Both the position numbers and the translations under genes were made by a program. The notes beneath the pieces are model-generated. The model was not told where the DNA came from. It searched no databases and saw nothing but the letters and a program-made list of their open reading frames with translations. Below, piece by piece: positions 1-64,000 of a stretch of DNA of 64,000 bases; position 1 is the first letter of the stretch, and the number at the start of each line of letters is the position of its first letter. The DNA is taken from NCBI RefSeq assembly GCF_025677645.1, contig NZ_CP106879.1:1922001-1986000 (forward strand), read 5' to 3'. The DNA is from Curtobacterium poinsettiae (lineage in GTDB: Bacteria; Actinomycetota; Actinomycetes; Actinomycetales; Microbacteriaceae).

Positions 1-1396
1 GGAACTGCTCGACGACGGTCCACACTTGCGCGCGCTTCGCCCGGTCGAGCGCCACCCCGCGGCCGGGACGTCGGGCCGCGAAGTAGTCCGCCCGTGTGAT
101 CACACCGCTCGGCAGGACGACTTGGAGGTACTCGCTCTCCAGGAAAGCGGGCGACCGCAGCTCACCCGGAAGGTCGGGCTTGGCGTCGAACACTGCCTCG
201 TCCCAGCCGGTGCCGTTCGAGACAAGGGAAGTGGAACGCTCGGCATCCCACCCGATGGCGTCGATCGATGCCTGTTCCCAGCCGGCCGGATCTGCGGCGT
301 CCCGAACGGCGTGCGCGAGCTGGTCGATCCCCGCTGTGAGGATGCCGCTTTCGCCGAGCTGCGCTGCACGAGGGAGCTGAGGATCGAGACGTTGCAGGTC
401 TCGGTCGAGCATCCCGGCGAGGGTCCTGGTGAACGTCGTGAGGACGATCCGGGCGTTCGCGTCCCCGGCGAGTTCTCGAGCTCGGTGCAGCAGGACCACC
501 GTCTTCCCTGTCCCGGCGCCTCCGGTCAAGCGGAACGGACCTTTGTAGGCGCGCGTCGCGTAGGCACGCTGTTCAGGGTGTAGGAACACTCGCCACGCTC
601 CAAAGTCTCCACCCTCGATGACGCGGCGGAGTTCCTCGTCGTCATCGACGAACGTGAACTGCATCTGCGACGCGGGTCGCTTGAGCGATTCGAGGAGTTG
701 AGAAGCCTCGGCCTCCGACGCCGTGGCGCTGGGTGCCACGTCCGCGGGATGCTCGTCCGCCGACTGAACAGTGGCCTCGGGCTCATCGCCGCCGAGTCCG
801 AGTGAGGTCTTGATCCCCTCGATCGAATCGCCGACCGCGAGGCCGAGCGCCGCGTTCTGCTGCCACTGGTTCGGCAAGGCCTCTGCGAACGCCAGGAGTT
901 CGTCGTCCGCCGCGAATCCGAGGAGCCGCTCGGCGGTCTCGAGGTCGAAGCCGAGCGAGCTCGTCAGGTCGTCGACGGTGTACCCGAACTGGTCGAGGAA
1001 CGGCTTCTGTGACGTCGGCGGCTCAGGAACCCACCGGGCGGATTGGGAAGCGGGTGCCGCCGGTGCGGGCGCTGCGATCAGTTCCGTCACCCCGTTGACC
1101 GGGTTGACCCGGAGCACCTGCGACTTCGCGATCTTGATCGCTTCGTCGTGCTCGTACACGCCAGCGCAGACATACGTCGTCGGCCCCGACGGCACCTCGA
1201 TCTTGTAGAGCACCGCTCGCAGCCCCTGGTCGACGCGACCCGTCCGGGCGCGCGCGTCGGCAGCGTTGACCATCGGCTCGATGTGCAGGCCGGGCAGGGT
1301 GTCGTCCGCCTGGAGCTTGGCCATGAAGGCGAACAGCTTCAACTGGACGACCTTCTCGAGCTTCTGCTGCATGTTCGCCATGACGAGCAACGGCAT
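1..1396 (-). CDS. UvrD/Rep-like SF1 helicase with toxin-like N-terminal domain (3' end outside window)
   Basis: Frame is open from ATG 1396 to the left edge, giving 465 visible residues. Residues about 287-300 carry a Walker A motif (GGAGTGKT, 292-299), followed by VLLHRAREL and IVLTTFTRTLA, typical of motifs I-Ia of UvrD-like ATPases; the other helicase motifs must lie beyond base 1. Residues about 10-105 (with LPGLHIEPM, TGRVDQGLRAVLYKI and YEHDEAIKIAK) resemble the RelE/ParE-like domain that precedes the helicase in some UvrD-like proteins; this is a pattern-level inference. Residues about 125-245 are an acidic linker. The start lies 1 nt after the stop of the upstream helicase gene, so the two are probably co-transcribed and translationally coupled. 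Likely last or late gene of the defence operon. Confidence 0.85.
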   Translation of the reverse strand, partial: MPLLVMANMQQKLEKVVQLKLFAFMAKLQADDTLPGLHIEPMVNAADARARTGRVDQGLRAVLYKIEVPSGPTTYVCAGVYEHDEAIKIAKSQVLRVNPVNGVTELIAAPAPAAPASQSARWVPEPPTSQKPFLDQFGYTVDDLTSSLGFDLETAERLLGFAADDELLAFAEALPNQWQQNAALGLAVGDSIEGIKTSLGLGGDEPEATVQSADEHPADVAPSATASEAEASQLLESLKRPASQMQFTFVDDDEELRRVIEGGDFGAWRVFLHPEQRAYATRAYKGPFRLTGGAGTGKTVVLLHRARELAGDANARIVLTTFTRTLAGMLDRDLQRLDPQLPRAAQLGESGILTAGIDQLAHAVRDAADPAGWEQASIDAIGWDAERSTSLVSNGTGWDEAVFDAKPDLPGELRSPAFLESEYLQVVLPSGVITRADYFAARRPGRGVALDRAKRAQVWTVVEQF

Positions 1397-1397
1397 G

Positions 1398-4300
1398 TCA
1401 GGAGTCCTTCCGGTGGTGCGGGATTCGGAGGAGAGCAGGATCGTCCGAGGGGGACACGAGGGACCAACCCTCGCCGAGGAGGTCATCGCGGTCCGCACTG
1501 CTCAGCAGTACGTCGAGCGCGATGCGTTCCCCTGGCCATGCGACCGGGATGGGGATGCCGCTGGCCGTTTCGTGACCGAGGGCGGGCACGGCGATGCCGA
1601 CTTCCGCGAGCGGCTGGAGGACCGCTGCCTCTTCCGGTTCGGCCAGCGCGATCAGCTCCTGCCACTCCGTGGTCAGATCCGCGCGGGACTCGTCGCGAAT
1701 CGGCGCCGTCGGCGCCACCGCGACGCTGGCTGTGGCACTGGCAGTCGTGATCGTGACCGGCTTCGCCAAGCGTGCTCCGAGCAGGTTCGACAGCCGCAGC
1801 CACCGTTGCCACGCCTCCCGGAACCCGGGCGCGGTCAGTGCTTCTGGCCCATCGTCGAGCACGAGCACTGTCTCAGGCGGCGTCGCTCCCGTCACGCCGG
1901 CCGGACGACGCGCGAGCATCGCCAGGTGTGTGGAGCGCAGTGCCCACGAAGTCGGACCGACCGTGAGTGGACCCGTGCTATCGAGCGCGAGCGCGATTGC
2001 CTGCTCCACGATCGACCCGCTCTCCGCGACCATCCGCCCCCTGCGGATTGCGAGCATCGGGAGCGCATCGGCGAGACGCTCGGTCCGTGCTGCAGCATCC
2101 TCCGGGCCTTGGATCCAGCCCATCAGCGTCGTGACCGGGTTCTCCCGAAGCATCGTCACGTCCGCAGGCGTCAGCTGGAAGGGCCCGGCAAACTTCATGG
2201 ACATCGACGGGTCGTGGACGTCCAGATCGGGCTCCGCTTCGTCGTCCCGCAGACGGCGCAGGTCGTCCCAGGTCAGCGCAATGACGCGGTAGCCGAGATC
2301 GCGCAGGCCCTGGCGCTTCGTCACGTCGTCTGCCAGTCGCAGATGCGCTGGCGACGCGTGGTAGGCGAACCCGTCCGCGTAGATCGCGACCGGCGGGACC
2401 GGAGCGCCCGATGCCTCGAGCACGAAGTCCGGCCGAGTGCCGCCGACGAGCTGCTGCGGCCGTAGCGACCACGTGCGGTGCTGACCCGGCAGTGTGACCT
2501 GGATCGTCGATCCCCACTCGCCCGGGATCTCCTTGAGGCTCGCGCCGAGCGCCGTCACACGCTCCTTGAACACCTTCCGGAACCACTGCTCGAGGTGCGA
2601 CTCCGGGTCCTGGACACCCGGGTCGACCTCGGTCGTCGACCATTCCGAAGCGCTGCCGTTCTGGTACTGCAGCAGCACATGGAGGTTGTGGAGTGCGCTC
2701 GTGCGCGAAACGCTGCCCACGTCGCCTCCGGGAGCGAACGGCAGCAGACACTTGTCGCACGCCGCTCGCACCGGGTCGGTTGCGCAGTCGCACCGCTCCA
2801 GGGCTGCGAGGGCCTCTTCGAACACCTCGCGGATGCGCGGGGGGTCGGCGAGGTCGGCGAGGTAGCCCGTCCCACCCGGCACGGTGTCGTGGATGAGCAG
2901 CGCGAGGTTGTTCACGTCCTCACCAGGGACGGGTTCGACGATGGTCGCGAGCTGGAGGTGGTCAGGGTCCCCACCGATGACCTCTCGCAGACCGAGCTGG
3001 ATCGCAGCGGACAAACTCGGCATCGACAGGGCGTCGCCGACGGTCATCGACGGCGGGACGCGGAGCACGATGGCCTGTGTCGTGAGCGTCCGCGTGAGGG
3101 CGATGGTGTCCGTGTGCTCGGCGCGGTCCTTCCGGAACCGACACCACGCACGGTGTTCCCATGCATTGTTCGTGTCGCCTTCCCGGTCGAGCTTCCCGCA
3201 CCCCTTGCAGACGCGGAACAACGGTGCGGCGTGCTCCGATCCGGCGACGAATCGACTCGCGCCGAGCCCGGCACGACCGAGGTTCACCCAGCGCAGCGTC
3301 ATCGACCGCGCGAACTTGCAGCCGAACCCGACTTCCTCGACGTACCACTGCGCCGACACGTCCGCGTCGTCGAGGTCCGCGGCGAGCTGGACGGTGAAAC
3401 GGACGCGTTCGCGTTCCTCATTGGCGTCACTGATGCTCGACTCGTCGCGGCGGATCTCGGCCGAGACGTGCTCGATCTCGACGACGCGGAGTCGCTGGTC
3501 GACGTCTGCGATGGCGGTGCTCGAGCACCGTGGACAGGTCGGTATAGGACCCTGGTCGAGGTCGCGGGCGAAGCCGCACTCAGGGCAGAACGCCATGGTC
3601 CGGACCCGCTCACCGTCGGTCCCGAGGTCGACGGCATCGATCGTCACGTCGAGCCCCTGCGCGTAGAAGTGCGCGCCCGGTGCGAACTCACTGATCGCCC
3701 GGCTGCGCCCTCGCTCGTAGCTCCGCTGTTCCTCGGCGAACTCGCCGGACTCGGGGTCGATCCAGGTGAGACCGACATCCAGTTGCACGCGGTCGTCGAG
3801 CAGCGTGTAGTTGGGGAGCACACCGTACCGTTCGAGGGCCGCGACCCAGAACTCGGTCCGCCGTTGCCCTGACTGCTTCCTCGCGAGGCGCAACGAGGCT
3901 GCAGCAGCCCTGGCGGCGGACACGTCGTCGCTCTCTTGGGTCTGGTCGGCAAGACGCTTGAGTTCGGGCAGCGACTCCTCGATCGTCTTGATCCGGATCC
4001 GGATCTGCTCGAGTTCCTGGTTCCAGTGCAGGCTCGCGTCGAGCAGCGTCCGCGCGAGCTGGCTCGATCGCTCGGCTGTGCCCACCGGCCGCGCCCAGTC
4101 GGCCAGCCCACCGATCACGTCCTCGTTCAACGATCCGAATGCCCCCGTGAAGCGAGCGAGGTGCTCGTCCGCGTGTTCTTCCGCATGCCTGATGACCAGG
4201 TCGAGGAACGATCCCGCAGCGGAATCGCCGAGGACCTTCGGCGCGTACTGGATCTCCGGGATCTCTCCGGCGGCAGCGAGTTGGTCGATGACGAACGCGG

Positions 4301-7300
4301 TGTACTGCCGTCGCAGGATCTCGACCGCGTTGAGGTAGGTCGCGGGTGGACGGACCGCACCGTTGATCACGGAGGACGGATCACCGATCTTCGGCAGCTG
4401 GTCTCCTCGTCCGAGGACGAACGCGAGGATGAGGGCGTTCCCCGTCAGACGTCCGGCCCGTCCGACACGCTGCAGGTACGACGACACCGTCCGGGGAAGT
4501 CCCGCCAAGAAGACGGTCGACAGGTCACCGATGTCGATGCCCATCTCGAGGGTCGGGGTCGCGACGAGGACGTTCGGAGCGTCCGGCTGCGCGTCGCTGT
4601 TCTTGAACTGGGTCTCGTAGTCCAGCCGGAGCTTGTCCTCGAGCAGGCTCGTGTGTTCGCGAGCGACGACACGGCGCATCTTCCCGTTGTCGTACTGGTC
4701 ACGGTAGAAGTTTTCCGGCGCAGCGTCCTTCAGCAGCAGCGTGCCGGGGCAACGCGCCATGGTGCACGGGCCGCCTGCGAGTTGCTCCACCGTCGTGCGC
4801 GCGGACGGTGTCTCGGTCTCGCACGTGTCGCACACGAGCGTCTGCCCGGTGCCGTCGCTGACGACCGGCGCGATGATGATGCTGCTCGGCGCGAGTCCGT
4901 AGGCACGTGTGTCGCCACCTGCGATCGGCCTCGACGTCACGATCCCCTCGCGGTCGAGCGTCTCGAAGAGCCGTCGCGCGAGCTTCTCGCCCGCAGACGG
5001 CACGACGCCGAGGCAGCGAGCCGTCCAGCGCGCGTACCAGCTCTGCGACGACGCGACGGTGTCGAGCGCCGACTCACGCGCGCCGGTTGTCTTCTTGCCC
5101 ACCCGCGCGAATGCGGGCGCTTCGCGCCCTTGTGGGAAGGCGGGCATGCCCTCGTGCCTCGGCCGGCCGCCCCACACCCAGTGACGGTTGCCGTCGTTCT
5201 CGACGTACCGGACCAGCCATGGGTGGTCGATCGCGCCGCGCTCACGCAGCCGTTCGAGGGTGCCGCGCACCCAGCGGACGACGGATGCGGCGTCGAGGAG
5301 ACCATCACGGGTGTCGTCGAGCGACCCGGCGACTTCGAGACCTTCGACGGCTGCGCGACCCACAGCCTCCAGGCGACTTGCCGGCCCCGCTTCGACGTGG
5401 GCGGCCAGACTGCCGGTCTCCTCGAGCGTGCGCCCGACCCGAGATTCGAGCCCGAACTCGAGCGCGAGGTCGAAGGCGAGCCTGCGCTGCACACGCTTTT
5501 TGACGACTGCCGACACGGCCTTGTCCGTGTCCCAGAACCCGCGGAAGCCGTTCCGCTCGGCGAGGTCGGGAGGGAGGAGCCGGTACCGCTCGCTCGGTGT
5601 GTGCGCGGCGGCGATCATCGCCGCGGGGATGTCGTCGAGCGTCGTCTCCTCGACGACGGCTTGTCGGACGGCGTTCCGCAGGTTGAAGACCCGAGCTCGG
5701 CTCTGGATGAAGCCCGCGCGGTGAGCGGCGTCCTGCACGCTGTCGGTGAAGACCAGAGCCTTCTTCTCACCGACGTCGAGGTGCCGATCACCGAACAGGG
5801 TCGTCACCACCGTGGAGAGCTGTGTGGCGATCGCCGAGCCCAAGAAGCGGATGCCGTTCGTCTTGCCGCAGTTGGGGCAGACGTCGTCGCGGGACTCGTC
5901 GTCCGCGTCGTTGCCCGTCAGCGTCAGGACCGGCACCGCGACGCCCTCGTCGTCGGCGTCCGGGCGTTCGCTCGTGATCTGCCGGTCGGCGACGCGGAAC
6001 CACCACGGACCGGTGGTCAGTCCATCGTCGTCACTCTCGCCGTCGAGGGCGAGTTCTCCTTCCCGAGGAGCGTGGATGAGCGCTCGGAACCGGCTCTTCG
6101 ACAGCTTCGTGGCGTGGTTCCGGCGGATGTTCGCATCCGTCTGCGCCAGGTCCCAGCCGGTCGGGGCAAGTTCGACACCCCAGCCGCTGCGACCGCAGTG
6201 CCGGCAGTACAGGGCGGGGAAAGCCGGTGCAACGTCCGCAGCGCCCGGCCCGATCCCGGTATCGGTTCGGAGCTCTCCGTCGTCAGCCCAGCGGAACTCG
6301 GGCAGCGCCTGTGCCGCCCGGTCGACGCGTGTGAGCGAGCGGACCCAAAGATGCAGGTCGACCGACACCGACCGGCGTCCGACCTCCTTGCGGAGGTGGC
6401 TGAGCGCGGCGAGCACCATCACGATCGTGGTGCGGCGGGCGTCGTCACGGTCCGCCGGCCGCTCCCCTGAGACGAGCTCGCCGGGGAACAGCGACCGCGC
6501 GAGCTCGGCGAGCGACGTCGCCTGCTCGGTCGCGATCACGAGCGAGCGGACGAACGGGTGAGCCAACACGAGGGTGAACTCGAGCTCGAGCCGGCCAGCG
6601 GCGTCGGTCGCCGAGGCAAGCGCTCCGGCGTAGCGCTCCTGCCCGTCCTCGTCCTCCACCGCGACGTAGAGCAGCTCGAGCACCGCCGCGGTGATCTCCT
6701 CCGGGCTACGCCGATGACCGGAGAGCTGCTCCTGGAGCTGCGCGGCGCGAGCGTCGATCAGCGGAACCGGTGCCAGGTGCAGCTTCTCGACCGCCTCGAT
6801 GGCTTCACGAGCCCACTCGTCGACGGACAGACGTGTCTCCGTGACGACGCTCGACGCGTTGAACCCGCCGCCGAACACCGTGTTCGCGAACGCGATCATC
6901 GCGGTCGGGTCGCTCCCGTCACCGAGCGTCGCCGACGTGGCGACCGGCGTCACGACGCCGAGCGGACGCTGCCGCGCCGCAGCGTCGAAGTCATCGTCGG
7001 CCCAACGTCCCTTGAGCGCGAGTCCGAGGCGACGCAGCAGCATCGCCACGTCCGTCCCCTGCGCGCCGTCGTACGTGTGGAACTCGTCCAGGACCAGGTA
7101 CTGGAGGCTCGTGGCGCTCTGGTCCCAGAGGGTCGCGTCCGACGGACGCAACAGCAGCTGGTCCAACATCTTGTAGTTGGTGAGCAGGATGTCCGGCGCC
7201 TGTTCACGCATGGCGGGACGGGAGGTGATCAGCCCGTCCTTCGTCACAGCCGAACGCTGTGGACCTTCCTCGCCGACGTAGAGCGCCGCACGGATCCCGC

Positions 7301-7796
7301 CGAGGGCCGAGTCGGTCATGATCAGGTCGGTGATGCGCCGAGCTTGGTCGTTCGCGAGCGCGTTCATCGGGTAGAGGATGAGCGCCTTGATCCCCTCGAT
7401 GCCTTGGCGCTTTGCACGCAGGACGTGGTCGAGGATCGGGTAGAGGAATGCCTCGGTCTTCCCCGACCCGGTGCCGGTCGTGACGAGCGTCGGCTGCGGA
7501 CCGTCGTGCTCAGGCGTCTGCAAGCTCGAGAGCCGGGCGATGGCTTCCGCCTGGTGCCCGTACGGAGCAATCGGGGGAGTCCACTCGAGCGCCGTCTCCC
7601 ATCCGGGATCCGCTGCACGGAACGGCAGCCGGAGCCGGACGTACGGCCCTCGGAAGATCCCGTCCTCCGGGTCCTGCAGGAACTGCTGCAGCGTCGTCTG
7701 CGCCTCGGGCTCGGAAAGCGCGAACGTCGTCGTCAGGAAGTCGACGAGCCCCTTCGTGATCTCGCCGGCCTGCACGGAGGGGAGGAGCTCACTCAT
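1398..7796 (-). CDS. YprA/DruE-type DEAD/H helicase with MZB (DUF1998) and nuclease-like C-terminal domain
   Basis: 2132 aa. Walker A TGTGSGKT is at residues 107-114, LYPMNALANDQ at 141-151, the Walker B variant DEFH at 237-240, ATSAT at 286-290, and motif VI QRVGRAGR at 1109-1116. Between the RecA halves lie a large insert and Cys pairs (CRHCG 531, CPNCG 640, CDTC 989). The MZB domain has DTVPGGTGY at 1637-1645 and four Cys (1669, 1671, 1680, 1683). Residues about 1785-1850 hold RPDFVLE, IYADGF and DDVTKRQGLRDLGY, a pattern like PD-(D/E)XK or Vsr-like nucleases. The size and the fused nuclease-like tail fit the DruE/YprA helicases of Druantia-like systems better than DrmA, whose MZB partner DrmB is separate. 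The start overlaps the methylase stop by 4 nt (ATGA). Predicted to translocate on DNA in an anti-phage complex. Confidence 0.9.
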   Translation of the reverse strand: MSELLPSVQAGEITKGLVDFLTTTFALSEPEAQTTLQQFLQDPEDGIFRGPYVRLRLPFRAADPGWETALEWTPPIAPYGHQAEAIARLSSLQTPEHDGPQPTLVTTGTGSGKTEAFLYPILDHVLRAKRQGIEGIKALILYPMNALANDQARRITDLIMTDSALGGIRAALYVGEEGPQRSAVTKDGLITSRPAMREQAPDILLTNYKMLDQLLLRPSDATLWDQSATSLQYLVLDEFHTYDGAQGTDVAMLLRRLGLALKGRWADDDFDAAARQRPLGVVTPVATSATLGDGSDPTAMIAFANTVFGGGFNASSVVTETRLSVDEWAREAIEAVEKLHLAPVPLIDARAAQLQEQLSGHRRSPEEITAAVLELLYVAVEDEDGQERYAGALASATDAAGRLELEFTLVLAHPFVRSLVIATEQATSLAELARSLFPGELVSGERPADRDDARRTTIVMVLAALSHLRKEVGRRSVSVDLHLWVRSLTRVDRAAQALPEFRWADDGELRTDTGIGPGAADVAPAFPALYCRHCGRSGWGVELAPTGWDLAQTDANIRRNHATKLSKSRFRALIHAPREGELALDGESDDDGLTTGPWWFRVADRQITSERPDADDEGVAVPVLTLTGNDADDESRDDVCPNCGKTNGIRFLGSAIATQLSTVVTTLFGDRHLDVGEKKALVFTDSVQDAAHRAGFIQSRARVFNLRNAVRQAVVEETTLDDIPAAMIAAAHTPSERYRLLPPDLAERNGFRGFWDTDKAVSAVVKKRVQRRLAFDLALEFGLESRVGRTLEETGSLAAHVEAGPASRLEAVGRAAVEGLEVAGSLDDTRDGLLDAASVVRWVRGTLERLRERGAIDHPWLVRYVENDGNRHWVWGGRPRHEGMPAFPQGREAPAFARVGKKTTGARESALDTVASSQSWYARWTARCLGVVPSAGEKLARRLFETLDREGIVTSRPIAGGDTRAYGLAPSSIIIAPVVSDGTGQTLVCDTCETETPSARTTVEQLAGGPCTMARCPGTLLLKDAAPENFYRDQYDNGKMRRVVAREHTSLLEDKLRLDYETQFKNSDAQPDAPNVLVATPTLEMGIDIGDLSTVFLAGLPRTVSSYLQRVGRAGRLTGNALILAFVLGRGDQLPKIGDPSSVINGAVRPPATYLNAVEILRRQYTAFVIDQLAAAGEIPEIQYAPKVLGDSAAGSFLDLVIRHAEEHADEHLARFTGAFGSLNEDVIGGLADWARPVGTAERSSQLARTLLDASLHWNQELEQIRIRIKTIEESLPELKRLADQTQESDDVSAARAAAASLRLARKQSGQRRTEFWVAALERYGVLPNYTLLDDRVQLDVGLTWIDPESGEFAEEQRSYERGRSRAISEFAPGAHFYAQGLDVTIDAVDLGTDGERVRTMAFCPECGFARDLDQGPIPTCPRCSSTAIADVDQRLRVVEIEHVSAEIRRDESSISDANEERERVRFTVQLAADLDDADVSAQWYVEEVGFGCKFARSMTLRWVNLGRAGLGASRFVAGSEHAAPLFRVCKGCGKLDREGDTNNAWEHRAWCRFRKDRAEHTDTIALTRTLTTQAIVLRVPPSMTVGDALSMPSLSAAIQLGLREVIGGDPDHLQLATIVEPVPGEDVNNLALLIHDTVPGGTGYLADLADPPRIREVFEEALAALERCDCATDPVRAACDKCLLPFAPGGDVGSVSRTSALHNLHVLLQYQNGSASEWSTTEVDPGVQDPESHLEQWFRKVFKERVTALGASLKEIPGEWGSTIQVTLPGQHRTWSLRPQQLVGGTRPDFVLEASGAPVPPVAIYADGFAYHASPAHLRLADDVTKRQGLRDLGYRVIALTWDDLRRLRDDEAEPDLDVHDPSMSMKFAGPFQLTPADVTMLRENPVTTLMGWIQGPEDAAARTERLADALPMLAIRRGRMVAESGSIVEQAIALALDSTGPLTVGPTSWALRSTHLAMLARRPAGVTGATPPETVLVLDDGPEALTAPGFREAWQRWLRLSNLLGARLAKPVTITTASATASVAVAPTAPIRDESRADLTTEWQELIALAEPEEAAVLQPLAEVGIAVPALGHETASGIPIPVAWPGERIALDVLLSSADRDDLLGEGWSLVSPSDDPALLRIPHHRKDS

Positions 7797-10700
7797 GCTT
7801 CGTCCTTCAGGAGCTTCTCGAAGTGGGCGTACGCCTGGCGCATGTCAGCCTCGCGATCGAGCGTCCGGAACGGCAGCTCGTATAGGTACGTGTTGCCCGA
7901 CGCGTTCGTCGCAGTGCGCTCCTCCTCGCTGATTGCGTCCTGCTTCTGCCGCCATACCTTGAGGACCTCGTTCGGCACCAGCCGACCGTTCGCGTCGTAG
8001 AAGTACACGTTGCGGTCAAAGCCGTACAGCACGGCGAACTGGGTGCGATACAGCGTGCACAGCTCGTCGGCAGTCAGCCCGAGTTCCAGGCCAACTAGAG
8101 CATCTATCTCTAAGAGCGCCTGTCGACGGTCCGAAGCGCGACGAAGAGGCGACCGGGCCTCCCAGGTCGCTGGCGCAACTGAGAATTGTTGACGACCTGG
8201 ATAGTCGATTCCCCCCGCCCACACCTCATTGCCCGGCTTCCAGACCTCATTCCATAAGGGTTCATAGGCGGCGGTCAACGCTTCGAGGCGGAGCGTACGA
8301 GCGATGACGAGATCGGCGACCTGGCCGGATATCAACGGCAGGCGATTGACGGTCGCAGCCGTGACCGCAGATTTTGGCGCGGTGCGTACGAGAAGGTCCA
8401 AAGGGAGGGCTTTCATAAGACCCGAAGCCAACACGGTGTCCCTATTCGAGGTCATCGCTGCGAAAGTATTAACGGTGTGGACGTGCGATGAGCCGGGCGG
8501 GTAGAGAGCGGCAATCAGAGTTCTCTCGTTAGCATTCGCCGCCATCGCCCGCCACGCCACTCGGTAGAAGTCGCGAGCAGGACGTTTCTCGGGACCCCAA
8601 CGGGTGTACGCGGCGTCATAAGCAGCGCGGTCGCCGGCTGGCTTGTACGCGGTGACGGGCATTGCGTCAGGGGCAAGCGTCTCGAGGTCGACCGGGGACC
8701 AGTCCTTGTTGCTCGACATGCTCTCGTTCGGCGACTTGTAGAACGGGTTGCCGACGAAGATGTGGGGACCCTGCAGGATCGCGTCGTCCCAGGAATCGAC
8801 CGGCCCCCAGTCGACTTCGAAGATGCCCTTCTTCCGGTCGATGCTCTCGTCCCATCCGCGGCTGAACTCGAGGCCGAGGTCACCGATGCGCTTGCTCTTG
8901 GAGAGCTTGTCGAGCACGGCGGCGGTCGAACGGTTCACCGCGTAGACCATCCGCGACTGCTGCACCGGCACCGACTCGTCTTCGAGGACGGCGTGCCAGG
9001 TGCCGAGCGTGTCGTCGGTGACGGACACGATCCTGGACTTGTGCGGCCGAAGATCCCACTTGCCATCGCGATCCTTCAGGCCTGGCTCTTCACCCTCGCC
9101 AGTGTGGCGGAGCGATCCGAGCACAGTCTGCGGATGGTAGAGATTCGTCGCTTGGGAGAAGTGGACTTCGCCGAAACTCGAGTACACGTGTGTGCCGTAA
9201 GTAACAAGATTGTGGATGTCGAACAGGCGGAGCTCGTTGACGAACTGCCAATGGCGCCGCAGGCGAGGGTACGTAGCGGCTCGCAGGGGGCCGGCTTTCT
9301 CATCCGTGAAATGTGTTTCGGGATGGATGAGCCCGATCGTTCCGGACCCGCTGCTGTGACTCCACGTCTGTGCCATGAAACAGCGGTAGAGGTCTGGCTG
9401 TAGTCCCGACAACACCGGGAAGTTGACGGGCGAACCGGCGAAGCTCGACAGAGCCACGATCTCGGACGTGCCGTCTACCAGCAGATCGCTGATGCCAGGG
9501 ATCTCGAGCGTCTGCGCTCGCCGGGAGGTGACGGCCGACTGCGTCGGCTTCACGGCGAGCTGCCACCACGGGTCGCCCTCGGCAAGGAGCGCGTTGACAT
9601 CCGACCGCGGCCGTACCCACGGCGGGTTGCCCACCTGCAGGTCGAAACCCCCGCGCTCGAACACGCTCGCGAAGTCGAGCTCCCAGTGGAAGAAGCCCTG
9701 CTGTTCTGCGACACGTTGCACCGCCGCAAGCCACGGGTGGTCCTGAAGAACGTCTGTGACATGGCGTGCGCTTGCGAAGTCGCGGTCATCGCGCTCCTCG
9801 TCGTTGAGCGCCTCCCAACCAGACTGCGATGAGCCGAGTGTCACCTGGCCGTGGGCGACCGCCTTCGGCTTCGCGACTGTCTGCTCTCCGAGGAGCTCGC
9901 GAAGGGTCGCGATCCACTCGTCGAGCGTCGGCGGGGCCGCACCGTCCGTGAGTGTGTTCGTGAGCGGCCAGAACCACATCGCGCACCACACGTCCATCAC
10001 CCGACGGAGTCGCTGGTAGGCGCCGTCCTGGTCGTTCAGCGTCCGTTCGATCTCCTCGCGAGACACGACAGGCTTCCGCTGGGAGTCCGGTCGGTCGCGA
10101 CCCCACAACGGGATGTCGCGTCGGATCTCTTGCTCGGCGATCGTCAGTCGACGCCGCGCGAGGTCCCACAGGGTCTCCACTCGGTAGGCGAGCGCGACGA
10201 GCTGGTCGATCTGCTTCGTCGTCGGCTTCGCCAAAATGCCGCGACGCCACGTCTTCAACGCTGCGAGCGCTTCCGGCGCGAGTTCCTTCGCTTCCTTCGC
10301 GTCGACCGCGCTGCCCCAACCCTCCGCGGGAAGGAGGAAGTGGTGCACCGCTCCGGCGGTCGACGCACGCAGTTGACCTTCACGGAGTTGCGTCTCGTTG
10401 AGGAGCGGCACGTCACGCGGGACCTGCTTGAGCCATGCCTTGCTCGTGATCGATGACCTGTCGTACACGGCACGGCGGGCTCCGATCAGCGAATTTCCGC
10501 GACGGAGGTGCAGGCCGAACCACGGAGCCTCGAGCCCCTCCGACATGGTGTCGAGCCACAGCGTGATCTCGGCGAACTCGACGGCAGTCGCGTTGAGATC
10601 GACACCGTAGACCTGGTGGAGCGCGATCGCTGCCTTGATCTTCTGCAGCTGGCGCGGCCGGTCGTCCGGGTCGACGCGTTCGCCGAGCTCCTCTTCTCGG

Positions 10701-12466
10701 CGCTTCAGGTACTGCTCCGCGAGCTGGCGGACAGCCTCGATCGCGAACGCTCCCGAGCCGAGTGCGGGCTCGCAGACCGTCAACGAGAGGATGTCCTCCG
10801 CGCTCGTCCGCTGGCCGTCCTGGTCGAGCAGCTCCTCGAGCGCTTGGGACACCGTGAACTGCGTGAGTACCTCGGGTGTGTAGTACGACGCGGACTGTTG
10901 ACGCTCGCGGCCGGCGAGCCGGTAGACGAAGGAGCCCGCGGGATGCCGCACCCGCTTCGGCTGGCCCGTCGTCGGGTCCTCCCGTCTCACGAAGTGGTGC
11001 GGATCGATGCCGCTCTCGCGCCCGACGGGGACGACCCACGATCCCTTCGACGGGTCGCCGTTCGGCGCCACCTCGAACAGGTCCTCCTCGGCGAAGAAGC
11101 CCGTGTAGGACATCAGGCCCTCGTAGACCGCACCGAGCTGGTTGATCCCGAGGTCGGCGTAGCTGATGTAGCCCCGGTCCTTGCCCTTCGTCTCCTTGCT
11201 CAGGAGCAGTCGACGAAGCACCTGCTGCAGGTTCCGGTCGCTGAGACCGACCTCGCCGATCAGAGCGATCGCCTCCGGCTTGAACAGGTCCGCTCGCAGG
11301 CTCTCGAACTGGAGGCCCGGCTCGGCTCCGTCGTCATCCCTCGCCTCGGGCGCGTGGCCGCGGTCCACGAGCCGGAACAGCACGTCGAGCGACTGGTACA
11401 GGTGCGTCGCTCGCTCGCCCTGCGGGCTCTCGATCACGACGAGCGCGAGTTCCCGAAGACGATCGAGGCTGTAGCCGTTCTCGTACTCCGGCGCGTTGAC
11501 CGGCAGGACGCCGAGTTGTGGAGAGGCCTCGGCGTAGAGGAGAAACAGGATCCGGTAGAGGAACCGCAGGGACTGCTTGGCCAGCGGCTGCGCCTGGTCC
11601 TTCGGCAGAGGCTCAAGCCCTTGCTCCCATCGACGCTTCACGACGTCGTTCGCGATGATCTCGATGGACTCGCGGACACCCTCACGGAGGTCCTCGGAGA
11701 CGCCGACCGTGTGCTTGACCGCGTCGTCGAGCGTCGCGCTCCACCACACGTCGCCGTCGCCGTCCGGTGCGAGTGACGCAGCCTCCACGCAGGTCAGGAC
11801 ACGATCGATCTCGCCGCCGCGCTTGGCGTCGTTCCGTTCGCACATGAGCTGCAGGTCGAGCGCGAGGTACCGGCCCTCGTACCACCGGTCGCGTTCGGCG
11901 ACCAGGAGCCAGCGGCCGGCGAACACGAGCGCGAACTTCGCCGTCCCCTCGAACAGGACCGACAGCGCGCGGACGACCGAGGTCAGCGGCTTCGGGTCGT
12001 CGTCGTTCGGCGTCCACGCGGACAGCAGTGTGTCGCCGTCCTTGGCGAGCAGGTCCTCCAGTTGCGCGACCGGCTTGGCATCGATCAGCGCCAGGGGCGC
12101 TGCGTCCTCCAGCCCGTGGATGGCCACGTGCCGGACCGGACCCGTCTCGTCGAGGTGGAAGACGCCCTGGACGTAGCCGAGGACGGACCGCAGCTGTGCC
12201 GACAAGGCGTGAAGGGCCTCCCGGCCGTCGGCCGCCTTGTCGGCGCCTTCCGGGTTCACGACGGCAAGAAGGTCCATCAGCTCGGCGCGCTTCGCCGTGA
12301 AGCGAGCGCGTGTGGACGGGCCGCCCGCCGCGTCCTCGGCGTCCCAAGCCGCACGTCGCTCGAGCACACGGCTCTGGAAGGACTGCGACTTTGCGTCTGT
12401 GGTGAGGTAGTGCTCGCTGATCCAGTCTTCGCCGACGACGATCGCTTCCGAGGTGAGGGTTCCCAC
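7793..12466 (-). CDS. N6-adenine DNA methyltransferase, DrmMI/PglX-like (Eco57I-type)
   Basis: 1557 aa with a GTG start. The N-terminal 500 residues resemble the helical/R-protein part of large single-chain methylases. SASYYTPEVL (525-534) leads into motif I EPALGSGAF (566-574), and the catalytic NPPW is at 947-950, marking an amino-MTase of the gamma class acting on adenine. The C-terminal part (about 970-1460) should be the target-recognition region and lies in locally AT-richer DNA. In DISARM class 1 and BREX such an enzyme marks host DNA as self; that role is inferred here. It starts 3 nt after the SNF2 gene and overlaps the start of the following helicase by 4 nt, so it belongs to the operon. 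No nuclease motif was recognised in it, although a fused restriction activity cannot be excluded by eye. Confidence 0.9.
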   Translation of the reverse strand: MGTLTSEAIVVGEDWISEHYLTTDAKSQSFQSRVLERRAAWDAEDAAGGPSTRARFTAKRAELMDLLAVVNPEGADKAADGREALHALSAQLRSVLGYVQGVFHLDETGPVRHVAIHGLEDAAPLALIDAKPVAQLEDLLAKDGDTLLSAWTPNDDDPKPLTSVVRALSVLFEGTAKFALVFAGRWLLVAERDRWYEGRYLALDLQLMCERNDAKRGGEIDRVLTCVEAASLAPDGDGDVWWSATLDDAVKHTVGVSEDLREGVRESIEIIANDVVKRRWEQGLEPLPKDQAQPLAKQSLRFLYRILFLLYAEASPQLGVLPVNAPEYENGYSLDRLRELALVVIESPQGERATHLYQSLDVLFRLVDRGHAPEARDDDGAEPGLQFESLRADLFKPEAIALIGEVGLSDRNLQQVLRRLLLSKETKGKDRGYISYADLGINQLGAVYEGLMSYTGFFAEEDLFEVAPNGDPSKGSWVVPVGRESGIDPHHFVRREDPTTGQPKRVRHPAGSFVYRLAGRERQQSASYYTPEVLTQFTVSQALEELLDQDGQRTSAEDILSLTVCEPALGSGAFAIEAVRQLAEQYLKRREEELGERVDPDDRPRQLQKIKAAIALHQVYGVDLNATAVEFAEITLWLDTMSEGLEAPWFGLHLRRGNSLIGARRAVYDRSSITSKAWLKQVPRDVPLLNETQLREGQLRASTAGAVHHFLLPAEGWGSAVDAKEAKELAPEALAALKTWRRGILAKPTTKQIDQLVALAYRVETLWDLARRRLTIAEQEIRRDIPLWGRDRPDSQRKPVVSREEIERTLNDQDGAYQRLRRVMDVWCAMWFWPLTNTLTDGAAPPTLDEWIATLRELLGEQTVAKPKAVAHGQVTLGSSQSGWEALNDEERDDRDFASARHVTDVLQDHPWLAAVQRVAEQQGFFHWELDFASVFERGGFDLQVGNPPWVRPRSDVNALLAEGDPWWQLAVKPTQSAVTSRRAQTLEIPGISDLLVDGTSEIVALSSFAGSPVNFPVLSGLQPDLYRCFMAQTWSHSSGSGTIGLIHPETHFTDEKAGPLRAATYPRLRRHWQFVNELRLFDIHNLVTYGTHVYSSFGEVHFSQATNLYHPQTVLGSLRHTGEGEEPGLKDRDGKWDLRPHKSRIVSVTDDTLGTWHAVLEDESVPVQQSRMVYAVNRSTAAVLDKLSKSKRIGDLGLEFSRGWDESIDRKKGIFEVDWGPVDSWDDAILQGPHIFVGNPFYKSPNESMSSNKDWSPVDLETLAPDAMPVTAYKPAGDRAAYDAAYTRWGPEKRPARDFYRVAWRAMAANANERTLIAALYPPGSSHVHTVNTFAAMTSNRDTVLASGLMKALPLDLLVRTAPKSAVTAATVNRLPLISGQVADLVIARTLRLEALTAAYEPLWNEVWKPGNEVWAGGIDYPGRQQFSVAPATWEARSPLRRASDRRQALLEIDALVGLELGLTADELCTLYRTQFAVLYGFDRNVYFYDANGRLVPNEVLKVWRQKQDAISEEERTATNASGNTYLYELPFRTLDREADMRQAYAHFEKLLKDEA

Positions 12467-12469
12467 GGG

Positions 12470-15439
12470 TCAGTGCTCGCTTCCAGGGTGTTCGGGGGCT
12501 GCCGGGCTGTCCGCCGGGACGACGACCAGCAGGGGGCGCACGAAGTGCTGGTTCGGCGTCATGCGGTCGACGAGCTTCGATTCGTCGTCGACGCGGTCTC
12601 GGTGCTCGCGGAGCCCGCGCAGTTGGGCCTGTTCCGCGGCGGCGCCCTGCCAGTCGTCGATCCGTGCGGCCCACTCGTGCACGCGTCGGCGGATGTCGTC
12701 TGCCGTGGCCTCCATCTGCTGGACCGCCTGGTTGCGGGCGGCTTCGACGGCCACGGGGATGAGGTGCTGCAGCGGTGCGGCGTCGACCGCTCCCGGGTTG
12801 GTCTTGGCCTCGGAGGTGAACCCGACGCGCGCCAGAGCGGAGCGTGCGTCGGCGTGCGGCTGGGTGAAGTGGAACGAGTGCTGCGCGACGTCGGGGAAGT
12901 CAACGGTGAGGAACGAGCCGGCGACGACTTGGCCGGCGCGGTTCGTCAGGGTGGCGTGGACGACGACGACGGGGTGGTCGACGGCGCCACGGACGGCGTA
13001 CACGCGGTTGCGGCCGAGTCTGGAGAGCGCGCTGTCCGCCGCCCAGTCGAGGACGGGGTGTAGCGGGCCGAGGAAGTGCGCGTGCGGCCAGGTCGAGGGG
13101 CTCGACTTGTCGTTGATCGCGTTGTCCACCTCGGCCTTGCCCTGGATCGGTGTGGTCGCCAGGAGCAGTCGCTCCGTGACGCGCCGGTCGCGGAGGTACG
13201 ACTGCGGCAGGACTTCGAGCCGCTGTCGGAGATCAGCCGTGGGTTCGATCTGTGCGATCGCGTTGGTGCGGGACCACGCGACGCCGCCGTGGTCGACGTC
13301 AGCAGTCGGTGTGGTGAAGCGTTCGGCCAGCGCTGTGTCGAGGAACGAAACGAGGTCCGGGAACAGGCCGGTACCGATGTCAGTCTTGTCACTCTGCTGA
13401 CCGCTCGCGGTCTCGTACTTCGCGGTGTCATCGGATGCCTGTGTAGCGTCGTGCTTGCTCTCGCTCGCCTGCTCGGCGGCGAGTTCTGCCATGAGTCGCG
13501 TGATCTCGTCGCCGTCCTCGAGGGTCGCTTCGACGGTCGGCACCGCGTCGTCGAAGCTGCGCTTGCGGAGCAGCACGTCGCGGATCGCCGACTCCTCGGC
13601 GGCAGCGCTGTACTCGCCCATGAGCGAAGCGACGTCACCCAGCGCCGAGTGCGCCTCGGTCTCGCGCTCGAGGAGGTTCCGGAGCACGCGGACGTCGCCC
13701 GCGAACTCGTCGTCGTCGACGTCGAGCAGCAGGGTCGTGATGCGGGGCGAGTGCCTCTGGCCGTAGCGGTCGATGCGGCCGTTCCGCTGTTCGATGCGGA
13801 TGAGGCTCCACGGGATGTCGAAGTGCACGAGTTCGTGGCACTGGGAGTGGAGGTTGACCCCCTCACTCGCGACGTTGCCGGTGATCAAGACGCGGATGGG
13901 GGAGGCGGACTGCTTGAAGCTGTCCACGAGTTCCTGCTGCTCCTGGTCCGTCAGCCCGCCGTGCATCACGCGGATCTGCTTGTCCGACAGCTTGAGGTCC
14001 TTCGCGAGCTTCTGACGCAACCAGTGGAGGGTCGCGACCCGCTCGGAGAACACCACGAGGCGTTCTTCCGACTTCGGGCCGACGCCGATGTCTTTCGCGT
14101 GCTGGAGCAGGCCGTCGTACTTCCCGGAGCTCGAGTCCAGCGCGGTGACGGTGAGCTGTTCGAGTCGCTCGAGCGCGTCGATCTCTCGCTGGACGTCGCT
14201 GTTGGCGTCGCCCGTGCGGAGCCGCTTCAGGCGCTCGCGTACCGATTCGTCGAGGGCGCTTGGCGACGACAGGAACGCCTTCGCGAGGGTCCAGGGGAAG
14301 AGCGATGCGTTCTCGCCCGAGTACGGGGACGGTCCGTCCTGTGGGTGCAGCCAAACCGTGGAGAGCTCCGTGGCGATCGCTGCTTCTGCCGGTGACGGCG
14401 GCACCAGGACGTTGTTCGGCTCCTGCCGTTCCGCCCAGTCGGCGCCGACTTCCATCGCAACGGCCGGACTGTGCCGGTGCCGGCGGATGATGAGCCGCTT
14501 CACCTCGTCCTCGATCAGATCACCCTCGGGGGTCACCGCGGTCGGGTCGAGCAGGCGGACGAGCCGAGCGAACGAGTCCTTCTTGCCGTTGTGTGGCGTC
14601 GCGGACGCGAGGATGAGCGCGTCCGTCTGCGGGGCCAGGCGTGACGCGAGCTCGCCGTTCAGCGTCGTGTTGTTCATGACGTTGTGCGCTTCGTCGATGA
14701 CGACGGCGTCCCAGCGCTGCTTCTCGAGGTGGCTGCGGTACTGGCTCTGCTTCAGCGTGTCGACCGAGATGATCGCTCGCTTGTACATGCTGAACGGGTT
14801 GCGGGTCGCCGGGAGCTTCTGGCGCACGCGCTGGATCCCGAGGGAGTCGAGGCGGACGAATGGGAGCGCGAACTTCGTCCACATCTCCTGCTGCATCTGC
14901 TCGAGCACGTGCTTCGGCGTCACGATGAGGATGCGCTCGCCGCGACCGCGCCGGACGAGCTCGGAGAGGATCATCCCGATCTCGATGGTCTTGCCGAGAC
15001 CGACCGCATCCGCGATCAAGATGCGGGGACGGAGGTTGTCGCGGTCGAGGGCCTTGCGGACCGCGGCGCGCTGGTAGTCGAGCGGGTCGGCGAGCATCTG
15101 GGTGCTCACGGTCAGGGCGTCCTCGTGCAGCGGAACCGGGGTCTTCCGCAGCGTCGCCTCGAGCCACAGTTTTGCGCTGCGGTAGCCGGACGATCCGTCT
15201 GCTTCGACCGTGGCTCGGGCGGGATCGAGTGGCTCGATGTCGTCGAGATCGCTGTAGAAGGTGGCGGTGGTGTCGCGGACGAGCTCGGACAAGCCCTGAG
15301 CGGTGACGAGGAGACCGGAGCCGGTCGGGGCCGTCGAGAGGACGAGCCACTCGGCGTCGCGGACGAGCACCACGCTTCCAGGGGCGACGTTCGGCCAAGC
15401 TCGGTCGGTGGTTGTCGAATCGACGTCGATCAACGACAC
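12470..15439 (-). CDS. SNF2-family helicase, DrmD-like
   Basis: About 989 aa from GTG 15439, chosen over GTG 15448 because GAGAGGG then lies 8-9 nt upstream. Walker A DAVGLGKT is near residues 144-151, DEAH near 249-252, SATPHNG follows, and the C-terminal RecA lobe has RNGRIDRYGQ near 555, all classical Swi2/Snf2 motifs. The length and partner methylase match DrmD of class 1 DISARM. The last 250 residues contain a charged helical stretch (AAEQAQLRGLREHRDR). The 103-nt gap upstream is the only real gap in the operon and could hold an internal promoter, though I see no clear consensus. It would remodel or translocate on DNA as part of the restriction complex; specificity is unknown. Confidence 0.88.
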   Translation of the reverse strand: MSLIDVDSTTTDRAWPNVAPGSVVLVRDAEWLVLSTAPTGSGLLVTAQGLSELVRDTTATFYSDLDDIEPLDPARATVEADGSSGYRSAKLWLEATLRKTPVPLHEDALTVSTQMLADPLDYQRAAVRKALDRDNLRPRILIADAVGLGKTIEIGMILSELVRRGRGERILIVTPKHVLEQMQQEMWTKFALPFVRLDSLGIQRVRQKLPATRNPFSMYKRAIISVDTLKQSQYRSHLEKQRWDAVVIDEAHNVMNNTTLNGELASRLAPQTDALILASATPHNGKKDSFARLVRLLDPTAVTPEGDLIEDEVKRLIIRRHRHSPAVAMEVGADWAERQEPNNVLVPPSPAEAAIATELSTVWLHPQDGPSPYSGENASLFPWTLAKAFLSSPSALDESVRERLKRLRTGDANSDVQREIDALERLEQLTVTALDSSSGKYDGLLQHAKDIGVGPKSEERLVVFSERVATLHWLRQKLAKDLKLSDKQIRVMHGGLTDQEQQELVDSFKQSASPIRVLITGNVASEGVNLHSQCHELVHFDIPWSLIRIEQRNGRIDRYGQRHSPRITTLLLDVDDDEFAGDVRVLRNLLERETEAHSALGDVASLMGEYSAAAEESAIRDVLLRKRSFDDAVPTVEATLEDGDEITRLMAELAAEQASESKHDATQASDDTAKYETASGQQSDKTDIGTGLFPDLVSFLDTALAERFTTPTADVDHGGVAWSRTNAIAQIEPTADLRQRLEVLPQSYLRDRRVTERLLLATTPIQGKAEVDNAINDKSSPSTWPHAHFLGPLHPVLDWAADSALSRLGRNRVYAVRGAVDHPVVVVHATLTNRAGQVVAGSFLTVDFPDVAQHSFHFTQPHADARSALARVGFTSEAKTNPGAVDAAPLQHLIPVAVEAARNQAVQQMEATADDIRRRVHEWAARIDDWQGAAAEQAQLRGLREHRDRVDDESKLVDRMTPNQHFVRPLLVVVPADSPAAPEHPGSEH

Positions 15440-15542
15440 GTGTTGCACCCTCTCACCCGAGCGAAGCCGCAGTTGTCGGCTGCGCCGGTTCTCACCCTAG
15501 CGCTGCGATCGATCCTCGCTTTTCGCGCTTCTCTTCCCTCCC

Positions 15543-18500
15543 TCATCGGACAGCGCGGCGCACGGCGTCGACCACGACCTCGTCGGCAGCTGATCTTGCG
15601 GTGAGGATCTCCCAACCTTCGGAGACGAGCCACGAGTTCCTCTGGATGTCGTCGTCAATGACGACGGCCACCCTGGAATCAGGCCAAGCGAGCTCGACCT
15701 GCCATTCGTTCGACGGACCGACGTCCATGCCGATCACTGGTGCGGGAACGTCTCGCAGTGCCGCCAGGATGCCGAAGACGGCGGGGTCGGCTAGTTCCGC
15801 GGTCGACTCTGAAGAGCCGGAGGACCCTTCGTCGAGCAGGGCAGCGAGGTAGTCGCCGGCGAGGCCACGAGCGAGGTCATCGTGGTGGCGTTGGTTCGAG
15901 AAGGTCCGGAGGCAGCGGTAGCAGCTCGTCTCAGGGCCGCACTCACAGTCGCGAACGGTTCGTAGTGCTCTTGCCAGCACGGCTTCCAAGTGGTCTGCGA
16001 TCAGCCGTGCGTAGCCCGCGCCGCCCGGTACCGTGTCGATCAATGTGATCGATGCGGTTTGTCCGTACCCATCCGTGACACCGTCGATGTTGTCCCGAGA
16101 GATCTGCAGCTGGTTCGCCGCGGCCTGCAGGACGGCGTAGAGGGTCGAGAGGGAGGTCGCGCTGACATCGGAGCCCGTCCACGGTCGGCTGAATGAGATC
16201 CGAACCACGTCTGTTTCGTACTTGTGTGCCAGGGCGTAACCGCGCGAGTAACCGGTGCATGTCTTGCCGGTGCGTGCGTGCTTGTGATCGCCCGCGGGAC
16301 GTTCCCCGAGCACGGGTTCCGCGCGACCACAAAAGTCGCACACCCAGAAGCCCCGATCCGCTGGACCGACGTTGATCCGTACCATACGCGCCCGTTCAGC
16401 GAGCTCGACGCCGACGACCCCGCCGAGGAGTTCGTGTTCCACTGCCGACACGGTCACCCCTTCCGAAGCCAGGCGTGTCTCGCCTCTCCAGCTTGCCAGC
16501 GGCTGTGACTCCCCAGGTCGATCCTTCCCACCCTCCGCGATGAAGCCGAACCGCGGTTCGAAGTACTCTCGAGGAGCACCGCTCGGGCTGGTTCCACAAC
16601 GGGCACACGGCTCATCGTCGCGTTCGAGCGATTCGGTGTACAGCCCGCACTCCTTGCAGATGCGGAAGTGGACGGGAGGCAGCTCGCGTTCCCGCCGACG
16701 GCCGAGACCGACCGAAGTCCATACCTTGCCGCCGGCAACGATGCGGGCGCCCGGCGCGTACTCGAAGATCGCCTGGGAGAGGTCCCGAGACAGCTCGAGC
16801 TTGCCGCTGAGCGGAGAGTCGAGTTGCGTCTGCATCTCGACCGTGTCGACCGGGAATCCGTACTTGGGAAGCAGATTGTGGTTGGCGAGGAATCCGATCA
16901 GCTCGCGATGCTGAACGGTGCGGAGCATCCGGTTGTACCTGTCGCCGAGCCCTCCTTTCTGCTTCGCGAACGCGTCAGCGGCCGCCTGCCGGTAGAACGC
17001 GCTCTCCTGGACGAACTCTTCGGATGCTCGCTGGATCAAGTCGGCCAGGGAGCGTTGCCAACGGTCGGACCGTGCGTACTCGGTTGAGACCGTTCCGTTC
17101 AGCGCGGTGTCGATCGAGTCCTGCACGTGCTCCGGGAGTTCGGCGACCCAGGTTGTGAGGCCGTCGGAGCCCCGGAATCCGTCATCTGCGTCGAAGAAGT
17201 CCATCACTGAGCGGAAGCGCCGGCGGTGCTCATCCCACTGATGACGGAAATACGCCCCGATGACGATCGAGAACACGTGCCGCTCAGCGATCCGCTCGTT
17301 CGCGATCGGTACCGTCGGAGGGCGTACTGCGCCGGCGATCAGCTGCCTCGGATCAGCGAACATCGCGAGATCGTGCGAGCGCCGTTGCGCATAGGTGAGG
17401 ACGAGCGCAGCGCTGTCGACACGTCGTCCGGCACGCCCCGCCCGCTGCACGTAGTTCGACACCGTCGGAGGGACATTGCGGAGGACAACGGACTGGAGCT
17501 CGCCAACGTCCACTCCGAGTTCGAACGTCGTGGAGCAGGAGAGCACGTTCATATGCCCGGCAACGAAGTCCTGCTGGATCGAAGCGGCCTCATCACTGGT
17601 CCACTGCGCCGTGTGCTCGGAAGCAAGCATCGGCACGACCGTGGATTCGCGGTACAGGACTCGGTAGTGATCCTCGTCAAGATCGGGGGATGGGAGACGC
17701 CACTGCTCCATCCGACCCTGACAACGGTAGGTCTCGCAGACACCGCGAACGTTGATGGATGAGACGCGACGGCAGACCGAGCATCGCCAGAGATCGGATT
17801 CCTCGTCGTGCACGACGGCTTCGATCTTGTTCGGATCAAGCTGCTGGACCACCCCGGTAGCGGGGACCGAGAAGGACGTGAACCAACCGAGCGCTTCGGG
17901 CCCGTCTGTTGTGAGGAGGCGCCAGATGCCGTTCAGGACTTGCTCGACGTTCGCGTCGACAGATATTGCGCGGAAGACGCGGTTGAGGTAGTCGGAACGC
18001 CGGTTGGCGCCACGCGTAGGCAGCCAGCTCAAGACTTTTCGCGGTCCGTCCGCACCGGCGCCGCGGATGTAGATGGGACCGAGACGGGGCTCGAAGAGCG
18101 GGTCGCGAGGGTCGACTCGCTCGAGAGAGCCGACACCGCCCTGGACACGGACCGATCGGACGAGGGCCTGCAAGAGTTCCGATGATTCTCGGCGGTTGAA
18201 TCCGAGGGACTCGAGGGCGGGTACGGCTCGTAGGGTTTCAACATCGTGCATCCGCCAGGAGAGCAGGCCGGTGCCTTCAAGCGACATGCGGTCGTCGAGG
18301 CTCAGAAGTTCGGCCTGTACCCAGGTCTCCGCGCGTGTCTGGCGATCCAAGGCTGTGGAAGAGACATCGAACACCCCTCGGGCCGCTGCCGACCTGCGGA
18401 CGACGCTGGCGATGTCCGTGGTACGAGGCGCCTCGTTCTCGAAGGTCGCTGAGCGCGCGGCCTCGAGGACGAGTCGTCGGCGGATGAAGCGGGAGTGCGA

Positions 18501-20351
18501 GTCTTCGACGAAGGGTGCGAAGAACGCAGCCTGTTGCCTGCTGTCGCTGAACACGAGCAACTTCCGGCCGCCGCCCGGCAGCTCCGCTTCCTCAGCGGCA
18601 ACGGCCGGGGGCAGTTCCTCGTACAGAGCCGAGGTCAGCACTCCGACGGCGGCGTTGTTGCCGCTCTCGAACCGACGCACCACGTTGGGACGTGCCGATC
18701 CGCAGTGGAGGCACCTGCCTGGACGCGCCGCGCGGATGCGCTGAGCGCGCACGAGGGGTTGTCCTGCGCAGCTGGCGTGGCGGCAGCTGGTCGCCTCTCG
18801 AGCGGTCATCCAGCCACATCGAGGACAAAGCCGGACAAGCGATGTCGATTCTTGAGGAAGCGTGTCCGGGGCGAGGTTCACCTCGTCCTCGTCGTACTGC
18901 TCTGGGAGAGGAGGCTCGAGACTGAGCCAGGTGACGCGTTCCGTTGCTCCTGACTTCGGAGTGAACCAGTGTTCACCGTCCGCAGTCCGTTCGGACCCGT
19001 ACAGGTACGTGCCACCGCAGTTGCGACAAGCGGCGAACTCGAACATTGCGCCGGCACACTCGACACAGTGCTCACGCCTCACGAGAGCCACATGCGGGCC
19101 ACTGTCGGTGAGGCACGTGAACGCGCCCTCGGTCGCTCGCGCGAACAGGTGGTACTTCGCATCGAGTGGTTCTCGAGAGACGTCTGTCGACGGCTCGTTG
19201 GCGCGCGCGATGACGTCGACCAGTGCGGTCCGATTCGGGATGGAGGGGCCGAGCAGCGCGGCCAACTCATCGAGCGTCCTCGGCTGTTCGGAAGCGAGCC
19301 GTTGAACGACACGGATTGGGTCCTCGCCCTGCGTGTCTTGCGGCGAGACGACATCGCGTCTCGCGGTCACCACATCTTGGTGTCCGCTTGTCGACTCGTC
19401 GTGTTCGAAGGGGACGCCGAAAAGGTCTGACGCGAACGTGGCCGCTCTTGCGTGGTCGGTCCCGACCGTTGCGCTCGTCGCGATGCACTGGATGGTCCTT
19501 GTTCGGGCCACCCGCTCCCGGAGACGCCGGAGCAAGAAACCAACTTCGGCTCCGGTCGCGCCGTCGTAAACGTGCGCTTCGTCAACGACGACGAAACGCC
19601 ACGTGCCGCTGTGCTCAGAAGTCGTGAAGAGCTCGAGGTCCGCGGGCCGAAGAAGGAGGTACTCGAGCATCGCGTAGTTGGTCAGGAGGATGTGCGGCGG
19701 ACTCGCTCGCATCGCCTCTCGACTCAGCAGTTCGTTCGGGAGCCGAGGAACGCCGGGGTTCTGTCGTTCGAACTGAGCAACGGCGTCGTCCTCCCGCTCA
19801 CGCGTGTCACCGGTGTACCGGCCGAACGTGATCTCCGGGGTCTCCGCCAGCAGGATGCGGAGGCGCTTGAGCTGATCGTTCGCGAGGGCGTTCATCGGGT
19901 AGAGCAACAGAGCGCGAACGCCTGCGCTGATGCTGCCCTCGGTCGCTTCTCGCTGGATCGCGTCGAGGATCGGCAGCAAGAAGCTTTCCGTCTTGCCGGA
20001 CCCCGTGCCCGTGGCTACGACGACATTGCGTCCCGCGGCGATCTTGCGGATCGATTCCTCTTGGTGGGAGTAGAGCGATCGATCAAGCGGGAAACGCGAG
20101 CCGAACCGCGCGAACCGGGGGGACAGGGTCCCCGCGTCGATGAGCTGCTGAGCAGTTGCTCCGGTCAGGTACGGAGGTTGGACATGCAGGTACGGGCCCT
20201 TGGTGAGTCCGCGCCCCGCTTCGCGCTCGACGGCGTCGCTCAGCGCCTTGTTCAAACGCTCGTCGACCGGTTCGATCAAGGTCTTGAGGTACCGCTTGTA
20301 CGTCGTCGTGACGACTTCGCCGACCCGAAGCGGATCGATCGTTCCGGTCAC
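15543..20351 (-). CDS. YprA/MrfA-type DEAH helicase with C-terminal MZB (DUF1998) domain
   Basis: 1602 aa from GTG 20351, which overlaps the preceding stop (GTGA) and has GGAG 6 nt upstream; a TTG 8 codons earlier has no good ribosome site. TGTGSGKT is at 114-121, LYPMNALANDQ follows, DEAHVYDG is at 257-264, QRAGRAGR is in the second lobe, and there are several Cys-pair fingers (CVECAG, CRNCG, CPRCG, CLHCG). The MZB domain has DTVPGGAGY and then CECGPETSCYRC. It is clearly paralogous to the larger helicase at 1.4-7.8 kb, sharing the LTNY and DGA.G motifs, motif VI and MZB. The final 60 residues contain a short module (WPDSRVAVVIDDD then SEGWEIL) echoed at the end of the larger helicase. The extra Zn fingers suggest contact with nucleic acid or partner proteins. 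Confidence 0.88.
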   Translation of the reverse strand: MTGTIDPLRVGEVVTTTYKRYLKTLIEPVDERLNKALSDAVEREAGRGLTKGPYLHVQPPYLTGATAQQLIDAGTLSPRFARFGSRFPLDRSLYSHQEESIRKIAAGRNVVVATGTGSGKTESFLLPILDAIQREATEGSISAGVRALLLYPMNALANDQLKRLRILLAETPEITFGRYTGDTREREDDAVAQFERQNPGVPRLPNELLSREAMRASPPHILLTNYAMLEYLLLRPADLELFTTSEHSGTWRFVVVDEAHVYDGATGAEVGFLLRRLRERVARTRTIQCIATSATVGTDHARAATFASDLFGVPFEHDESTSGHQDVVTARRDVVSPQDTQGEDPIRVVQRLASEQPRTLDELAALLGPSIPNRTALVDVIARANEPSTDVSREPLDAKYHLFARATEGAFTCLTDSGPHVALVRREHCVECAGAMFEFAACRNCGGTYLYGSERTADGEHWFTPKSGATERVTWLSLEPPLPEQYDEDEVNLAPDTLPQESTSLVRLCPRCGWMTAREATSCRHASCAGQPLVRAQRIRAARPGRCLHCGSARPNVVRRFESGNNAAVGVLTSALYEELPPAVAAEEAELPGGGRKLLVFSDSRQQAAFFAPFVEDSHSRFIRRRLVLEAARSATFENEAPRTTDIASVVRRSAAARGVFDVSSTALDRQTRAETWVQAELLSLDDRMSLEGTGLLSWRMHDVETLRAVPALESLGFNRRESSELLQALVRSVRVQGGVGSLERVDPRDPLFEPRLGPIYIRGAGADGPRKVLSWLPTRGANRRSDYLNRVFRAISVDANVEQVLNGIWRLLTTDGPEALGWFTSFSVPATGVVQQLDPNKIEAVVHDEESDLWRCSVCRRVSSINVRGVCETYRCQGRMEQWRLPSPDLDEDHYRVLYRESTVVPMLASEHTAQWTSDEAASIQQDFVAGHMNVLSCSTTFELGVDVGELQSVVLRNVPPTVSNYVQRAGRAGRRVDSAALVLTYAQRRSHDLAMFADPRQLIAGAVRPPTVPIANERIAERHVFSIVIGAYFRHQWDEHRRRFRSVMDFFDADDGFRGSDGLTTWVAELPEHVQDSIDTALNGTVSTEYARSDRWQRSLADLIQRASEEFVQESAFYRQAAADAFAKQKGGLGDRYNRMLRTVQHRELIGFLANHNLLPKYGFPVDTVEMQTQLDSPLSGKLELSRDLSQAIFEYAPGARIVAGGKVWTSVGLGRRRERELPPVHFRICKECGLYTESLERDDEPCARCGTSPSGAPREYFEPRFGFIAEGGKDRPGESQPLASWRGETRLASEGVTVSAVEHELLGGVVGVELAERARMVRINVGPADRGFWVCDFCGRAEPVLGERPAGDHKHARTGKTCTGYSRGYALAHKYETDVVRISFSRPWTGSDVSATSLSTLYAVLQAAANQLQISRDNIDGVTDGYGQTASITLIDTVPGGAGYARLIADHLEAVLARALRTVRDCECGPETSCYRCLRTFSNQRHHDDLARGLAGDYLAALLDEGSSGSSESTAELADPAVFGILAALRDVPAPVIGMDVGPSNEWQVELAWPDSRVAVVIDDDIQRNSWLVSEGWEILTARSAADEVVVDAVRRAVR

Positions 20352-23300
20352 CGTCGGCTCCAATGTTCGATCCAAATGTCTGCGAGGACGAGGTCTTGTT
20401 GCACCAGGCCCGGTGCGGCCCGCGCGAGGACCTCGAGGTAGGGCCGTGTCAGCTCGTGAAGGCGTGCCGCGCCTCCGGCGCTGCGGGCCGTCGCTCTGGC
20501 CACCAGGGCGAATGCGATGGACATCGCCGGCAGACTCGTCCAGTCCTCGTCACCGAAGCGACGACGGATCGGTGTCAGTGCCGACCGTCCGTAAACCTTT
20601 TCGAAGTAGGAGCACACTACGTCGAGCATGTGCAGACCGTTGCGCAGGTCGTAGGTGGCTTCAGCTCGGTTGTCGAACAGCTCCTTCGCGGCGGCCGCTC
20701 GGCTGTCCTTGTCGAGGAGTGATGTCGGCACGCAGTTCGCGACCCGCCAGAGCGCGTCCACCCGCTCGCGAGGCATGCGAGCCAGCTTCTTGGTCGTGTC
20801 GTCGAAACGCCCGACATTCGCCAGCGGATCCGAGGCGCTCTTCGAGAACTCTGAGAACACGTTGCCGAGAGCCCGGTCGCAAGCATCCGCATCCGCCGAT
20901 ACGAGTGCCTCTGGTCCGCTGCGGATCAAGGTCAGGTAAGCAATCCCGGGGAGGAAGTCCCACATACGACTCGTGGATCGGTAAGTGCCGGGCGCGACCG
21001 TTGCCACATCGGCACCGACGATGAGGCCAATCGAGGGATCGAGCACACTTCCGTTCTCGATCAAGTTGGGGACGAGAGCGCGGACCGGCCGGATCGCAGC
21101 AACGAGCTGCTGCCGCAGTCGGGAGCCCGGTTGATCGAACCGATCCAACGTGCTGCCGGAGTACAGACTCATAGCGAGCGGAAGGTTCTGCGGTGTCACG
21201 TCGAGCGGCTCCATGCCGGCGAGCCAGGACCGAATTCCACGTTCAGAGGGCTCATGCGGTTCTTCGAGCTGATCGACCGCCACACGGAAGACGTTCTCAG
21301 AGGTTGAGGGCGTTTCGGCGCTCCAGCGGCTAGGAACCCAAGGATCCTGAGTCCTGACCTCCGCAACAAGTTCTCCCTCGTAGAGCAGGTCGGAGGTGAG
21401 AACGACTGCGCCCTGATCAGCAGTCAGCACGATCGGCGGTTGCCACGGCGCGAACCGCCTGTAGATGCCGACTTCGATGGGTTCGTCCGTGCGGAGGCCT
21501 TCGAGGAGGAGTCGCGCTCCCTCTCGGCCGACAGTGCTCACGATGGCGCGCGGTCGGACGCGTGCCACCAGCGTTCGTGTCCCGTTCGCACCGACGTACA
21601 GATCCAGGACCTCGTGCTGACCGACGGTGTCCGCGATCTCTGCGAGGGTGAAATCGGACACGCCGTCTCGACGTCGGCGCTTGGGGGCGAGCGTCTGAAC
21701 AAGGAGCTCGCCATGCATCGCCACAAGGTGAGGGTGCTCGTCTACCGACCCGTGACGTACACGAACCGATAGAGAGCTGACTTCGTCGGAATCGACCAGG
21801 AGTGGTGTGGTGCTCGCGACGCCCTCCGATCCTGCTCGGATGAGCGCAACGGACATCGACGGCACCCTAATGCTGACGGCGACGGAATTCCCTTCGTCGT
21901 CTCGTGCTTCGAGAGCAGCGGTAGAACGGCGCCGACCCAATACGAGTGAGGAATGTGATGTGACGACGCCAGAGAGGCAGCGAACTTCGACACTCGCTGG
22001 TTCGAGCCCGTCATGTCCGGACAGCATCCGACGGAAGTTCACATCGGGTGACACTGTCAGACCCGAAACGATCGTCATTCGCCTGCGCGTGCCGCGTCCG
22101 AGCGGCCCGGACACTTCTAGATCGAACGCGCCGACGAGCGGCTTATCGCAATGATCAGTCAGCTTGATGTCGGCCGGGCTCCGCTCCGCGACGACCGTAG
22201 TGTCGAAGACCGACGAACGGTCGCTCGCGCGCCGGATCGACAACCGCCAAGTGACTCCGTCTGAGGGGCTCTCTGTTCCAATGGACGGGGCGCCGGGAAT
22301 GGTGATTCGGGGAAGCACTCCGTAGACGCCTTCGCCGTCCATGGCCGTTGCGAAGGCGACGGCGGGGGGCAGGATGATCGACGGCCGCATCGTGGCGGAG
22401 GTGTAGCGCCAGGGTGTCGTTCCTCGCAGACGGAACTGCGCGACGTCCCTGAGGTCGACTCTAACGAACAGCCAGTCGCCCCACCCCAGCGGGCTGTCGA
22501 CGATGTCCGCGTGCAACCCGGGCCCGTCGTACTCGAGGAGCTGCTCGAGCGGGAGCCCATCTGGGTTCGGCGCTGCCACCCAGACCGCACCCCGAGGCAG
22601 GCTGTTCCTCGGAGGGAGGAGTAGGCCGGTCTGTCCGTCGAACACGATCAACGGGTCGTTGGGATCGATCAGCGGAAGCTCCCACGACTGATCCCCCGGC
22701 GACACCTGCACGAGTACGTCGCGCGCGACTCGATTCACAGGGACTCGGATCTGCTCGACCGGGTCTCCGGGCCACGGCGGGTCGGCTCGCAAGCGCAGCG
22801 CGAGATCGTCGCCCCGGACCGTCCACCACACTGTGTCCTCCGTCAGAACCTCCAACGGTGGAAGGCTGACCTCGACACCTTCCGAAGCGCTGAACACCAA
22901 ACGGGGGTGCAGCTCGATCTCGCGCCCGCGCGTCCGCGGTCGTGCAATGCGCTTCTGCCCGAGTTCTTCCAGACCACGGAGTAGGTCAGGCTGCATGAGC
23001 CTCGGAAATGCGGCCACGTCCGCTGCGTCGACACCATTCGAGCTCCAGACTTCGAGCAGGTCGAGACATCGGTCGACAAGGTCCTCCGCAATCTCGCGCC
23101 CCTCCGTCAGGAAGCGATAGGTCGGGACGTCGAGCTTGTGCACGAGTGTCGCCGTGTGCGTGCTGGTCCGTCGGAGCCATTGACAGAACTGCCGGCCGTC
23201 GAGCCCTTCCGTGATGGCAGCTCGGCGCGCAAGGAGCTCGAGGAACTCGTCCATACGTTGTCCCGGGATACCGGTGTGCATGAGGATCTCATCGACGTTC

Positions 23301-23668
23301 CGGCGGGGAAAGCTGAACCGAGAAAGCCCGAACGAGTTGAGTGCAACACGGAACGCATCCGACAAGATGATCTGATCTGCCTGCGGAAGCTGGTGTCCCA
23401 GCGCTTCCTCAACGAACGGCCACATCCCGCCGAGTCGGTACTCGAACGCGGTGTTGCAGAGCCCGACGATGAAGGTCGCGCGGTATTTGTTGAGGAATGC
23501 GGATCGACGGGAGGGCGTGCTCGTCCACGGGTAGCTCCGCCCGATGATCGCCAAGACCTCTCTCGCGAGCTGCGGGTCGACATCGGCTTCCATCACGAGA
23601 GAGCGGCCTGTCAGCAAGCTTCGCCACTCGGTCTCGAGTGCGTCGAACTCATCTTGCGTAGTGATCAT
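20348..23668 (-). CDS. large protein of unknown fold preceding an MZB helicase (possible DruH analogue)
   Basis: 1106 aa from ATG 23668 (MITTQDEFDALE), chosen because GGGGAGAG precedes it; a start at 23716 would overlap the upstream ORF. I do not recognise a family. Residues 1-260 look helical (YPWTSTPSRRSAFLNKY, LVDRCLDLLEVW). From about 280 to 870 the sequence is rich in beta-type segments separated by Pro/Gly/Asp turns, suggesting stacked beta-sandwich domains. The last 250 residues are helical again (AKELFDNRAEATYDLRNGL). No ATPase or nuclease motif is evident. It overlaps the helicase gene by 4 nt, so a 1:1 partnership is likely. A protein of about this size followed by an MZB helicase is also the layout of type III Druantia (druH-druE); homology to DruH is a guess that needs a profile search. 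Confidence 0.8.
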   Translation of the reverse strand: MITTQDEFDALETEWRSLLTGRSLVMEADVDPQLAREVLAIIGRSYPWTSTPSRRSAFLNKYRATFIVGLCNTAFEYRLGGMWPFVEEALGHQLPQADQIILSDAFRVALNSFGLSRFSFPRRNVDEILMHTGIPGQRMDEFLELLARRAAITEGLDGRQFCQWLRRTSTHTATLVHKLDVPTYRFLTEGREIAEDLVDRCLDLLEVWSSNGVDAADVAAFPRLMQPDLLRGLEELGQKRIARPRTRGREIELHPRLVFSASEGVEVSLPPLEVLTEDTVWWTVRGDDLALRLRADPPWPGDPVEQIRVPVNRVARDVLVQVSPGDQSWELPLIDPNDPLIVFDGQTGLLLPPRNSLPRGAVWVAAPNPDGLPLEQLLEYDGPGLHADIVDSPLGWGDWLFVRVDLRDVAQFRLRGTTPWRYTSATMRPSIILPPAVAFATAMDGEGVYGVLPRITIPGAPSIGTESPSDGVTWRLSIRRASDRSSVFDTTVVAERSPADIKLTDHCDKPLVGAFDLEVSGPLGRGTRRRMTIVSGLTVSPDVNFRRMLSGHDGLEPASVEVRCLSGVVTSHSSLVLGRRRSTAALEARDDEGNSVAVSIRVPSMSVALIRAGSEGVASTTPLLVDSDEVSSLSVRVRHGSVDEHPHLVAMHGELLVQTLAPKRRRRDGVSDFTLAEIADTVGQHEVLDLYVGANGTRTLVARVRPRAIVSTVGREGARLLLEGLRTDEPIEVGIYRRFAPWQPPIVLTADQGAVVLTSDLLYEGELVAEVRTQDPWVPSRWSAETPSTSENVFRVAVDQLEEPHEPSERGIRSWLAGMEPLDVTPQNLPLAMSLYSGSTLDRFDQPGSRLRQQLVAAIRPVRALVPNLIENGSVLDPSIGLIVGADVATVAPGTYRSTSRMWDFLPGIAYLTLIRSGPEALVSADADACDRALGNVFSEFSKSASDPLANVGRFDDTTKKLARMPRERVDALWRVANCVPTSLLDKDSRAAAAKELFDNRAEATYDLRNGLHMLDVVCSYFEKVYGRSALTPIRRRFGDEDWTSLPAMSIAFALVARATARSAGGAARLHELTRPYLEVLARAAPGLVQQDLVLADIWIEHWSRR

Positions 23669-23712
23669 CTTGCTCTCCCCGTCCGGATGGCAGCGGCTCA
23701 GGATATGAGTCC

Positions 23713-24056
23713 TCACCGACGTTCGGAAGACGATGCGCGTGCCGCCCGATCCCGGCGGAGGCGCCTTCCGGTCCGAACGAGGTCCGAGAGCCGAGCGACG
23801 TCGTCGGTGACGACCTCCTGCACGCGATGGATACGAACGTCGCCGACAGACGCTTCGCGCTGTGCCTTCCCATCGACCAGGTGCACTCCGATACCGGCGA
23901 GCGACGCGGATACACAGGCGATTTCGGCTTGGAGCACTCTGCGAGGTCGTAGCGTTCGGCGCGCTGCTCGGCTTCTTCCGTCTGCGGTCGGTGTTCGTCG
24001 GTACGGCTGAGGAGCCGGAGGGCTTCTGCCCCGGCAGAGGTGCCGGCGATGGTCAC
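23713..24056 (-). CDS. small ORF at the head of the defence operon, apparent frameshift
   Basis: GTG 24056 follows a strong AAGGGAG site by 7 nt and begins VTIAGTSAGAEALRLLSR, then an acidic helix ending near RAERYDLAE. That frame then degrades into Arg/Ser/Pro-rich shadow sequence. The next frame takes over at about 23937 with VLQAEIACVSASLAGIGVHL and runs to a stop at 23713. Joining them gives a compact protein of about 114 residues with one -1 shift near 23935-23945. The sequence at the shift is not a classic slippery heptamer, so a real inactivating indel or a sequencing error is more likely than programmed frameshifting. The stop is 44 nt before the 1106-aa gene. Function unknown; small leading ORFs in defence operons are sometimes regulators. 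Confidence 0.5.
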
Positions 24057-24230
24057 GATGGTGCTCCCTTGAGGAGTGTCCTGATCACACCACCGCCCTC
24101 CCCGAACGTCCCGGTACCGACTCATCCTCTGTCGTGAGCAACCGTCAAGGGAGCACCCGTTCTGGGGCTTGTGTGCGCTCGCTCTGTCTCGGAAGTGTGC
24201 CCTAGCGTTCCCATAACGAGGGGAATGGGA
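24057..24230. promoter_or_regulatory. divergent promoter region with 13-bp inverted repeat
   Basis: This gap separates the leftward defence operon from the rightward SRA-nuclease gene and must hold both promoters. GGTGCTCCCTTGA (24060-24072) and TCAAGGGAGCACC (24145-24157) form a perfect 13-bp inverted repeat with 72 nt between the arms. The left arm doubles as the ribosome-binding site of the small ORF, so its conservation alone proves nothing; the right arm has no gene start at a matching distance. It could be a regulator site or a remnant. No confident -35/-10 pair was identified. Confidence 0.4.
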
Positions 24231-25175
24231 ATGGGAATGGTCTGGGACATCCCGATCGGAACGAGCATCGGTCGTCGTGAGCTGCACAACCGTCTCGGTG
24301 GCGGGAGCTGGCAGGACGGCATCACACGCGTCGCATCGACGGACGAGATGCTCGTCTTCACCAATGACGGCGGAGGGGAGCACGGCTACGAGGTGCACGA
24401 AGGTCTCCGGAGCGACGAGGTGTTCCGGTACACGGGGCAGGGGCAGAGCGGCGATCAGAAGCTGACACGCAACAACAAGGCGCTCGCTGATTCTGAGGAG
24501 CTCGGCCGCTCGATCCGCGTGTTCCGCGGTCAGGGCACCGTGACCTACGTCGGCAGCTTCGCGCTCGCTGATCCGCCGTACACCTGGGAGCGGTTCCCCG
24601 GGACAGGCTCGTCCCCTGAACGGGACGGCTTGGTGTTCAACCTCGTCGCCGTCGACGCGGACACGTCGCTCTTACCCGCGCTCATCGTCGAGGTGGGCGC
24701 CGCTTCGAGCCGAGGGCCCGAGACTCCGGCGCCTCCGGCCACGACTGCCTGGCAGCCGCTCGACTTCAGCGAGTACCAGGTGCGCCGGGTCGACGAAGGC
24801 GAGTCGGAGCGGTCCGTCTCCCGTCGCGAGTTCGAGCTGCAGACGCGCTTCGGCGAATGGCTCCGTGCTCGCGGTGAGGACGTGCAGGTGCTGCGTCTCA
24901 CCGAGGAAGGGGTGACGATCGTGCCTGACCTGTACGTCCCGACGTTGAACCAGGTCGTCGAGGCGAAGAAGTCGACCGCTCGCGCCTACGTCCGAACGGC
25001 GATCGGGCAGGCACTCGACTACGCCGCGGTCGCGCGACGTCGCGGTCTGTCGGTGACCCCGGCCGTCCTCCTGCCGTCCGAACCGAGTTCTTCGATGGTG
25101 GAGCTCTGCACCTCGGTCGGGATCACCGTGTGGTGGCCGAGCTCGAGTGGTGACTTCCGAGAGATCAGGCCGTAG
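24231..25175 (+). CDS. SRA-like (YDG/ScoMcrA-type) + PD-(D/E)XK modification-dependent restriction endonuclease
   Basis: 314 aa from ATG 24231, where GAGGGG lies 7 nt upstream; neighbouring in-frame ATGs at 24225 and 24237 are possible. Residues about 40-145 contain GYEVHEGL, FRYTGQGQSGDQ, NNKALADS and VFRGQGTVTYVGSF, a pattern typical of SRA-like modified-base readers of the McrA/ScoMcrA group. Residues 200-300 contain FELQTRFGEWL, PDLYV (232-236), VVEAKKS with E244 and K246, and IGQALDY, a PD-(D/E)XK nuclease core. The predicted role is cleavage of DNA carrying foreign base modifications (type IV restriction). It is transcribed divergently from the methylase-helicase operon, so the two may form one defence island; the modification made by that operon must be tolerated by this enzyme. 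AT content is raised relative to the downstream chromosome. Confidence 0.82.
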   Translation: MGMVWDIPIGTSIGRRELHNRLGGGSWQDGITRVASTDEMLVFTNDGGGEHGYEVHEGLRSDEVFRYTGQGQSGDQKLTRNNKALADSEELGRSIRVFRGQGTVTYVGSFALADPPYTWERFPGTGSSPERDGLVFNLVAVDADTSLLPALIVEVGAASSRGPETPAPPATTAWQPLDFSEYQVRRVDEGESERSVSRREFELQTRFGEWLRARGEDVQVLRLTEEGVTIVPDLYVPTLNQVVEAKKSTARAYVRTAIGQALDYAAVARRRGLSVTPAVLLPSEPSSSMVELCTSVGITVWWPSSSGDFREIRP

Positions 25176-25505
25176 CCGGGTCCGGCGGTCAGCACCCGCA
25201 CGGTCGGAAGATCGGGCGTGGCCCATCGGAGCGAGCCGGGGTCGGTGGGAGAGAGCCAGCGCAGCTCGTCGTGGTCGGTGCTCGACGTCGGCCCCGCCTC
25301 GACCCACGGGACAAGATACGTGGCGAGATCGATGTCGACGCTGCCCACACGGATGACGGAGCGGTCGATCAGTGCGCCTACGACTGCGTCGAGGCCGAGC
25401 TCTTCGTGGAGCTCTCGTCGGAGGCTCCCTCAGCGCACTCGCCCGGCTCCACTTTCCCGCCCGGGAACTCCAGATGGCCGGCTGCCCCGGTGTTCCTCGG
25501 CCGAA
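25176..25505 (-). pseudogene. Nudix hydrolase remnant, frameshifted and missing its N terminus
   Basis: Reading leftward, NTGAAGHLEFPGGKVEPGEC is followed, after a 1-nt deletion near 25432, by SLRRELHEELGLDAVVGAL. Together these make a canonical Nudix box (G-x5-E-x7-RELxEELGL) that is broken in the actual frame, which stops soon after. The rest (VRVGSVDIDLATYLVPW, HDELRWLSP, LRWATPDLP) is the usual end of an 8-oxo-dGTPase-like MutT protein. The usual first 15-20 residues are missing, replaced by the tail of a membrane protein, and the natural stop seems lost where the SRA-nuclease gene ends. Non-functional as read. Confidence 0.75.
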
Positions 25506-25945
25506 CAGTGCTGCCACGAACAGGTAGAGCACGCCCGGCACGGATTGGTACCGGTCGCCGAGTACCGCTCGGCTGACCAGTGCGAGTGCGCAGAACGCGA
25601 TCGTGTTCCGGGCGGTCGCGACCGCGGCCTCGGGTTCGGCGCCGATCGCGAGGCCGATGCTCGCGGTGGCCGTCACCAGCGCGACCACCGCGATGACGGT
25701 GGTCAGCTCGAGCAGGTCCGTCCGCCGTGTCGGAGCGGGAAGGGTGCGCGGGTGATCGAAGCACTCGTCGCGATGGCGATCACCAGCGGGAGCACGGCCG
25801 CGACGGGGATCAGCGCGAACGGTGCGCCGCCACCGAACGAGGGGAAGAACATGCCGATCGGGCCGAGCGCGATCGAGAGCACCGTCAGGGCGGTCGTGAG
25901 TCCGAGCAACGACAGGGTGCGGTGGACGCGCAGCCACCAGATCAC
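25500..25945 (-). pseudogene. ABC transporter membrane subunit 2, frameshifted and C-terminally truncated
   Basis: GTG 25945 overlaps the preceding stop (GTGA) and begins VIWWLRVHRTLSLLGL. Hydrophobic segments follow (FALIPVAAVLPLVIAIATSA), then the frame shifts by 1 nt near 25750 and continues in another frame as RTDLLELTTVIAVVALVTA and IAFCALALVSRAVLG. At about 25505 the membrane sequence (LYLFVAALFG) runs straight into Nudix sequence, so the C terminus has been deleted. The gene layout fits the second permease of an ABC exporter operon whose ATPase lies at 27.1-27.9 kb. Confidence 0.65.
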
Positions 25946-26300
25946 GAGGACGGCACCGCGATGTGGCCGATCGAGCAATCCGTCAGCCGGTCGACCGTCG
26001 CGGTGACCCACGCGGCCTGAGCGGGGACCGGAGCACGACGGAGGGCTCGCAGAACGTCGGGGTCGTCCAGCTCGAGGGCGGGTTCCACGTGGTCGGCGTT
26101 CACGATGCCCTCGGCGGCGACGTCGATGAGCCACCGGTTGGCGACGGCGGCATCGTTGCGGCGTTCGGTGTCGTCCTCCTCGGTGCCGCAGTACGCCACC
26201 TCGGCGTCGCCGAGCATCGAGGTGGTGATGCTGTGCAGCAGGTCGGAGTCGTTCATCCGGACCTGGACGATCATGTCCAGGACGTCGGCCGTCGCCGGTG
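25942..26300 (-). pseudogene. ABC transporter permease 1, C-terminal fragment
   Basis: Reading leftward from about 26300 the open frame gives NAPATADVLDMIVQVRMNDS, then EVAYCGTEEDDTERRNDAAV and finally ALRRAPVPAQAAWVTATVDR, ending PSS and a TGA that overlaps the GTG of permease 2. It is a soluble-looking domain, as found at the C terminus of permeases of this operon type, and it has no credible ribosome site of its own. Upstream it meets the junction of an inverted segment. It is best read as the tail of the permease whose N terminus lies at 26909-27140. An independent small gene starting at ATG 26274 is the alternative. Confidence 0.5.
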
Positions 26301-26331
26301 CGTTGCTTGCTCGGATGGTCGGCGGCAGCAG

Positions 26332-26898
26332 TCGTCACCGATCACCTGTGGACACCACTGGCCGTCGGTCTGCTGCTCCAGCTCGTCGCGGTCGCACTCA
26401 TGAGTCGGGACACCTGGGGCGCTCCCGGTGGCCCGTCGCCCCTCGTCGGCCTCGCCTTCGCGGGGATCCTGTTCTTCCACAGCTGCATCGGATTCGCACT
26501 GGGGCGGTGGCTCCCGCCGGTGGCGTCCATCCCGCTGAGTCTGCTCGTCTCGTACAGCTGGCTCGGCTTCACCTGGTCGGTGGACTACTTCCCACTCCGG
26601 TACCTCGCCGGTCTCGTGATGGCCGACTGCTGCTCGGTCGAGACCGCGCTCGACATCCGGGCACCGGTCATTGCGACGGCGTTCAGTCTGCTCGCCGGGT
26701 GCAGTCTGCTCGTCATCGCGGTCGCTCGACGCTCGAGCGGTGACCGTGCACGCCGGTTCGGACTCCAGATCGGCGCGAGCTCGTTCGCCGTGGTCACCGT
26801 CGTCGCCCTGGCCGCCGGGTCCGGCCTCGCCGCAGCGCCGATCGTCGATCGTCCGCAAGCGCAGGCGATCTGCATCGGCGCAGCGCCGTGCACTGGGT
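26332..26898 (+). pseudogene. ABC transporter permease 1, middle part, inverted
   Basis: On the + strand a single frame reads as a clean polytopic membrane protein: DHLWTPLAVGLLLQLVAVAL, LAFAGILFFHSCIGFALGRW, VASIPLSLLVSYSWLGFTWS, VIATAFSLLAGCSLLVIAVA and SFAVVTVVALAAGSGLAAAP. It has no plausible start of its own. At its right end it collides tail to tail with the N-terminal permease fragment on the - strand, and both lose sense near 26895-26910. Its segments fit the part missing between the N-terminal and C-terminal pieces of the permease. The simplest reading is that about 0.55 kb inside the permease gene was inverted. Confidence 0.65.
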
Positions 26899-26908
26899 CG
26901 GCTGCTGG

Positions 26909-27140
26909 ACTCGATCACGGGCGCAGCCAGACGGAAGCGCTTCCCTTCCCAGGCGCCGGCCGTGGCCGCCACTCCGCACGAGAACACCAGGTAGATCGCG
27001 GAGCCGGCCATCGCCGCGGGCCAGTAGCCGGCGACGGTCGTCTCATCTGCGAACTGCACGCTGTAGGCGACGACGCCGAGCAGCCCAGGAATGAGGAGCC
27101 ACACTGCTGCTCGGCTGCGCCACGGGATGATCGGGCGCAT
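26909..27140 (-). pseudogene. ABC transporter permease 1, N-terminal fragment
   Basis: ATG 27140 overlaps the ATPase stop by 1 nt (TGATG) and encodes MRPIIPWRSRAAVWLLIPGL, a membrane segment VAYSVQFADETTVAGYWP and AIYLVFSCGVAATAGAWEG. After RLAAPVIE (about 26909) the frame loses all membrane character and runs on as Arg/Ala/Asp-rich shadow. The gene is therefore broken at the right end of the inverted segment. Translational coupling to the ATPase shows it was the operon's first permease. Confidence 0.7.
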
Positions 27141-27883
27141 CAGTCGTCCTCACGCGTGAACCGCGCGTACGAAGCGGTGACCGCCTCGGCGGGCGAGAGG
27201 TCTGCGAACGGCTCGGTGAACGACGCGACCGAACCAGCGAACGGCACCCGGCCTTCGACGAGGACGGTCACGTGGTCGTAGGTCGCGGCGACGTCCTCGG
27301 TCTGGTGTGTCGAGACGACGACGGACACTTCCGTCGGCAGGTTCTGGATCACCCGAGCGAACCGCGCCCGCTGTGCCGGATCGAGTCCGGCCGTCGGTTC
27401 GTCGAGCAGGATCGACTGCGCGCCGGACACCAACGCGCCGGCAACGCCGAGCCGCCGGATCTGGCCGCCCGACAACGAGGTCGCTCGTGCGTCGGCACGG
27501 GTGGCGAGATCGACGGCGGTCAGCGCGGCCGTCGAGCGATCCCAGGCGTCGGCGCGCGACAAGCCCTTCAGCCAACCGCAGTACGCGACGTGCTCCCGTG
27601 TGGTCAAGCCGGGGAAGGAGCCGCTCCGCTGTGGAAGCCACGCGACGCCGCGGCGGTACCGTCGGCGGTCTCCGCGCGTCCCCGGTTCCCCCAGTCCCTC
27701 GATGCTGATCGTCCCGGCGCGGGGGCGGAGCGTGTCGGCGACGAGCCCGAGCAGGGTCGACTTGCCAGCGCCGTTCGGCCCGAGCAGGACGCTCGCTCCG
27801 GTCGGGAACACCGTCGACAACCCGGAGAGCACCGTGTGGTCCCGCCGATACCCGAAGGTCAGTTCGTCGATCTGTATGCCCAC
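27140..27883 (-). CDS. ABC transporter ATP-binding protein
   Basis: 247 aa. Walker A GPNGAGKS is near residue 35, the Q-loop is in AWLPQRSG, the signature is LSGGQIRR, Walker B is ILLDEPTAGLDP and the switch His is in STHQTED. All catalytic motifs are intact, and DEPTAGLDP is typical of exporter-type (ABC-2-like, drug or lantibiotic) ATPases. Its two downstream membrane subunits are broken, so the protein probably has no cognate channel and may itself be on the way to loss. A 22-bp palindrome lies just upstream. Confidence 0.9.
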   Translation of the reverse strand: MGIQIDELTFGYRRDHTVLSGLSTVFPTGASVLLGPNGAGKSTLLGLVADTLRPRAGTISIEGLGEPGTRGDRRRYRRGVAWLPQRSGSFPGLTTREHVAYCGWLKGLSRADAWDRSTAALTAVDLATRADARATSLSGGQIRRLGVAGALVSGAQSILLDEPTAGLDPAQRARFARVIQNLPTEVSVVVSTHQTEDVAATYDHVTVLVEGRVPFAGSVASFTEPFADLSPAEAVTASYARFTREDD

Positions 27884-27901
27884 TGCGCCCCCTTGAAACC
27901 T

Positions 27902-27923
27902 TGTACTGGTGTTTCACCGTACA
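27902..27923. promoter_or_regulatory. putative operator upstream of ABC ATPase gene
   Basis: TGTACTGGTG, TTT, CACCGTACA forms a nearly perfect inverted repeat with one unpaired base, 18 nt before the ATPase start. Size and symmetry fit a dimeric repressor such as the GntR/YtrA family that commonly controls drug-exporter ABC operons. No such regulator gene remains beside it, so the family assignment is inference. Confidence 0.5.
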
Positions 27924-27970
27924 GGGTGGAGGATCGCCTCAGGGCTACGAGGTGCGGCAGGCCTCCTGAG

Positions 27971-28573
27971 TCAGCGCTGGCGGGCGGCTGCTTCGGTGGC
28001 CGCCTGCACGTAGCGTCGTGCAGCCCGGGTCTGACGCAGAATGACGGGGGACATGGCGGCAGCCACGACGAGGAGTGCTCCGCAGATGATGCGACTGAGG
28101 CCAGCTACGAACGAGTCGTCGTCGAACAGGTTCGGGATCTGCGGGCCAGCAATCCCCACGTAGAGCAGCAGGAACTGGCCGAGCGCGACCGGTTGGTAGG
28201 CGGCGCGGAGACGGGCGAGGTCGAATGCCCGTCGCGCGAGGTCGGAGTCGGCTGGTTCGATCGGGGTGCCGCTCGCGATCGCCTTCGCGAGCGTCTTCCG
28301 GCCGAAGCGTGAGAGCCCATCCATCGGCGCCTGCATGTCGGAGGATCGGCGGAGCGTCGTGGTGAGCATCGAGAAGGTGCCGAGAAGACCACCCACTCCT
28401 GCAGCGATGCCGACGATCGCGAGACTGGTCTGGAGCGCGCTGTCCTGCCGTGCGAAGAGCAACCCGCCGACCGCACCGAGGACCACACCGATCGTGACGA
28501 TGACGGCGGTTCTGCGCCAGGCTCGGCGGGCAACGGCCTCGGGGGTGGCTGGCGCTTCCGACACGGCGGTCAT
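27971..28573 (-). CDS. four-TM membrane protein, paralogue of next gene
   Basis: 200 aa. Two hydrophobic hairpins (VIVTIGVVLGAVGGLLF and LAIVGIAAGVGGLLGTF; FLLLYVGIAGPQIPNLF and IICGALLVVAAAMSPVI) are separated by a charged cytoplasmic-looking loop, with an Arg-rich tail. No known catalytic motif. It overlaps the preceding gene by 4 nt (ATGA), and the two proteins share order and motifs (ARRAWRRTAVIV versus IRRAWRRTTLVV; RFGRKTLAKAIASGTPI versus RDRRKIITSAIRSGVPL), so they arose by tandem duplication and may form a heteromer. Function unknown. Confidence 0.8.
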   Translation of the reverse strand: MTAVSEAPATPEAVARRAWRRTAVIVTIGVVLGAVGGLLFARQDSALQTSLAIVGIAAGVGGLLGTFSMLTTTLRRSSDMQAPMDGLSRFGRKTLAKAIASGTPIEPADSDLARRAFDLARLRAAYQPVALGQFLLLYVGIAGPQIPNLFDDDSFVAGLSRIICGALLVVAAAMSPVILRQTRAARRYVQAATEAAARQR

Positions 28574-29172
28574 GCGAGAGGGATCTCAGTAGTGCTGCGG
28601 CGTTCGTTCTCGGCAGTGGCGGCATCCGCGTAGCGCCGAGCTCGGCGGCCTCGGACGACCAGCAACGGCACGACGAACACCATTTCGATGACGAAGAGCG
28701 CGAGGAAGATCCGGCTGATGATCGCGTTGCCATCGCCGGTGACGACCCGGGCGAACTGGGGGGCTGCGGCTCCTGCGAACAGCAGGAGGTTCTGGACGAG
28801 GATCAGCCCGTTGAACGCGGCGGTCGCGCGGGCGAGGGTGAGCGCGCGGTGCCGCAGCTCCGGGCCCGCGTCGTCCGCGAGCGGAACACCCGAGCGGATG
28901 GCGCTCGTGATGATCTTGCGACGGTCTCTCGTCAGGTCCTCGGTCGCCTGCGTGATGATCGACGACGCGCGTGCACTGGTTGGGAGCAACGAGAGCATCC
29001 CGGCCATGCCGACCAGCACCGCGACGCACGTGAAGATCGCCAGGGCGACGGTCCAGGCGTCCTCGTCCCGCGAGGTTGCCCACCCTGCCACCGCTCCGGC
29101 GACCGCAGCGATCGACACGACCAGGGTGGTACGACGCCACGCGCGCCGGATGATTCGTTCGTCTTCCCCCAC
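28570..29172 (-). CDS. four-TM membrane protein, first of a tandem paralogous pair
   Basis: 200 aa, with IRRAWRRTTLVVSIAAVAGA at the start, a second hydrophobic segment (VALAIFTCVAVLVGMAGML), a charged middle loop and two more membrane segments (LILVQNLLLFAGAAAPQF, FLALFVIEMVFVVPLLVV). Translationally coupled to its paralogue downstream. No enzymatic signature; unrecognised beyond actinobacterial membrane protein. Confidence 0.8.
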   Translation of the reverse strand: MGEDERIIRRAWRRTTLVVSIAAVAGAVAGWATSRDEDAWTVALAIFTCVAVLVGMAGMLSLLPTSARASSIITQATEDLTRDRRKIITSAIRSGVPLADDAGPELRHRALTLARATAAFNGLILVQNLLLFAGAAAPQFARVVTGDGNAIISRIFLALFVIEMVFVVPLLVVRGRRARRYADAATAENERRSTTEIPLA

Positions 29173-29252
29173 CCGCTCACCCTACGGGGCGGGGCAGAGC
29201 CGTGTTCTGGAGCCGAGCACCCGTCGGACGCTGGCGGTGTTGTCGAGGCGAG

Positions 29253-29279
29253 GCGGGCCTCCAGGCCGGACGCCGTCAG
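29253..29279. repeat. dispersed GC-rich repeat overlapping a stop codon (copy 1)
   Basis: GGGCCTCCAGGCC followed by GGACGCCGTCAG. The TCA is the stop codon of the DUF4395 gene read on the - strand. A near-identical copy occurs at 44731-44756, likewise overlapping a leftward stop. The GGCCTCCAGGCC core is self-complementary. A terminator-associated or extragenic repeat is possible. Confidence 0.5.
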
Positions 29280-29755
29280 GCGACGCCGCGCCGCGGACGG
29301 AAGACGCCCGCGCGCACCAGCCACACGTAGAGCAGGCAGCCGATGCAGACGTCGAAGGCGGCGTTGAGGAACGCGGCGACCAGGGCGACCGCGGCTCCGA
29401 TCGGGGCCGCGTACGGCACGCCGAGCAGGGCGAGAAGCAGGGCGACGGCGGTCACGAAGAGGCCGACCTGCTGGGCGAAGGTCGGCGGTTCCGGGGCCTC
29501 GAGTTCGGCGGGCGGGGCGAGGCGCGGGCGGACGACCCGTCGGAAGAGCGCGCCGTAGGGGTGTCGGCGGATGCCGGCGATGCCTCCGACGGCGAACAGC
29601 ACGACGATGACCGCGAGCAGCACGATGCCGGCGACCTCCGTCTCGGGGATCAGCGTGAGGACGATCGTCGCGGCGAGGAGCACCGTGGTGATGGCTGCGC
29701 CGAAGCGTGGGGAGCGCGGGTCGATGCCGCGTTCGGTGTCGGTGTTGGTGGTCAT
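29276..29755 (-). CDS. DUF4395 integral membrane protein
   Basis: 159 aa. After a short polar head (MTTNTDTERGIDPRSPRF) come two membrane helices, a linker with RRHPYGALFRRVVRPRL and two more helices ending FDVCIGCLLYVWLVRAGVF. The C-terminal CIGC motif and the layout match DUF4395. Such genes sit next to thioredoxin-like genes in actinobacteria, as here (4-nt overlap), suggesting a membrane thiol-disulphide relay or a sulphur-related role; that role is inferred. Confidence 0.85.
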   Translation of the reverse strand: MTTNTDTERGIDPRSPRFGAAITTVLLAATIVLTLIPETEVAGIVLLAVIVVLFAVGGIAGIRRHPYGALFRRVVRPRLAPPAELEAPEPPTFAQQVGLFVTAVALLLALLGVPYAAPIGAAVALVAAFLNAAFDVCIGCLLYVWLVRAGVFRPRRGVA

Positions 29756-30249
29756 CGGGACTCCTGGTTGCCGGTGGTGCCTGAGGTGTCTGTGCCGCGT
29801 GTGGTGTCTGTGCTGCCTGTGGTCAGGACGGCGTCGAGGGCTGCGGCGAGCTCGGGCGGGCGGGGTGGGCCTCCGAAGCGGGTGCGAATCGTGCGGTCGG
29901 CGTCGAGCAGCAGGACCGTCGGCGTCTGCATCACGTCGAAGCGACGAGCGAGTTCGGGGTGCTCGGCGAGGTCAATCTCGATGCGTCGGACGCCCTCGTG
30001 CTGGTCTGCGACAGCGTCGAGCTGGCGCCGGGTGGCCGGGCACCGCGCACAGGTCGGCGTGGAGAACTGGACGAACGTGGCGGCAGTGCCGTAATCGGTG
30101 TCGAGCGCGAGGCCGTCTGCGTCCTGCCTCGTCGACGCGCCGGTCCCCGCCGATCGGGCTCGACCGGTCCGGTGGCGGAGCAGGAGACCGAGGACCGTGG
30201 TGAGCGCGAGGACCCCCACGAGCACGGCCACTGCGGTTCCGACGGTCAC
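29752..30249 (-). CDS. membrane-anchored thioredoxin-family protein
   Basis: 165 aa from GTG 30249. The N-terminal membrane anchor (VTVGTAVAVLVGVLALTTVL) is followed by a thioredoxin fold with FSTPTCARCPATRRQL (CxxC redox centre) and the cis-Pro loop MQTPTVLLLD. The C-terminal tail is Thr/Gly-rich. Probably outside the membrane, reducing or oxidising partner thiols. Overlaps the DUF4395 gene by 4 nt, so the pair is co-translated. Confidence 0.85.
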   Translation of the reverse strand: MTVGTAVAVLVGVLALTTVLGLLLRHRTGRARSAGTGASTRQDADGLALDTDYGTAATFVQFSTPTCARCPATRRQLDAVADQHEGVRRIEIDLAEHPELARRFDVMQTPTVLLLDADRTIRTRFGGPPRPPELAAALDAVLTTGSTDTTRGTDTSGTTGNQESR

Positions 30250-30340
30250 ACGGCGACGGTACGCCCGGGCGACGAACTGCTGTCGAACGTGACCGGATGT
30301 GACGCCGAAGTGTGCGCGTCGCGCCGGGCTCGGCGGGGGC

Positions 30341-31093
30341 TCAGTCCTCGGGGAGCGTGCGGACCCACTGCTCGAACGCGGCGGCGTCGTCGTCGCTGAA
30401 GACGGCGGAAGGCCGCGACTCGTCCTTCGCCGAGTGCAGGAACAGCGTGCCGTCGGCCATCCCCGGCGTCGCGTCGTCGAGGATCGACGACTTCGCCGCG
30501 ACACCCTTCCTGGCGAGGAAGGTCAGCTGTTCGCCGTTCGTCGATTCTGCGATCGCCGCTTCCCCGTCGAAGAACGAGGCAAGCTCCATCACCAGGAAGG
30601 CGGTGACCCCGTCCTGCGTGGTGAGGGCCACGGCTGGCTTCGTCCGACTCTTGCCGATGCGGTGCTCGACGGCCGTGGCCGTGACTTCCGAGCCGGTCCA
30701 CGGTCGCACCTCGGTCAGGGGGACCCTGGCGGCGACCCGCGCTGCGGGCCGTTTCCGCGGGAGGGAGGCCTGGAACAGCAACGTCCCGATCACGACCGCG
30801 AGGAACCAGGCGTACGGCGAGAACGTCTTCGTCGCGATGAGGACGAGGAAGCCACCGAGGAACCCCGCCGCGACCAGGTTCGGCCACCACCCCGACTCCT
30901 GACGCAGGCCGAGCGGCCAAACCACGGCGCCGTACACGAGTCCGACGACCGTGGGGACCCAGAAGGCCGAGGGGCGGATGGCGCCGGCGTGGAAGTGCAG
31001 CCAGATGTCCGCGCCCGCCATGACGACCGCCATGACGACGAAGAAGACGCGCTGTGCGCGACGGTCCCGCTCGCGAGTGCTCAGTGTGGTCAT
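30341..31093 (-). CDS. membrane protein with soluble C-terminal domain, unknown function
   Basis: 250 aa from ATG 31093, preceded by GGGGGAA. Four hydrophobic stretches lie in the first 125 residues (FFVVMAVVMAGADIWLHFH, VPTVVGLVYGAVVWPLGL, LVAAGFLGGFLVLIATKTF, YAWFLAVVIGTLLFQAS), followed by a soluble domain of about 120 residues with LTTQDGVTAFLVMELASF and an acidic end. No recognised motif. Stand-alone gene divergent from the DUF1653 gene. Confidence 0.75.
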   Translation of the reverse strand: MTTLSTRERDRRAQRVFFVVMAVVMAGADIWLHFHAGAIRPSAFWVPTVVGLVYGAVVWPLGLRQESGWWPNLVAAGFLGGFLVLIATKTFSPYAWFLAVVIGTLLFQASLPRKRPAARVAARVPLTEVRPWTGSEVTATAVEHRIGKSRTKPAVALTTQDGVTAFLVMELASFFDGEAAIAESTNGEQLTFLARKGVAAKSSILDDATPGMADGTLFLHSAKDESRPSAVFSDDDAAAFEQWVRTLPED

Positions 31094-31184
31094 GTGGTTC
31101 CCCCGTGGTGCTCGTTCCCCGTGCTGCTCAGTCAAGCAGAACGCGCGGTCACGGTCCCACCGCTCGGGCCGTACCCTCGGTCGC

Positions 31185-31403
31185 GTGACTGACGACGTGA
31201 CACCTGGCCGGTACCGACACTTCAAGGGCAACGACTACGAGGTGCTCCTGGTCGCCCGTGACGTCGAGACCGAGGAGCCGGTGGTCGTCTACCAGGCCCT
31301 GTACGGCGAGCACGGCCACTGGGTCCGTTCGCTCGCCGACTTCACGGCGCACGTCACCCGAGACGGCTACGACGGGCCGCGGTTCGTGCCGGTCGGCAGC
31401 TGA
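31185..31403 (+). CDS. DUF1653 family small protein
   Basis: 72 aa with a GTG start. GRYRHFKGNDYEVLLVARD, VVVYQALYGEHGHWVRSLADF and GPRFVPV cover the whole DUF1653 domain, a small beta-rich fold of unknown function that is widespread in bacteria. Probably cytosolic. Divergent from the membrane protein gene upstream, with about 90 nt between starts. Confidence 0.85.
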   Translation: MTDDVTPGRYRHFKGNDYEVLLVARDVETEEPVVVYQALYGEHGHWVRSLADFTAHVTRDGYDGPRFVPVGS

Positions 31404-31471
31404 CGGCCCGAGCAACCGGTGTCGGCGCCCGCCCCTAGGCTTTCAGCGCACCGGAGAGCAAGGGGGAGCGC

Positions 31472-34400
31472 ATGCAGATCGGCGTCGACGGGCACGTGCT
31501 GCTCAGCCCGAGTGACCTGAGCACGTGGTCGGCCTGCGAGTGGGCGTTCCTCCGCCGCCTCGACGCCAAGCTCGGTCGCGGGGAAGCGCTGCCGGAGGCG
31601 CACGACGACATGCTCGAGCGCACGGCACGGCTGGGGGACCAGCACGAGCTCGACTACCTCGACATCCTCAAGCAGACCCGCGACGTCGTCGAGTTCGCCC
31701 GCCCCGCCCCGCCGGACTACGCGCGCGCCGCAGCCGAAGCACAACAGGCCTTCGCCGACGGTGCCGACGTGCTGTACCAGCCGACGTTCCACGCAGCACC
31801 CTCGGTCGACGCGCCCGGCTTCATCGGCTTCGCGGACTTCATCATCCGGAACGACCGCGGCGAGTACGAGGTCTACGACACCAAGCTCGCCCGCCACGCC
31901 AAGATCAGCGCCCTGCTGCAGCTCGCCGCGTACGCCGAGCAGATGCAGGCGCACGGCATCCCCACCGGTGGGCAGGTGCACCTGGTGCTCGGCGACCGGA
32001 CGACGACCACGCACGACCTCGCCGACATCGCGCCGGTGTACCGCACGCAGCGCGCCGAGCTGCAGCGGGTCATCGCCGAGCGCATCGCGGCAGACGAACC
32101 GCTGCGATGGGGCGACCCGCGCTACTCGAGCTGTGGCCGATGCGCTGTCTGCTCGACGCAGGTCGCCGAGCACCGTGACCTCGTCCTCGTCGCCGGCATG
32201 CGCCTCGACCAACGGGCCAAGCTGATCAAACACGAGGTGCGGACGATCGACGACCTGGCGGTCCGCACCCGGGCAGTACCGGGCTTGTCCCGCGCGACGC
32301 AGGATCGGCTGGTACGGCAGGCGAGCCTCCAGATCGAGTCGGAAGACGCCCGACGGAAGGGCGCCGACGGGCCGGGCCAGCCCGTCACGCCGCGCTTCGA
32401 GGTCCTCGACGCCCGCGCGCTCGACGCCATCCCGGCGCCCGACCCGGGCGACGTGTTCTTCGACTTCGAGGGCGACCCGCTGCACACCGAGGACGGCGTG
32501 CACTGGGGCCTCGACTACCTGTTCGGCCTGGTCGACGACCAGGCCGAGTTCACGGCGTTCTGGGCGCACACCATCCGCGATGAGCGGCAGGCGCTGGTCG
32601 ACTTCCTCGCGTTCATCCAGGCGCGGCGCGAGCAGTACCCCGGCATGCACATCTACCACTACGCGGCCTACGAGCGGACGCACCTGCTGTCGCTCGCCGC
32701 CCGGCACGGCGTGGGCGAGGACGCCGTCGACGACCTGCTGCGCGCCGGGGTCCTGGTCGACCTGTACCCGATCGTCCGCAAGGCCCTGGTCGTCGGCAGC
32801 CACAGCTACTCCATCAAGAAGCTCGAACCGCTGTACATGGGGTCGGACCTGCGCGAGAGCGACGTCACGAACGCGGCGGACAGCATCACCGCCTACGTCG
32901 ACGCGATCGAGGAACTCCGGAACGGTGACGCCGTCGAGGGGCAGCGGATGCTCGACCAGGTCGCCGACTACAACGCCTACGACTGCCGCTCGACCCTGCG
33001 CCTACGCGACTGGCTCCGCTCGCTGCGTACCGGGGACCCCGACGCGGCCGACCCGGCGCTCGAGCTCGAAGTCCCGCCGATCCCCGTCGAGCGCGAGCCG
33101 AACCCGGTGTACGTCGCCCTGGCCGCGCAACTCGCGGACGTCGATGCCCTCGACCGCACTCCCGACCAGACCGCGTTGGCGCTCGCCGCAGCCGCGATCG
33201 ACTACCACCGCCGCGAGGCCAAGACCTTCTGGCAGGACCACTTCGACCGCCTGCGGAATCCGGTCGACGACTGGGCCGACACGCGTGACGTCCTGGTCGT
33301 GGAGCGTGCGTCGGTCGAGCGCGACTGGGACACGCTGCCGCGTGCACGCTCGCAGTCGCGGGAACTTCGGTTGTCGGGGACGCTCGCGCCCGGCTCGCGG
33401 CTCCGGCCTGGAGGCACGCCCCACCTCGTCTACGACGACCCACTCCCGCCGTCGGTCGTGTCTCCGGGCCCCGGGTCGAAGGGTGCTTCGGCGCGCGCCG
33501 TGATCGTGGACTTGTGGGACAACGGCGATGCGGTCGAGGTGCTCGTGAAAGAAGGACTGCCCGTCGGTGGCGAGCCGCACCACGAGTTCCCCGTGGCGCT
33601 CGCCCCGTCGGCACCGCCCCGTGCGAAGCCCCAGCCCGAGGCGATCGCGTGGTGGGGCCAGGCCGTCCTCGACGAGCTGCCCGAGATGCTGCCCGACCCC
33701 GCGCTCGACCTGCTGCGCCGTGTGCCTCCTCGTGGCCGGATCGTCCCGGTGCAGGGCGACGACACGGTGTCGGCCGTCGTGTCGACCCTGCTCGACCTCG
33801 ACCACTCGTACCTGGCGATCCAGGGGCCTCCCGGCACGGGCAAGACCTACGTCGGCTCGAACGTCGTCGCCCGGCTCGTCCGCGAGTACGGCTGGCGCGT
33901 CGGGGTCGTCGGGCAGTCCCACGCGACGTCGGAGAACTTCCTGACCTCGGTCGTGAGCGCCGGCGTCCCCGCGGACCGGGTCGTGAAGGTGCCGAAGTCC
34001 GGTGCGACCGAGGACGAGCTCGACGCCGCCGCGTGGACGCCCGTGAAGAACGGTGCCGCCGTCGCCGTGTTCCTGTCATCGTGCGAGGCATCCGGCGCCG
34101 GCGGCGTGGTCGGCGGCACGGCGTGGACGTTCGCGAACGAGTCGACGATCGAGCGTCGTTCCCTCGACCTGCTCGTGGTCGACGAGGCCGGGCAGTTCTC
34201 CCTGGCCCCGACCATCGCATCGTCCGTCGCCGCGACCCGCCTCCTGCTGCTCGGGGACCCCCAGCAGCTGCCCCAGGTGTCGCAGGGCTCGCACCCCGAG
34301 CCCGTCGACGAGTCAGCGCTCGGCTGGCTCGCCGACGGCCAGCACGTCCTGCCGCCCGAGTTCGGGTACTTCCTCGCTCGCACCCGCCGCATGGAGCCCG

Positions 34401-34981
34401 CACTGACCGAGTCCGTCTCGGCCCTGTCCTACGACGGGCAACTGGCCTCGATGGTCTCCGGGCGGCACCTCGACGGCATCGACGCCGGCGTGCACCCCGT
34501 GCCGGTCGTGCACGCCGGCAACACGACGTCCTCTGCTGAAGAGGCCTCCCGGGTCGTCGCGCTCGTCGGTGACGTCGTCGGCCGCACGTGGACGGACGGC
34601 TCCGACACCCGCGCCCTGACCGACGAGGACGTCATCGTGGTCGCGCCGTACAACGCGCAGGGTGCACTGATCCGGCAGGAGCTCGATCGCGCTGGCTTCG
34701 CCGGCACCCAGGTCGGCACGGTCGACCTGTTCCAGGGCCGCGAAGCCGTCGTGTCGATCGTGTCCCTGGCGGCGTCGAGTGCGGCAGACATCCCGCGCGG
34801 CCTCGACTTCCTGCTCATGCCGAACCGGTTGAACGTGGCCATCTCGCGGGCGAAGTGGGCGGCGTACCTCGTGCACTCGCCCGCGCTGACCACGGGGCTG
34901 CCCCCGTCGATCTCCGGGCTCTCGCTGCTGTCCCGCTTCATCGAGCTCGTCGAGCCCCGCCCGCAGGCCGTCCGAGCCTGA
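31472..34981 (+). CDS. TM0106-type RecB-like nuclease / RNase H-like / Upf1-type SF1 helicase
   Basis: 1169 aa. Residues 1-220 form a RecB-like PD-(D/E)XK nuclease (GFADF near 119-123, YDTKLAR with D136 and K138) followed by a Cys cluster (SSCGRCAVC). Residues about 330-510 carry DEDD exonuclease-like motifs (FFDFEGDP, YHYAAYE, YDC). From about 780 there is an SF1 helicase with GPPGTGKTY (near 785), VVDEAGQFSL (near 902), GDPQQLPQ and a C-terminal lobe ending NVAISRAKW. This is the standard domain order of TM0106 family RecB-like putative nucleases. A DNA or RNA repair/processing role is inferred. Good AGGGGGAG ribosome site. Confidence 0.88.
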   Translation: MQIGVDGHVLLSPSDLSTWSACEWAFLRRLDAKLGRGEALPEAHDDMLERTARLGDQHELDYLDILKQTRDVVEFARPAPPDYARAAAEAQQAFADGADVLYQPTFHAAPSVDAPGFIGFADFIIRNDRGEYEVYDTKLARHAKISALLQLAAYAEQMQAHGIPTGGQVHLVLGDRTTTTHDLADIAPVYRTQRAELQRVIAERIAADEPLRWGDPRYSSCGRCAVCSTQVAEHRDLVLVAGMRLDQRAKLIKHEVRTIDDLAVRTRAVPGLSRATQDRLVRQASLQIESEDARRKGADGPGQPVTPRFEVLDARALDAIPAPDPGDVFFDFEGDPLHTEDGVHWGLDYLFGLVDDQAEFTAFWAHTIRDERQALVDFLAFIQARREQYPGMHIYHYAAYERTHLLSLAARHGVGEDAVDDLLRAGVLVDLYPIVRKALVVGSHSYSIKKLEPLYMGSDLRESDVTNAADSITAYVDAIEELRNGDAVEGQRMLDQVADYNAYDCRSTLRLRDWLRSLRTGDPDAADPALELEVPPIPVEREPNPVYVALAAQLADVDALDRTPDQTALALAAAAIDYHRREAKTFWQDHFDRLRNPVDDWADTRDVLVVERASVERDWDTLPRARSQSRELRLSGTLAPGSRLRPGGTPHLVYDDPLPPSVVSPGPGSKGASARAVIVDLWDNGDAVEVLVKEGLPVGGEPHHEFPVALAPSAPPRAKPQPEAIAWWGQAVLDELPEMLPDPALDLLRRVPPRGRIVPVQGDDTVSAVVSTLLDLDHSYLAIQGPPGTGKTYVGSNVVARLVREYGWRVGVVGQSHATSENFLTSVVSAGVPADRVVKVPKSGATEDELDAAAWTPVKNGAAVAVFLSSCEASGAGGVVGGTAWTFANESTIERRSLDLLVVDEAGQFSLAPTIASSVAATRLLLLGDPQQLPQVSQGSHPEPVDESALGWLADGQHVLPPEFGYFLARTRRMEPALTESVSALSYDGQLASMVSGRHLDGIDAGVHPVPVVHAGNTTSSAEEASRVVALVGDVVGRTWTDGSDTRALTDEDVIVVAPYNAQGALIRQELDRAGFAGTQVGTVDLFQGREAVVSIVSLAASSAADIPRGLDFLLMPNRLNVAISRAKWAAYLVHSPALTTGLPPSISGLSLLSRFIELVEPRPQAVRA

Positions 34982-34998
34982 CCGCGAAGGCAAGGGAC

Positions 34999-35379
34999 AT
35001 GCTGGAGGACTGGGCGAGCCGCCCGTCGCCGTGGCGCTCTCGGGCATCGACGGCTGACCTCGTCGTGACCGTCTCGCTGTTCGTCGCGACGGCGCTGGCT
35101 GGGATCGCCGCTGTGCTCATCGGGTGGGTGTTCGCCGGACTGTCGCAGTACAGCTGTGACTGGGAGACGTCGACGCGTCCGTGCTCGCCGTGGGTCGCGT
35201 GGCTCCCCAGCCTGGTCGAGAGCATCGTGCTCGTCGTTGTCTTCGTCGGGGGCGCGGTCGTGGCCGCACGGGTTCGACGGACGAGGTCGCAGGGATGGGC
35301 GGTCGCCGTCAGCACCGCGACCGTCATGGCGATCGTGGTCTCCGTGACCTGGGTGGTCGTCGCGGAGCACACCGGGTGA
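34999..35379 (+). CDS. small membrane protein
   Basis: 126 aa from ATG 34999, 17 nt after the nuclease-helicase stop, with AAGGGA upstream. Three membrane segments (VVTVSLFVATALAGIAAVLI, SLVESIVLVVVFVGGAVVAA, VSTATVMAIVVSVTWVVVA) with an extracytoplasmic loop containing two Cys (YSCDWETSTRPCSPW). Function unknown; proximity suggests read-through transcription. Confidence 0.75.
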   Translation: MLEDWASRPSPWRSRASTADLVVTVSLFVATALAGIAAVLIGWVFAGLSQYSCDWETSTRPCSPWVAWLPSLVESIVLVVVFVGGAVVAARVRRTRSQGWAVAVSTATVMAIVVSVTWVVVAEHTG

Positions 35380-35391
35380 GTCAGCGCTGCG

Positions 35392-35439
35392 TGACGGTTC
35401 TGGTTCGCGAACCCCGGGGATCATGAACCAGAACCGTCA
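35392..35439. repeat. 48-bp palindromic element, copy 1
   Basis: TGACGGTTCTGGTTC (35392-35406) and GAACCAGAACCGTCA (35425-35439) are perfect 15-bp arms around an 18-nt centre that contains CCCCGGGG. The same element, also 48 bp, occurs at 47388-47435. Both are intergenic. REP-like element or bidirectional terminator; no U-run follows. Confidence 0.75.
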
Positions 35440-35527
35440 ACCGCACGAAACCATGGACCCACCCGCCGCGCCGTGACGCCAGAACGAGGGCTGGCCGGAC
35501 CAGACGTCGTCCTGGAACGGTGGAGGC

Positions 35528-36385
35528 ATGGGGGAGCACACGATCACCGCGGACCGTCCGAGCCCGAAGGGAACGGCGCCGCTGACACTCCGCGCCCGTA
35601 AGCCCGGGTACGCCGTGATGCAGCAGTGTCTCGCGATCCAGGCCGAGGGCCGCGCGCTGACGACCTGGCAGCGGTTCTGGGGGCACGACCCGCTCCGGCC
35701 GGAAGCCCGTTCGTGGTTCAAGGGAGCGATCGGCGAGCGGCATGTCGCGGCCCAGCTCGAGGCACTCGGCCCGGACTGCACGGTCCTGCACGCTGTCCCG
35801 GTCGGGAAGGGCAGCACGGACATCGATCACGTCGTCGTCGGTCCGACCGGTGTCTTCTCGATCAACACGAAGAACCACTCCGGTCACGCGGTCTGGGCGG
35901 GCGGACGCACACTGATGGTGAACGGCCAGCGGACGCCGCACCTGCACCGCGCGCTGGCCGAGGGGGAGCGTGCGACTGCCCTGCTGTCGGCCGCAGCGGG
36001 CGGTCCGATCCTCGTGCAGCCGATCCTGGTGGTCGAGGCCGCCGAACTCCGGTTCGGCAAGAAGCCGCCGGCAGCCGTGATCCTCGAGCCCGAGCGTCTG
36101 GGCAGCTGGATCCGCGGGCTTCCCCGCGTGCACTCCGACGAAGCCGTGCGCTTCCTGTCGATGCTGGCGGAGGAACGGCGTACCTGGCACGTCGACGCCG
36201 TCGTCATCGACGACACACTCCGCCACGTCCAGCGCTTCGAGCGACTCGAACGCGAGATCGCCGGAGCTCGCTCCCGCCGCAGCCTCATGCGTCGGGCTCG
36301 GGTCCTCGCGGTCCTGGCCGTTCCGGCGGGCGGTCTGCTCGGGTACTGGTGGGCCGTCGCAGCCGCGGCGATGGCGGCTGCCTGA
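35528..36385 (+). CDS. NERD-domain protein
   Basis: 285 aa. Residues about 70-165 hold the NERD (nuclease-related) domain: FKGAIGERHVAAQLE, STDIDHVVVGPTGVFSINTK with the catalytic-like D and the NTK lysine, and ILVVEAAEL. The N-terminal 65 residues are low in structure, and the C terminus ends in a basic helix plus a membrane segment (VLAVLAVPAGGLLGYWWAVA). A membrane-tethered nuclease-like role is inferred. ATG 35528 follows GGTGGAGG. Confidence 0.85.
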   Translation: MGEHTITADRPSPKGTAPLTLRARKPGYAVMQQCLAIQAEGRALTTWQRFWGHDPLRPEARSWFKGAIGERHVAAQLEALGPDCTVLHAVPVGKGSTDIDHVVVGPTGVFSINTKNHSGHAVWAGGRTLMVNGQRTPHLHRALAEGERATALLSAAAGGPILVQPILVVEAAELRFGKKPPAAVILEPERLGSWIRGLPRVHSDEAVRFLSMLAEERRTWHVDAVVIDDTLRHVQRFERLEREIAGARSRRSLMRRARVLAVLAVPAGGLLGYWWAVAAAAMAAA

Positions 36386-36417
36386 CGACGATCGCGCCGA
36401 GCCTCTGACGGAGCGGG

Positions 36418-36843
36418 TCAGTCGTCGCTGGTCGGGACACCGCTCTGCATCTGCGCCCGCATCTGGGCGAGGACGTCGGCGTGCAGGAAGTTCGCTTCGG
36501 CAGCACTCGTCGGGTCGACCACGATGCCGAACTCCTCGGGCAGCGCGGACACGAGCTCGGACATCGGCACGGGACGCCCCTCGGCCTCGGGCAGACCGGC
36601 GGCGAGTTCGGCCGGGTCGGTGAAGACGGGCACGAACGGCTTGTCCCGGATCATGACGTGGGCGACGCTGCCGGCCTCCGGGGTGCCCGCCGGCTTCCAG
36701 GGGACCCACGCCGCGCTGCGCAGGAAGCCCGCGGGCGAGGCAGCCATCCTCCGTCGCAGTTCGGCGGCCGCGGTCGGCGGGGCCTTGTCGACGCCGCGGC
36801 CGAAGGCTGATCCGTTGGTCTGATCGCTACTCACACCAGCCAT
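36418..36843 (-). CDS. SseB-like protein
   Basis: About 141 aa from ATG 36843; GTG 36864 and GTG 36834 are alternatives. KPFVPVFTDPAELAAGLPE, PMSELVSALPEEFGIVVDP and EANFLHADVLAQM match the SseB N-terminal domain found in many actinobacterial hypothetical proteins. Cytosolic, function unknown; no partner is evident from context. Confidence 0.75.
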   Translation of the reverse strand: MAGVSSDQTNGSAFGRGVDKAPPTAAAELRRRMAASPAGFLRSAAWVPWKPAGTPEAGSVAHVMIRDKPFVPVFTDPAELAAGLPEAEGRPVPMSELVSALPEEFGIVVDPTSAAEANFLHADVLAQMRAQMQSGVPTSDD

Positions 36844-36898
36844 GCTGTCACGGTCGTCGGACACGGCGGGCCGAGCCGTGCCTCCAGGGGTGCCAGCG

Positions 36899-37690
36899 TC
36901 AGCAGGCGTCCAGCACCCGCACCATCGCGTCCCGCTCCGCCGGAGCCACCCACAGGCGGTACTTCGCCTTCACCGTGACCTGGTGCTCGATGTAGGTGCA
37001 GCGGAACGCCTTGTTCGCGGGCAGCCAGGTCGCCGCGTCGCCGGAGCCCTTCTGCGAGTTCGACCGGCCGTCGACGGCGAACAGGTTCACCGGGTCGTTC
37101 GCCAGCGCCTGCCGTTCGGCTTCGGTGAGCCGCTGGGCTCCGGTGCGCCAGGCGTTCTCGAGCGCGACGACGTGGTCGATCTGCACGAGCGTCGAGGTCG
37201 TGTTGCCGCGGACGAAGTCGACGGTCGCCCCGGTGTACGGCGAGACGAGGGTGCCCGTGAGGACCTTGCAGCGGCCCTCGCGGGTGATGTCGGCGAGGTC
37301 GCGGGCGAGGACGTCGTTCCGGGTGTCGCACCCGTTGTGGTCGACGTCGAGCCAGGCGCTGCCGAAGTCGCCGGTGCGGTCGTAGCCGGTGCCGGCCGCC
37401 TTGCCCTTGACGGGCAGATCGGCGAGCTGGGTGCGTGCACGGACCGCGTCGGCGTCGGTTCCGCGGCTGACGGTCGGACTGGAGGCGGGGCTCGCCCCCG
37501 ACGACGCCTGCTGCGGTCCGATCGTGGTCGTCTCCACGGCCGTGGGGCCGCCCGCCGCGGTCGTGCCCGCGGCGTCGGCGTCCGGGCCGAGGGCCCCGGT
37601 GGCGTCGAGGGCGTAGCCACCGACGGCGAGAGCCAGGACGACGAGGACGGAGGTCAGGGTGATGCGGCTGCGGCGTCGGCGGGACGTCAT
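36899..37690 (-). CDS. secreted HNH-family (DUF1524) nuclease
   Basis: 263 aa. An Arg-rich head and a hydrophobic segment (ITLTSVLVVLALAVGGYAL) indicate export or anchoring, followed by an Ala/Thr/Ser-rich spacer. The catalytic region contains TLVQIDHVVALENAWRTGA (DH pair) and then NLFAVDGRSNSQKGSGD and WLPANKAFRCTY, the DUF1524-type HNH signature (D-H, N, N-x2-K). Probably an extracellular DNase for nutrient or competition use. Ends 56 nt from the SseB-like gene on the same strand. Confidence 0.85.
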   Translation of the reverse strand: MTSRRRRSRITLTSVLVVLALAVGGYALDATGALGPDADAAGTTAAGGPTAVETTTIGPQQASSGASPASSPTVSRGTDADAVRARTQLADLPVKGKAAGTGYDRTGDFGSAWLDVDHNGCDTRNDVLARDLADITREGRCKVLTGTLVSPYTGATVDFVRGNTTSTLVQIDHVVALENAWRTGAQRLTEAERQALANDPVNLFAVDGRSNSQKGSGDAATWLPANKAFRCTYIEHQVTVKAKYRLWVAPAERDAMVRVLDAC

Positions 37691-37775
37691 GCGGTGGGAC
37701 TCCAGGTGGTGCGGGCGGAACGATGGTGCGGGGCGGAACGTGGTGTGCGGGTCGAACGGCGGCGCGGGCAGCGGC

Positions 37776-40700
37776 TCAGGTCAGCAGGGAGCGGATGTCG
37801 TCGGCGGTCAGATCGTCGGCGAACAGGGCGTCGTCGTCGATCATCGTGGCGAACAGCTCGGCCTTGCGGGCGGCGAGGGCGAGGACCTTCTCCTCGATGG
37901 TGTCCTCGGCGATGAACCGCTGGACGCTCACCGAGCGGGTCTGCCCGATGCGGTGCGTGCGGTCGACGGCCTGGGACTCGGCGGCGGGGTTCCACCACGG
38001 GTCGAGCACGAACACGGTGTCCGCCTCGGTCAGGGTGAGCCCGAACCCGCCGGCCTTCAACGAGATGAGGAACGCCGGGGCGGTGCCCTGCCGGAAGCGC
38101 TCGATGACCTCGGGGCGCTTGCGCGTGGAGCCGTCGAGGTACTCGTAGCCGATGCCACGGGCGTCGAGGGCGTCGGACACCATCCGCAGGAACGAGGTGA
38201 ACTGGCTGAACACCAGGGCGCGACGGCCCTCTGCCGCGAGTTGTTCGAGTTCGTCGAGCAGCAGGTCGAGCTTGGCGGAGGGGATCGGCGTCGCCGGCGA
38301 CAGGGGCGAGTCCGATGACGCCGACCCGGACACCCCGGACGACACCAGCGCCGGCGACAGTGCGAGCATCCGCAGCAGCGTCAGCGACCGGAACACGATC
38401 ATCCGGTTCTTCGACAGGTCGTCGATGAGGTCGAGGACCTTCAGGCGCTCCCGGTTGAGCGTGCGCTCGTACAGCTCGCGGTGCGCGGGGTCGAGCGTGA
38501 CCCGGACCACCTGCTCCTGCTTCGGCGGCAGGTCGGCCGCGACGGCTTCCTTGGTGCGCCGGAGCATGAGCGGCCGGATCCGTCGGCGCAGTCGCCCCGT
38601 GAGCTCCTGCCGGGCCTCGCCGCGCAGGTCTGGGGAGGCGAGGGGCTTGACGTAGTCGTCGCCGAACCGGGTCCAGGTGGACAGCAGCCCGGGCGCGACG
38701 ATGTGGAACAGCGCCCACAGGTCGGTCAGGCCGTTCTCGAGCGGTGTGCCGGTGATCGCGAACTTCACCGGTGCCTGCAGCTCCGACGCCACGCGGTGGG
38801 TCTGGGACTGCGGGTTCTTCACGAACTGGGCCTCGTCGAGCACCAGCGCCGACCACGGCAGATCGGTCCAGGCGCGGGCGTCGAGCCGGAGCAGCGCGTA
38901 CGAGGTGACGACGACGTCCGACGCAGCGGCGGTCCGGGCGACGAGCCCCGGGTCCTTCAGCGACGTCGAGGTCACCGTCGCGACCCGCAGCGACGGCACG
39001 AACTTCGCCGCCTCGGCCGCCCAGTTGCCGACGACCGAGGTCGGCGCGACGACGAGGAACGGGGGAGCGTCGGGCTCCGCGGCACGACGGGCGGCGACCA
39101 TCGCCAGCACCTGCAGCGTCTTGCCGAGCCCCATGTCGTCGGCGAGCACCCCGCCGATGCCGTGCGTCACCAGGAACGACAGCCACGCGTACCCGGCGTG
39201 CTGGTACGGCCGCAGGTCGGCGTGCACGGTGTCCGGCACGGGGACGTCCCCCGGGGGAGTCGCCCCGAGCAGCCCCGAGGCGATCGCCTGCCACCGCTCG
39301 TCGTGCGAGGTCTCGTCGGCCAGCAGGTCGAACTCCGACCACAGCCCGGCGTGCAGCGGGGTCACGGCGATGGGCTGGTCGGGCTCCCACTCGTCCAGGT
39401 CGCGGGCCTCGTCGATGAGCTCCTTGAGCCGGTCGAACGCGGGGTCGGCCAGTGACAGGTACGAGTTGTCGACGAGCTTCAACCGGCGCTGCCGGCTCGC
39501 GAGGGCGGTGAGCAGCGGCGTGAACGGGATCTGCTTGCCGTTGACGCTGACGATGATGCCGAGGTCGAACCAGTCGTGCTTGTCCGACGGCATCGTCGTC
39601 ACGCGGATGTGCGGCCGCCCGCTCAACCGCTCGTAGTCGAGCCGCTCGCCCTGCACGACGGTGCGGACGTCGAGCGACGGCAGCTCGGGCAGGAACTCGT
39701 TCGCGAAGACCGCGACGTCAGCTCCGTCGATGGTGCCGTCCTGGAACCAGTCCAGTCCGCCACCCGGTCCCGCAGGGCGCTCGGGAGTCCCGGCCCGCGT
39801 CGCGTCGTCGGCCTGCGTCGTCGCCGTGGTCGGCTCCACCGCCGCGGCCGGGTCCGCGACGGGACCGCCGGCCGGGTCGTCGGCCGCACGGAGCCCGGAG
39901 AGGTCGGGGAGCGGGCCGTGCAGGGACACCGGGTCCTTCCGACCGTCGACGTGCCAGCGCCAGTGCAGGTGCACGCGGTCGTCGGTGCGCGGCGCCCGTG
40001 CCGGTTCGAACGTCGCGGTGAGCACGAGCTCGGGCGGGGTGCGCTCGGGCAGCTCCACCGAGCCGTCGGAGCTGACCAGCCCGAGGGCTCCGCGCAGCCG
40101 TGGCGACCAGTCGGCCAGGAACTCGTCGACCTCGGCGGTCGGCACCGTGATCCGGGTGCCCTCCAGGAGCATGCGGCGCTGGTCCTCGGGCACCGGTGCC
40201 GGGGTCGGGGCAACGGCGACGGCGAACTCGGGGCTCTCGCGGAACACGTAGACGCCGTGGTCGCCGATCATGCGCGCTGCACCGGGCGGCACGGGGCGGC
40301 CGTCGAGCACGGCACTCGCGCCGATCACCACGGCGTCGTAGTGCCGGGCGACGTCGAGCAGCACCTGGGCCTGCGTGCCGAGCACCGCCCCGCCCTCGCG
40401 CTTGCCGGTGACGAACGCGATGTCGAGCGCCGCGGCCTGCTGCAGGAGCGGCCAGAGCAGGGGGCTCCGGAAGTCGTCGAGGTGCAGCCAGTCGCTCTCA
40501 CCCGGCAGGCCCGCGAGCTGCCCGGCGCGGTGCAGGGCGGCGAGCTGCAGGAACCAGGCGTGCTGCTCGGCACCGACGCCGAGCCGGTTCTGCGAGTAGG
40601 GGAGCGTGCCCCAGGTCAGCTGCCCGCGCACCCAGTTGCCGGCGTCGCTGCGGGTCACCGGCCGGACCCCGAGCCGCACACTGCGGGACGGTGCCGGCAG

Positions 40701-41237
40701 GGCACGGCCGGCGGCACGGGCTCGCGAGGCGAGCTTGGCGGGGACCGCGTCACGCAACTCGAACTGCAGCCCCATCCGGGTGCCCTGCGGGGTGGGCGCC
40801 CGCTCGTCGTCACCGGCGAGGCGGGCGAGGTCGTGCCTCCAGTCCGAGGGCGGCGGAGCCGGCGTCTCCGGGCGTGGGCCGGCGTTCGCGGCGAGGGCAC
40901 GGGCGTTGATGGTGAGGAGCGCGGCCGCGACGTGCTTGCAGTCGCCGCCGAGCGGGCAGCTGCAGGTGCTGCGGACAGGGCGGACGAAGTCGCCGCGCGC
41001 CGGGGTGGTGTCGACGCGGAGTTCGTACGGGTCGTCGGCGGTGCCGGACACGACCGCGGTGACCGTGCCGTCGTGGTCGTGCCAGGTGGCGTCGTCCACC
41101 AGTCCGGCGCGGACGACGTCGCGTGCGCGACCGAAGGTCTGCGGCCCGACGAAGCGGATGACGTCCACGGCGTCGATCATCGGGGCAGCAGGCACGGGAC
41201 CATCGTGCCAGTCACCACCGACGATCCCCGCCGCCAC
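37776..41237 (-). CDS. SWIM zinc-finger SNF2 helicase (RapA/HepA-like)
   Basis: 1153 aa if GTG 41237 is used; GTG 41195 or ATG 41180 (MIDAVDVIRFVG) could be the real start, as no strong ribosome site decides it. The SWIM motif CSCPLGGDCKH (Cys 92, 94, 100, His 102) is N-terminal. The SNF2 core starts near residue 690 with LADDMGLGKTLQVL, then LVLDEAQFVKN, FAITGTPLENGL and the C-terminal lobe with GFGLTLTEADTVF and DRTHRIGQTRSV. This is the usual architecture of actinobacterial SWIM-helicases, thought to act on nucleic acid or RNA polymerase. Not linked to the defence operon 22 kb away. Confidence 0.9.
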   Translation of the reverse strand: MAAGIVGGDWHDGPVPAAPMIDAVDVIRFVGPQTFGRARDVVRAGLVDDATWHDHDGTVTAVVSGTADDPYELRVDTTPARGDFVRPVRSTCSCPLGGDCKHVAAALLTINARALAANAGPRPETPAPPPSDWRHDLARLAGDDERAPTPQGTRMGLQFELRDAVPAKLASRARAAGRALPAPSRSVRLGVRPVTRSDAGNWVRGQLTWGTLPYSQNRLGVGAEQHAWFLQLAALHRAGQLAGLPGESDWLHLDDFRSPLLWPLLQQAAALDIAFVTGKREGGAVLGTQAQVLLDVARHYDAVVIGASAVLDGRPVPPGAARMIGDHGVYVFRESPEFAVAVAPTPAPVPEDQRRMLLEGTRITVPTAEVDEFLADWSPRLRGALGLVSSDGSVELPERTPPELVLTATFEPARAPRTDDRVHLHWRWHVDGRKDPVSLHGPLPDLSGLRAADDPAGGPVADPAAAVEPTTATTQADDATRAGTPERPAGPGGGLDWFQDGTIDGADVAVFANEFLPELPSLDVRTVVQGERLDYERLSGRPHIRVTTMPSDKHDWFDLGIIVSVNGKQIPFTPLLTALASRQRRLKLVDNSYLSLADPAFDRLKELIDEARDLDEWEPDQPIAVTPLHAGLWSEFDLLADETSHDERWQAIASGLLGATPPGDVPVPDTVHADLRPYQHAGYAWLSFLVTHGIGGVLADDMGLGKTLQVLAMVAARRAAEPDAPPFLVVAPTSVVGNWAAEAAKFVPSLRVATVTSTSLKDPGLVARTAAASDVVVTSYALLRLDARAWTDLPWSALVLDEAQFVKNPQSQTHRVASELQAPVKFAITGTPLENGLTDLWALFHIVAPGLLSTWTRFGDDYVKPLASPDLRGEARQELTGRLRRRIRPLMLRRTKEAVAADLPPKQEQVVRVTLDPAHRELYERTLNRERLKVLDLIDDLSKNRMIVFRSLTLLRMLALSPALVSSGVSGSASSDSPLSPATPIPSAKLDLLLDELEQLAAEGRRALVFSQFTSFLRMVSDALDARGIGYEYLDGSTRKRPEVIERFRQGTAPAFLISLKAGGFGLTLTEADTVFVLDPWWNPAAESQAVDRTHRIGQTRSVSVQRFIAEDTIEEKVLALAARKAELFATMIDDDALFADDLTADDIRSLLT

Positions 41238-41317
41238 CCTGTGCGACGAACATCTGACAGGACTACCGTCCAGATCGGAGCGCGACGACCGCGGTCCACG
41301 GAACCGATTGGAAACGC

Positions 41318-41515
41318 ATGCCGGACCGACTGCGGTGGGTACGCGACTCAGCCGACCACTGGAACGGGTGGATCGACGCGGAGGTCGTGTGCGACATCAC
41401 CCGGACCGACACGTACACGGTCGATTCTCCGGACCATTCGCTGACCGGCGGGCACTCGTCCTTCGAGAGCGCGGCGGCACAGGTGCACGGCTGGGTTCGC
41501 TGGACCGGCCGTTAG
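41318..41515 (+). CDS. small hypothetical protein
   Basis: 65 aa. The sequence (MPDRLRWVRDSADHWNGWID, SLTGGHSSFESAAAQVHGW) has normal composition for coding DNA and fills the gap between the SNF2 helicase and the AraC gene. No family recognised. GGAAACGC precedes the ATG. Confidence 0.55.
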   Translation: MPDRLRWVRDSADHWNGWIDAEVVCDITRTDTYTVDSPDHSLTGGHSSFESAAAQVHGWVRWTGR

Positions 41516-41630
41516 GCCGCGGAACGCAACCCGGTTGTACGACCACCGGTCGCTCCCTAGCGTGAGAGGGCAGACCGGGGGCAGCCGGAGGTGACCACAC
41601 CGCTCTGCTCGATCAGGGAGAGGTGTGCAC

Positions 41631-42614
41631 ATGACCGACACGACGGAGTCTCGGACCCCCGCTCACCCGCCCCGTCAGCCGCGCTCGCTCGTCGCCGTGT
41701 CCGGGCAGGACACCGACGAGGCCATCAGTTCGCTCGCCGGCATGTACGCGGGCAAGGCCTGGTACTCCCGCGCACTCGACCAGGACTACTGGTTCAAGTA
41801 CGTCGGCGTCGGTGACGAGCGCCTCAGCATCCGCCGGTCGCAGATGCACGGGTACCTGCGGGGCGACGTCGCCACCGAGGGCGAGGTCGTCGTGCAGTGG
41901 CTGGAACGCGGCGAGGCCCGCGTCGACGTCGGCCGCGACGAGGTCCGCATGCGGCCCGGCGTGCCGACGATGTTCCCGGTCGAGCGCCGGTTCGAGATGG
42001 AGTACCAGGACTGGGACCAGCGCCTGGTGCACCTGCGTCGTGACCTGGTGCTCGACGTCGCCGCCGAGGACCACCTGGTCGACGGCACCATGGCGTTCGA
42101 CACCACGGCCGTGCCGGACCTCACCGCCGTCGGCCTGTGGCGGACCGCCGTGTCCGGCGCGCTCCGAGCACTGCGCGAGGAGGGCGAGGAGTCCCTCGCC
42201 TGGCACGAGGCGCAGCGCGACGTTGCCCGTGCCCTGTTCCGGATGTACCCACTGCAGGCCGACCGGTTCCCCGCCGGCTACGGCACCCGCAGTGACGGTC
42301 GGCTCCGGGCTGCGGTCGAGTTCATCCAGGCGCACGCCCACGAACCGCTCACCGTCGCCGACATCGCGCAAGCCGCGGGGCTGAGCATCCGCGGGATCCA
42401 GGAGTCGTTCCAGCGGGCGTTCGAGCGCTCGCCGATGACGTACCTGCGCGAGGTGCGGCTCGGACGCGTGCACGAGGAGCTGCGGATCCTCGACCCGCAC
42501 GCGACCTCGGTGGCGGACGTCGCCCGGCGCTGGGGGTTCGCGCACATGGGGCGGTTCGCCTCGGTGTACGCGAGCCGGTTCGGGGAGTACCCGCGGGAGA
42601 CGTTGCGGCGCTGA
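41631..42614 (+). CDS. AraC-family transcriptional regulator
   Basis: 327 aa from ATG 41631, preceded by AGGGAGAG. The N-terminal 200 residues are a sensing domain of unknown ligand. The C-terminal 100 residues hold two helix-turn-helix units: EPLTVADIAQAAGLSIRGIQ and ATSVADVARRWGFAHMGRF followed by YRFGEYP-type ending ASRFGEYPRETLRR. Targets cannot be read from the sequence; the nearest leftward gene is an amino-acid permease. Confidence 0.88.
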   Translation: MTDTTESRTPAHPPRQPRSLVAVSGQDTDEAISSLAGMYAGKAWYSRALDQDYWFKYVGVGDERLSIRRSQMHGYLRGDVATEGEVVVQWLERGEARVDVGRDEVRMRPGVPTMFPVERRFEMEYQDWDQRLVHLRRDLVLDVAAEDHLVDGTMAFDTTAVPDLTAVGLWRTAVSGALRALREEGEESLAWHEAQRDVARALFRMYPLQADRFPAGYGTRSDGRLRAAVEFIQAHAHEPLTVADIAQAAGLSIRGIQESFQRAFERSPMTYLREVRLGRVHEELRILDPHATSVADVARRWGFAHMGRFASVYASRFGEYPRETLRR

Positions 42615-42668
42615 GGGCGCGGGCGCTGCCGACGACGGCGTCGGCTGGGCATCGGCTGTCGCTGAGGT

Positions 42669-44081
42669 TCAGCCCTTCGCTGGCTCGGCCAGCTTGCTGT
42701 GCTTCCGCGAGTACCCGAAGTACACACCGAGCCCGATCGCGAACCAGATCGCGAACCGCACCCACGTCTCCCACTGCAGGAACGTGACGAGCCAGAGCGA
42801 CGCGATGACGCCGATGATCGGGATCACGGGCATGAACGGCAGCCGGAACTGGCGGTCCAGGTCGGGCTGCCGGTAGCGCAGCACCACGACGGCCGAGCAC
42901 ACCACGACGAACGCGAGCAGGATGCCGATGTTCGTGAGCTCGGCGACGACACCGATCGGCAGGACACCGGCCAGGATCGCCGACGCGATGCCGAGGATCC
43001 AGGTCACCCGGGTCGGTACGTGCCGCTTCGGGTCGGTCTTCGCGAACCACTTCGGCATCAGGCCGTCGCGGCTCATCGAGAACCAGACACGCGAGGCGCC
43101 GAGCATGAACGTCACGAGCACCGTGACGATGCCGACGATGGCACCGATCGCGATGACGTTGGCGACACCGCCGAGCCCGACCGACGCGAACGCCGACGAG
43201 AAGCCCGAGGCGGGGTCGATGTCGGTGTACTTCTGCATCCCGGTGAGCACGAGGGTCGCCAGGACGTACAGCACCATCGAGATGCCGAGGGACAGCAGGA
43301 TCGCCTTCGGCATGTGCTTGCGGGCGTCGGTGGACTCCTCGGCCGCGGTGGACATCGCGTCGTAGCCGAACACGGCGAAGAACACGGTGGCGGCACCGGT
43401 CATCACGCCGCCGAAGCCGAACGGGAAGTACGGGGAGTAGTTGGCGCTGTTGATGTGGAACACGCCGAGCACGACGATGAGCACGACGAGCGCCACCTTG
43501 ATGCCGACGGCGACGAACTCGAACCGGGCGGCGCTCCGGATGCCGCGCGTGAGGACGAACGCGGTGAGCAGGCACAGGATGATCGCGAAGACGTCGATCA
43601 CGTGGCCGTCACCGGTGCCGGGCGCGCCGAGCATCCACGCGGGCAGGTCGATGCCGAACTGTCCGACCAGGAACCCCACGTAGCCGGAGATGCCGATCGC
43701 GACCACCGCCACGATCGCCGTGTACTCGAGCAGCAGGTCCCAGCCGATGAACCACCCGACGATCTCGCCGAGCACCGCGTAGCCGTACGTGTACGCGCTG
43801 CCGGCCTTCGGGATGAGCCCCGCGAACTCGGCGTACGACAGGGCTGCGGCGGCGCTCGCGACCCCGGCGACCAGGAAGCTGATCAGCACCGCGGGCCCGG
43901 CGACGCCGTTCGCGACGGTGCCGGCGAGGGTGAAGATGCCGGCGCCGATGATGCCGCCGATGCCGATCGCGGTGAGCTGCCACAGGCCGAGGTGCCGTTT
44001 CAGGCCGCCCTCGCCCCCGGCCTCGTCATCGATGGTGTCGATGGGCTTCCGTCGGAACAGGGTGCGTGTCGTCGTCGTCAC
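42669..44081 (-). CDS. APC-family amino-acid permease (cationic amino-acid transporter type)
   Basis: 470 aa from GTG 44081 (VTTTTRTLFRRKPIDTIDDE). Twelve or so membrane segments. The first half holds LWQLTAIGIGGIIGAGIFTL, the glycine-rich TM1 signature of APC transporters, and later segments include VTFMLGASRVWFSMSRDGLM, typical of YfnA/CAT-like permeases. Substrate unknown, probably cationic or branched amino acids. Inner membrane. Confidence 0.9.
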   Translation of the reverse strand: MTTTTRTLFRRKPIDTIDDEAGGEGGLKRHLGLWQLTAIGIGGIIGAGIFTLAGTVANGVAGPAVLISFLVAGVASAAAALSYAEFAGLIPKAGSAYTYGYAVLGEIVGWFIGWDLLLEYTAIVAVVAIGISGYVGFLVGQFGIDLPAWMLGAPGTGDGHVIDVFAIILCLLTAFVLTRGIRSAARFEFVAVGIKVALVVLIVVLGVFHINSANYSPYFPFGFGGVMTGAATVFFAVFGYDAMSTAAEESTDARKHMPKAILLSLGISMVLYVLATLVLTGMQKYTDIDPASGFSSAFASVGLGGVANVIAIGAIVGIVTVLVTFMLGASRVWFSMSRDGLMPKWFAKTDPKRHVPTRVTWILGIASAILAGVLPIGVVAELTNIGILLAFVVVCSAVVVLRYRQPDLDRQFRLPFMPVIPIIGVIASLWLVTFLQWETWVRFAIWFAIGLGVYFGYSRKHSKLAEPAKG

Positions 44082-44157
44082 CCGCCCATGGTGCACCCGG
44101 CGGCGATCCCGCGCACGCACGCGGCCGGACCGCAGGCACCGGGCGTACACCTGGAGC

Positions 44158-44658
44158 ATGCGTCACCCGAAGAGGACCGAGCCCGGCCCCGGCCAGGAGT
44201 CCGTCTGGGACTACCCCCGCCCACCCGCCGTCGAGCGGGTCACCGCCCGTGTCGTCGTCCGTCTCGGCGGCACGGTCGTCGCCGACACGACCGACGCCGT
44301 CCGCGTGCTCGAGACCTCGCACCCGCCGGTCTACTACCTGCCGATGGCCGACCTGGCCGAGGGTGCGCTCGTGAAGGCGTCCGGATCGAGCATGTGCGAG
44401 TTCAAGGGCCTGGCGCGCTACTTCGACGTCGTCGGCGGGGACGGGACGGTCGCGAGCCGTGCCGCCTGGAACTACCCGACACCGGTCCCCGGCTACGAAT
44501 CGCTGCGCGAACGCGTCGCGATCTACCCGTCGGCGATGGACTCGTGCGAGGTCGGCGGCGAACGGGTCCGGGCGCAGGACGGCGACTTCTACGGCGGCTG
44601 GATCACGGCGGACATCGTCGGGCCGTTCAAGGGTGCGCCCGGCACGCTCGGCTGGTGA
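44158..44658 (+). CDS. DUF427 protein
   Basis: 166 aa from ATG 44158 with CTGGAGC upstream. ESVWDYPRPPAVERVT, LETSHPPVYYLPMADL, SMCEFKGLARYFDVV and WNYPTPVPGYESLRERVAIY are hallmark segments of DUF427, a compact beta-rich cytosolic fold of unknown function common in actinobacteria. Full length. Confidence 0.9.
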   Translation: MRHPKRTEPGPGQESVWDYPRPPAVERVTARVVVRLGGTVVADTTDAVRVLETSHPPVYYLPMADLAEGALVKASGSSMCEFKGLARYFDVVGGDGTVASRAAWNYPTPVPGYESLRERVAIYPSAMDSCEVGGERVRAQDGDFYGGWITADIVGPFKGAPGTLGW

Positions 44659-44730
44659 CCCGGCTTCGTCAGGCGGGGCAGCCCTGACCCGGGCCGCCCC
44701 GTTCCGCGCGCGACGGGGCGGACCCGACCC

Positions 44731-44756
44731 GGGCCTCCCGGCCGGACGGCGTCAGC
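44731..44756. repeat. dispersed GC-rich repeat overlapping a stop codon (copy 2)
   Basis: GGGCCTCCCGGCC then GGACGGCGTCAG, matching the copy at 29253-29279 with two substitutions. Its TCA is the stop of the leftward gene at 44752. GGCCTCCCGGCC is close to self-complementary. Confidence 0.5.
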
Positions 44757-45093
44757 GGTAGGCGTACGGCGACCAGAACGGCGGCGGGAACGCACCGCCG
44801 GTCACGATCACGAGCACCTGCCAGACGAGCATGACGAGCCCGGTGCTCCCGATCACGATGCCGATCCACGACCACACCTGCACCGCGCGACGGCGACCCG
44901 CGATCCGGATCGCCCGCCAGCCGCTCAGCACGCACACCAGCCCGAACACCGCGCCGAGCAGCACGTGCCGCACGGTCGACTGCGCGGGCACGATGATGCC
45001 GAGGTAGAACGCGACCGGTCCGAGCAACACCGCGAAGGTCGCCGGGGCGGCCGGCGGTTCGTGGTCCCGAGCGACTGCTCCCATGGACGGCAT
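44752..45093 (-). CDS. small membrane protein
   Basis: 113 aa from ATG 45093 (ATG 45084 also possible). Four hydrophobic stretches: TFAVLLGPVAFYLGIIVPAQ, LLGAVFGLVCVLSGW, VWSWIGIVIGSTGLVMLVW and VLVIVTGGAFPPPFW. No recognised family. Divergent from the DoxX gene. Confidence 0.7.
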   Translation of the reverse strand: MPSMGAVARDHEPPAAPATFAVLLGPVAFYLGIIVPAQSTVRHVLLGAVFGLVCVLSGWRAIRIAGRRRAVQVWSWIGIVIGSTGLVMLVWQVLVIVTGGAFPPPFWSPYAYR

Positions 45094-45174
45094 GATAGCG
45101 AGTGAACCTCGCTTCGAGTGCGTCCAGGTCGCGCAGCGCGAGCACCCGACCGCGGGAACGGGCACCATGGAGGC

Positions 45175-45555
45175 ATGCGTTCCTTCTTCCGCGTCCTGCT
45201 CGGCCTGGCCCTCGTCGTCGCGGGCACGAGCCACCTCACCTTCGCGCGCAAGGAGTTCACGGCGCAGGTGCCCGACTTCGTCCCCCTGGATGACGACACG
45301 ACGGTGCTCGCGTCGGGCGTCGCCGAGATCACGCTCGGCTCGGCCCTGGTGCTCGCCCCGAAGCCGGCCCGCCGCTTCGTCGGCTCGGTCGCCGCGCTGT
45401 TCTTCACGGTGATCTTCCCCGGCAACCTGTCGCAGTGGGTCAACCGTCGCGACGCCTTCGGCCTGGACAGCGACGAGAAGCGCTTCGTCCGCCTGTTCGG
45501 CCAGCCCGTCCTCATCGCGCTCGCCCTCTGGTCGACGCGCGGCCGGCGCTCCTGA
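45175..45555 (+). CDS. DoxX-family membrane protein
   Basis: 126 aa from ATG 45175 with GGAGG upstream. Four membrane helices, with FRVLLGLALVVAGTSHLTFA at the start and FFTVIFPGNLSQWVNRRDAF later, the DoxX/YphA-like pattern. Probably a quinone-linked or redox-associated membrane protein. Its stop overlaps the start of the next gene by 1 nt, so the two are co-translated. Confidence 0.85.
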   Translation: MRSFFRVLLGLALVVAGTSHLTFARKEFTAQVPDFVPLDDDTTVLASGVAEITLGSALVLAPKPARRFVGSVAALFFTVIFPGNLSQWVNRRDAFGLDSDEKRFVRLFGQPVLIALALWSTRGRRS

Positions 45556-46037
45556 TGGGCGCGCCCGCAGGACAGACCGGCCCGGCCACCGGAGCGGGTT
45601 CCGGGACGGGTCCTGGGGCGGGTCCTGCGTCGGGTCCCGATCCGCTCGGGTCCGGCCCGGCGCGCTTCGGTCGGGAGGCCCGGCACCCCCTGGCAGGTCG
45701 CGCTCGTGTCGCGGACGTGGTCACCTCCACCGCGCTGCTCGTCGTGCTGACGGTCGGTGCGTTGGCAGCGGGGTGGGGGATCAGGCTCATGTCGCTGGCG
45801 TTCGTGTCATGTGCGGCGCCCGGCAACACCTGCAACGAGACGCTGGGGGACTCGGTCGTCGTCGTGGGACCGATCGTCGTGGCGGCGGTGCTGGTCGCGA
45901 CGATCGCGGTCTGCGTGCTGCGGCTCGTCCGGCGGCGGCTGACCTGGCCGGTGGTGCTCGTCGGCATGGCGGCGATCGTCGCGGTGTTCTTCGCCTCGCT
46001 GTTGCTCGTCGACAGCTCGGTCACGCACGGCATCTGA
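45555..46037 (+). CDS. small membrane protein with Gly/Pro-rich head
   Basis: 160 aa. A flexible N terminus of Gly, Pro and Ala is followed by three membrane segments (VVTSTALLVVLTVGALAAGW, VVVGPIVVAAVLVATIAVCV, VVLVGMAAIVAVFFASLLLV) and a loop with two Cys (SCAAPGNTCNE). Coupled to the DoxX gene (TGATG). Function unknown. Confidence 0.7.
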   Translation: MGAPAGQTGPATGAGSGTGPGAGPASGPDPLGSGPARFGREARHPLAGRARVADVVTSTALLVVLTVGALAAGWGIRLMSLAFVSCAAPGNTCNETLGDSVVVVGPIVVAAVLVATIAVCVLRLVRRRLTWPVVLVGMAAIVAVFFASLLLVDSSVTHGI

Positions 46038-46133
46038 GGGACTCTTCCCGCACAGGCTGGGTTCGCGGAGCGGCTTTCCACAGAACCCGGACCGCGCCTC
46101 GGGCGGCGGCTTCCGGTTCGGCACGCTGGAGCC

Positions 46134-46568
46134 ATGCCTGACACCGAGATGCTCGACCGCCTGGTCCGTGAACCCGTCCGCACCGACGACGACGTCGTCC
46201 GACTCGTCCAAGCCGTCGTCGAACGGCCGCTGCGACGGCAGTGCTGGGTGCTGTTCCTCGACGACCGCGGGATGTCGATCCCGTTCCTGCTGCCGATCGC
46301 TGACCTGCCGTACTCCCCGGACGAACACGTCGACGACTTCGCGGCCCTGATCGCCGACATCGTGGCGCAGCTCGGGGCCGTCGACGTCGTGCTCGTGTGG
46401 GAACGCCCCGACGCCGACCGGCTCTCCCCGGTGGACTGGGAATGGGTCGACGCCTGCGCGTGCGCCCTCGACGAGCACTCGGTGCGGCTCCGTGCCCAGG
46501 TCGTCGTGCACTCCGGGGGAGCGGCGATCGTCGAGTTCGACGAGGAGACGCAGGCGGTGGCCTCGTGA
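46134..46568 (+). CDS. hypothetical cytosolic protein
   Basis: 144 aa. CWVLFLDDRGMSIPFLLPI, LIADIVAQLGAVDVVLVWER and SVRLRAQVVVHSGGAAIVEF alternate strands and helices in a compact alpha/beta domain found in many Microbacteriaceae hypothetical proteins; no catalytic motif recognised. Ends 4 nt before the convergent lysozyme-like gene. Confidence 0.7.
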   Translation: MPDTEMLDRLVREPVRTDDDVVRLVQAVVERPLRRQCWVLFLDDRGMSIPFLLPIADLPYSPDEHVDDFAALIADIVAQLGAVDVVLVWERPDADRLSPVDWEWVDACACALDEHSVRLRAQVVVHSGGAAIVEFDEETQAVAS

Positions 46569-46572
46569 GCGG

Positions 46573-47193
46573 TCAGCCCTGGGGAGCGACGTCCGGCACG
46601 TCCTGGCCGGTGAGCTCCTCGACGATCGCCTTCGCCTGCGGCCACGACTTCGCGTAGTGGTCCGGATCGGAGTTGATCTGTACCGCGTGCGCCATCTGCG
46701 TCGGGGTCATCGTCTTCCAGCCGGGGACCTTCACGAGCTTCGTGTAGAACATCGTCGCGGCCGTGTACGGGTCCATCCGCTGCTCGTACGTGCCCCAGGC
46801 GCCGTTGTCGCGCTGCTGGAACAGGCCGCGGCTGTCCGGGCCCGCGGCGTCGCCGTGGTCCAGGTTCACCAGGCTCGACTCGCCGATCGCGGTCATCACC
46901 CCGACGGCCTGCGTGTGCGGCCCGATGCCGAGCGCCTGTGCGGCTTCGATCACGGATGCGGCGTTCACCAGGCGGTCCTGGCAGAAGCCGCCGACGGGTC
47001 CGGCCGGCACGACCATCCCGCCGATCGTCTTCGAGGCGACGGCCGGGCACGCGGGAGTCGGGGTGGCGGCGCTCGACTTCGCGATGCCGGCGAGCGAGTT
47101 GACGGCGATCACCACGAGGACGACCACGCCGATGCCGACCGCCACGATCCCGGCGCCGAACACCGAGGCGAGGGTGATGCCGACACGGCGCAT
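46573..47193 (-). CDS. secreted lysozyme-like/transglycosylase-like protein
   Basis: 206 aa from ATG 47193. N-terminal membrane anchor or signal (VGITLASVFGAGIVAVGIGV), then GVMTAIGESSLVNLDHGDA, SRGLFQQRDNGAWGTYEQRM and ATMFYTKLVKVPGWKTM, which resemble the lysozyme-like domain (catalytic Glu in the GES motif, GLFQQR) seen in actinobacterial cell-wall hydrolases and conjugation-associated proteins. Predicted to act on peptidoglycan outside the membrane. Confidence 0.8.
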   Translation of the reverse strand: MRRVGITLASVFGAGIVAVGIGVVVLVVIAVNSLAGIAKSSAATPTPACPAVASKTIGGMVVPAGPVGGFCQDRLVNAASVIEAAQALGIGPHTQAVGVMTAIGESSLVNLDHGDAAGPDSRGLFQQRDNGAWGTYEQRMDPYTAATMFYTKLVKVPGWKTMTPTQMAHAVQINSDPDHYAKSWPQAKAIVEELTGQDVPDVAPQG

Positions 47194-47387
47194 GACGGGA
47201 CCTCTCGACGGGCTGGGCGGGTGCTGGGCGGGCGGAGCGGGAAGAGCAGCACGAGCGTACGGGCGCCTCCTGGGAAGCGAGCGGCGGCCCGCCGTGGTCG
47301 CACGTTCGGGGTTCGGGGTTCGCACTTCGGGGTCCGCGGTTCGCCGCCGGTCGCTCGCCGCATGGAAGGTGCGTCCCCGGCAACGAG

Positions 47388-47435
47388 TGACGGCTCTGGT
47401 TCACGAAGCGGGGGCTTCGCGAACCAGAACCGTCA
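47388..47435. repeat. 48-bp palindromic element, copy 2
   Basis: Arms 47388-47409 and 47414-47435 pair over 22 bp with two mismatches (both wobble-compatible on one strand) around a GGGG loop. Read on the - strand, the first 20 bases equal those of the copy at 35392. Lies in the 263-nt gap between a leftward gene start and the end of a leftward small gene, so it is not simply a convergent terminator. Confidence 0.75.
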
Positions 47436-47456
47436 CGGGTCGTTCGTGCACGGCGG

Positions 47457-47585
47457 TCACCGCCCGCGTCGACCGTCCTGTCGACCCCGATCCCGGCCCC
47501 GACGCAGGCGCCAGCCTCCGGCGGACAGCGACAGCGCGGCGATCACCGCGATGACGACGGTCCAGATGACAATGGTCGCGTCCAT
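47457..47585 (-). CDS. 42-aa single-pass membrane protein coupled to APC permease
   Basis: The ATG at 47585 overlaps the stop of the permease gene (TGATG). It encodes MDATIVIWTVVIAVIAALSL followed by a short Gly and an Arg-rich cytosolic tail (WRLRRGRDRGRQDGRRGR). The overlap and the clean hydrophobic helix plus basic tail argue for a real gene, perhaps a small accessory of the transporter. Confidence 0.6.
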   Translation of the reverse strand: MDATIVIWTVVIAVIAALSLSAGGWRLRRGRDRGRQDGRRGR

Positions 47586-49039
47586 CAGACGTCGCGGTGG
47601 TCGTGCGGCGGGCGCTGCACCTTCGTCGGCTCCGTCACGAGCCCGGTCGGGGCCTTCTCGGCCTGCTTCCGTCCGTGGGTGAACCAGGTCAGGACCCAGA
47701 GCAGCACGCCCAGCGCCAGCAGCGCACCGGCGATCTGGTACTGCTGTGGGTCACGACCGGACGAGAACGGCATGACGAGCCACAGGCACGTGATGACGCC
47801 GATGACCGGGATGACGACGCCGGCTCGGAAGTGCTTGTGGTCGACCTTGTCGCGGCGCAGCACGAGCACGGTCACGTTCACCACGGCGAACACCGTCAGC
47901 AGCAACAGCGAGGTGGTGCCACCGAGCACGACGACGATGGGCGACTCCGGGTCGAGCGAGACCCACCCGATCAGCAGCAGCGAGATGAGCGTGGTGAAGA
48001 CGATCGCGGTCGACGGGGTGCGACGGGCGGGGGAGATGCGGGACAGGAAGCCCGGCAGCACGCCCTGCTTGCTCATGCCGTAGAGCAGGCGCGACGCCAT
48101 CATCATGTTGATCAGTGCGGTGTTGGCGACGGCGAACATCGAGATGAAGGGCAGCAGGTCGGCGATCGGGAAGTCCGGCGCGGCGGTCTGCACGACGGTC
48201 ACGAGCGGGGTCTCGTTGCCGGCGAGCTCACCGATCGGCACCACGGCCACGGCGCAGATCGACACGAGCACGTAGATCACCGCGGTGATGCCGAGGCCGG
48301 TGAGCATGATCTTCGGGAAGATGCGCGAGGGGTCCTTGGTCTCCTCGGCCATGTTCACCGAGTCCTCGAACCCGACCATCGCGAAGAACGCCAGCGACGT
48401 CGCGGTGCTGATCGACAGCAGCAGGGACTTGTCCTCCGGCGTCTCGAACATCACGACCCGCGAGAAGTCCGCGTTGCCGCCCGCGATCGCCCAGAACCCG
48501 ATCAGGATCACCATGACGAGACCGGACAGCTCGACCAGCGTCAGCACGACGTTCGTCTTGACGCTCTCGCTCACCCCGCGGAAGTTGATGAACATCACCG
48601 CGAGCATGAAGCCCATCGCGATGAGCATCACCGCGCCGTTCGGCAGTTCGATGCCGAACCCGGCACCCAGGTTCGCCGCGAACGCCCGCGACGCCGTCGA
48701 CGCTGACGTGATCCCGGAACACATCACGATGAACGTCACGATGAAGGTGACGAAGTGGATGCCGAACGCCTTGTGCACGTAGAGGGCGGCACCGGCGGTC
48801 TGCGGGTACTTCGTCACGAGTTCCAGGTACGAGAACGCCGTCAGCAGCGCGACCGCGAACGCGATGAGGAAGGGGAGCCATGCTGCCCCGCCGACCTCGG
48901 CCGCGACCTGGCCGGTCAGCGCGTAGACACCCGTGCCGAGGATGTCGCCGACGATGAAGAGCAGCAGGAGCTTGGGACCGATGACCCGGCGGAGCTCGTG
49001 CTGCTCCTGCTGTGGGCGGTCCGTCTTGGTGGTGGCCAT
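47585..49039 (-). CDS. APC-family amino-acid permease
   Basis: 484 aa, about twelve membrane helices. TM1 is KLLLLFIVGDILGTGVYALT, and further segments include FFAMVGFEDSVNMAEETKDP, the conserved loop of the family, and MMASRLLYGMSKQGVLP. A polar head (MATTKTDRPQQEQHELRRV) precedes. A different subgroup from the permease at 42.7 kb. Substrate not deducible. Divergent from the acidic protein gene. Confidence 0.9.
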   Translation of the reverse strand: MATTKTDRPQQEQHELRRVIGPKLLLLFIVGDILGTGVYALTGQVAAEVGGAAWLPFLIAFAVALLTAFSYLELVTKYPQTAGAALYVHKAFGIHFVTFIVTFIVMCSGITSASTASRAFAANLGAGFGIELPNGAVMLIAMGFMLAVMFINFRGVSESVKTNVVLTLVELSGLVMVILIGFWAIAGGNADFSRVVMFETPEDKSLLLSISTATSLAFFAMVGFEDSVNMAEETKDPSRIFPKIMLTGLGITAVIYVLVSICAVAVVPIGELAGNETPLVTVVQTAAPDFPIADLLPFISMFAVANTALINMMMASRLLYGMSKQGVLPGFLSRISPARRTPSTAIVFTTLISLLLIGWVSLDPESPIVVVLGGTTSLLLLTVFAVVNVTVLVLRRDKVDHKHFRAGVVIPVIGVITCLWLVMPFSSGRDPQQYQIAGALLALGVLLWVLTWFTHGRKQAEKAPTGLVTEPTKVQRPPHDHRDV

Positions 49040-49136
49040 GCGTCACCCTTTCGCGCGATGTGCCTTCCTGTCCAGTCCCACAGGGAGGTTTCTCGCGATC
49101 GCAACACGGTCGCTCGGCGACGGATACGCTCCGGCC

Positions 49137-49565
49137 ATGGACCAGCAGTCGAACACCACCGAGGAGCCCATCGAGTTCGCGGACTTCAACGCGAAGCTCC
49201 TGGTGCTCGACGTCCTCTGCTACGACCTCGACGTCCTCGACCCCTACGACCCGGACGCCGAGGACGAGACCGACGAGGACCTCGACGTCGACGGGCAGGA
49301 CGACCGGGCGCGCGAGTACTACGACGACCTCGACCTGCTGCCGTCGCACCTGTCGCTCGTCACCGAGATCACGGTGGACTCCGACCTCGAGGTGCTGCAG
49401 GACGTGCACCCCGGCTGGGACGGCTCGGACGACCGCTTCGACCCGCAGAACTGGGACGACCTGCTCGACCTGCCGGAGCTCCGCACCGTGTACGCCGCCG
49501 CGCCGCTGCCCGCCCACGTCACCGAGCGGCTCGCGGCCAAGGGCATCGAGGTCCGCTCCGCCTGA
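49137..49565 (+). CDS. highly acidic hypothetical protein
   Basis: 142 aa from ATG 49137. Long Asp/Glu runs (PDAEDETDEDLDVDGQDD) between hydrophobic segments such as AKLLVLDVLCYDLDVLDPY and TVYAAAPLPAHVTERLAAKG. Cytosolic; resembles DUF6892-type proteins in composition, but assignment is tentative. Confidence 0.7.
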   Translation: MDQQSNTTEEPIEFADFNAKLLVLDVLCYDLDVLDPYDPDAEDETDEDLDVDGQDDRAREYYDDLDLLPSHLSLVTEITVDSDLEVLQDVHPGWDGSDDRFDPQNWDDLLDLPELRTVYAAAPLPAHVTERLAAKGIEVRSA

Positions 49566-49597
49566 GCGGGTCTCGACCGGGACGGACCGACGGTCAG

Positions 49598-50209
49598 CTA
49601 GCGGTCCAGCGCCCGCAACTGTTCGGTGAACTCCTTCGCGCCGCCCTGCGCCGGGTGCCGCACGGCGGTCGCCTCGATGCCGGCCAGCGCGAGTGCCCCC
49701 TGCGCCTTCCGACCGACGGCGACCACCCGGACCCGGTCCATGCCGCCCAGGGCCTCCAGCAGCGCGAGGGCGACGGGCGCTCCCGAGCGGACCTCGGCGG
49801 GTCGGGGCGTCCGGTTCGTCAGCCGGTCCGGTGCCACGAAGGGGTGGTGCGGGAAGATCGCCCACGCGACGGGGAGCGCACCGCGCCAGCCGTCCAGTGC
49901 CGCGTGCACGACGCGCGACGACGCTTCCCACGGTGCGGTCGGTTCCGGCGGGACGAGGTACTCGGGTCCCAGCTCCCGCATGCTCGTGAACGGCACACCC
50001 GTGTTCGTCATGCCACGCCACCCCGGGGCCTCGGCCACGAGCAACGTGTCGGCCCCCGACCCGGACTGCTCCAGGTACCGTGTCAGGTTCGCTCGCCGCA
50101 GCCGTCCCTCGGCCGATCCGACGTCGTACAGCGCCTCGGCGTCCGACTCGACGGGCACGGCGTCGAGCGCCCCCCAGAACGCGGCGAACCGCCCGTCCGT
50201 CTCGCTCAC
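49598..50209 (-). CDS. uracil-DNA glycosylase-fold protein
   Basis: 203 aa from GTG 50209, overlapping the glycosyltransferase stop by 4 nt. LLVAEAPGWRGMTNTGVPFT fits the first motif of the UDG superfamily, and VVAVGRKAQGALALAGIEAT with VRHPAQGG fits the C-terminal His-Pro motif. Asp/Asn for water activation cannot be fixed by eye, so catalysis is not certain. Possible DNA repair or nucleotide-binding role. Confidence 0.75.
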   Translation of the reverse strand: MSETDGRFAAFWGALDAVPVESDAEALYDVGSAEGRLRRANLTRYLEQSGSGADTLLVAEAPGWRGMTNTGVPFTSMRELGPEYLVPPEPTAPWEASSRVVHAALDGWRGALPVAWAIFPHHPFVAPDRLTNRTPRPAEVRSGAPVALALLEALGGMDRVRVVAVGRKAQGALALAGIEATAVRHPAQGGAKEFTEQLRALDR

Positions 50210-51408
50210 GGGCGCCCGAGCACCCGGCGGTAGACGTCCTCGAGCCCCGCGGCCGACCGCTCCCAGCTGAGGCGCTCCGCGTGCTCCCGCCCCGCAGCGG
50301 CGAGTCCGGCGGCGTACGGCGCATCCGTCAGGATCCGCTCGATCTCGGCAGCCCACGCCTGCGGGTCGCGGGACTCGAGGACCACGCCCGTCTCCCCGTC
50401 GACCACCGCTTCGCGCAGGCCCCCGGCAGCGGCGGCCACGACCGGCACCCCGGAAGCGGAGCCCTCGAGCGCGACGAGCCCGTACGTCTCGGAGTGTGAC
50501 GGCACCAGCACGGCTGCCGCGCCGCGGAACAGGAACGCCAGGTCGGCACGTGACTGCGGCCCGATGAAGGTGACGTGGTCGGCGATGCCCCGCGCCTCGG
50601 CGAGCCGACGCAGTTCGTCCACGTAGTCGCCCGCCTCACTCGAGACGTCGCCCGCGATGACCAGGGTGGGGCGGGCCTCCAGGCTGATGTCCGCGATCGC
50701 CTCGATCGCCAGGTCCAGGCCCTTGAGCGGCTGCACGCGAGCCGCCGCGACCACGTAGGGGGTGGCGGCGCGGCGCGCACCGACCGCCGCGGGCCGGAAG
50801 ACGGACCCGTCGACCCCCGGCGGCACGATCCAGATGCGGGCGTCGTCGCCACCGAGTCGGGTGCGCACGGTCGACGCCTCGGCCTCGGACACCACGACGA
50901 CGGCGTCCGACTCGCGGGCCAGCAGTTCCTCGCCGGCGATGCGGCCCGCGGACTCGGGGCGTTCGCCCTCGGACAGGGGCGTGGCCGGGTCGGCGGCGAT
51001 GGAGTGGAACGACTGCACGTGGGGGACGCCGCGCTCGCGGGCGACGGGCAGCGCGGCCGCGCCGGAGAACCAGTGGTGCGAGTGCAGGACGTCGAACGGC
51101 CCGAGCTGCTCCAGCTCGTGACGGAACGGTTCGATGAACGCGTCGTGCTCACCCTTCGGCACCGGTTCGGCCGGCCCCGCGGACAGGAACCGCAGGCACA
51201 CGCCCGGCACGAGCGACACCGAGTCCGGCTGCGTCGGTGCGGACCGGCGGGTGATGATGTCCACGTGGTGGCCCCGGTCGGCCAGCGCCTCGGCCTGGTG
51301 CCGGACGACGACGTTCATGCCGCCGACCTCGCCAGAACCGGGTTCGTCTCCGGGGGAGGTGTGCAGCGACACCAGCCCGATGTGCAGGGGTTCGGTCGTC
51401 GTGCTCAC
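50206..51408 (-). CDS. GT4-family glycosyltransferase, MshA-like
   Basis: 400 aa. The N terminus carries GEVGGMNVVVRHQAEALADR, the classic glycine-rich acceptor loop of MshA-type enzymes, and HSHHWFSG. The C-terminal domain carries VPSHSETYGLVALEGSASGV (E-x7-E nucleotide-sugar motif). Resembles D-inositol-3-phosphate glycosyltransferase, the first enzyme of mycothiol synthesis, but sucrose-phosphate-synthase-like GT4 enzymes look similar. Cytosolic. Coupled to the UDG-fold gene downstream. Confidence 0.8.
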   Translation of the reverse strand: MSTTTEPLHIGLVSLHTSPGDEPGSGEVGGMNVVVRHQAEALADRGHHVDIITRRSAPTQPDSVSLVPGVCLRFLSAGPAEPVPKGEHDAFIEPFRHELEQLGPFDVLHSHHWFSGAAALPVARERGVPHVQSFHSIAADPATPLSEGERPESAGRIAGEELLARESDAVVVVSEAEASTVRTRLGGDDARIWIVPPGVDGSVFRPAAVGARRAATPYVVAAARVQPLKGLDLAIEAIADISLEARPTLVIAGDVSSEAGDYVDELRRLAEARGIADHVTFIGPQSRADLAFLFRGAAAVLVPSHSETYGLVALEGSASGVPVVAAAAGGLREAVVDGETGVVLESRDPQAWAAEIERILTDAPYAAGLAAAGREHAERLSWERSAAGLEDVYRRVLGRP

Positions 51409-51417
51409 CGTTCAACC

Positions 51418-52254
51418 CTAGCCGCGCGGCCTCCGCTGCGACGGGCGCGCGGGTGCCACCACGACCGGCCGGCGGCCCGCCTCGTCCAGCGGGTCGGATG
51501 GGAGGCCCCGATCACCTCCCAGGATCTGCACGCGCTGGTCGCCGTGTCGCTCCCAGAACGCCGCCGTCCACGCGCACAGGGCGCCGTCCAGCAGGTCCTC
51601 GCGGTGCTTGTGCGTCGGACCGTGCAGGACCGACGGCTCGGCGAGCCGCTGCGTCAGCGGGTGCGAGTCGAGCAGCAGCGGCGGGTCGAGCGGGGTCTCG
51701 CGCAGCCGCCGGACCAGCTCGTCGAAGGCCTCGGCACGACGGGCACGTGCCTCGGCGGCGGGGATCCGGAGATCGAGTCGCTTGTACCGGGGCCGTTCCA
51801 CGTCGTAGCCGAGCTCCTCCACCCCGACCAGCGTCGTGTACGGGTAGCACTCGAACATCGCCGGACCGGTGCGTCGTCGCATCGAATCCGTGTCGGAGAC
51901 GTACCCGACACCCAGCGCGGTCAGCCGGTCGAGCAGCGCTGAGCCGGCGCTCGCCGCCGATGCCTGGTTGGTCGGGTTCGCGGCGATCTTCCACCGGCCG
52001 TAGCGCTGCCCGACCTGCCGCTCGGACTCGCGGATGCCCGTCGGGTTCGTCACGACGAGCGAGGCGTCCACGGCGATCAGGGATCGTGGCCCGAGGTGCT
52101 GGGCGATCCAGTCCGTGACGGCATCGACCCCGCGGGCCCACCCGGCGTCGGTGATCGTGCCGTCGTGGTCCATCGCCACCAGCCCGGTCTCGTTCGCGGC
52201 CTTCCGCTCGGAGCCGAGCCCCCACGCCAGGTCGATGCCGAGGTACGCGTTCAC
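51418..52254 (-). CDS. DUF429 protein
   Basis: 278 aa from GTG 52254. VNAYLGIDLAWG and LIAVDASLVVTNPTGIRESE give the RNase H-like strands with Asp residues typical of DUF429; MFECYPYTTLVGVEELGYDV, HKHREDLLDGALCAWTAAFW and the GDRGLPSDP ending complete the family pattern. Possible nuclease-like fold, function unknown. Divergent from the LigD-type polymerase. Confidence 0.85.
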   Translation of the reverse strand: MNAYLGIDLAWGLGSERKAANETGLVAMDHDGTITDAGWARGVDAVTDWIAQHLGPRSLIAVDASLVVTNPTGIRESERQVGQRYGRWKIAANPTNQASAASAGSALLDRLTALGVGYVSDTDSMRRRTGPAMFECYPYTTLVGVEELGYDVERPRYKRLDLRIPAAEARARRAEAFDELVRRLRETPLDPPLLLDSHPLTQRLAEPSVLHGPTHKHREDLLDGALCAWTAAFWERHGDQRVQILGGDRGLPSDPLDEAGRRPVVVAPARPSQRRPRG

Positions 52255-52411
52255 CCGCCCATCCTGCCGACCCCGGCCGCGGGACACCGGTGTCCGCGCG
52301 CTGAACACCGGCGTGCGCGTGTTCGACCTGGGAACACCGGTGTCCAGCGGGAGCGCGTCGGCGCACACCTGGCTGCGGGCGGGCGGCTGCCACGCGTGTA
52401 CGGTCCGCTGC

Positions 52412-53434
52412 ATGGCGAGCGAAGCGACGACGGTGCGGGTGCCCGGGCCCGACGGTGACCGCGAGGTCCGGATCAGCAGCCCCGCGCGGGTGCTCTGGCC
52501 CGAAGCGGGCATCACGAAGCTCGACCTGGCGGAGTACCTCGTGACGGTGGGCGACGCCTTCGTCCGGGCGAACGGCGACCGGCCGATCTCGCTGCAGCGG
52601 TTCCCGGGCGGCGTCGACGGCGAGCAGTTCTTCTCGAAGAACCCGCCGAAGGGTGCGCCCGACTACGTCCGCTCGGTCACGGTGACCTACCCGAGCGCCC
52701 GCTCGCACCCGCAGCTCGTGATCGACGAGCCGGCGGTGGCGGTGTGGGCCGCCCAGATGAACACGGTGGTCTTCCACCCGTGGGCCTCTCGTGCCGAGGA
52801 CAGCGACCACCCGGACCAGCTGCGGATCGACCTCGACCCGCAGCCCGGCACCGACTTCGGCGACACGGTGCCGGTGGCCGAGGAACTCCGGAAGGTCCTC
52901 GACGAGGTCGGCCTGACCACCTGGATCAAGACGAGCGGCAACCGCGGCCTGCACGTGTTCGCGCCGATCCGGCCCGAGCACGAGTTCCTCGAGGTGCGGC
53001 ACGCGGTGATCGCCGCGGCGCGCGAACTCGAACGCCGGATGCCAGACCGGGTCACGACGGCGTGGTGGAAGGAGGAGCGGGGGCAGCGGATCTTCGTAGA
53101 CTTCAACCAGGCGAACCGCGACCGCACGATGGCCGGTGCCTACAGCCCCCGAGCTCTCGCACACGCCTCGGTGTCCACGCCGATCACCTGGGACGAACTG
53201 CGCACCGCAGACCCGACGGCCTTCACGATCCGCACGGTGCCGGAGCGGCTGCTGACCACGGGTGACCCGTGGGAGTCGATGGGGGAGCAGCCGGGCAGCA
53301 TCGCCCCACTGCTCGAGTGGTGGGAGCGGGACCTGGCGAACGGCGAGGGCGAGCTGCCGTTCCCGCCGGACTTCCCGAAGATGCCCGGGGAGCCGCCGCG
53401 TGTGCAGCCCTCACGGGCGAAGAAGCCCAGCTGA
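52412..53434 (+). CDS. LigD-type polymerase/primase (AEP) domain protein
   Basis: 340 aa. VLWPEAGITKLDLAEYLVTV, PISLQRFPGGVDGEQFFSKN, LRIDLDPQPGTDFGDTVPVA (catalytic DxD), TSGNRGLHVFAPI and IFVDFNQANRDRTMAGAYSP are diagnostic for the archaeo-eukaryotic primase-type polymerase of LigD. Here it is a separate protein rather than fused to ligase. Fills gaps during non-homologous end joining. A DNA ligase gene lies 0.5 kb downstream on the other strand; no Ku gene is in the window. Confidence 0.92.
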   Translation: MASEATTVRVPGPDGDREVRISSPARVLWPEAGITKLDLAEYLVTVGDAFVRANGDRPISLQRFPGGVDGEQFFSKNPPKGAPDYVRSVTVTYPSARSHPQLVIDEPAVAVWAAQMNTVVFHPWASRAEDSDHPDQLRIDLDPQPGTDFGDTVPVAEELRKVLDEVGLTTWIKTSGNRGLHVFAPIRPEHEFLEVRHAVIAAARELERRMPDRVTTAWWKEERGQRIFVDFNQANRDRTMAGAYSPRALAHASVSTPITWDELRTADPTAFTIRTVPERLLTTGDPWESMGEQPGSIAPLLEWWERDLANGEGELPFPPDFPKMPGEPPRVQPSRAKKPS

Positions 53435-53457
53435 TGCCGAGCGGCCGACGCTGAGCC

Positions 53458-53601
53458 TCAGGCTGCGGAGGAGACGTCCCGCTGACGGTCCGGGTCCTCG
53501 ACGCGCGTGGTGTGCGTCGGCAACCCGATGCTGGCGGTGTGCAGGCGGGTGAGCCGCGACCAGGTGCCGCGGTGCACGTCGGTGATGCCGTCGACGATCA
53601 C
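53458..53601 (-). CDS. 47-aa hypothetical protein
   Basis: GTG 53601 overlaps the stop of the preceding tiny gene (GTGA). It encodes VIVDGITDVHRGTWSRLTRL and ends RQRDVSSAA. Codon use resembles its neighbours. No family known. Confidence 0.45.
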   Translation of the reverse strand: MIVDGITDVHRGTWSRLTRLHTASIGLPTHTTRVEDPDRQRDVSSAA

Positions 53602-53759
53602 GAGCCGAGTCCGACCGTGACGAGTGCGAGCGCCGTGGCGGTCACGCCGGCGATGGCGCTGATGACCGCGCTGAGCTGCAGGACGCGCTGGCGCCGTGCC
53701 TCTCGGACTTCTGTGAAGGGGCTCCGCCGCGGGTGGCGGACAAGCGTGCTGGTGCTCAT
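53598..53759 (-). CDS. 53-aa single-pass membrane protein
   Basis: ATG 53759; a basic head (STLVRHPRRSPFTEVREARR) is followed by one helix (VLQLSAVISAIAGVTATALA) and VTVGLGS. Coupled by a 4-nt overlap to the next tiny ORF. Located between the end-joining polymerase and ligase; no link to them is shown. About 140 nt of AT-richer sequence upstream probably holds its promoter. Confidence 0.5.
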   Translation of the reverse strand: MSTSTLVRHPRRSPFTEVREARRQRVLQLSAVISAIAGVTATALALVTVGLGS

Positions 53760-53901
53760 GTCGACCGCTTTCGATCCGGGCGTCCGGACTGGACGCCTCG
53801 TGCTGCTGACATCATCCTGGCACGGCTTCGCTAGTTCGGCTAACTACTTTTCGCCGAACGTGACAGAACAGCGACAAACGGACACCACAGTGCGTTCCGC
53901 G

Positions 53902-54945
53902 TCAGGACAGCACGTCGCTCAGGTCGTACGCACTCGGCACCTCGAGCTGCTCGAACCCGCACGACGTCGCGTCACGGTCGGGTCGCCACCGCTCGAACTG
54001 CACGGTGTGCCGGAACCGGTCGCCCTCCATCTGGTCGTACCGGACCTCGAGCACCAGCTCCGGCGCCAGCCGGACGAACGACGTGTCGCGACCCGACGAG
54101 AACCGCGACCGTTCCCCGTCGCCGGTGACGGGCCTCCCGTCCGCATCGCGGAGCACGACGGGCTCGAGCTCGTCGATCAACGCGGCCCGGCGCTTGTCGG
54201 AGAAGGCGGAGACGCCGCCGACCTGGCGGAGCTCGCCGTCCGTGTCGTACAGGCCGACCAGCAGGGACCCGACGCCGGAGCCGCTCTTGTGCACGCGGTA
54301 GCCGACGGCGACGACGTCGGCGGTGCGGTGGTGCTTGATCTTGAGCATCGAGCGCTTGTTCGGTTCGTACGGCCGCGCGCGCGGCTTCGCGACGACGCCG
54401 TCGAGCCCGGCGCCCTCGAAGGTGGTGAGCCATTCGCGCGCCTGTTCGACGTCCAGCGTGGTGCGGGTGACGAAGAGCGGGTCGGTCATCGCGTCGCCGA
54501 GTTGCTCCAGGCGCTCGCGGCGCTCGTCGAAGGGCAGGTCGAGGAGCTCCTGTCCGTCGACCGCCAGCAGATCGAACGCCACGAACTGCGCAGGGGTCTC
54601 GACGCTGAGCTTGGCGATCCGTGAGGCCGCCGGGTGGATGCGCTGCGACAGTGCCTCCCAGTCCAGCCGCTCGGCGCCGGGCTCGCCGGAGCGCAGGATC
54701 ACCTCGCCGTCCAGGACGACCGGGTGGTCGCGGCCGCCGAACTGCGCGCGGATCGCCTCGACGAGCTCGGGGAAGTACCGGGTGAGCGGCTTGGACCCGC
54801 GACTGCCGATCTCGACGTCGTCACCGTCGATGGTCACGATCCCACGGAAGCCGTCCCACTTCGGTTCGTACCGCAGCCCGCCCTTCGTGCTGTCCGGGTC
54901 GGGGACGGTGGCGACGGCCTTGGCGAGCATCGGTGTGATCTCCAT
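53902..54945 (-). CDS. ATP-dependent DNA ligase (LigC/LigD ligase type)
   Basis: 347 aa from ATG 54945. The adenylation motif is KWDG with Lys 29, followed by IGSRGSKPLTRYFPELVEAI, VVLDGEVI, GLDGVVAKPRARPYEPNKR and MLKIKHHRTADVVAVGYRVH (motifs I-V); the OB fold carries FVRLAPELVLEVRYDQMEG and HTVQFERWRPDRD. Seals nicks in end joining or repair. Lacks fused polymerase and nuclease domains; the separate LigD-type polymerase is close by. Confidence 0.92.
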   Translation of the reverse strand: MEITPMLAKAVATVPDPDSTKGGLRYEPKWDGFRGIVTIDGDDVEIGSRGSKPLTRYFPELVEAIRAQFGGRDHPVVLDGEVILRSGEPGAERLDWEALSQRIHPAASRIAKLSVETPAQFVAFDLLAVDGQELLDLPFDERRERLEQLGDAMTDPLFVTRTTLDVEQAREWLTTFEGAGLDGVVAKPRARPYEPNKRSMLKIKHHRTADVVAVGYRVHKSGSGVGSLLVGLYDTDGELRQVGGVSAFSDKRRAALIDELEPVVLRDADGRPVTGDGERSRFSSGRDTSFVRLAPELVLEVRYDQMEGDRFRHTVQFERWRPDRDATSCGFEQLEVPSAYDLSDVLS

Positions 54946-55036
54946 GCGTCCTGTGTACTCGGGGGCTTCGCGGGGGCTGTCGGCGCGGCCTGCGCCGTCT
55001 GCCTGGAGGCCCGTGCTCCGCCCGGTGGATGTGCTC

Positions 55037-55089
55037 GGTGAGCAGAAATGGTCGGGTCCAGTGCCGGCACCCGACCATTTCTGCTCACC
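55037..55089. repeat. perfect 21-bp inverted repeat (53-bp palindrome)
   Basis: Arms 55037-55057 and 55069-55089 are perfect reverse complements around an 11-nt loop (CCAGTGCCGGC). The arm contains GCAGAAATGGTCGGGT. It lies between the ligase start and the end of a leftward lipoprotein gene, so it can act as terminator of that gene; no T-run follows. Unrelated in sequence to the 48-bp palindromes. Confidence 0.8.
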
Positions 55090-55106
55090 ATGCACTGCAA
55101 GCGTGT

Positions 55107-55595
55107 TCAGCGTCGGCAGTCCGGCTCCATCTCCACCTGCGTGTGCGCGTTGGCGGTGTACGAGCGGCCTTCGGCTTGGTAGTCGATGAAGATGGGTCCT
55201 GTCGTACCTGATGTTCCCTTGTCGCGTGACAGGTGGATGGCGAGGTCGAAGTGCTCACCTGCGGGAACAGTCCGGCCGATCGCGGACCTCGGATCGCCCC
55301 ATTCCTCCGCCAACGGCCACGACACCGACCCGGTCCTGCTGTACGGGGAGACCGGAACCAGCAGGACTTCGTGCGTCGTCACCCCGGTCTGCTCCGGCGT
55401 TCTGATGCCGGTGACCACGATGGGCGGACCGTTCTCCCTGTCGATCGGGATGCCGATCGAACCATCGAGTCGCGCGCTCTGGCACCAGACGGTGCCGCTG
55501 TCGGCGAACCGCAGCGGTCCGTTCGTCGACGGTGTGCACGAGGTGATCCCGAGCACGAGGGCCACCGCGAGAGCAGGAACTCCAGCGCGTTTCAC
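55107..55595 (-). CDS. putative lipoprotein
   Basis: 162 aa from GTG 55595. Signal peptide VKRAGVPALAVALVLGITSC with a lipobox ending in Cys 20, then a small beta-rich domain (GIPIDRENGPPIVVTGIRTP, EVLLVPVSPYSRTGSVSWPL). Overlaps the stop of the secreted protein gene by 4 nt. Function unknown; outer face of the membrane. Confidence 0.75.
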   Translation of the reverse strand: MKRAGVPALAVALVLGITSCTPSTNGPLRFADSGTVWCQSARLDGSIGIPIDRENGPPIVVTGIRTPEQTGVTTHEVLLVPVSPYSRTGSVSWPLAEEWGDPRSAIGRTVPAGEHFDLAIHLSRDKGTSGTTGPIFIDYQAEGRSYTANAHTQVEMEPDCRR

Positions 55596-56587
55596 TTGGT
55601 CACCGCCCGGACAGGCGTGCCTCCCCAGTAGCCGTGTGTGCCGCAGATGCGCTTGTTCGACGAGGAGTTGTTCGTGTACGACATCGAAGCCGAAGACGAC
55701 CAACCGGTCTTCGCCGTGAGGTTCACTCCGAGCGGCCGGCACCACTGGGCGTACTGACCGTAGGTGAAGTACGTCGAGTACGCATTGCCGCCAGTCCGCG
55801 ATCCGAAGCTCACGCCTGCGGTCGACGAGCGACTTGTCGTGCCCGCCTTCGACCAGGTGCCGCCTCGCCCGCTGGCCGAGTACGCCACTCCGAGGCTGGA
55901 CGAAGCCCCGGCCTTGTACGTGAACCTCCCGGTCGTCGAGCCGGACATCGCGTAGGTCGCCCCGACCAGCACGCGACGGGTACCCAGGTTCTTGGTCTTC
56001 GTCTCCCCGCACACCTGCGTCATCGGCGCTGCGCCCGAACCCTGGACCGCCGGGGCTGATCCCTCCGCGATCAAGCCGGCTTCCAGTGGAGATTCGATGG
56101 TGGTGGTTCCGGTGATCTGCAACGGTTCGGTCGTAGCTGCCCGAGCCGGCGACGTCTCCTGGTCGAAGGCAGGGTCAACCAGGAGCACTCGACCGTCGTC
56201 GTGGACGATCTTGCGGCTGATCGAGTACGGGGCCAGTGCAGTCCCGTCCACGGCGCGGACCTCGAAGTCGACGACGGCGGACTCGTCCACCAACGCTTCG
56301 ACCGTCGCGATGTCCTCGATGGTCAACTCGAAGGCCCCACTCGCTCCGACGCGGGAGGTCGCGACGCGGACGGACTCGACGGTATGGCCCGTCGCGGAGT
56401 CGGCATGGTCTCGAGCAGTTGCGAACAATGCGACCGGCGCGCCCCTCGAGAACGGCGATCCGTCCGCCCGTGTCGCGGTTCCGCTGATCGTCGGCCCGGG
56501 GGAAGTGCTCGCTGCTGCGAACGGGGCGATCGTCATCGATGTGGCCGCGAGACCGATGCTCGCGATCAGGACTGTGAACTTGCGCAT
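55592..56587 (-). CDS. secreted protein, unknown function
   Basis: 331 aa. Signal peptide MRKFTVLIASIGLAATSMTI with Ala-rich cleavage area (FAAAST). Residues about 30-180 include an Ig/transthyretin-like part (ISGTATRADGSPFSRGAPVA). The last 150 are Ser/Thr/Gly/Tyr-rich (GRFTYKAGASSSLGVAYSAS) with Cys in QVCGET, QWCRP and RICGTHGYWGG. Exported; the tail may be a repeat-like beta structure. Co-translated with the lipoprotein downstream. Confidence 0.75.
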   Translation of the reverse strand: MRKFTVLIASIGLAATSMTIAPFAAASTSPGPTISGTATRADGSPFSRGAPVALFATARDHADSATGHTVESVRVATSRVGASGAFELTIEDIATVEALVDESAVVDFEVRAVDGTALAPYSISRKIVHDDGRVLLVDPAFDQETSPARAATTEPLQITGTTTIESPLEAGLIAEGSAPAVQGSGAAPMTQVCGETKTKNLGTRRVLVGATYAMSGSTTGRFTYKAGASSSLGVAYSASGRGGTWSKAGTTSRSSTAGVSFGSRTGGNAYSTYFTYGQYAQWCRPLGVNLTAKTGWSSSASMSYTNNSSSNKRICGTHGYWGGTPVRAVTK

Positions 56588-56697
56588 AGATTCCTCTCGT
56601 CGGGATCAGCGACCACATCCTGAACATAGTGGAATACCAAAGGTGAAACAAGAGATTGCACGGCACTGCTCCTGCAGCACGAACCCGCGGCGTCGGT

Positions 56698-57753
56698 ATG
56701 GTGGCCCGCGTGACGACCGTGCCCCCGCCGGCAGCGCCGGCCCCGGAACCGATCAGCCCCGTGCAGTCCGCCGCGCTCCGCGACGGCGTCCTGCCACCCG
56801 TCGAGCAGGTCCGGCCGGGCATCTGGACCCTCGCGGTGCCCTTCCGCTTCGGGGTGCCCGACGCGACCCTGGTCTACGTCGTCGAGGGGTCGGACGGGTC
56901 GCTCGCGGTGATCGACCCCGGGTGGTCGGCCGTCGGTGAGCTCGCCGAGCTGCGGGACGGGCTCGCCGCGATCGGACGCACCCTGGACGACGTGTCGCTC
57001 GTGGCCGTGACGCACCTGCACGCGGACCACCTGGGCGCCGCGGCGGCCATTCGCCGGGCGACGGGTGCCCGGGTGGCGATGCACGGCCTCGAGGTGCGCG
57101 CGCTCGAACGGGAGCGCACCGACGCGGAGCGGAACGACGCCGACATCGCGACGTGGGGACTGCCCGAACACCTGCGGGCCGGGGTCGTCGAGGCGTGGGG
57201 CAGCGGTCGCCGGATCGGGATGGGCCGGATCGAGGCGCCGTTCGCCGACGTGCTGCTCGAGGACGGCGACCCGCTGCCGATCCCCGGCCGGACGATCCGC
57301 ACAGTGTGGACTCCGGGGCACACGGCCGGGCACGTCTGCTTCCTCGACGAGCCCGACGGTCTGCTGTTCTCCGGCGACCACGTGCTGCCGCGGATCAACT
57401 CCGGCATCGGGCTCGGCGGCCGGACCGGCACGAACCCGCTCGGGGACTACCTCGCCTCGCTCGCGCGGCTCGAGCCGTACTCCGACCTCGAGGTCTGCCC
57501 GGGGCACGAGTACCGGTTCCGTGACGTCGTCACCCGCGCGCAGACCCTGGCCCGGCACCGGGAGGAACGCTCACGTCACGTTGCGGCGGCCCTCGACGCA
57601 CTGGCCCGTCCGACGCTGTTGGAGGTCGCCGCCCGGGTGCCCTTCAGCGGTGGGATCGAGTCGATGACCGGGTTCCTGCTCGCGAGCGCGCTGACGCAGA
57701 CGGCCTTCCACGCAGACCTGCTCGGGCGGGCCGACGAGGTCCGGCCCGCCTGA
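56698..57753 (+). CDS. metallo-beta-lactamase-fold hydrolase
   Basis: 351 aa from ATG 56698. VTHLHADHLGAAAAI gives the HxHxDH zinc motif, and TPGHTAGHVCFLD, LLFSGDHVLPRINSG and CPGHEYRF supply the remaining ligands. A C-terminal helical extension is present. Resembles the glyoxalase II/lactonase-like MBL subgroup with a Pro-rich head. Cytosolic; substrate unknown. Confidence 0.88.
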   Translation: MVARVTTVPPPAAPAPEPISPVQSAALRDGVLPPVEQVRPGIWTLAVPFRFGVPDATLVYVVEGSDGSLAVIDPGWSAVGELAELRDGLAAIGRTLDDVSLVAVTHLHADHLGAAAAIRRATGARVAMHGLEVRALERERTDAERNDADIATWGLPEHLRAGVVEAWGSGRRIGMGRIEAPFADVLLEDGDPLPIPGRTIRTVWTPGHTAGHVCFLDEPDGLLFSGDHVLPRINSGIGLGGRTGTNPLGDYLASLARLEPYSDLEVCPGHEYRFRDVVTRAQTLARHREERSRHVAAALDALARPTLLEVAARVPFSGGIESMTGFLLASALTQTAFHADLLGRADEVRPA

Positions 57754-57774
57754 CGAGCGCCACGGACGCGCGGG

Positions 57775-58407
57775 TCAGCCGAGCGTCGTCGCGAGCCGCT
57801 CGATCGTCGTCTTCGCGTCGGCGAACTCTGCGGCGGCGTGCTGGGCCAGCGGTGCGAGATCCGGCAGCCGGTCGGCCAGGGTCGCGCTGACGGTGATCGG
57901 GTACAGCTTCATGCCGAGCGCGGTGCCGAGCACGATGTGCAGGACGGGGGAGCCGTGGTCCCAGCCCTCGGTCGGGGTGCCGGCGTCGTAGGTGGCTCCG
58001 CGGCTCACCACGGTGACGACGGGGCGGCCGGCCAGGGGCTGCACGCCGCCGGTCAGGATGCCGGGCACGTGGATGCGGTCGATCCAGGCCTTCAGGGTCG
58101 ACGGCACGGTGTAGTTGTACAGCGGCGCACCCACCACGACGACGTCGGCGGCCAGGAGCTCGTCGATGACCGCCTGGCGCAGGGCCTCTGCCTCGGGCGC
58201 GACGGTCTCCTCCGCGGTGCGGTCGGCGGCGGCCCAGTGCAGCGCCGAGCTCTCGAGGTGGGGGAGCTGGTCGACGTGCAGGTCCCGCCGGACGACCGTG
58301 TACTCCGGGCCGCGGGCGCGCCAGGCGTCGGCGAAGGCCGCGGTCAGGGCACGCGAGCGGGAGTGGGACAGGTCGGCCGAGGAGTCGATGTGCAGCAGCG
58401 TGGGCAT
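57775..58407 (-). CDS. FMN-dependent NADH-azoreductase / flavodoxin-fold reductase
   Basis: 210 aa from ATG 58407. LLHIDSSADLSHSRSRALTA is the phosphate-binding start of the family, VVVGAPLYNYTVPSTLKAWI the FMN-binding PxYN loop, and TVVSRGATYD the second loop. Matches AzoR-type enzymes that reduce quinones and azo compounds. Ends 21 nt from the convergent MBL gene. Confidence 0.88.
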   Translation of the reverse strand: MPTLLHIDSSADLSHSRSRALTAAFADAWRARGPEYTVVRRDLHVDQLPHLESSALHWAAADRTAEETVAPEAEALRQAVIDELLAADVVVVGAPLYNYTVPSTLKAWIDRIHVPGILTGGVQPLAGRPVVTVVSRGATYDAGTPTEGWDHGSPVLHIVLGTALGMKLYPITVSATLADRLPDLAPLAQHAAAEFADAKTTIERLATTLG

Positions 58408-58453
58408 GTCGCCAACGCTACCGGCGCGGACCCGGCCGGGCGCGGATGCGGAA

Positions 58454-58493
58454 ACGGCCCCGCCTGCTCCGGTGGAGGAGCAGGCGGGGCCGT
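58454..58493 (-). terminator. GC-rich hairpin terminator downstream of LAYTG gene
   Basis: Perfect 17-bp stem (arms 58454-58470 and 58477-58493) with a 6-nt loop; on the - strand it is followed by TTTCC. It lies between the stop of the leftward surface-protein gene and the reductase start. A second hairpin with arms CTCCCGTCC and GGACGGGAG lies just before it at about 58500-58535. Confidence 0.7.
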
Positions 58494-58549
58494 CACGGGC
58501 CTCCCGTCCACCGCGCGGGCACGCGACGGACGGGAGACGTCTCAGAGTG

Positions 58550-60136
58550 TCAGCGCTGGGCGCGGCGACGGCGCGCGAAGCGGGCGCCGATGAGGCCGGC
58601 ACCGGCGACGAGCAGGCCCAGGGCCCACGGCAGTGCGTCGGTGGTGTCCGAGCCGGTGTAGGCGAGCTGGCCACCGGTGTTGACCGGGGCGACCGGGGCC
58701 GCTGCCGGTGCGACCGGGGTCGGGTCGGCGATGCCGGCGACCGCGGTCGGCTGGACGTCGACGGCGAACGACGTGCTGAACGAACCGAAGGCGACGGACA
58801 GGTTGTGCACCGAGGCGTGCGGGAACGTGACGCCGACGATGCCGAAGTCACCGAGTTCGGGGTCCGGAGCGATCACGTCGCTGGCGACGTCCGACGTGAC
58901 GGTCGGCAGGACCGTCTCGTCCTCGTCGGCCAGGATGTCGTTGCCGTACCGGTCGACGAGCCCGCCCTGGACGACGAGCGTGCCGCCCTGCTTCACGGTC
59001 GGACGACCGCCGTCGGTGAACACGACCGAGAACGAGTCGTCGGTGGACTCGGCGTCGACCGTGTAGACGGAGCCGTCGGGCGCGATGATCCACGAGCGCT
59101 GCTTCTCGGCTTCCAGCTGCGAACGGTCGATCGTGTAGACCTGCACGCCGAGCGGAGCGCCGGCTTCGACGGTGAGTGACACGTACTGGGTGACGGACTC
59201 GGTTCCGCTCGTCGCGGTCACCGCGAACTCGTAGTCCCACGCGTCGGTCGTGACGCCGCTGAGTTCACCGGTCGAGGCGTCGAAGGTCAGACCGTCGGGG
59301 AGCTGGTCCTCGGGGGCCGCCTCGTCCTCGGGGAACTCCTCGGCGTACTCGGCATCGTCCTCGGAGAACCAGGCGAGGCTGTACTTCGGCTCCGGGAAGC
59401 CCTGCGCACGGAAGGTGTGCGAGAAGGCGTCACCGGCGGCGGTGCTCAGCTCGAGCGGGCTGTCCTGCGTGGCGCCGGCCTCGGTGGGCTGGCCGTCCTC
59501 GCCGAGGAACGCCGGCGTCTGCGTCACGGCCGCGGTGGCCTCGGACTCGACCGTGGAGGTCTCGGTCGCGCCGGGCAGCGTGCCCGTCACGGCGACGGTG
59601 ATGGTCTTGCGGACGTCGGTCGGGTCGACGACGTAGCTCGCGGCCTTCGACAGGACGTTGCCGTCCTGGTCGGTCCACGAGTACTTGTACCCCGCCTCGT
59701 CGTCGAAGCCGGTGACGACGGCGACGAGTCGGGTGCCGACCTTCGCCGTGCCCTCGATGGTGACGGTGGCGTCGGCGGCCTTGGCCGTGACGTCGGGCTT
59801 CGGCGTCTCGGTCGGCTTCGGGGCCTCGGTGGCGGCAGGCGCGGTGGTCTCCGGTGCGGCCGGCTCGCCGGCCTCGGGGGTGGGTGCCGCCGGGGTCTCC
59901 TCGGCCGGAGCCGGGGTCTCGGGCGCGGTCTCGGCGGGCGGGTCCGTCGGCGTGGGCGTCTCGTCGGAGACGACCGGGGCGGGCGTCTCGGCAGCCACGA
60001 TCGGCTGCGTCGTGTCGAGCGTCTCGGCGTTGGCGGCCGTCGCGGTCATGATGCCGAGGCCGGTGGTCAGGCCCACCAGTGCGACGGTGGTGCCGACGGC
60101 GCAGGCGCGACGGACGGTGGAGGTGCTGCGGTGCAC
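58550..60136 (-). CDS. LAYTG-anchored surface protein 1
   Basis: 528 aa from GTG 60136 with GGGGGGAC upstream. Signal peptide (CAVGTTVALVGLTTGLGIMT) ends near ANAETLD. Residues 45-110 are Pro/Thr/Glu-rich. Ig-like modules follow (VTIEGTAKVGTRLVAVVTGF; QYVSLTVEAGAPLGVQVYTI; FPHASVHNLSVAFGSFSTSF). The C terminus has LAYTG, a membrane helix (LPWALGLLVAGAGLIGA) and RRRR, a class E sortase sorting signal. Covalently wall-linked. No sortase gene in the window. Confidence 0.88.
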   Translation of the reverse strand: MHRSTSTVRRACAVGTTVALVGLTTGLGIMTATAANAETLDTTQPIVAAETPAPVVSDETPTPTDPPAETAPETPAPAEETPAAPTPEAGEPAAPETTAPAATEAPKPTETPKPDVTAKAADATVTIEGTAKVGTRLVAVVTGFDDEAGYKYSWTDQDGNVLSKAASYVVDPTDVRKTITVAVTGTLPGATETSTVESEATAAVTQTPAFLGEDGQPTEAGATQDSPLELSTAAGDAFSHTFRAQGFPEPKYSLAWFSEDDAEYAEEFPEDEAAPEDQLPDGLTFDASTGELSGVTTDAWDYEFAVTATSGTESVTQYVSLTVEAGAPLGVQVYTIDRSQLEAEKQRSWIIAPDGSVYTVDAESTDDSFSVVFTDGGRPTVKQGGTLVVQGGLVDRYGNDILADEDETVLPTVTSDVASDVIAPDPELGDFGIVGVTFPHASVHNLSVAFGSFSTSFAVDVQPTAVAGIADPTPVAPAAAPVAPVNTGGQLAYTGSDTTDALPWALGLLVAGAGLIGARFARRRRAQR

Positions 60137-60331
60137 GGGGTCCCCCCAGGGGTCGGTCCGGGCTCTTCGCCCGGATCATGTGAATTTGCCGAGAATGTCG
60201 GCGTTCTCGGATCGTAGCGGGATGACGTTGCCGGGCTGTGACGATTCACCGGAATGTGACCCGGGTTGGGGGTGCGTGCGGGAAACCGCCTGACCCCCGC
60301 ACGCGCGGCGCGTCCTGTGGGTGCGGAAGGG

Positions 60332-60375
60332 CGGACGGGAGGCGCGGTGCACGCCCGCACCGCGCCTCCCGTCCG
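60332..60375 (-). terminator. GC-rich hairpin downstream of LAYTG gene 2
   Basis: Perfect 19-bp stem (arms 60332-60350 and 60357-60375) with loop ACGCCC, 14 nt after the stop at 60389. No T-run follows, as is common in high-GC actinobacterial terminators. The arm shares GGACGGGAGGC with the hairpins near 58.5 kb. Confidence 0.65.
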
Positions 60376-60388
60376 TTGGGGCCGCGTC

Positions 60389-62230
60389 TCAGGCGCGACG
60401 GCGACGCAGACGGTGGACCAGCAGACCGCCGCCGGCGGCGAGCAGGCCCAGCGCCCACGCGAGCGGCCCGGAGGCGTCGGCGCCCGTGTAGGCGAGGTGC
60501 CCGCCGCCTGCCGTCGGGGTCGGGTTGCCGATGGTCGCGATCGTCGGCCGCACGTCCACGTCGAACGTGGTCGAGACGTCACCGAGGGCGACCGTGATGG
60601 TGTGCGGCGAGGCGTGCGGGAACTCGACGCGGGGCTCCCACTCGCCGTACGGCAGCGTCACTTCGTCGCTGGCCACGCTGCTCGTCACGACCGGCTGCGC
60701 GCCGTCGGACTCCTTCGTGCTGTTCCCGAACGCGTCGAGGGCCGTCACCCGGACGACCATCGTCGACCCCTGGGCCACCGGGACGGCGTCGACCGGGATC
60801 GACTTCGGGCTCTCCGCGAAGACCTCGCGCAGGCCCTCGGCATCACGGAGCCATCCCTTCGGGGACCCGATCGTGCCGACGAGCAGGCTGAGTTCCTTCG
60901 TCGCGGCGGGACGGATGGACAGGTGGACGTACTGGGTGGCAGCGCGGGACCCGTTCATGGCCATGACCTGGAAGTCGTACTCGCCGGCCACCGTCGGGGC
61001 ACCGCTCAGGACCCCGCTCGTGTCACCGACGGCGAGGCCGAGCGGTGCGATCGGGTGTTCGTTGCCCGGTACGGGGAACGCCGTCGGACCGGTCAGCAGG
61101 ACGTAGTGCAGTTCCGTCGACGACCCCGTCGCGCTGAAGGTGCGCTCGATCTGCTCGCCCGCGGTGGTCTCGATGCGGATCGGCGACTCGGGCGTCGAGG
61201 GCTCGGTGAACGCGATGGTGTCCGGGGCGGCGGGCTCGTCGGTGTCCTCGGCGCCGACCACCACCTCGAACGACGTGGAGACGCCCCCTTCGGAGACCGT
61301 CACGGTCCGGGTGCCGGTGCCGCCGAAGGTCACGGTGTTCGAGGAGTCCCCGTCGTTCCACACCGCCGAGTCGGAGTCGTCCGTGCTCGTGACCGTCGAC
61401 CGGGGGTAGTCCGGACCCGGCGTGGTCCGGTTGCCGTACGCGTCGACCGCGAGCCCGGCGAGCGCGAGGGGGGTGTCCTCGGCGACCGGGATGCTCGGCA
61501 CGATGCGGACGCGGCCCTGACCGGCGGCCTGTTCCCAGATCGTGCCGTCGGTCTCGACCTGCCACAGCCCGTTGTAGTCGGGGGTGGCGACGCCGAACGT
61601 CACGCCCACGGGGTCACCGGGAGCGACCGTCAGCTCGACGTACTGCGTGATCTCGGTCGAGCCGCTCAGGGCGACGACCTGGAACCGGAAGGTCCCGGCC
61701 TCCTTCGGGTCGCCGCTCAGGACACCGGTGTCGACGTTGACCCAGTAGTCGGAGGACGGGGCGTCCTGGATGGCGTAGCCGACGGTGCCGTCGCCGCCGG
61801 TGGTCTCGAAGGTGCGGGTGAAGGGCGTGCCGCTGATGGCGGTGAGCTCGATCGGGTCCTCGGCGGTGGACGGTTCCGTGAAGGCGAGGTCGCTGCCGTC
61901 GTCGGCGGCCGGCGTCGGCTCGGCCGCCGCCGGCGCCGCTGGTGCCACAGGCGTGGCCGGTGCGGTGGGTGTCGTGGGCTCTGGTGCCGGCGTTCCTGGG
62001 ACGGCGGTCGGCGTCGGGTCGGTGGACGGGCCTCCCGGCTGCTCGTCGGTGTCGACCGTCGCGGCGGGCGCGGCGGGCGTACCGGGCGTCGCCGTGCTCG
62101 TGACGGTCGTGGGCTCGGCCGCGACGGCGGTCGCGGCGCCGATGCCGAACGCCGACGACGCGGTGACGATGGCGACGGCTGCGCCGATGGCGGCGACCCG
62201 TCGCGTGGTGGCGGTGCAGGGCTGGTTCAT
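60389..62230 (-). CDS. LAYTG-anchored surface protein 2
   Basis: 613 aa from ATG 62230 with GGGGGA upstream. Signal peptide (VAAIGAAVAIVTASSAFGIG), Pro/Ala/Thr-rich stalk, then two similar modules, each starting FTEPST and containing GVLSG, QYVELTV or QYVHLSI and VDAYGN or LDAFGN. The C terminus has LAYTG, a membrane helix (LAWALGLLAAGGGLLVH) and RRRR. The last module matches protein 1 (FPHAS, STTFDVDVRPT). Sortase E substrate; adhesion or wall role inferred. Confidence 0.88.
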   Translation of the reverse strand: MNQPCTATTRRVAAIGAAVAIVTASSAFGIGAATAVAAEPTTVTSTATPGTPAAPAATVDTDEQPGGPSTDPTPTAVPGTPAPEPTTPTAPATPVAPAAPAAAEPTPAADDGSDLAFTEPSTAEDPIELTAISGTPFTRTFETTGGDGTVGYAIQDAPSSDYWVNVDTGVLSGDPKEAGTFRFQVVALSGSTEITQYVELTVAPGDPVGVTFGVATPDYNGLWQVETDGTIWEQAAGQGRVRIVPSIPVAEDTPLALAGLAVDAYGNRTTPGPDYPRSTVTSTDDSDSAVWNDGDSSNTVTFGGTGTRTVTVSEGGVSTSFEVVVGAEDTDEPAAPDTIAFTEPSTPESPIRIETTAGEQIERTFSATGSSTELHYVLLTGPTAFPVPGNEHPIAPLGLAVGDTSGVLSGAPTVAGEYDFQVMAMNGSRAATQYVHLSIRPAATKELSLLVGTIGSPKGWLRDAEGLREVFAESPKSIPVDAVPVAQGSTMVVRVTALDAFGNSTKESDGAQPVVTSSVASDEVTLPYGEWEPRVEFPHASPHTITVALGDVSTTFDVDVRPTIATIGNPTPTAGGGHLAYTGADASGPLAWALGLLAAGGGLLVHRLRRRRA

Positions 62231-62389
62231 GGGATCCCCCTCGGATGCGGTCGGGGCACCGGCAGGTGCCCTCATCCAGGAGATGTCCGCGTCCACGAGA
62301 TCCTGACGGATGCACAGGTCTCGATCCGGTCACGGCGCTGGAGGGAGTGCGCTGGATGGCGTGCGCTGGACGGCGTACGCGCCAGTGGA

Positions 62390-63292
62390 TCAGTCGGCGA
62401 CGGCTGCTGCCGCACGCTCGAGCGCGTCGCGGAGTGCGCGGACCGCCGGGGACGACGACCCCGCGGACCGCACCACCGTGAAGATCGTGCGTCGGGGGCC
62501 CTCCGGCAGCTCGAGCAGCCGACAGGTCGTCGTCCGACCGGTCCACATCAGGTCCGGCATCAGGCTGACGGCGTTGCCCGACTCGACGAGGCGGATCTGC
62601 GTCTGCAGGTCGGCGGTCTCGTACCGGACGTCGGGCTCGAAGCCCCAGCGCCGACAGACCTGCTCGGCGAAGTGCCGCGACGCGGTACCCCGGGGCTCCA
62701 TAACCCAGGGCATGGTGCGCGCGTCCTCGAGCGACGACACCGGGCGCAGGGCCGTGTCGAGCGGGGGCAGGGCGAGCCGGACCGCATCGGTCGTCAGGTC
62801 GGAGCGGTCGAGCCCGGGCAGGTGCGGAGCGGCATGGGCCGGGTACTGCTCGGCGATCACCATGTCGAAGTCGCGAGCCCACGTCTCGTTCAGTGCGGTC
62901 TCCGGTTCCCGCTGCACCATCTCGACCCGGACGTCGGGGTGTTCCGTGGCCATCTCGTGCAGGGCGCTCGGCATCAGGGCGAGGGCCGCGGACTGGAACA
63001 CGGCGACCCGGACGCGGCCCTGCACGGACGACAGGGTCTCCTCGACCTGCGACTGCGCGTGCTCGAGGACGTCGAGCACCTGGCCCGCAGCGGCGACCAA
63101 CACCTCGGCCTGCGGGGTGAGCTGCAGCCGTCGCCCGGCCTTGCGGAGGAGCTGCACGCCGGCCTCCCGCTCCAGGGCGCTCAGCTGCTGCGAGACCGCC
63201 GACGGGGTGAAGTTCACGGCCTCAGCGACGGCCGCGATCGTGCCGCGGATGGACAGCTCACGGAGGAGCACGAGACGGCGGACGTCGAGCAT
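62390..63292 (-). CDS. LysR-family transcriptional regulator
   Basis: 300 aa. N-terminal helix-turn-helix (IRGTIAAVAEAVNFTPSAVS followed by QQLSALEREAGVQLL), coiled linker and a two-lobe effector domain (VRVAVFQSAALALMPSALHE; SGNAVSLMPDLMW). Divergent from putA with 105 nt between starts, so it is a good candidate for controlling proline use; the ligand is not deducible. Confidence 0.88.
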   Translation of the reverse strand: MLDVRRLVLLRELSIRGTIAAVAEAVNFTPSAVSQQLSALEREAGVQLLRKAGRRLQLTPQAEVLVAAAGQVLDVLEHAQSQVEETLSSVQGRVRVAVFQSAALALMPSALHEMATEHPDVRVEMVQREPETALNETWARDFDMVIAEQYPAHAAPHLPGLDRSDLTTDAVRLALPPLDTALRPVSSLEDARTMPWVMEPRGTASRHFAEQVCRRWGFEPDVRYETADLQTQIRLVESGNAVSLMPDLMWTGRTTTCRLLELPEGPRRTIFTVVRSAGSSSPAVRALRDALERAAAAVAD

Positions 63293-63322
63293 GGTCCGAC
63301 GCTAGCCGGGCCGAGCCCGGAA

Positions 63323-63372
63323 CGGTAGCGCAACTGAACGGTATCCATCAGGAACGCTCACTTCCGCTACCG
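63323..63372. promoter_or_regulatory. candidate LysR operator between lysR-type gene and putA
   Basis: CGGTAGCG (63323-63330) and CGCTACCG (63365-63372) are perfect inverted 8-mers in the divergent gap, 34 nt apart, which fits two-site LysR binding upstream of a regulated gene. Confidence 0.4.
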
Positions 63373-63397
63373 CATCCCGGACCTCCACACTGAACCC

Positions 63398-64000
63398 ATG
63401 ACGACGTTGCACGAGGACTCCGCCATCGACCACGACGCCCTGGCGGACCAGTCCGTCGCGCTCGTCCGACAGTGGCTCGCCGAGGCCGAGACCTACCCGG
63501 TCGACGGCTCCGCGAAGCAGCTCGCCGGGGTGCTCGCCGACCCCGCGGGACTCGACTTCGCCGTCGGGTTCGTCGACGGGGTCGTGCGACCGGAAGACCT
63601 CGCCGTCGCCGCCCGCAAGCTCCGACAGATCGCCCCGGACGCCCCCGGGTTCCTGCCCGCCGCGCTCCGCGGACTCGTCCGACTCGGCGGCGGCATGGCC
63701 CCCGTGCTGCCGAACGTCGTCGTCCCCATCGCCCGACGCGTCCTCCGCAACATGGTCGGCCACCTCATCGTCGACGCCACCGACTCCAAGCTCGGCCCGG
63801 CCATCGCCGGCATCAAGCGCGACGGCGTCCGCCTCAACGTCAACCTGCTCGGTGAGGCCGTGCTGGGCGAGCGCGAAGCCGCCCGCCGACTCGAGGGCAC
63901 GCACAAGCTGCTGGCCCGCGACGACGTCGACTACGTCTCGATCAAGGTGTCCTCGACCGTGCACCCGCACTCGCCGTGGGCGTTCGACCACGCGGTGGAC
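63398..64000 (+). CDS. putA: proline dehydrogenase/glutamate-semialdehyde dehydrogenase (PutA-like), 5' part
   Basis: ATG 63398 opens a frame that continues past the right edge; 201 residues are visible. LVRQWLAEAETYPVDGSAKQ, VGFVDGVVRPEDLAVAARKL, LGPAIAGIKRDGVRLNVNLL (the active-site lead-in) and LLARDDVDYVSIKVSSTVHP match the N-terminal half of actinobacterial bifunctional PutA proteins. Oxidises proline to glutamate with FAD, then NAD. Whether the aldehyde dehydrogenase half follows cannot be seen. Divergent from the LysR gene. Confidence 0.88.
   Translation, partial: MTTLHEDSAIDHDALADQSVALVRQWLAEAETYPVDGSAKQLAGVLADPAGLDFAVGFVDGVVRPEDLAVAARKLRQIAPDAPGFLPAALRGLVRLGGGMAPVLPNVVVPIARRVLRNMVGHLIVDATDSKLGPAIAGIKRDGVRLNVNLLGEAVLGEREAARRLEGTHKLLARDDVDYVSIKVSSTVHPHSPWAFDHAVD

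What the first reader, a model, noticed from the sequence alone, without database searches (positions are those of the whole stretch)
1..24056. Composite multi-helicase/methylase defence operon linking DISARM-like and Druantia-like parts
Five complete large genes plus a truncated UvrD-like gene lie on one strand with overlaps or 1-3 nt gaps (one 103-nt gap). SNF2 helicase + 1557-aa adenine methylase is the DISARM class 1 pair (DrmD, DrmMI). A 1.1-kDa-residue-class unknown protein (1106 aa) + MZB helicase is Druantia III-like. A second, 2132-aa MZB helicase replaces separate DrmA/DrmB. From memory this mix matches systems recently named ARMADA, but two MZB helicases plus a toxin-like UvrD helicase in one operon may be a new subtype.
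Basis: partly seen in the sequence, partly recalled or inferred. Interest (0 to 1): 0.9.

Follow-up and report, generated by a model that had tools for sequence, protein, structure and literature searches.

The report
ARMADA–Druantia array with shared helicase tail
The operon is a known pairing of two anti-phage systems (ARMADA type II plus a Druantia III-B-like pair), but its Druantia helicase carries a small inactive-nuclease-like tail that also ends the ARMADA helicase, a hint that such tails couple separate bacterial immune systems.

Summary
In detail: six co-directional genes, the sixth cut only by the window edge. The "new composite system" reading does not. ArmA-B-C-D is ARMADA type II (PMC12458937); all eight residues mutated in E. 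coli are conserved. Upstream is a Druantia III-B-like DruH–DruE. E. coli has the same six-gene order.

New: DruE ends in a ~90-aa inactive Vsr/PD-(D/E)xK-like tail that also ends ArmC and E. coli Zorya ZorE. Of 74 DruE loci with readable C-terminus, 23 are tailed; 19 of these are ARMADA-linked, against 0 of 51 tail-less. In 50 genomes close ArmD occurs in 19/20 tailed, 0/30 tail-less. DruE tails are not one clade (AU p=0.0001). A DISARM DrmB beside ARMADA also bears it.

Against: two ARMADA-linked DruE lack the tail, one tailed DruE has no partner found, ZorE bear it without ARMADA in view, and phylogeny-aware p is 0.0625 at best. Docking is inferred.

The parts
20348..23668 (-). DruH-like protein of the III-B type (1106 aa); sensor candidate
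   Evidence: No hit in Pfam, PADLOC, NCBIfam or PDB sequences. Its profile (E<=1e-5) hits in 75 of the 80 loci, mostly the gene before DruE; one of the 75, L056, is a short weak match. AF2 pLDDT 86: helices 1-240, beta/Ig-like 256-800, helices 812-1106; similar layout and length to E. coli DruH as described in PMC13192584. Sequence homology to DruH not detected.
15543..20375 (-). DruE of Druantia III type, III-B-like (YprA-family helicase with MZB; no PLD domain found)
   Evidence: PADLOC DruE3 3.8e-175; MZB 6e-13; 28-30% identity to E. coli DruE in two stretches; Walker A, DEAH and QRxGRxGR present.
15555..15830 (-). DruE C-terminal tail, inactive Vsr/PD-(D/E)xK-like (residues 1516-1607)
   Evidence: AF2 pLDDT 88, order H-EEE-H-E-H; sensible closest folds are endonuclease-like but weak.
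12470..15448 (-). ArmA: SNF2/BrxHII-like helicase
   Evidence: NCBIfam DrmD 1.4e-95, below its cut-off; 35% to E. coli ArmA over 949 columns; K153, D252 conserved.
7793..12466 (-). ArmB: PglX/YeeA-like adenine methyltransferase
   Evidence: Eco57I domain; 33% to E. coli ArmB over 1475 columns; GNPPW N947, G570. PADLOC 2.0's best family is a type IIG enzyme.
1398..7796 (-). ArmC: YprA-family helicase with MZB and Vsr-type nuclease
   Evidence: K113, D237.
2217..2519 (-). ArmC Vsr-type nuclease core (PDF...DGxxYH...DDxxKR), approximate bounds
   Evidence: Aligned across 25 ArmC proteins; motif read by eye.
1443..1703 (-). ArmC C-terminal tail, homologous to the DruE tail (residues 2032-2118)
   Evidence: Found at E=3.5e-19 by a profile made of DruE tails only.
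1..1396 (-). ArmD: RelE-like + UvrD/GajB-like helicase, continues left of the window to L003:9141
   Evidence: 31% to E. coli ArmD; K332, D537.

Best explanation
Two anti-phage systems form one array: a Druantia III-B-like pair (DruH-B, DruE) followed by ARMADA type II (ArmA-D). Most likely, DruH-B senses infection and DruE loads on 3'-ssDNA-bearing phage replication intermediates. This DruE shows no PLD nuclease. Its C-terminal inactive Vsr-like tail is, I propose, a graft related to the ArmC tail that lets it recruit the same ARMADA partner, best candidate ArmD (RelE-UvrD), or the Vsr nuclease of ArmC, so the two helicases feed one effector pool. Shown here: gene content, order, conserved residues, tail homology, its link with ARMADA/ArmD, and more than one origin of DruE tails. 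From the literature on E. coli homologues: roles of DruH, DruE and ARMADA, and ARMADA-Druantia synergy against some phages. Inferred: that the tail docks, and that ArmD is its partner.
For: Same six-gene order in E. coli, where the two systems are synergistic for a subset of phages (PMC12458937). All 8 residues mutated there are conserved here. DruE-only tail profile finds ArmC tails at 1e-11 to 1e-19. Tail with ARMADA: 19 of 23 tailed vs 0 of 51 tail-less loci; tail with close ArmD: 19/20 vs 0/30 genomes, Fisher 7e-13. Tail changes at least 7 times on the DruE tree; 5 of 5 informative independent pairs agree with ArmD in 180 of 200 pairings, 4 of 4 in the rest. DruE tails not one clade. L071: DruH-DruE(weak tail)-ArmD with no ArmA-C in view; L038: tail, no ArmA (E<=1e-100) in the genome, but ArmD 8 kb from DruH. 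A second ArmD next to tailed DruE in four Nocardia loci, L035, L050, L052, L080. In 394 genomes the strong tail carriers that are not ArmC by frame length or remnant are three, two DruE and one DrmB, each beside ARMADA.
Against: G482 and G757 have ARMADA-linked, ArmD-adjacent DruE without the tail. L006 keeps a tail with neither ArmA nor ArmD found in its genome. Four of the 51 tail-less loci (L012, L026, L027, L065) have a more distant ArmD-like gene in the flank, and 10 of the 30 tail-less genomes a weak ArmD match. A DUF1998 (DrmB-like) gene beside ARMADA on a Tsukamurella plasmid has no tail. ZorE of P. putida and Vibrio plasmids bear the tail with no Druantia or ARMADA in view. Phylogeny-aware p is 0.0625 (ArmD), 0.25 if only whole-genome-searched rows count (3 of 3 pairs), 0.125 (ARMADA). 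No test of binding. DruH-B homology to DruH not shown by sequence.
Confidence: 0.55

Rival explanations
1. Two separately working defence systems that merely sit together. The tail spreads by recombination between neighbouring, related helicase genes and has little function.
For: Much actinobacterial ARMADA II stands without Druantia: no III-B DruE in view in the 31 ArmA regions (several cut by contig ends), and only G482 and G757 of these when other contigs were read. Tailed DruE without ARMADA (L006) and linked DruE without tail exist. The window sits at a variable site.
Against: Linkage recurs in several gene orders (co-directional both ways, divergent, convergent). Tails are kept over whole clades, and the window DruE tail is not a copy of its own ArmC tail.
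Confidence: 0.25
2. The tail binds nucleic acid rather than a protein: an inactive Vsr-like module directing different helicases and ZorE to one DNA (or RNA) structure.
For: PD-(D/E)xK-type order of elements; weak matches to DNA endonucleases and mitoribosomal proteins. ZorE carries it without ARMADA in view. PMC13192584 saw no stable Zorya-Druantia complex and favours shared DNA intermediates (passages).
Against: Does not explain the link with ArmD in DruE genomes.
Confidence: 0.2

Closest known systems
ARMADA type II (E. coli NCTC 12900 / ATCC 8739; Bell et al. 2025, PMC12458937)
   Same: Order ArmA-ArmB-ArmC-ArmD, domains, and all eight mutated residues (compared with E. coli 13C1065T proteins).
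   Different: 27-40% identity only; host is related to Microbacteriaceae such as Curtobacterium (closest DruE).
Druantia type III (E. coli, III-A) and III-B branch
   Same: DruH-size protein then DruE; DruE3 is the best PADLOC family; co-directional with ARMADA.
   Different: No PLD domains found in DruE; DruH-B has no detectable sequence similarity to DruH; DruE has the Vsr-like tail.
Zorya II ZorE C-terminal extension (Wu et al. 2026, PMC13192584)
   Same: E. coli ZorE 277-347 matches the tail profile; 17 of 26 tails hit PADLOC ZorE2, window DruE tail at its positions 288-366.
   Different: In the sections read, that paper leaves the region unassigned and ties it to Druantia III; here it is one family with the ArmC/DruE tail.
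DISARM class 1
   Same: ArmA is DrmD-like, ArmB partly DrmMI-like.
   Different: No DrmA, DrmB or DrmC among the six operon genes.

Membership tests
ARMADA type II | Gene order BrxHII-like helicase, PglX-like methylase, YprA helicase, RelE-UvrD helicase | tested here: met
ARMADA type II | Residues mutated in E. coli (ArmA K136 D236; ArmB N971 G605; ArmC K110 D234; ArmD K266 D454) | tested here: met
   8 of 8 aligned residues identical; ArmB G605 and ArmD D454 mattered only partly in that work
ARMADA type II | ArmC with predicted active Vsr-type nuclease; often further inactive domains | tested here: met
   Motifs aligned (read by eye); tail
ARMADA type II | RelE-like N-terminus of ArmD | tested here: inconclusive
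   Aligns with E. coli ArmD N-terminus; the RelE name is from PMC12458937, fold not tested here
Druantia type III | DruE YprA-family helicase | tested here: met
Druantia type III | DruH partner | tested here: inconclusive
   Position, length and helix-Ig-helix layout match; no sequence match; PDB 9tud not among the 50 Foldseek rows shown, and it may not be in that library
Druantia type III-B (Bell et al.) | Placement in the III-B branch of the YprA tree | not tested
   Reference GIH50614.1 was not fetched; inferred from actinobacterial kin and lack of PLD
DISARM class 1 | DrmA, DrmB, DrmC | tested here: not met
   Not the best family of any of the six operon genes; the PLD gene further down is ZacB
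Any | Anti-phage activity | not testable with these tools
   -

The most novel reading that the evidence does not exclude
A portable, catalytically dead Vsr-like tail is the plug that couples separate prokaryotic immune systems: present on ArmC, repeatedly grafted onto Druantia DruE and once seen on DISARM DrmB when they sit beside ARMADA, and shared by Zorya ZorE. It would let several helicase systems share ArmD (RelE-UvrD) or ArmC's nuclease, making an array one machine.
Probability: 0.35. Interest if true: 0.85.

Novelty: new variant of a known kind. Interest (0 to 1): 0.6.

Why it matters
Synergy between defence systems is being measured, but its physical basis is often unclear. If one small domain marks the partners, coupling becomes directly testable by deleting or swapping about 90 residues, and partner systems could be predicted from sequence. 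It would also give an identity to the unassigned C-terminal region of synergy-competent ZorE.

Tried and rejected
Rejected: (1) new composite system, because the same gene order exists in E. coli (homology). (2) Tail strictly tied to ARMADA: L006, L038, L071, L077 and ZorE without ARMADA in view speak against it; ArmD fits DruE better. (3) Window DruE tail as a recent copy of its own ArmC tail: it is closer to other ArmC tails (41%, 38%) than to its own (20%). (4) DruH-B as DruH by sequence: phmmer, hmmsearch, hhalign fail. (5) Plasmid carriage of DruH-B: no match in PLSDB. (6) ARMADA in phages: only partial ArmA matches. Foldseek on DruH-B gives multi-Ig proteins at TM 0.2 or less in the rows shown, not informative. 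Tail vs ArmC Vsr by hhalign is weak (prob 15, E 0.0017) and Pfam gives the tails no significant family (DUF559 at 0.083 for one of 23), so Vsr kinship rests on the model topology, weak fold matches and PMC12458937.

Limits of the counts: six DruE with cut or broken C-termini (L039, L042, L046, L049, L060, L082) were dropped from tail counts and tree. Some flanks are cut by contig ends. The genome searches score a capped number of candidates per genome (at most 2, 13 and 5), so counts there are lower bounds. From the tail tree L071 was dropped by choice; L052, L077, G145, G757 and cut ArmC were not entered. The groups were chosen after seeing the tree.
Full report
WHAT IS THERE. The window lies at G000:C1:1922001-1986000 of a 3.76-Mb genome; the closest DruE relative listed is in Curtobacterium (69%). 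Six large genes run on the minus strand. The last is complete once the genome left of the window is read. Downstream on the same strand come ZacA-ZacB-ZacC (PADLOC 1.6e-120, 5.7e-156, 0), the genes of the Azaca system (name recalled). Pieces of the flanks are found in relatives of the genus, and G824 has about 11 kb of other DNA between matching flanks, so the site is variable. DruH-B was found in 5 of 398 genomes of the family (own included); none of the 9 other same-genus genomes listed has it.

WHAT IT IS. The last four genes are ARMADA type II. Of Bell et al. 2025 (PMC12458937) I read the abstract, parts 1-4 of 8 of the text, the figure legends and one methods section. It defines ArmA (BrxHII-like), ArmB (PglX-like), ArmC (YprA helicase with Vsr nuclease) and ArmD (RelE + GajB-like helicase). 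Window proteins match E. coli ArmA-D as best partners, and all eight residues mutated in that work are identical here. E. coli 13C1065T carries ZorE-ZorB-ZorA facing DruH-DruE-ArmA-ArmB-ArmC-ArmD; two more E. coli loci show the same order. That is the six-gene order of the window. The paper reports synergy of ARMADA II with Druantia III for some phages. So the gene set is not new.

THE DRUANTIA HALF. DruE is a DruE3-type helicase, 28-30% identical to E. coli DruE, with no PLD domain found. The 1106-aa partner has no family hit, but its profile finds relatives in 75 of the 80 loci. Its model (pLDDT 86) shows helical ends around a beta/Ig-like middle at residues 256-800. PMC13192584 (abstract, passages and sections 5 and 13 read) describes E. 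coli DruH with helical ends and three Ig-like domains within 257-748; E. coli DruH is 1119 aa. I therefore take the partner for a far-diverged DruH; sequence methods do not show it.

THE SHARED TAIL. The last ~90 residues of the window DruE hit PADLOC ZorE2 (1.7e-9), as do 17 of 26 tails scanned. A profile from 22 DruE tails finds the window ArmC tail at 3.5e-19 and four other ArmC at 1e-11 or better. E. coli ArmC and ZorE have it, with weak scores of their own (15 and 22 bits). AF2 gives H-EEE-H-E-H, pLDDT 88, the PD-(D/E)xK core order (recalled). Foldseek matches are weak (none under 0.001); the best sensible one is an endonuclease-like protein, 3hrl, TM 0.65. The tail lacks the PDF/DGxxH/DDxxKR residues of the ArmC Vsr domain (by eye). 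Bell et al. already note inactive Vsr domains after ArmC's nuclease and Vsr in some III-B DruE.

WHO CARRIES IT. Of the 80 loci, 74 have a readable DruE C-terminus: 23 tailed (L071 and L077 only weakly: E 4e-4 and 0.2, plus eye), 51 not. ARMADA genes lie within the held flanks of 18 tailed loci (in L080 only ArmD, with ArmA on the same contig), and in L032 ArmA lies about 13 kb from DruE: 19 of 23, against 0 of 51. Four of the 51 have a more distant ArmD-like gene. Of the other four tailed loci, L071 has ArmD directly behind DruE and L077 a NERD-UvrD helicase, L038 has ArmD 8 kb from DruH, and L006 has neither ArmA nor ArmD at the thresholds used. In 50 whole genomes, ArmA at E<1e-260 is in 18 of 20 tailed and 0 of 30 tail-less; 6 of the 30 have a more distant ArmA. 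Close ArmD (E<1e-20 for its N-terminal part) is in 19 of 20 and 0 of 30; 10 of the 30 have a weaker match (Fisher 7e-13). Fisher ignores kinship. On a quick tree of 79 DruE cores the tail changes at least 7 times; independent pairs agree 4:0 with ARMADA (p 0.125) and 5:0 with ArmD (p 0.0625; 3:0, p 0.25, if only whole-genome-searched rows are used).

LESS BIASED SAMPLES. ArmA is in 42 of 394 Actinomycetes, DruE (E<1e-100) in 19 of 355; 11 of these 19 also have ArmA (I did not check that the 355 are all among the 394). In the tail search only two DruE appear, the window's and G717, both beside ARMADA. Two tail-less ones, G482 and G757, are also beside ARMADA, behind ArmD. In the 31 ArmA regions no III-B DruE lay in view. 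Of 23 ArmC met there 21 show the tail; the other two run off the fetched stretch. Searching the tail in the 394 genomes, hits of 47 bits or more are two DruE, one DISARM DrmB next to ARMADA, an ArmC remnant before ArmD (G535), an ArmC fragment (G717), one unexamined 1057-aa frame (G696), and otherwise frames of ArmC length, not each checked. Weaker hits, mostly in frames of about 300-400 aa, were not examined.

ORIGIN. In a tree of 55 tails, DruE tails do not form one clade (lnL 50 lower, AU p 0.0001); without L019 still p 0.0014. Holding the Microbacteriaceae + Nocardia/Rhodococcus group together, or the Mycobacterium/Nocardioides group + L019 together, is not rejected (p 0.38, 0.11). So at least two origins are firm. 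With 88 columns many forks are open, and which way the tail moved is not shown.

MECHANISM AND LIMITS. See Best explanation. The association with ArmD is strong as counts, modest once kinship is allowed for, and has named exceptions. ZorE with the tail but no ARMADA in view suggest the domain also serves elsewhere. Paper searches listed no title or abstract start that links this tail to ARMADA-Druantia coupling; only the two preprints named were opened, in part, and supplements could not be read, so it may be there.

Noticed in passing
L003:6913-8157(-), L003:5160-7250(-), L002:12044-15376(-): Complete Azaca-type ZacABC downstream of ArmD on the same strand; ZacABC matches also lie near DruE in L008, L030 and L081.
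   Followed up: partly
L002:11263-12033(+): PADLOC candidate defence protein PDC-S30 (6e-102) next to ZacC.
   Followed up: no
window:24171-25175(+): ORF with a weak SAD/SRA (modified-base reader) match, below Pfam's cut-off, just upstream of the array.
   Followed up: no
L219:5411-10706(+): DISARM DrmA-DrmB convergent with ARMADA II, one ORF between; DrmB ends in the ArmC-like tail (E 1e-23).
   Followed up: partly
L071:425-11354(+): Clostridiaceae locus DruH-like, DruE (weak tail), ArmD without ArmA-C in view; a possible minimal hybrid (contig ends).
   Followed up: partly
L035, L050, L052 (and G424 in L274-L275): Two or three ArmD copies per Nocardia locus; in L035, L050 and L052 one abuts the tailed DruE convergently.
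   Followed up: partly
G757 C51 (L269, L270): Continuous ArmB-ArmC-ArmD-DruH-DruE run; DruE has a different C-terminal extension, by eye also in G482, G594 and L009.
   Followed up: no
L026:16648-21247(-), L027:15894-20272(-): ArmD-like helicase followed by another gene (HEC-05-like in L026) near tail-less DruE; perhaps another ArmD-using system.
   Followed up: no
window:7793-12466: PADLOC 2.0's best family for ArmB is a type IIG restriction enzyme (1473 bits), and it has no model hit for DruH-B, so automatic calls may split this array.
   Followed up: partly
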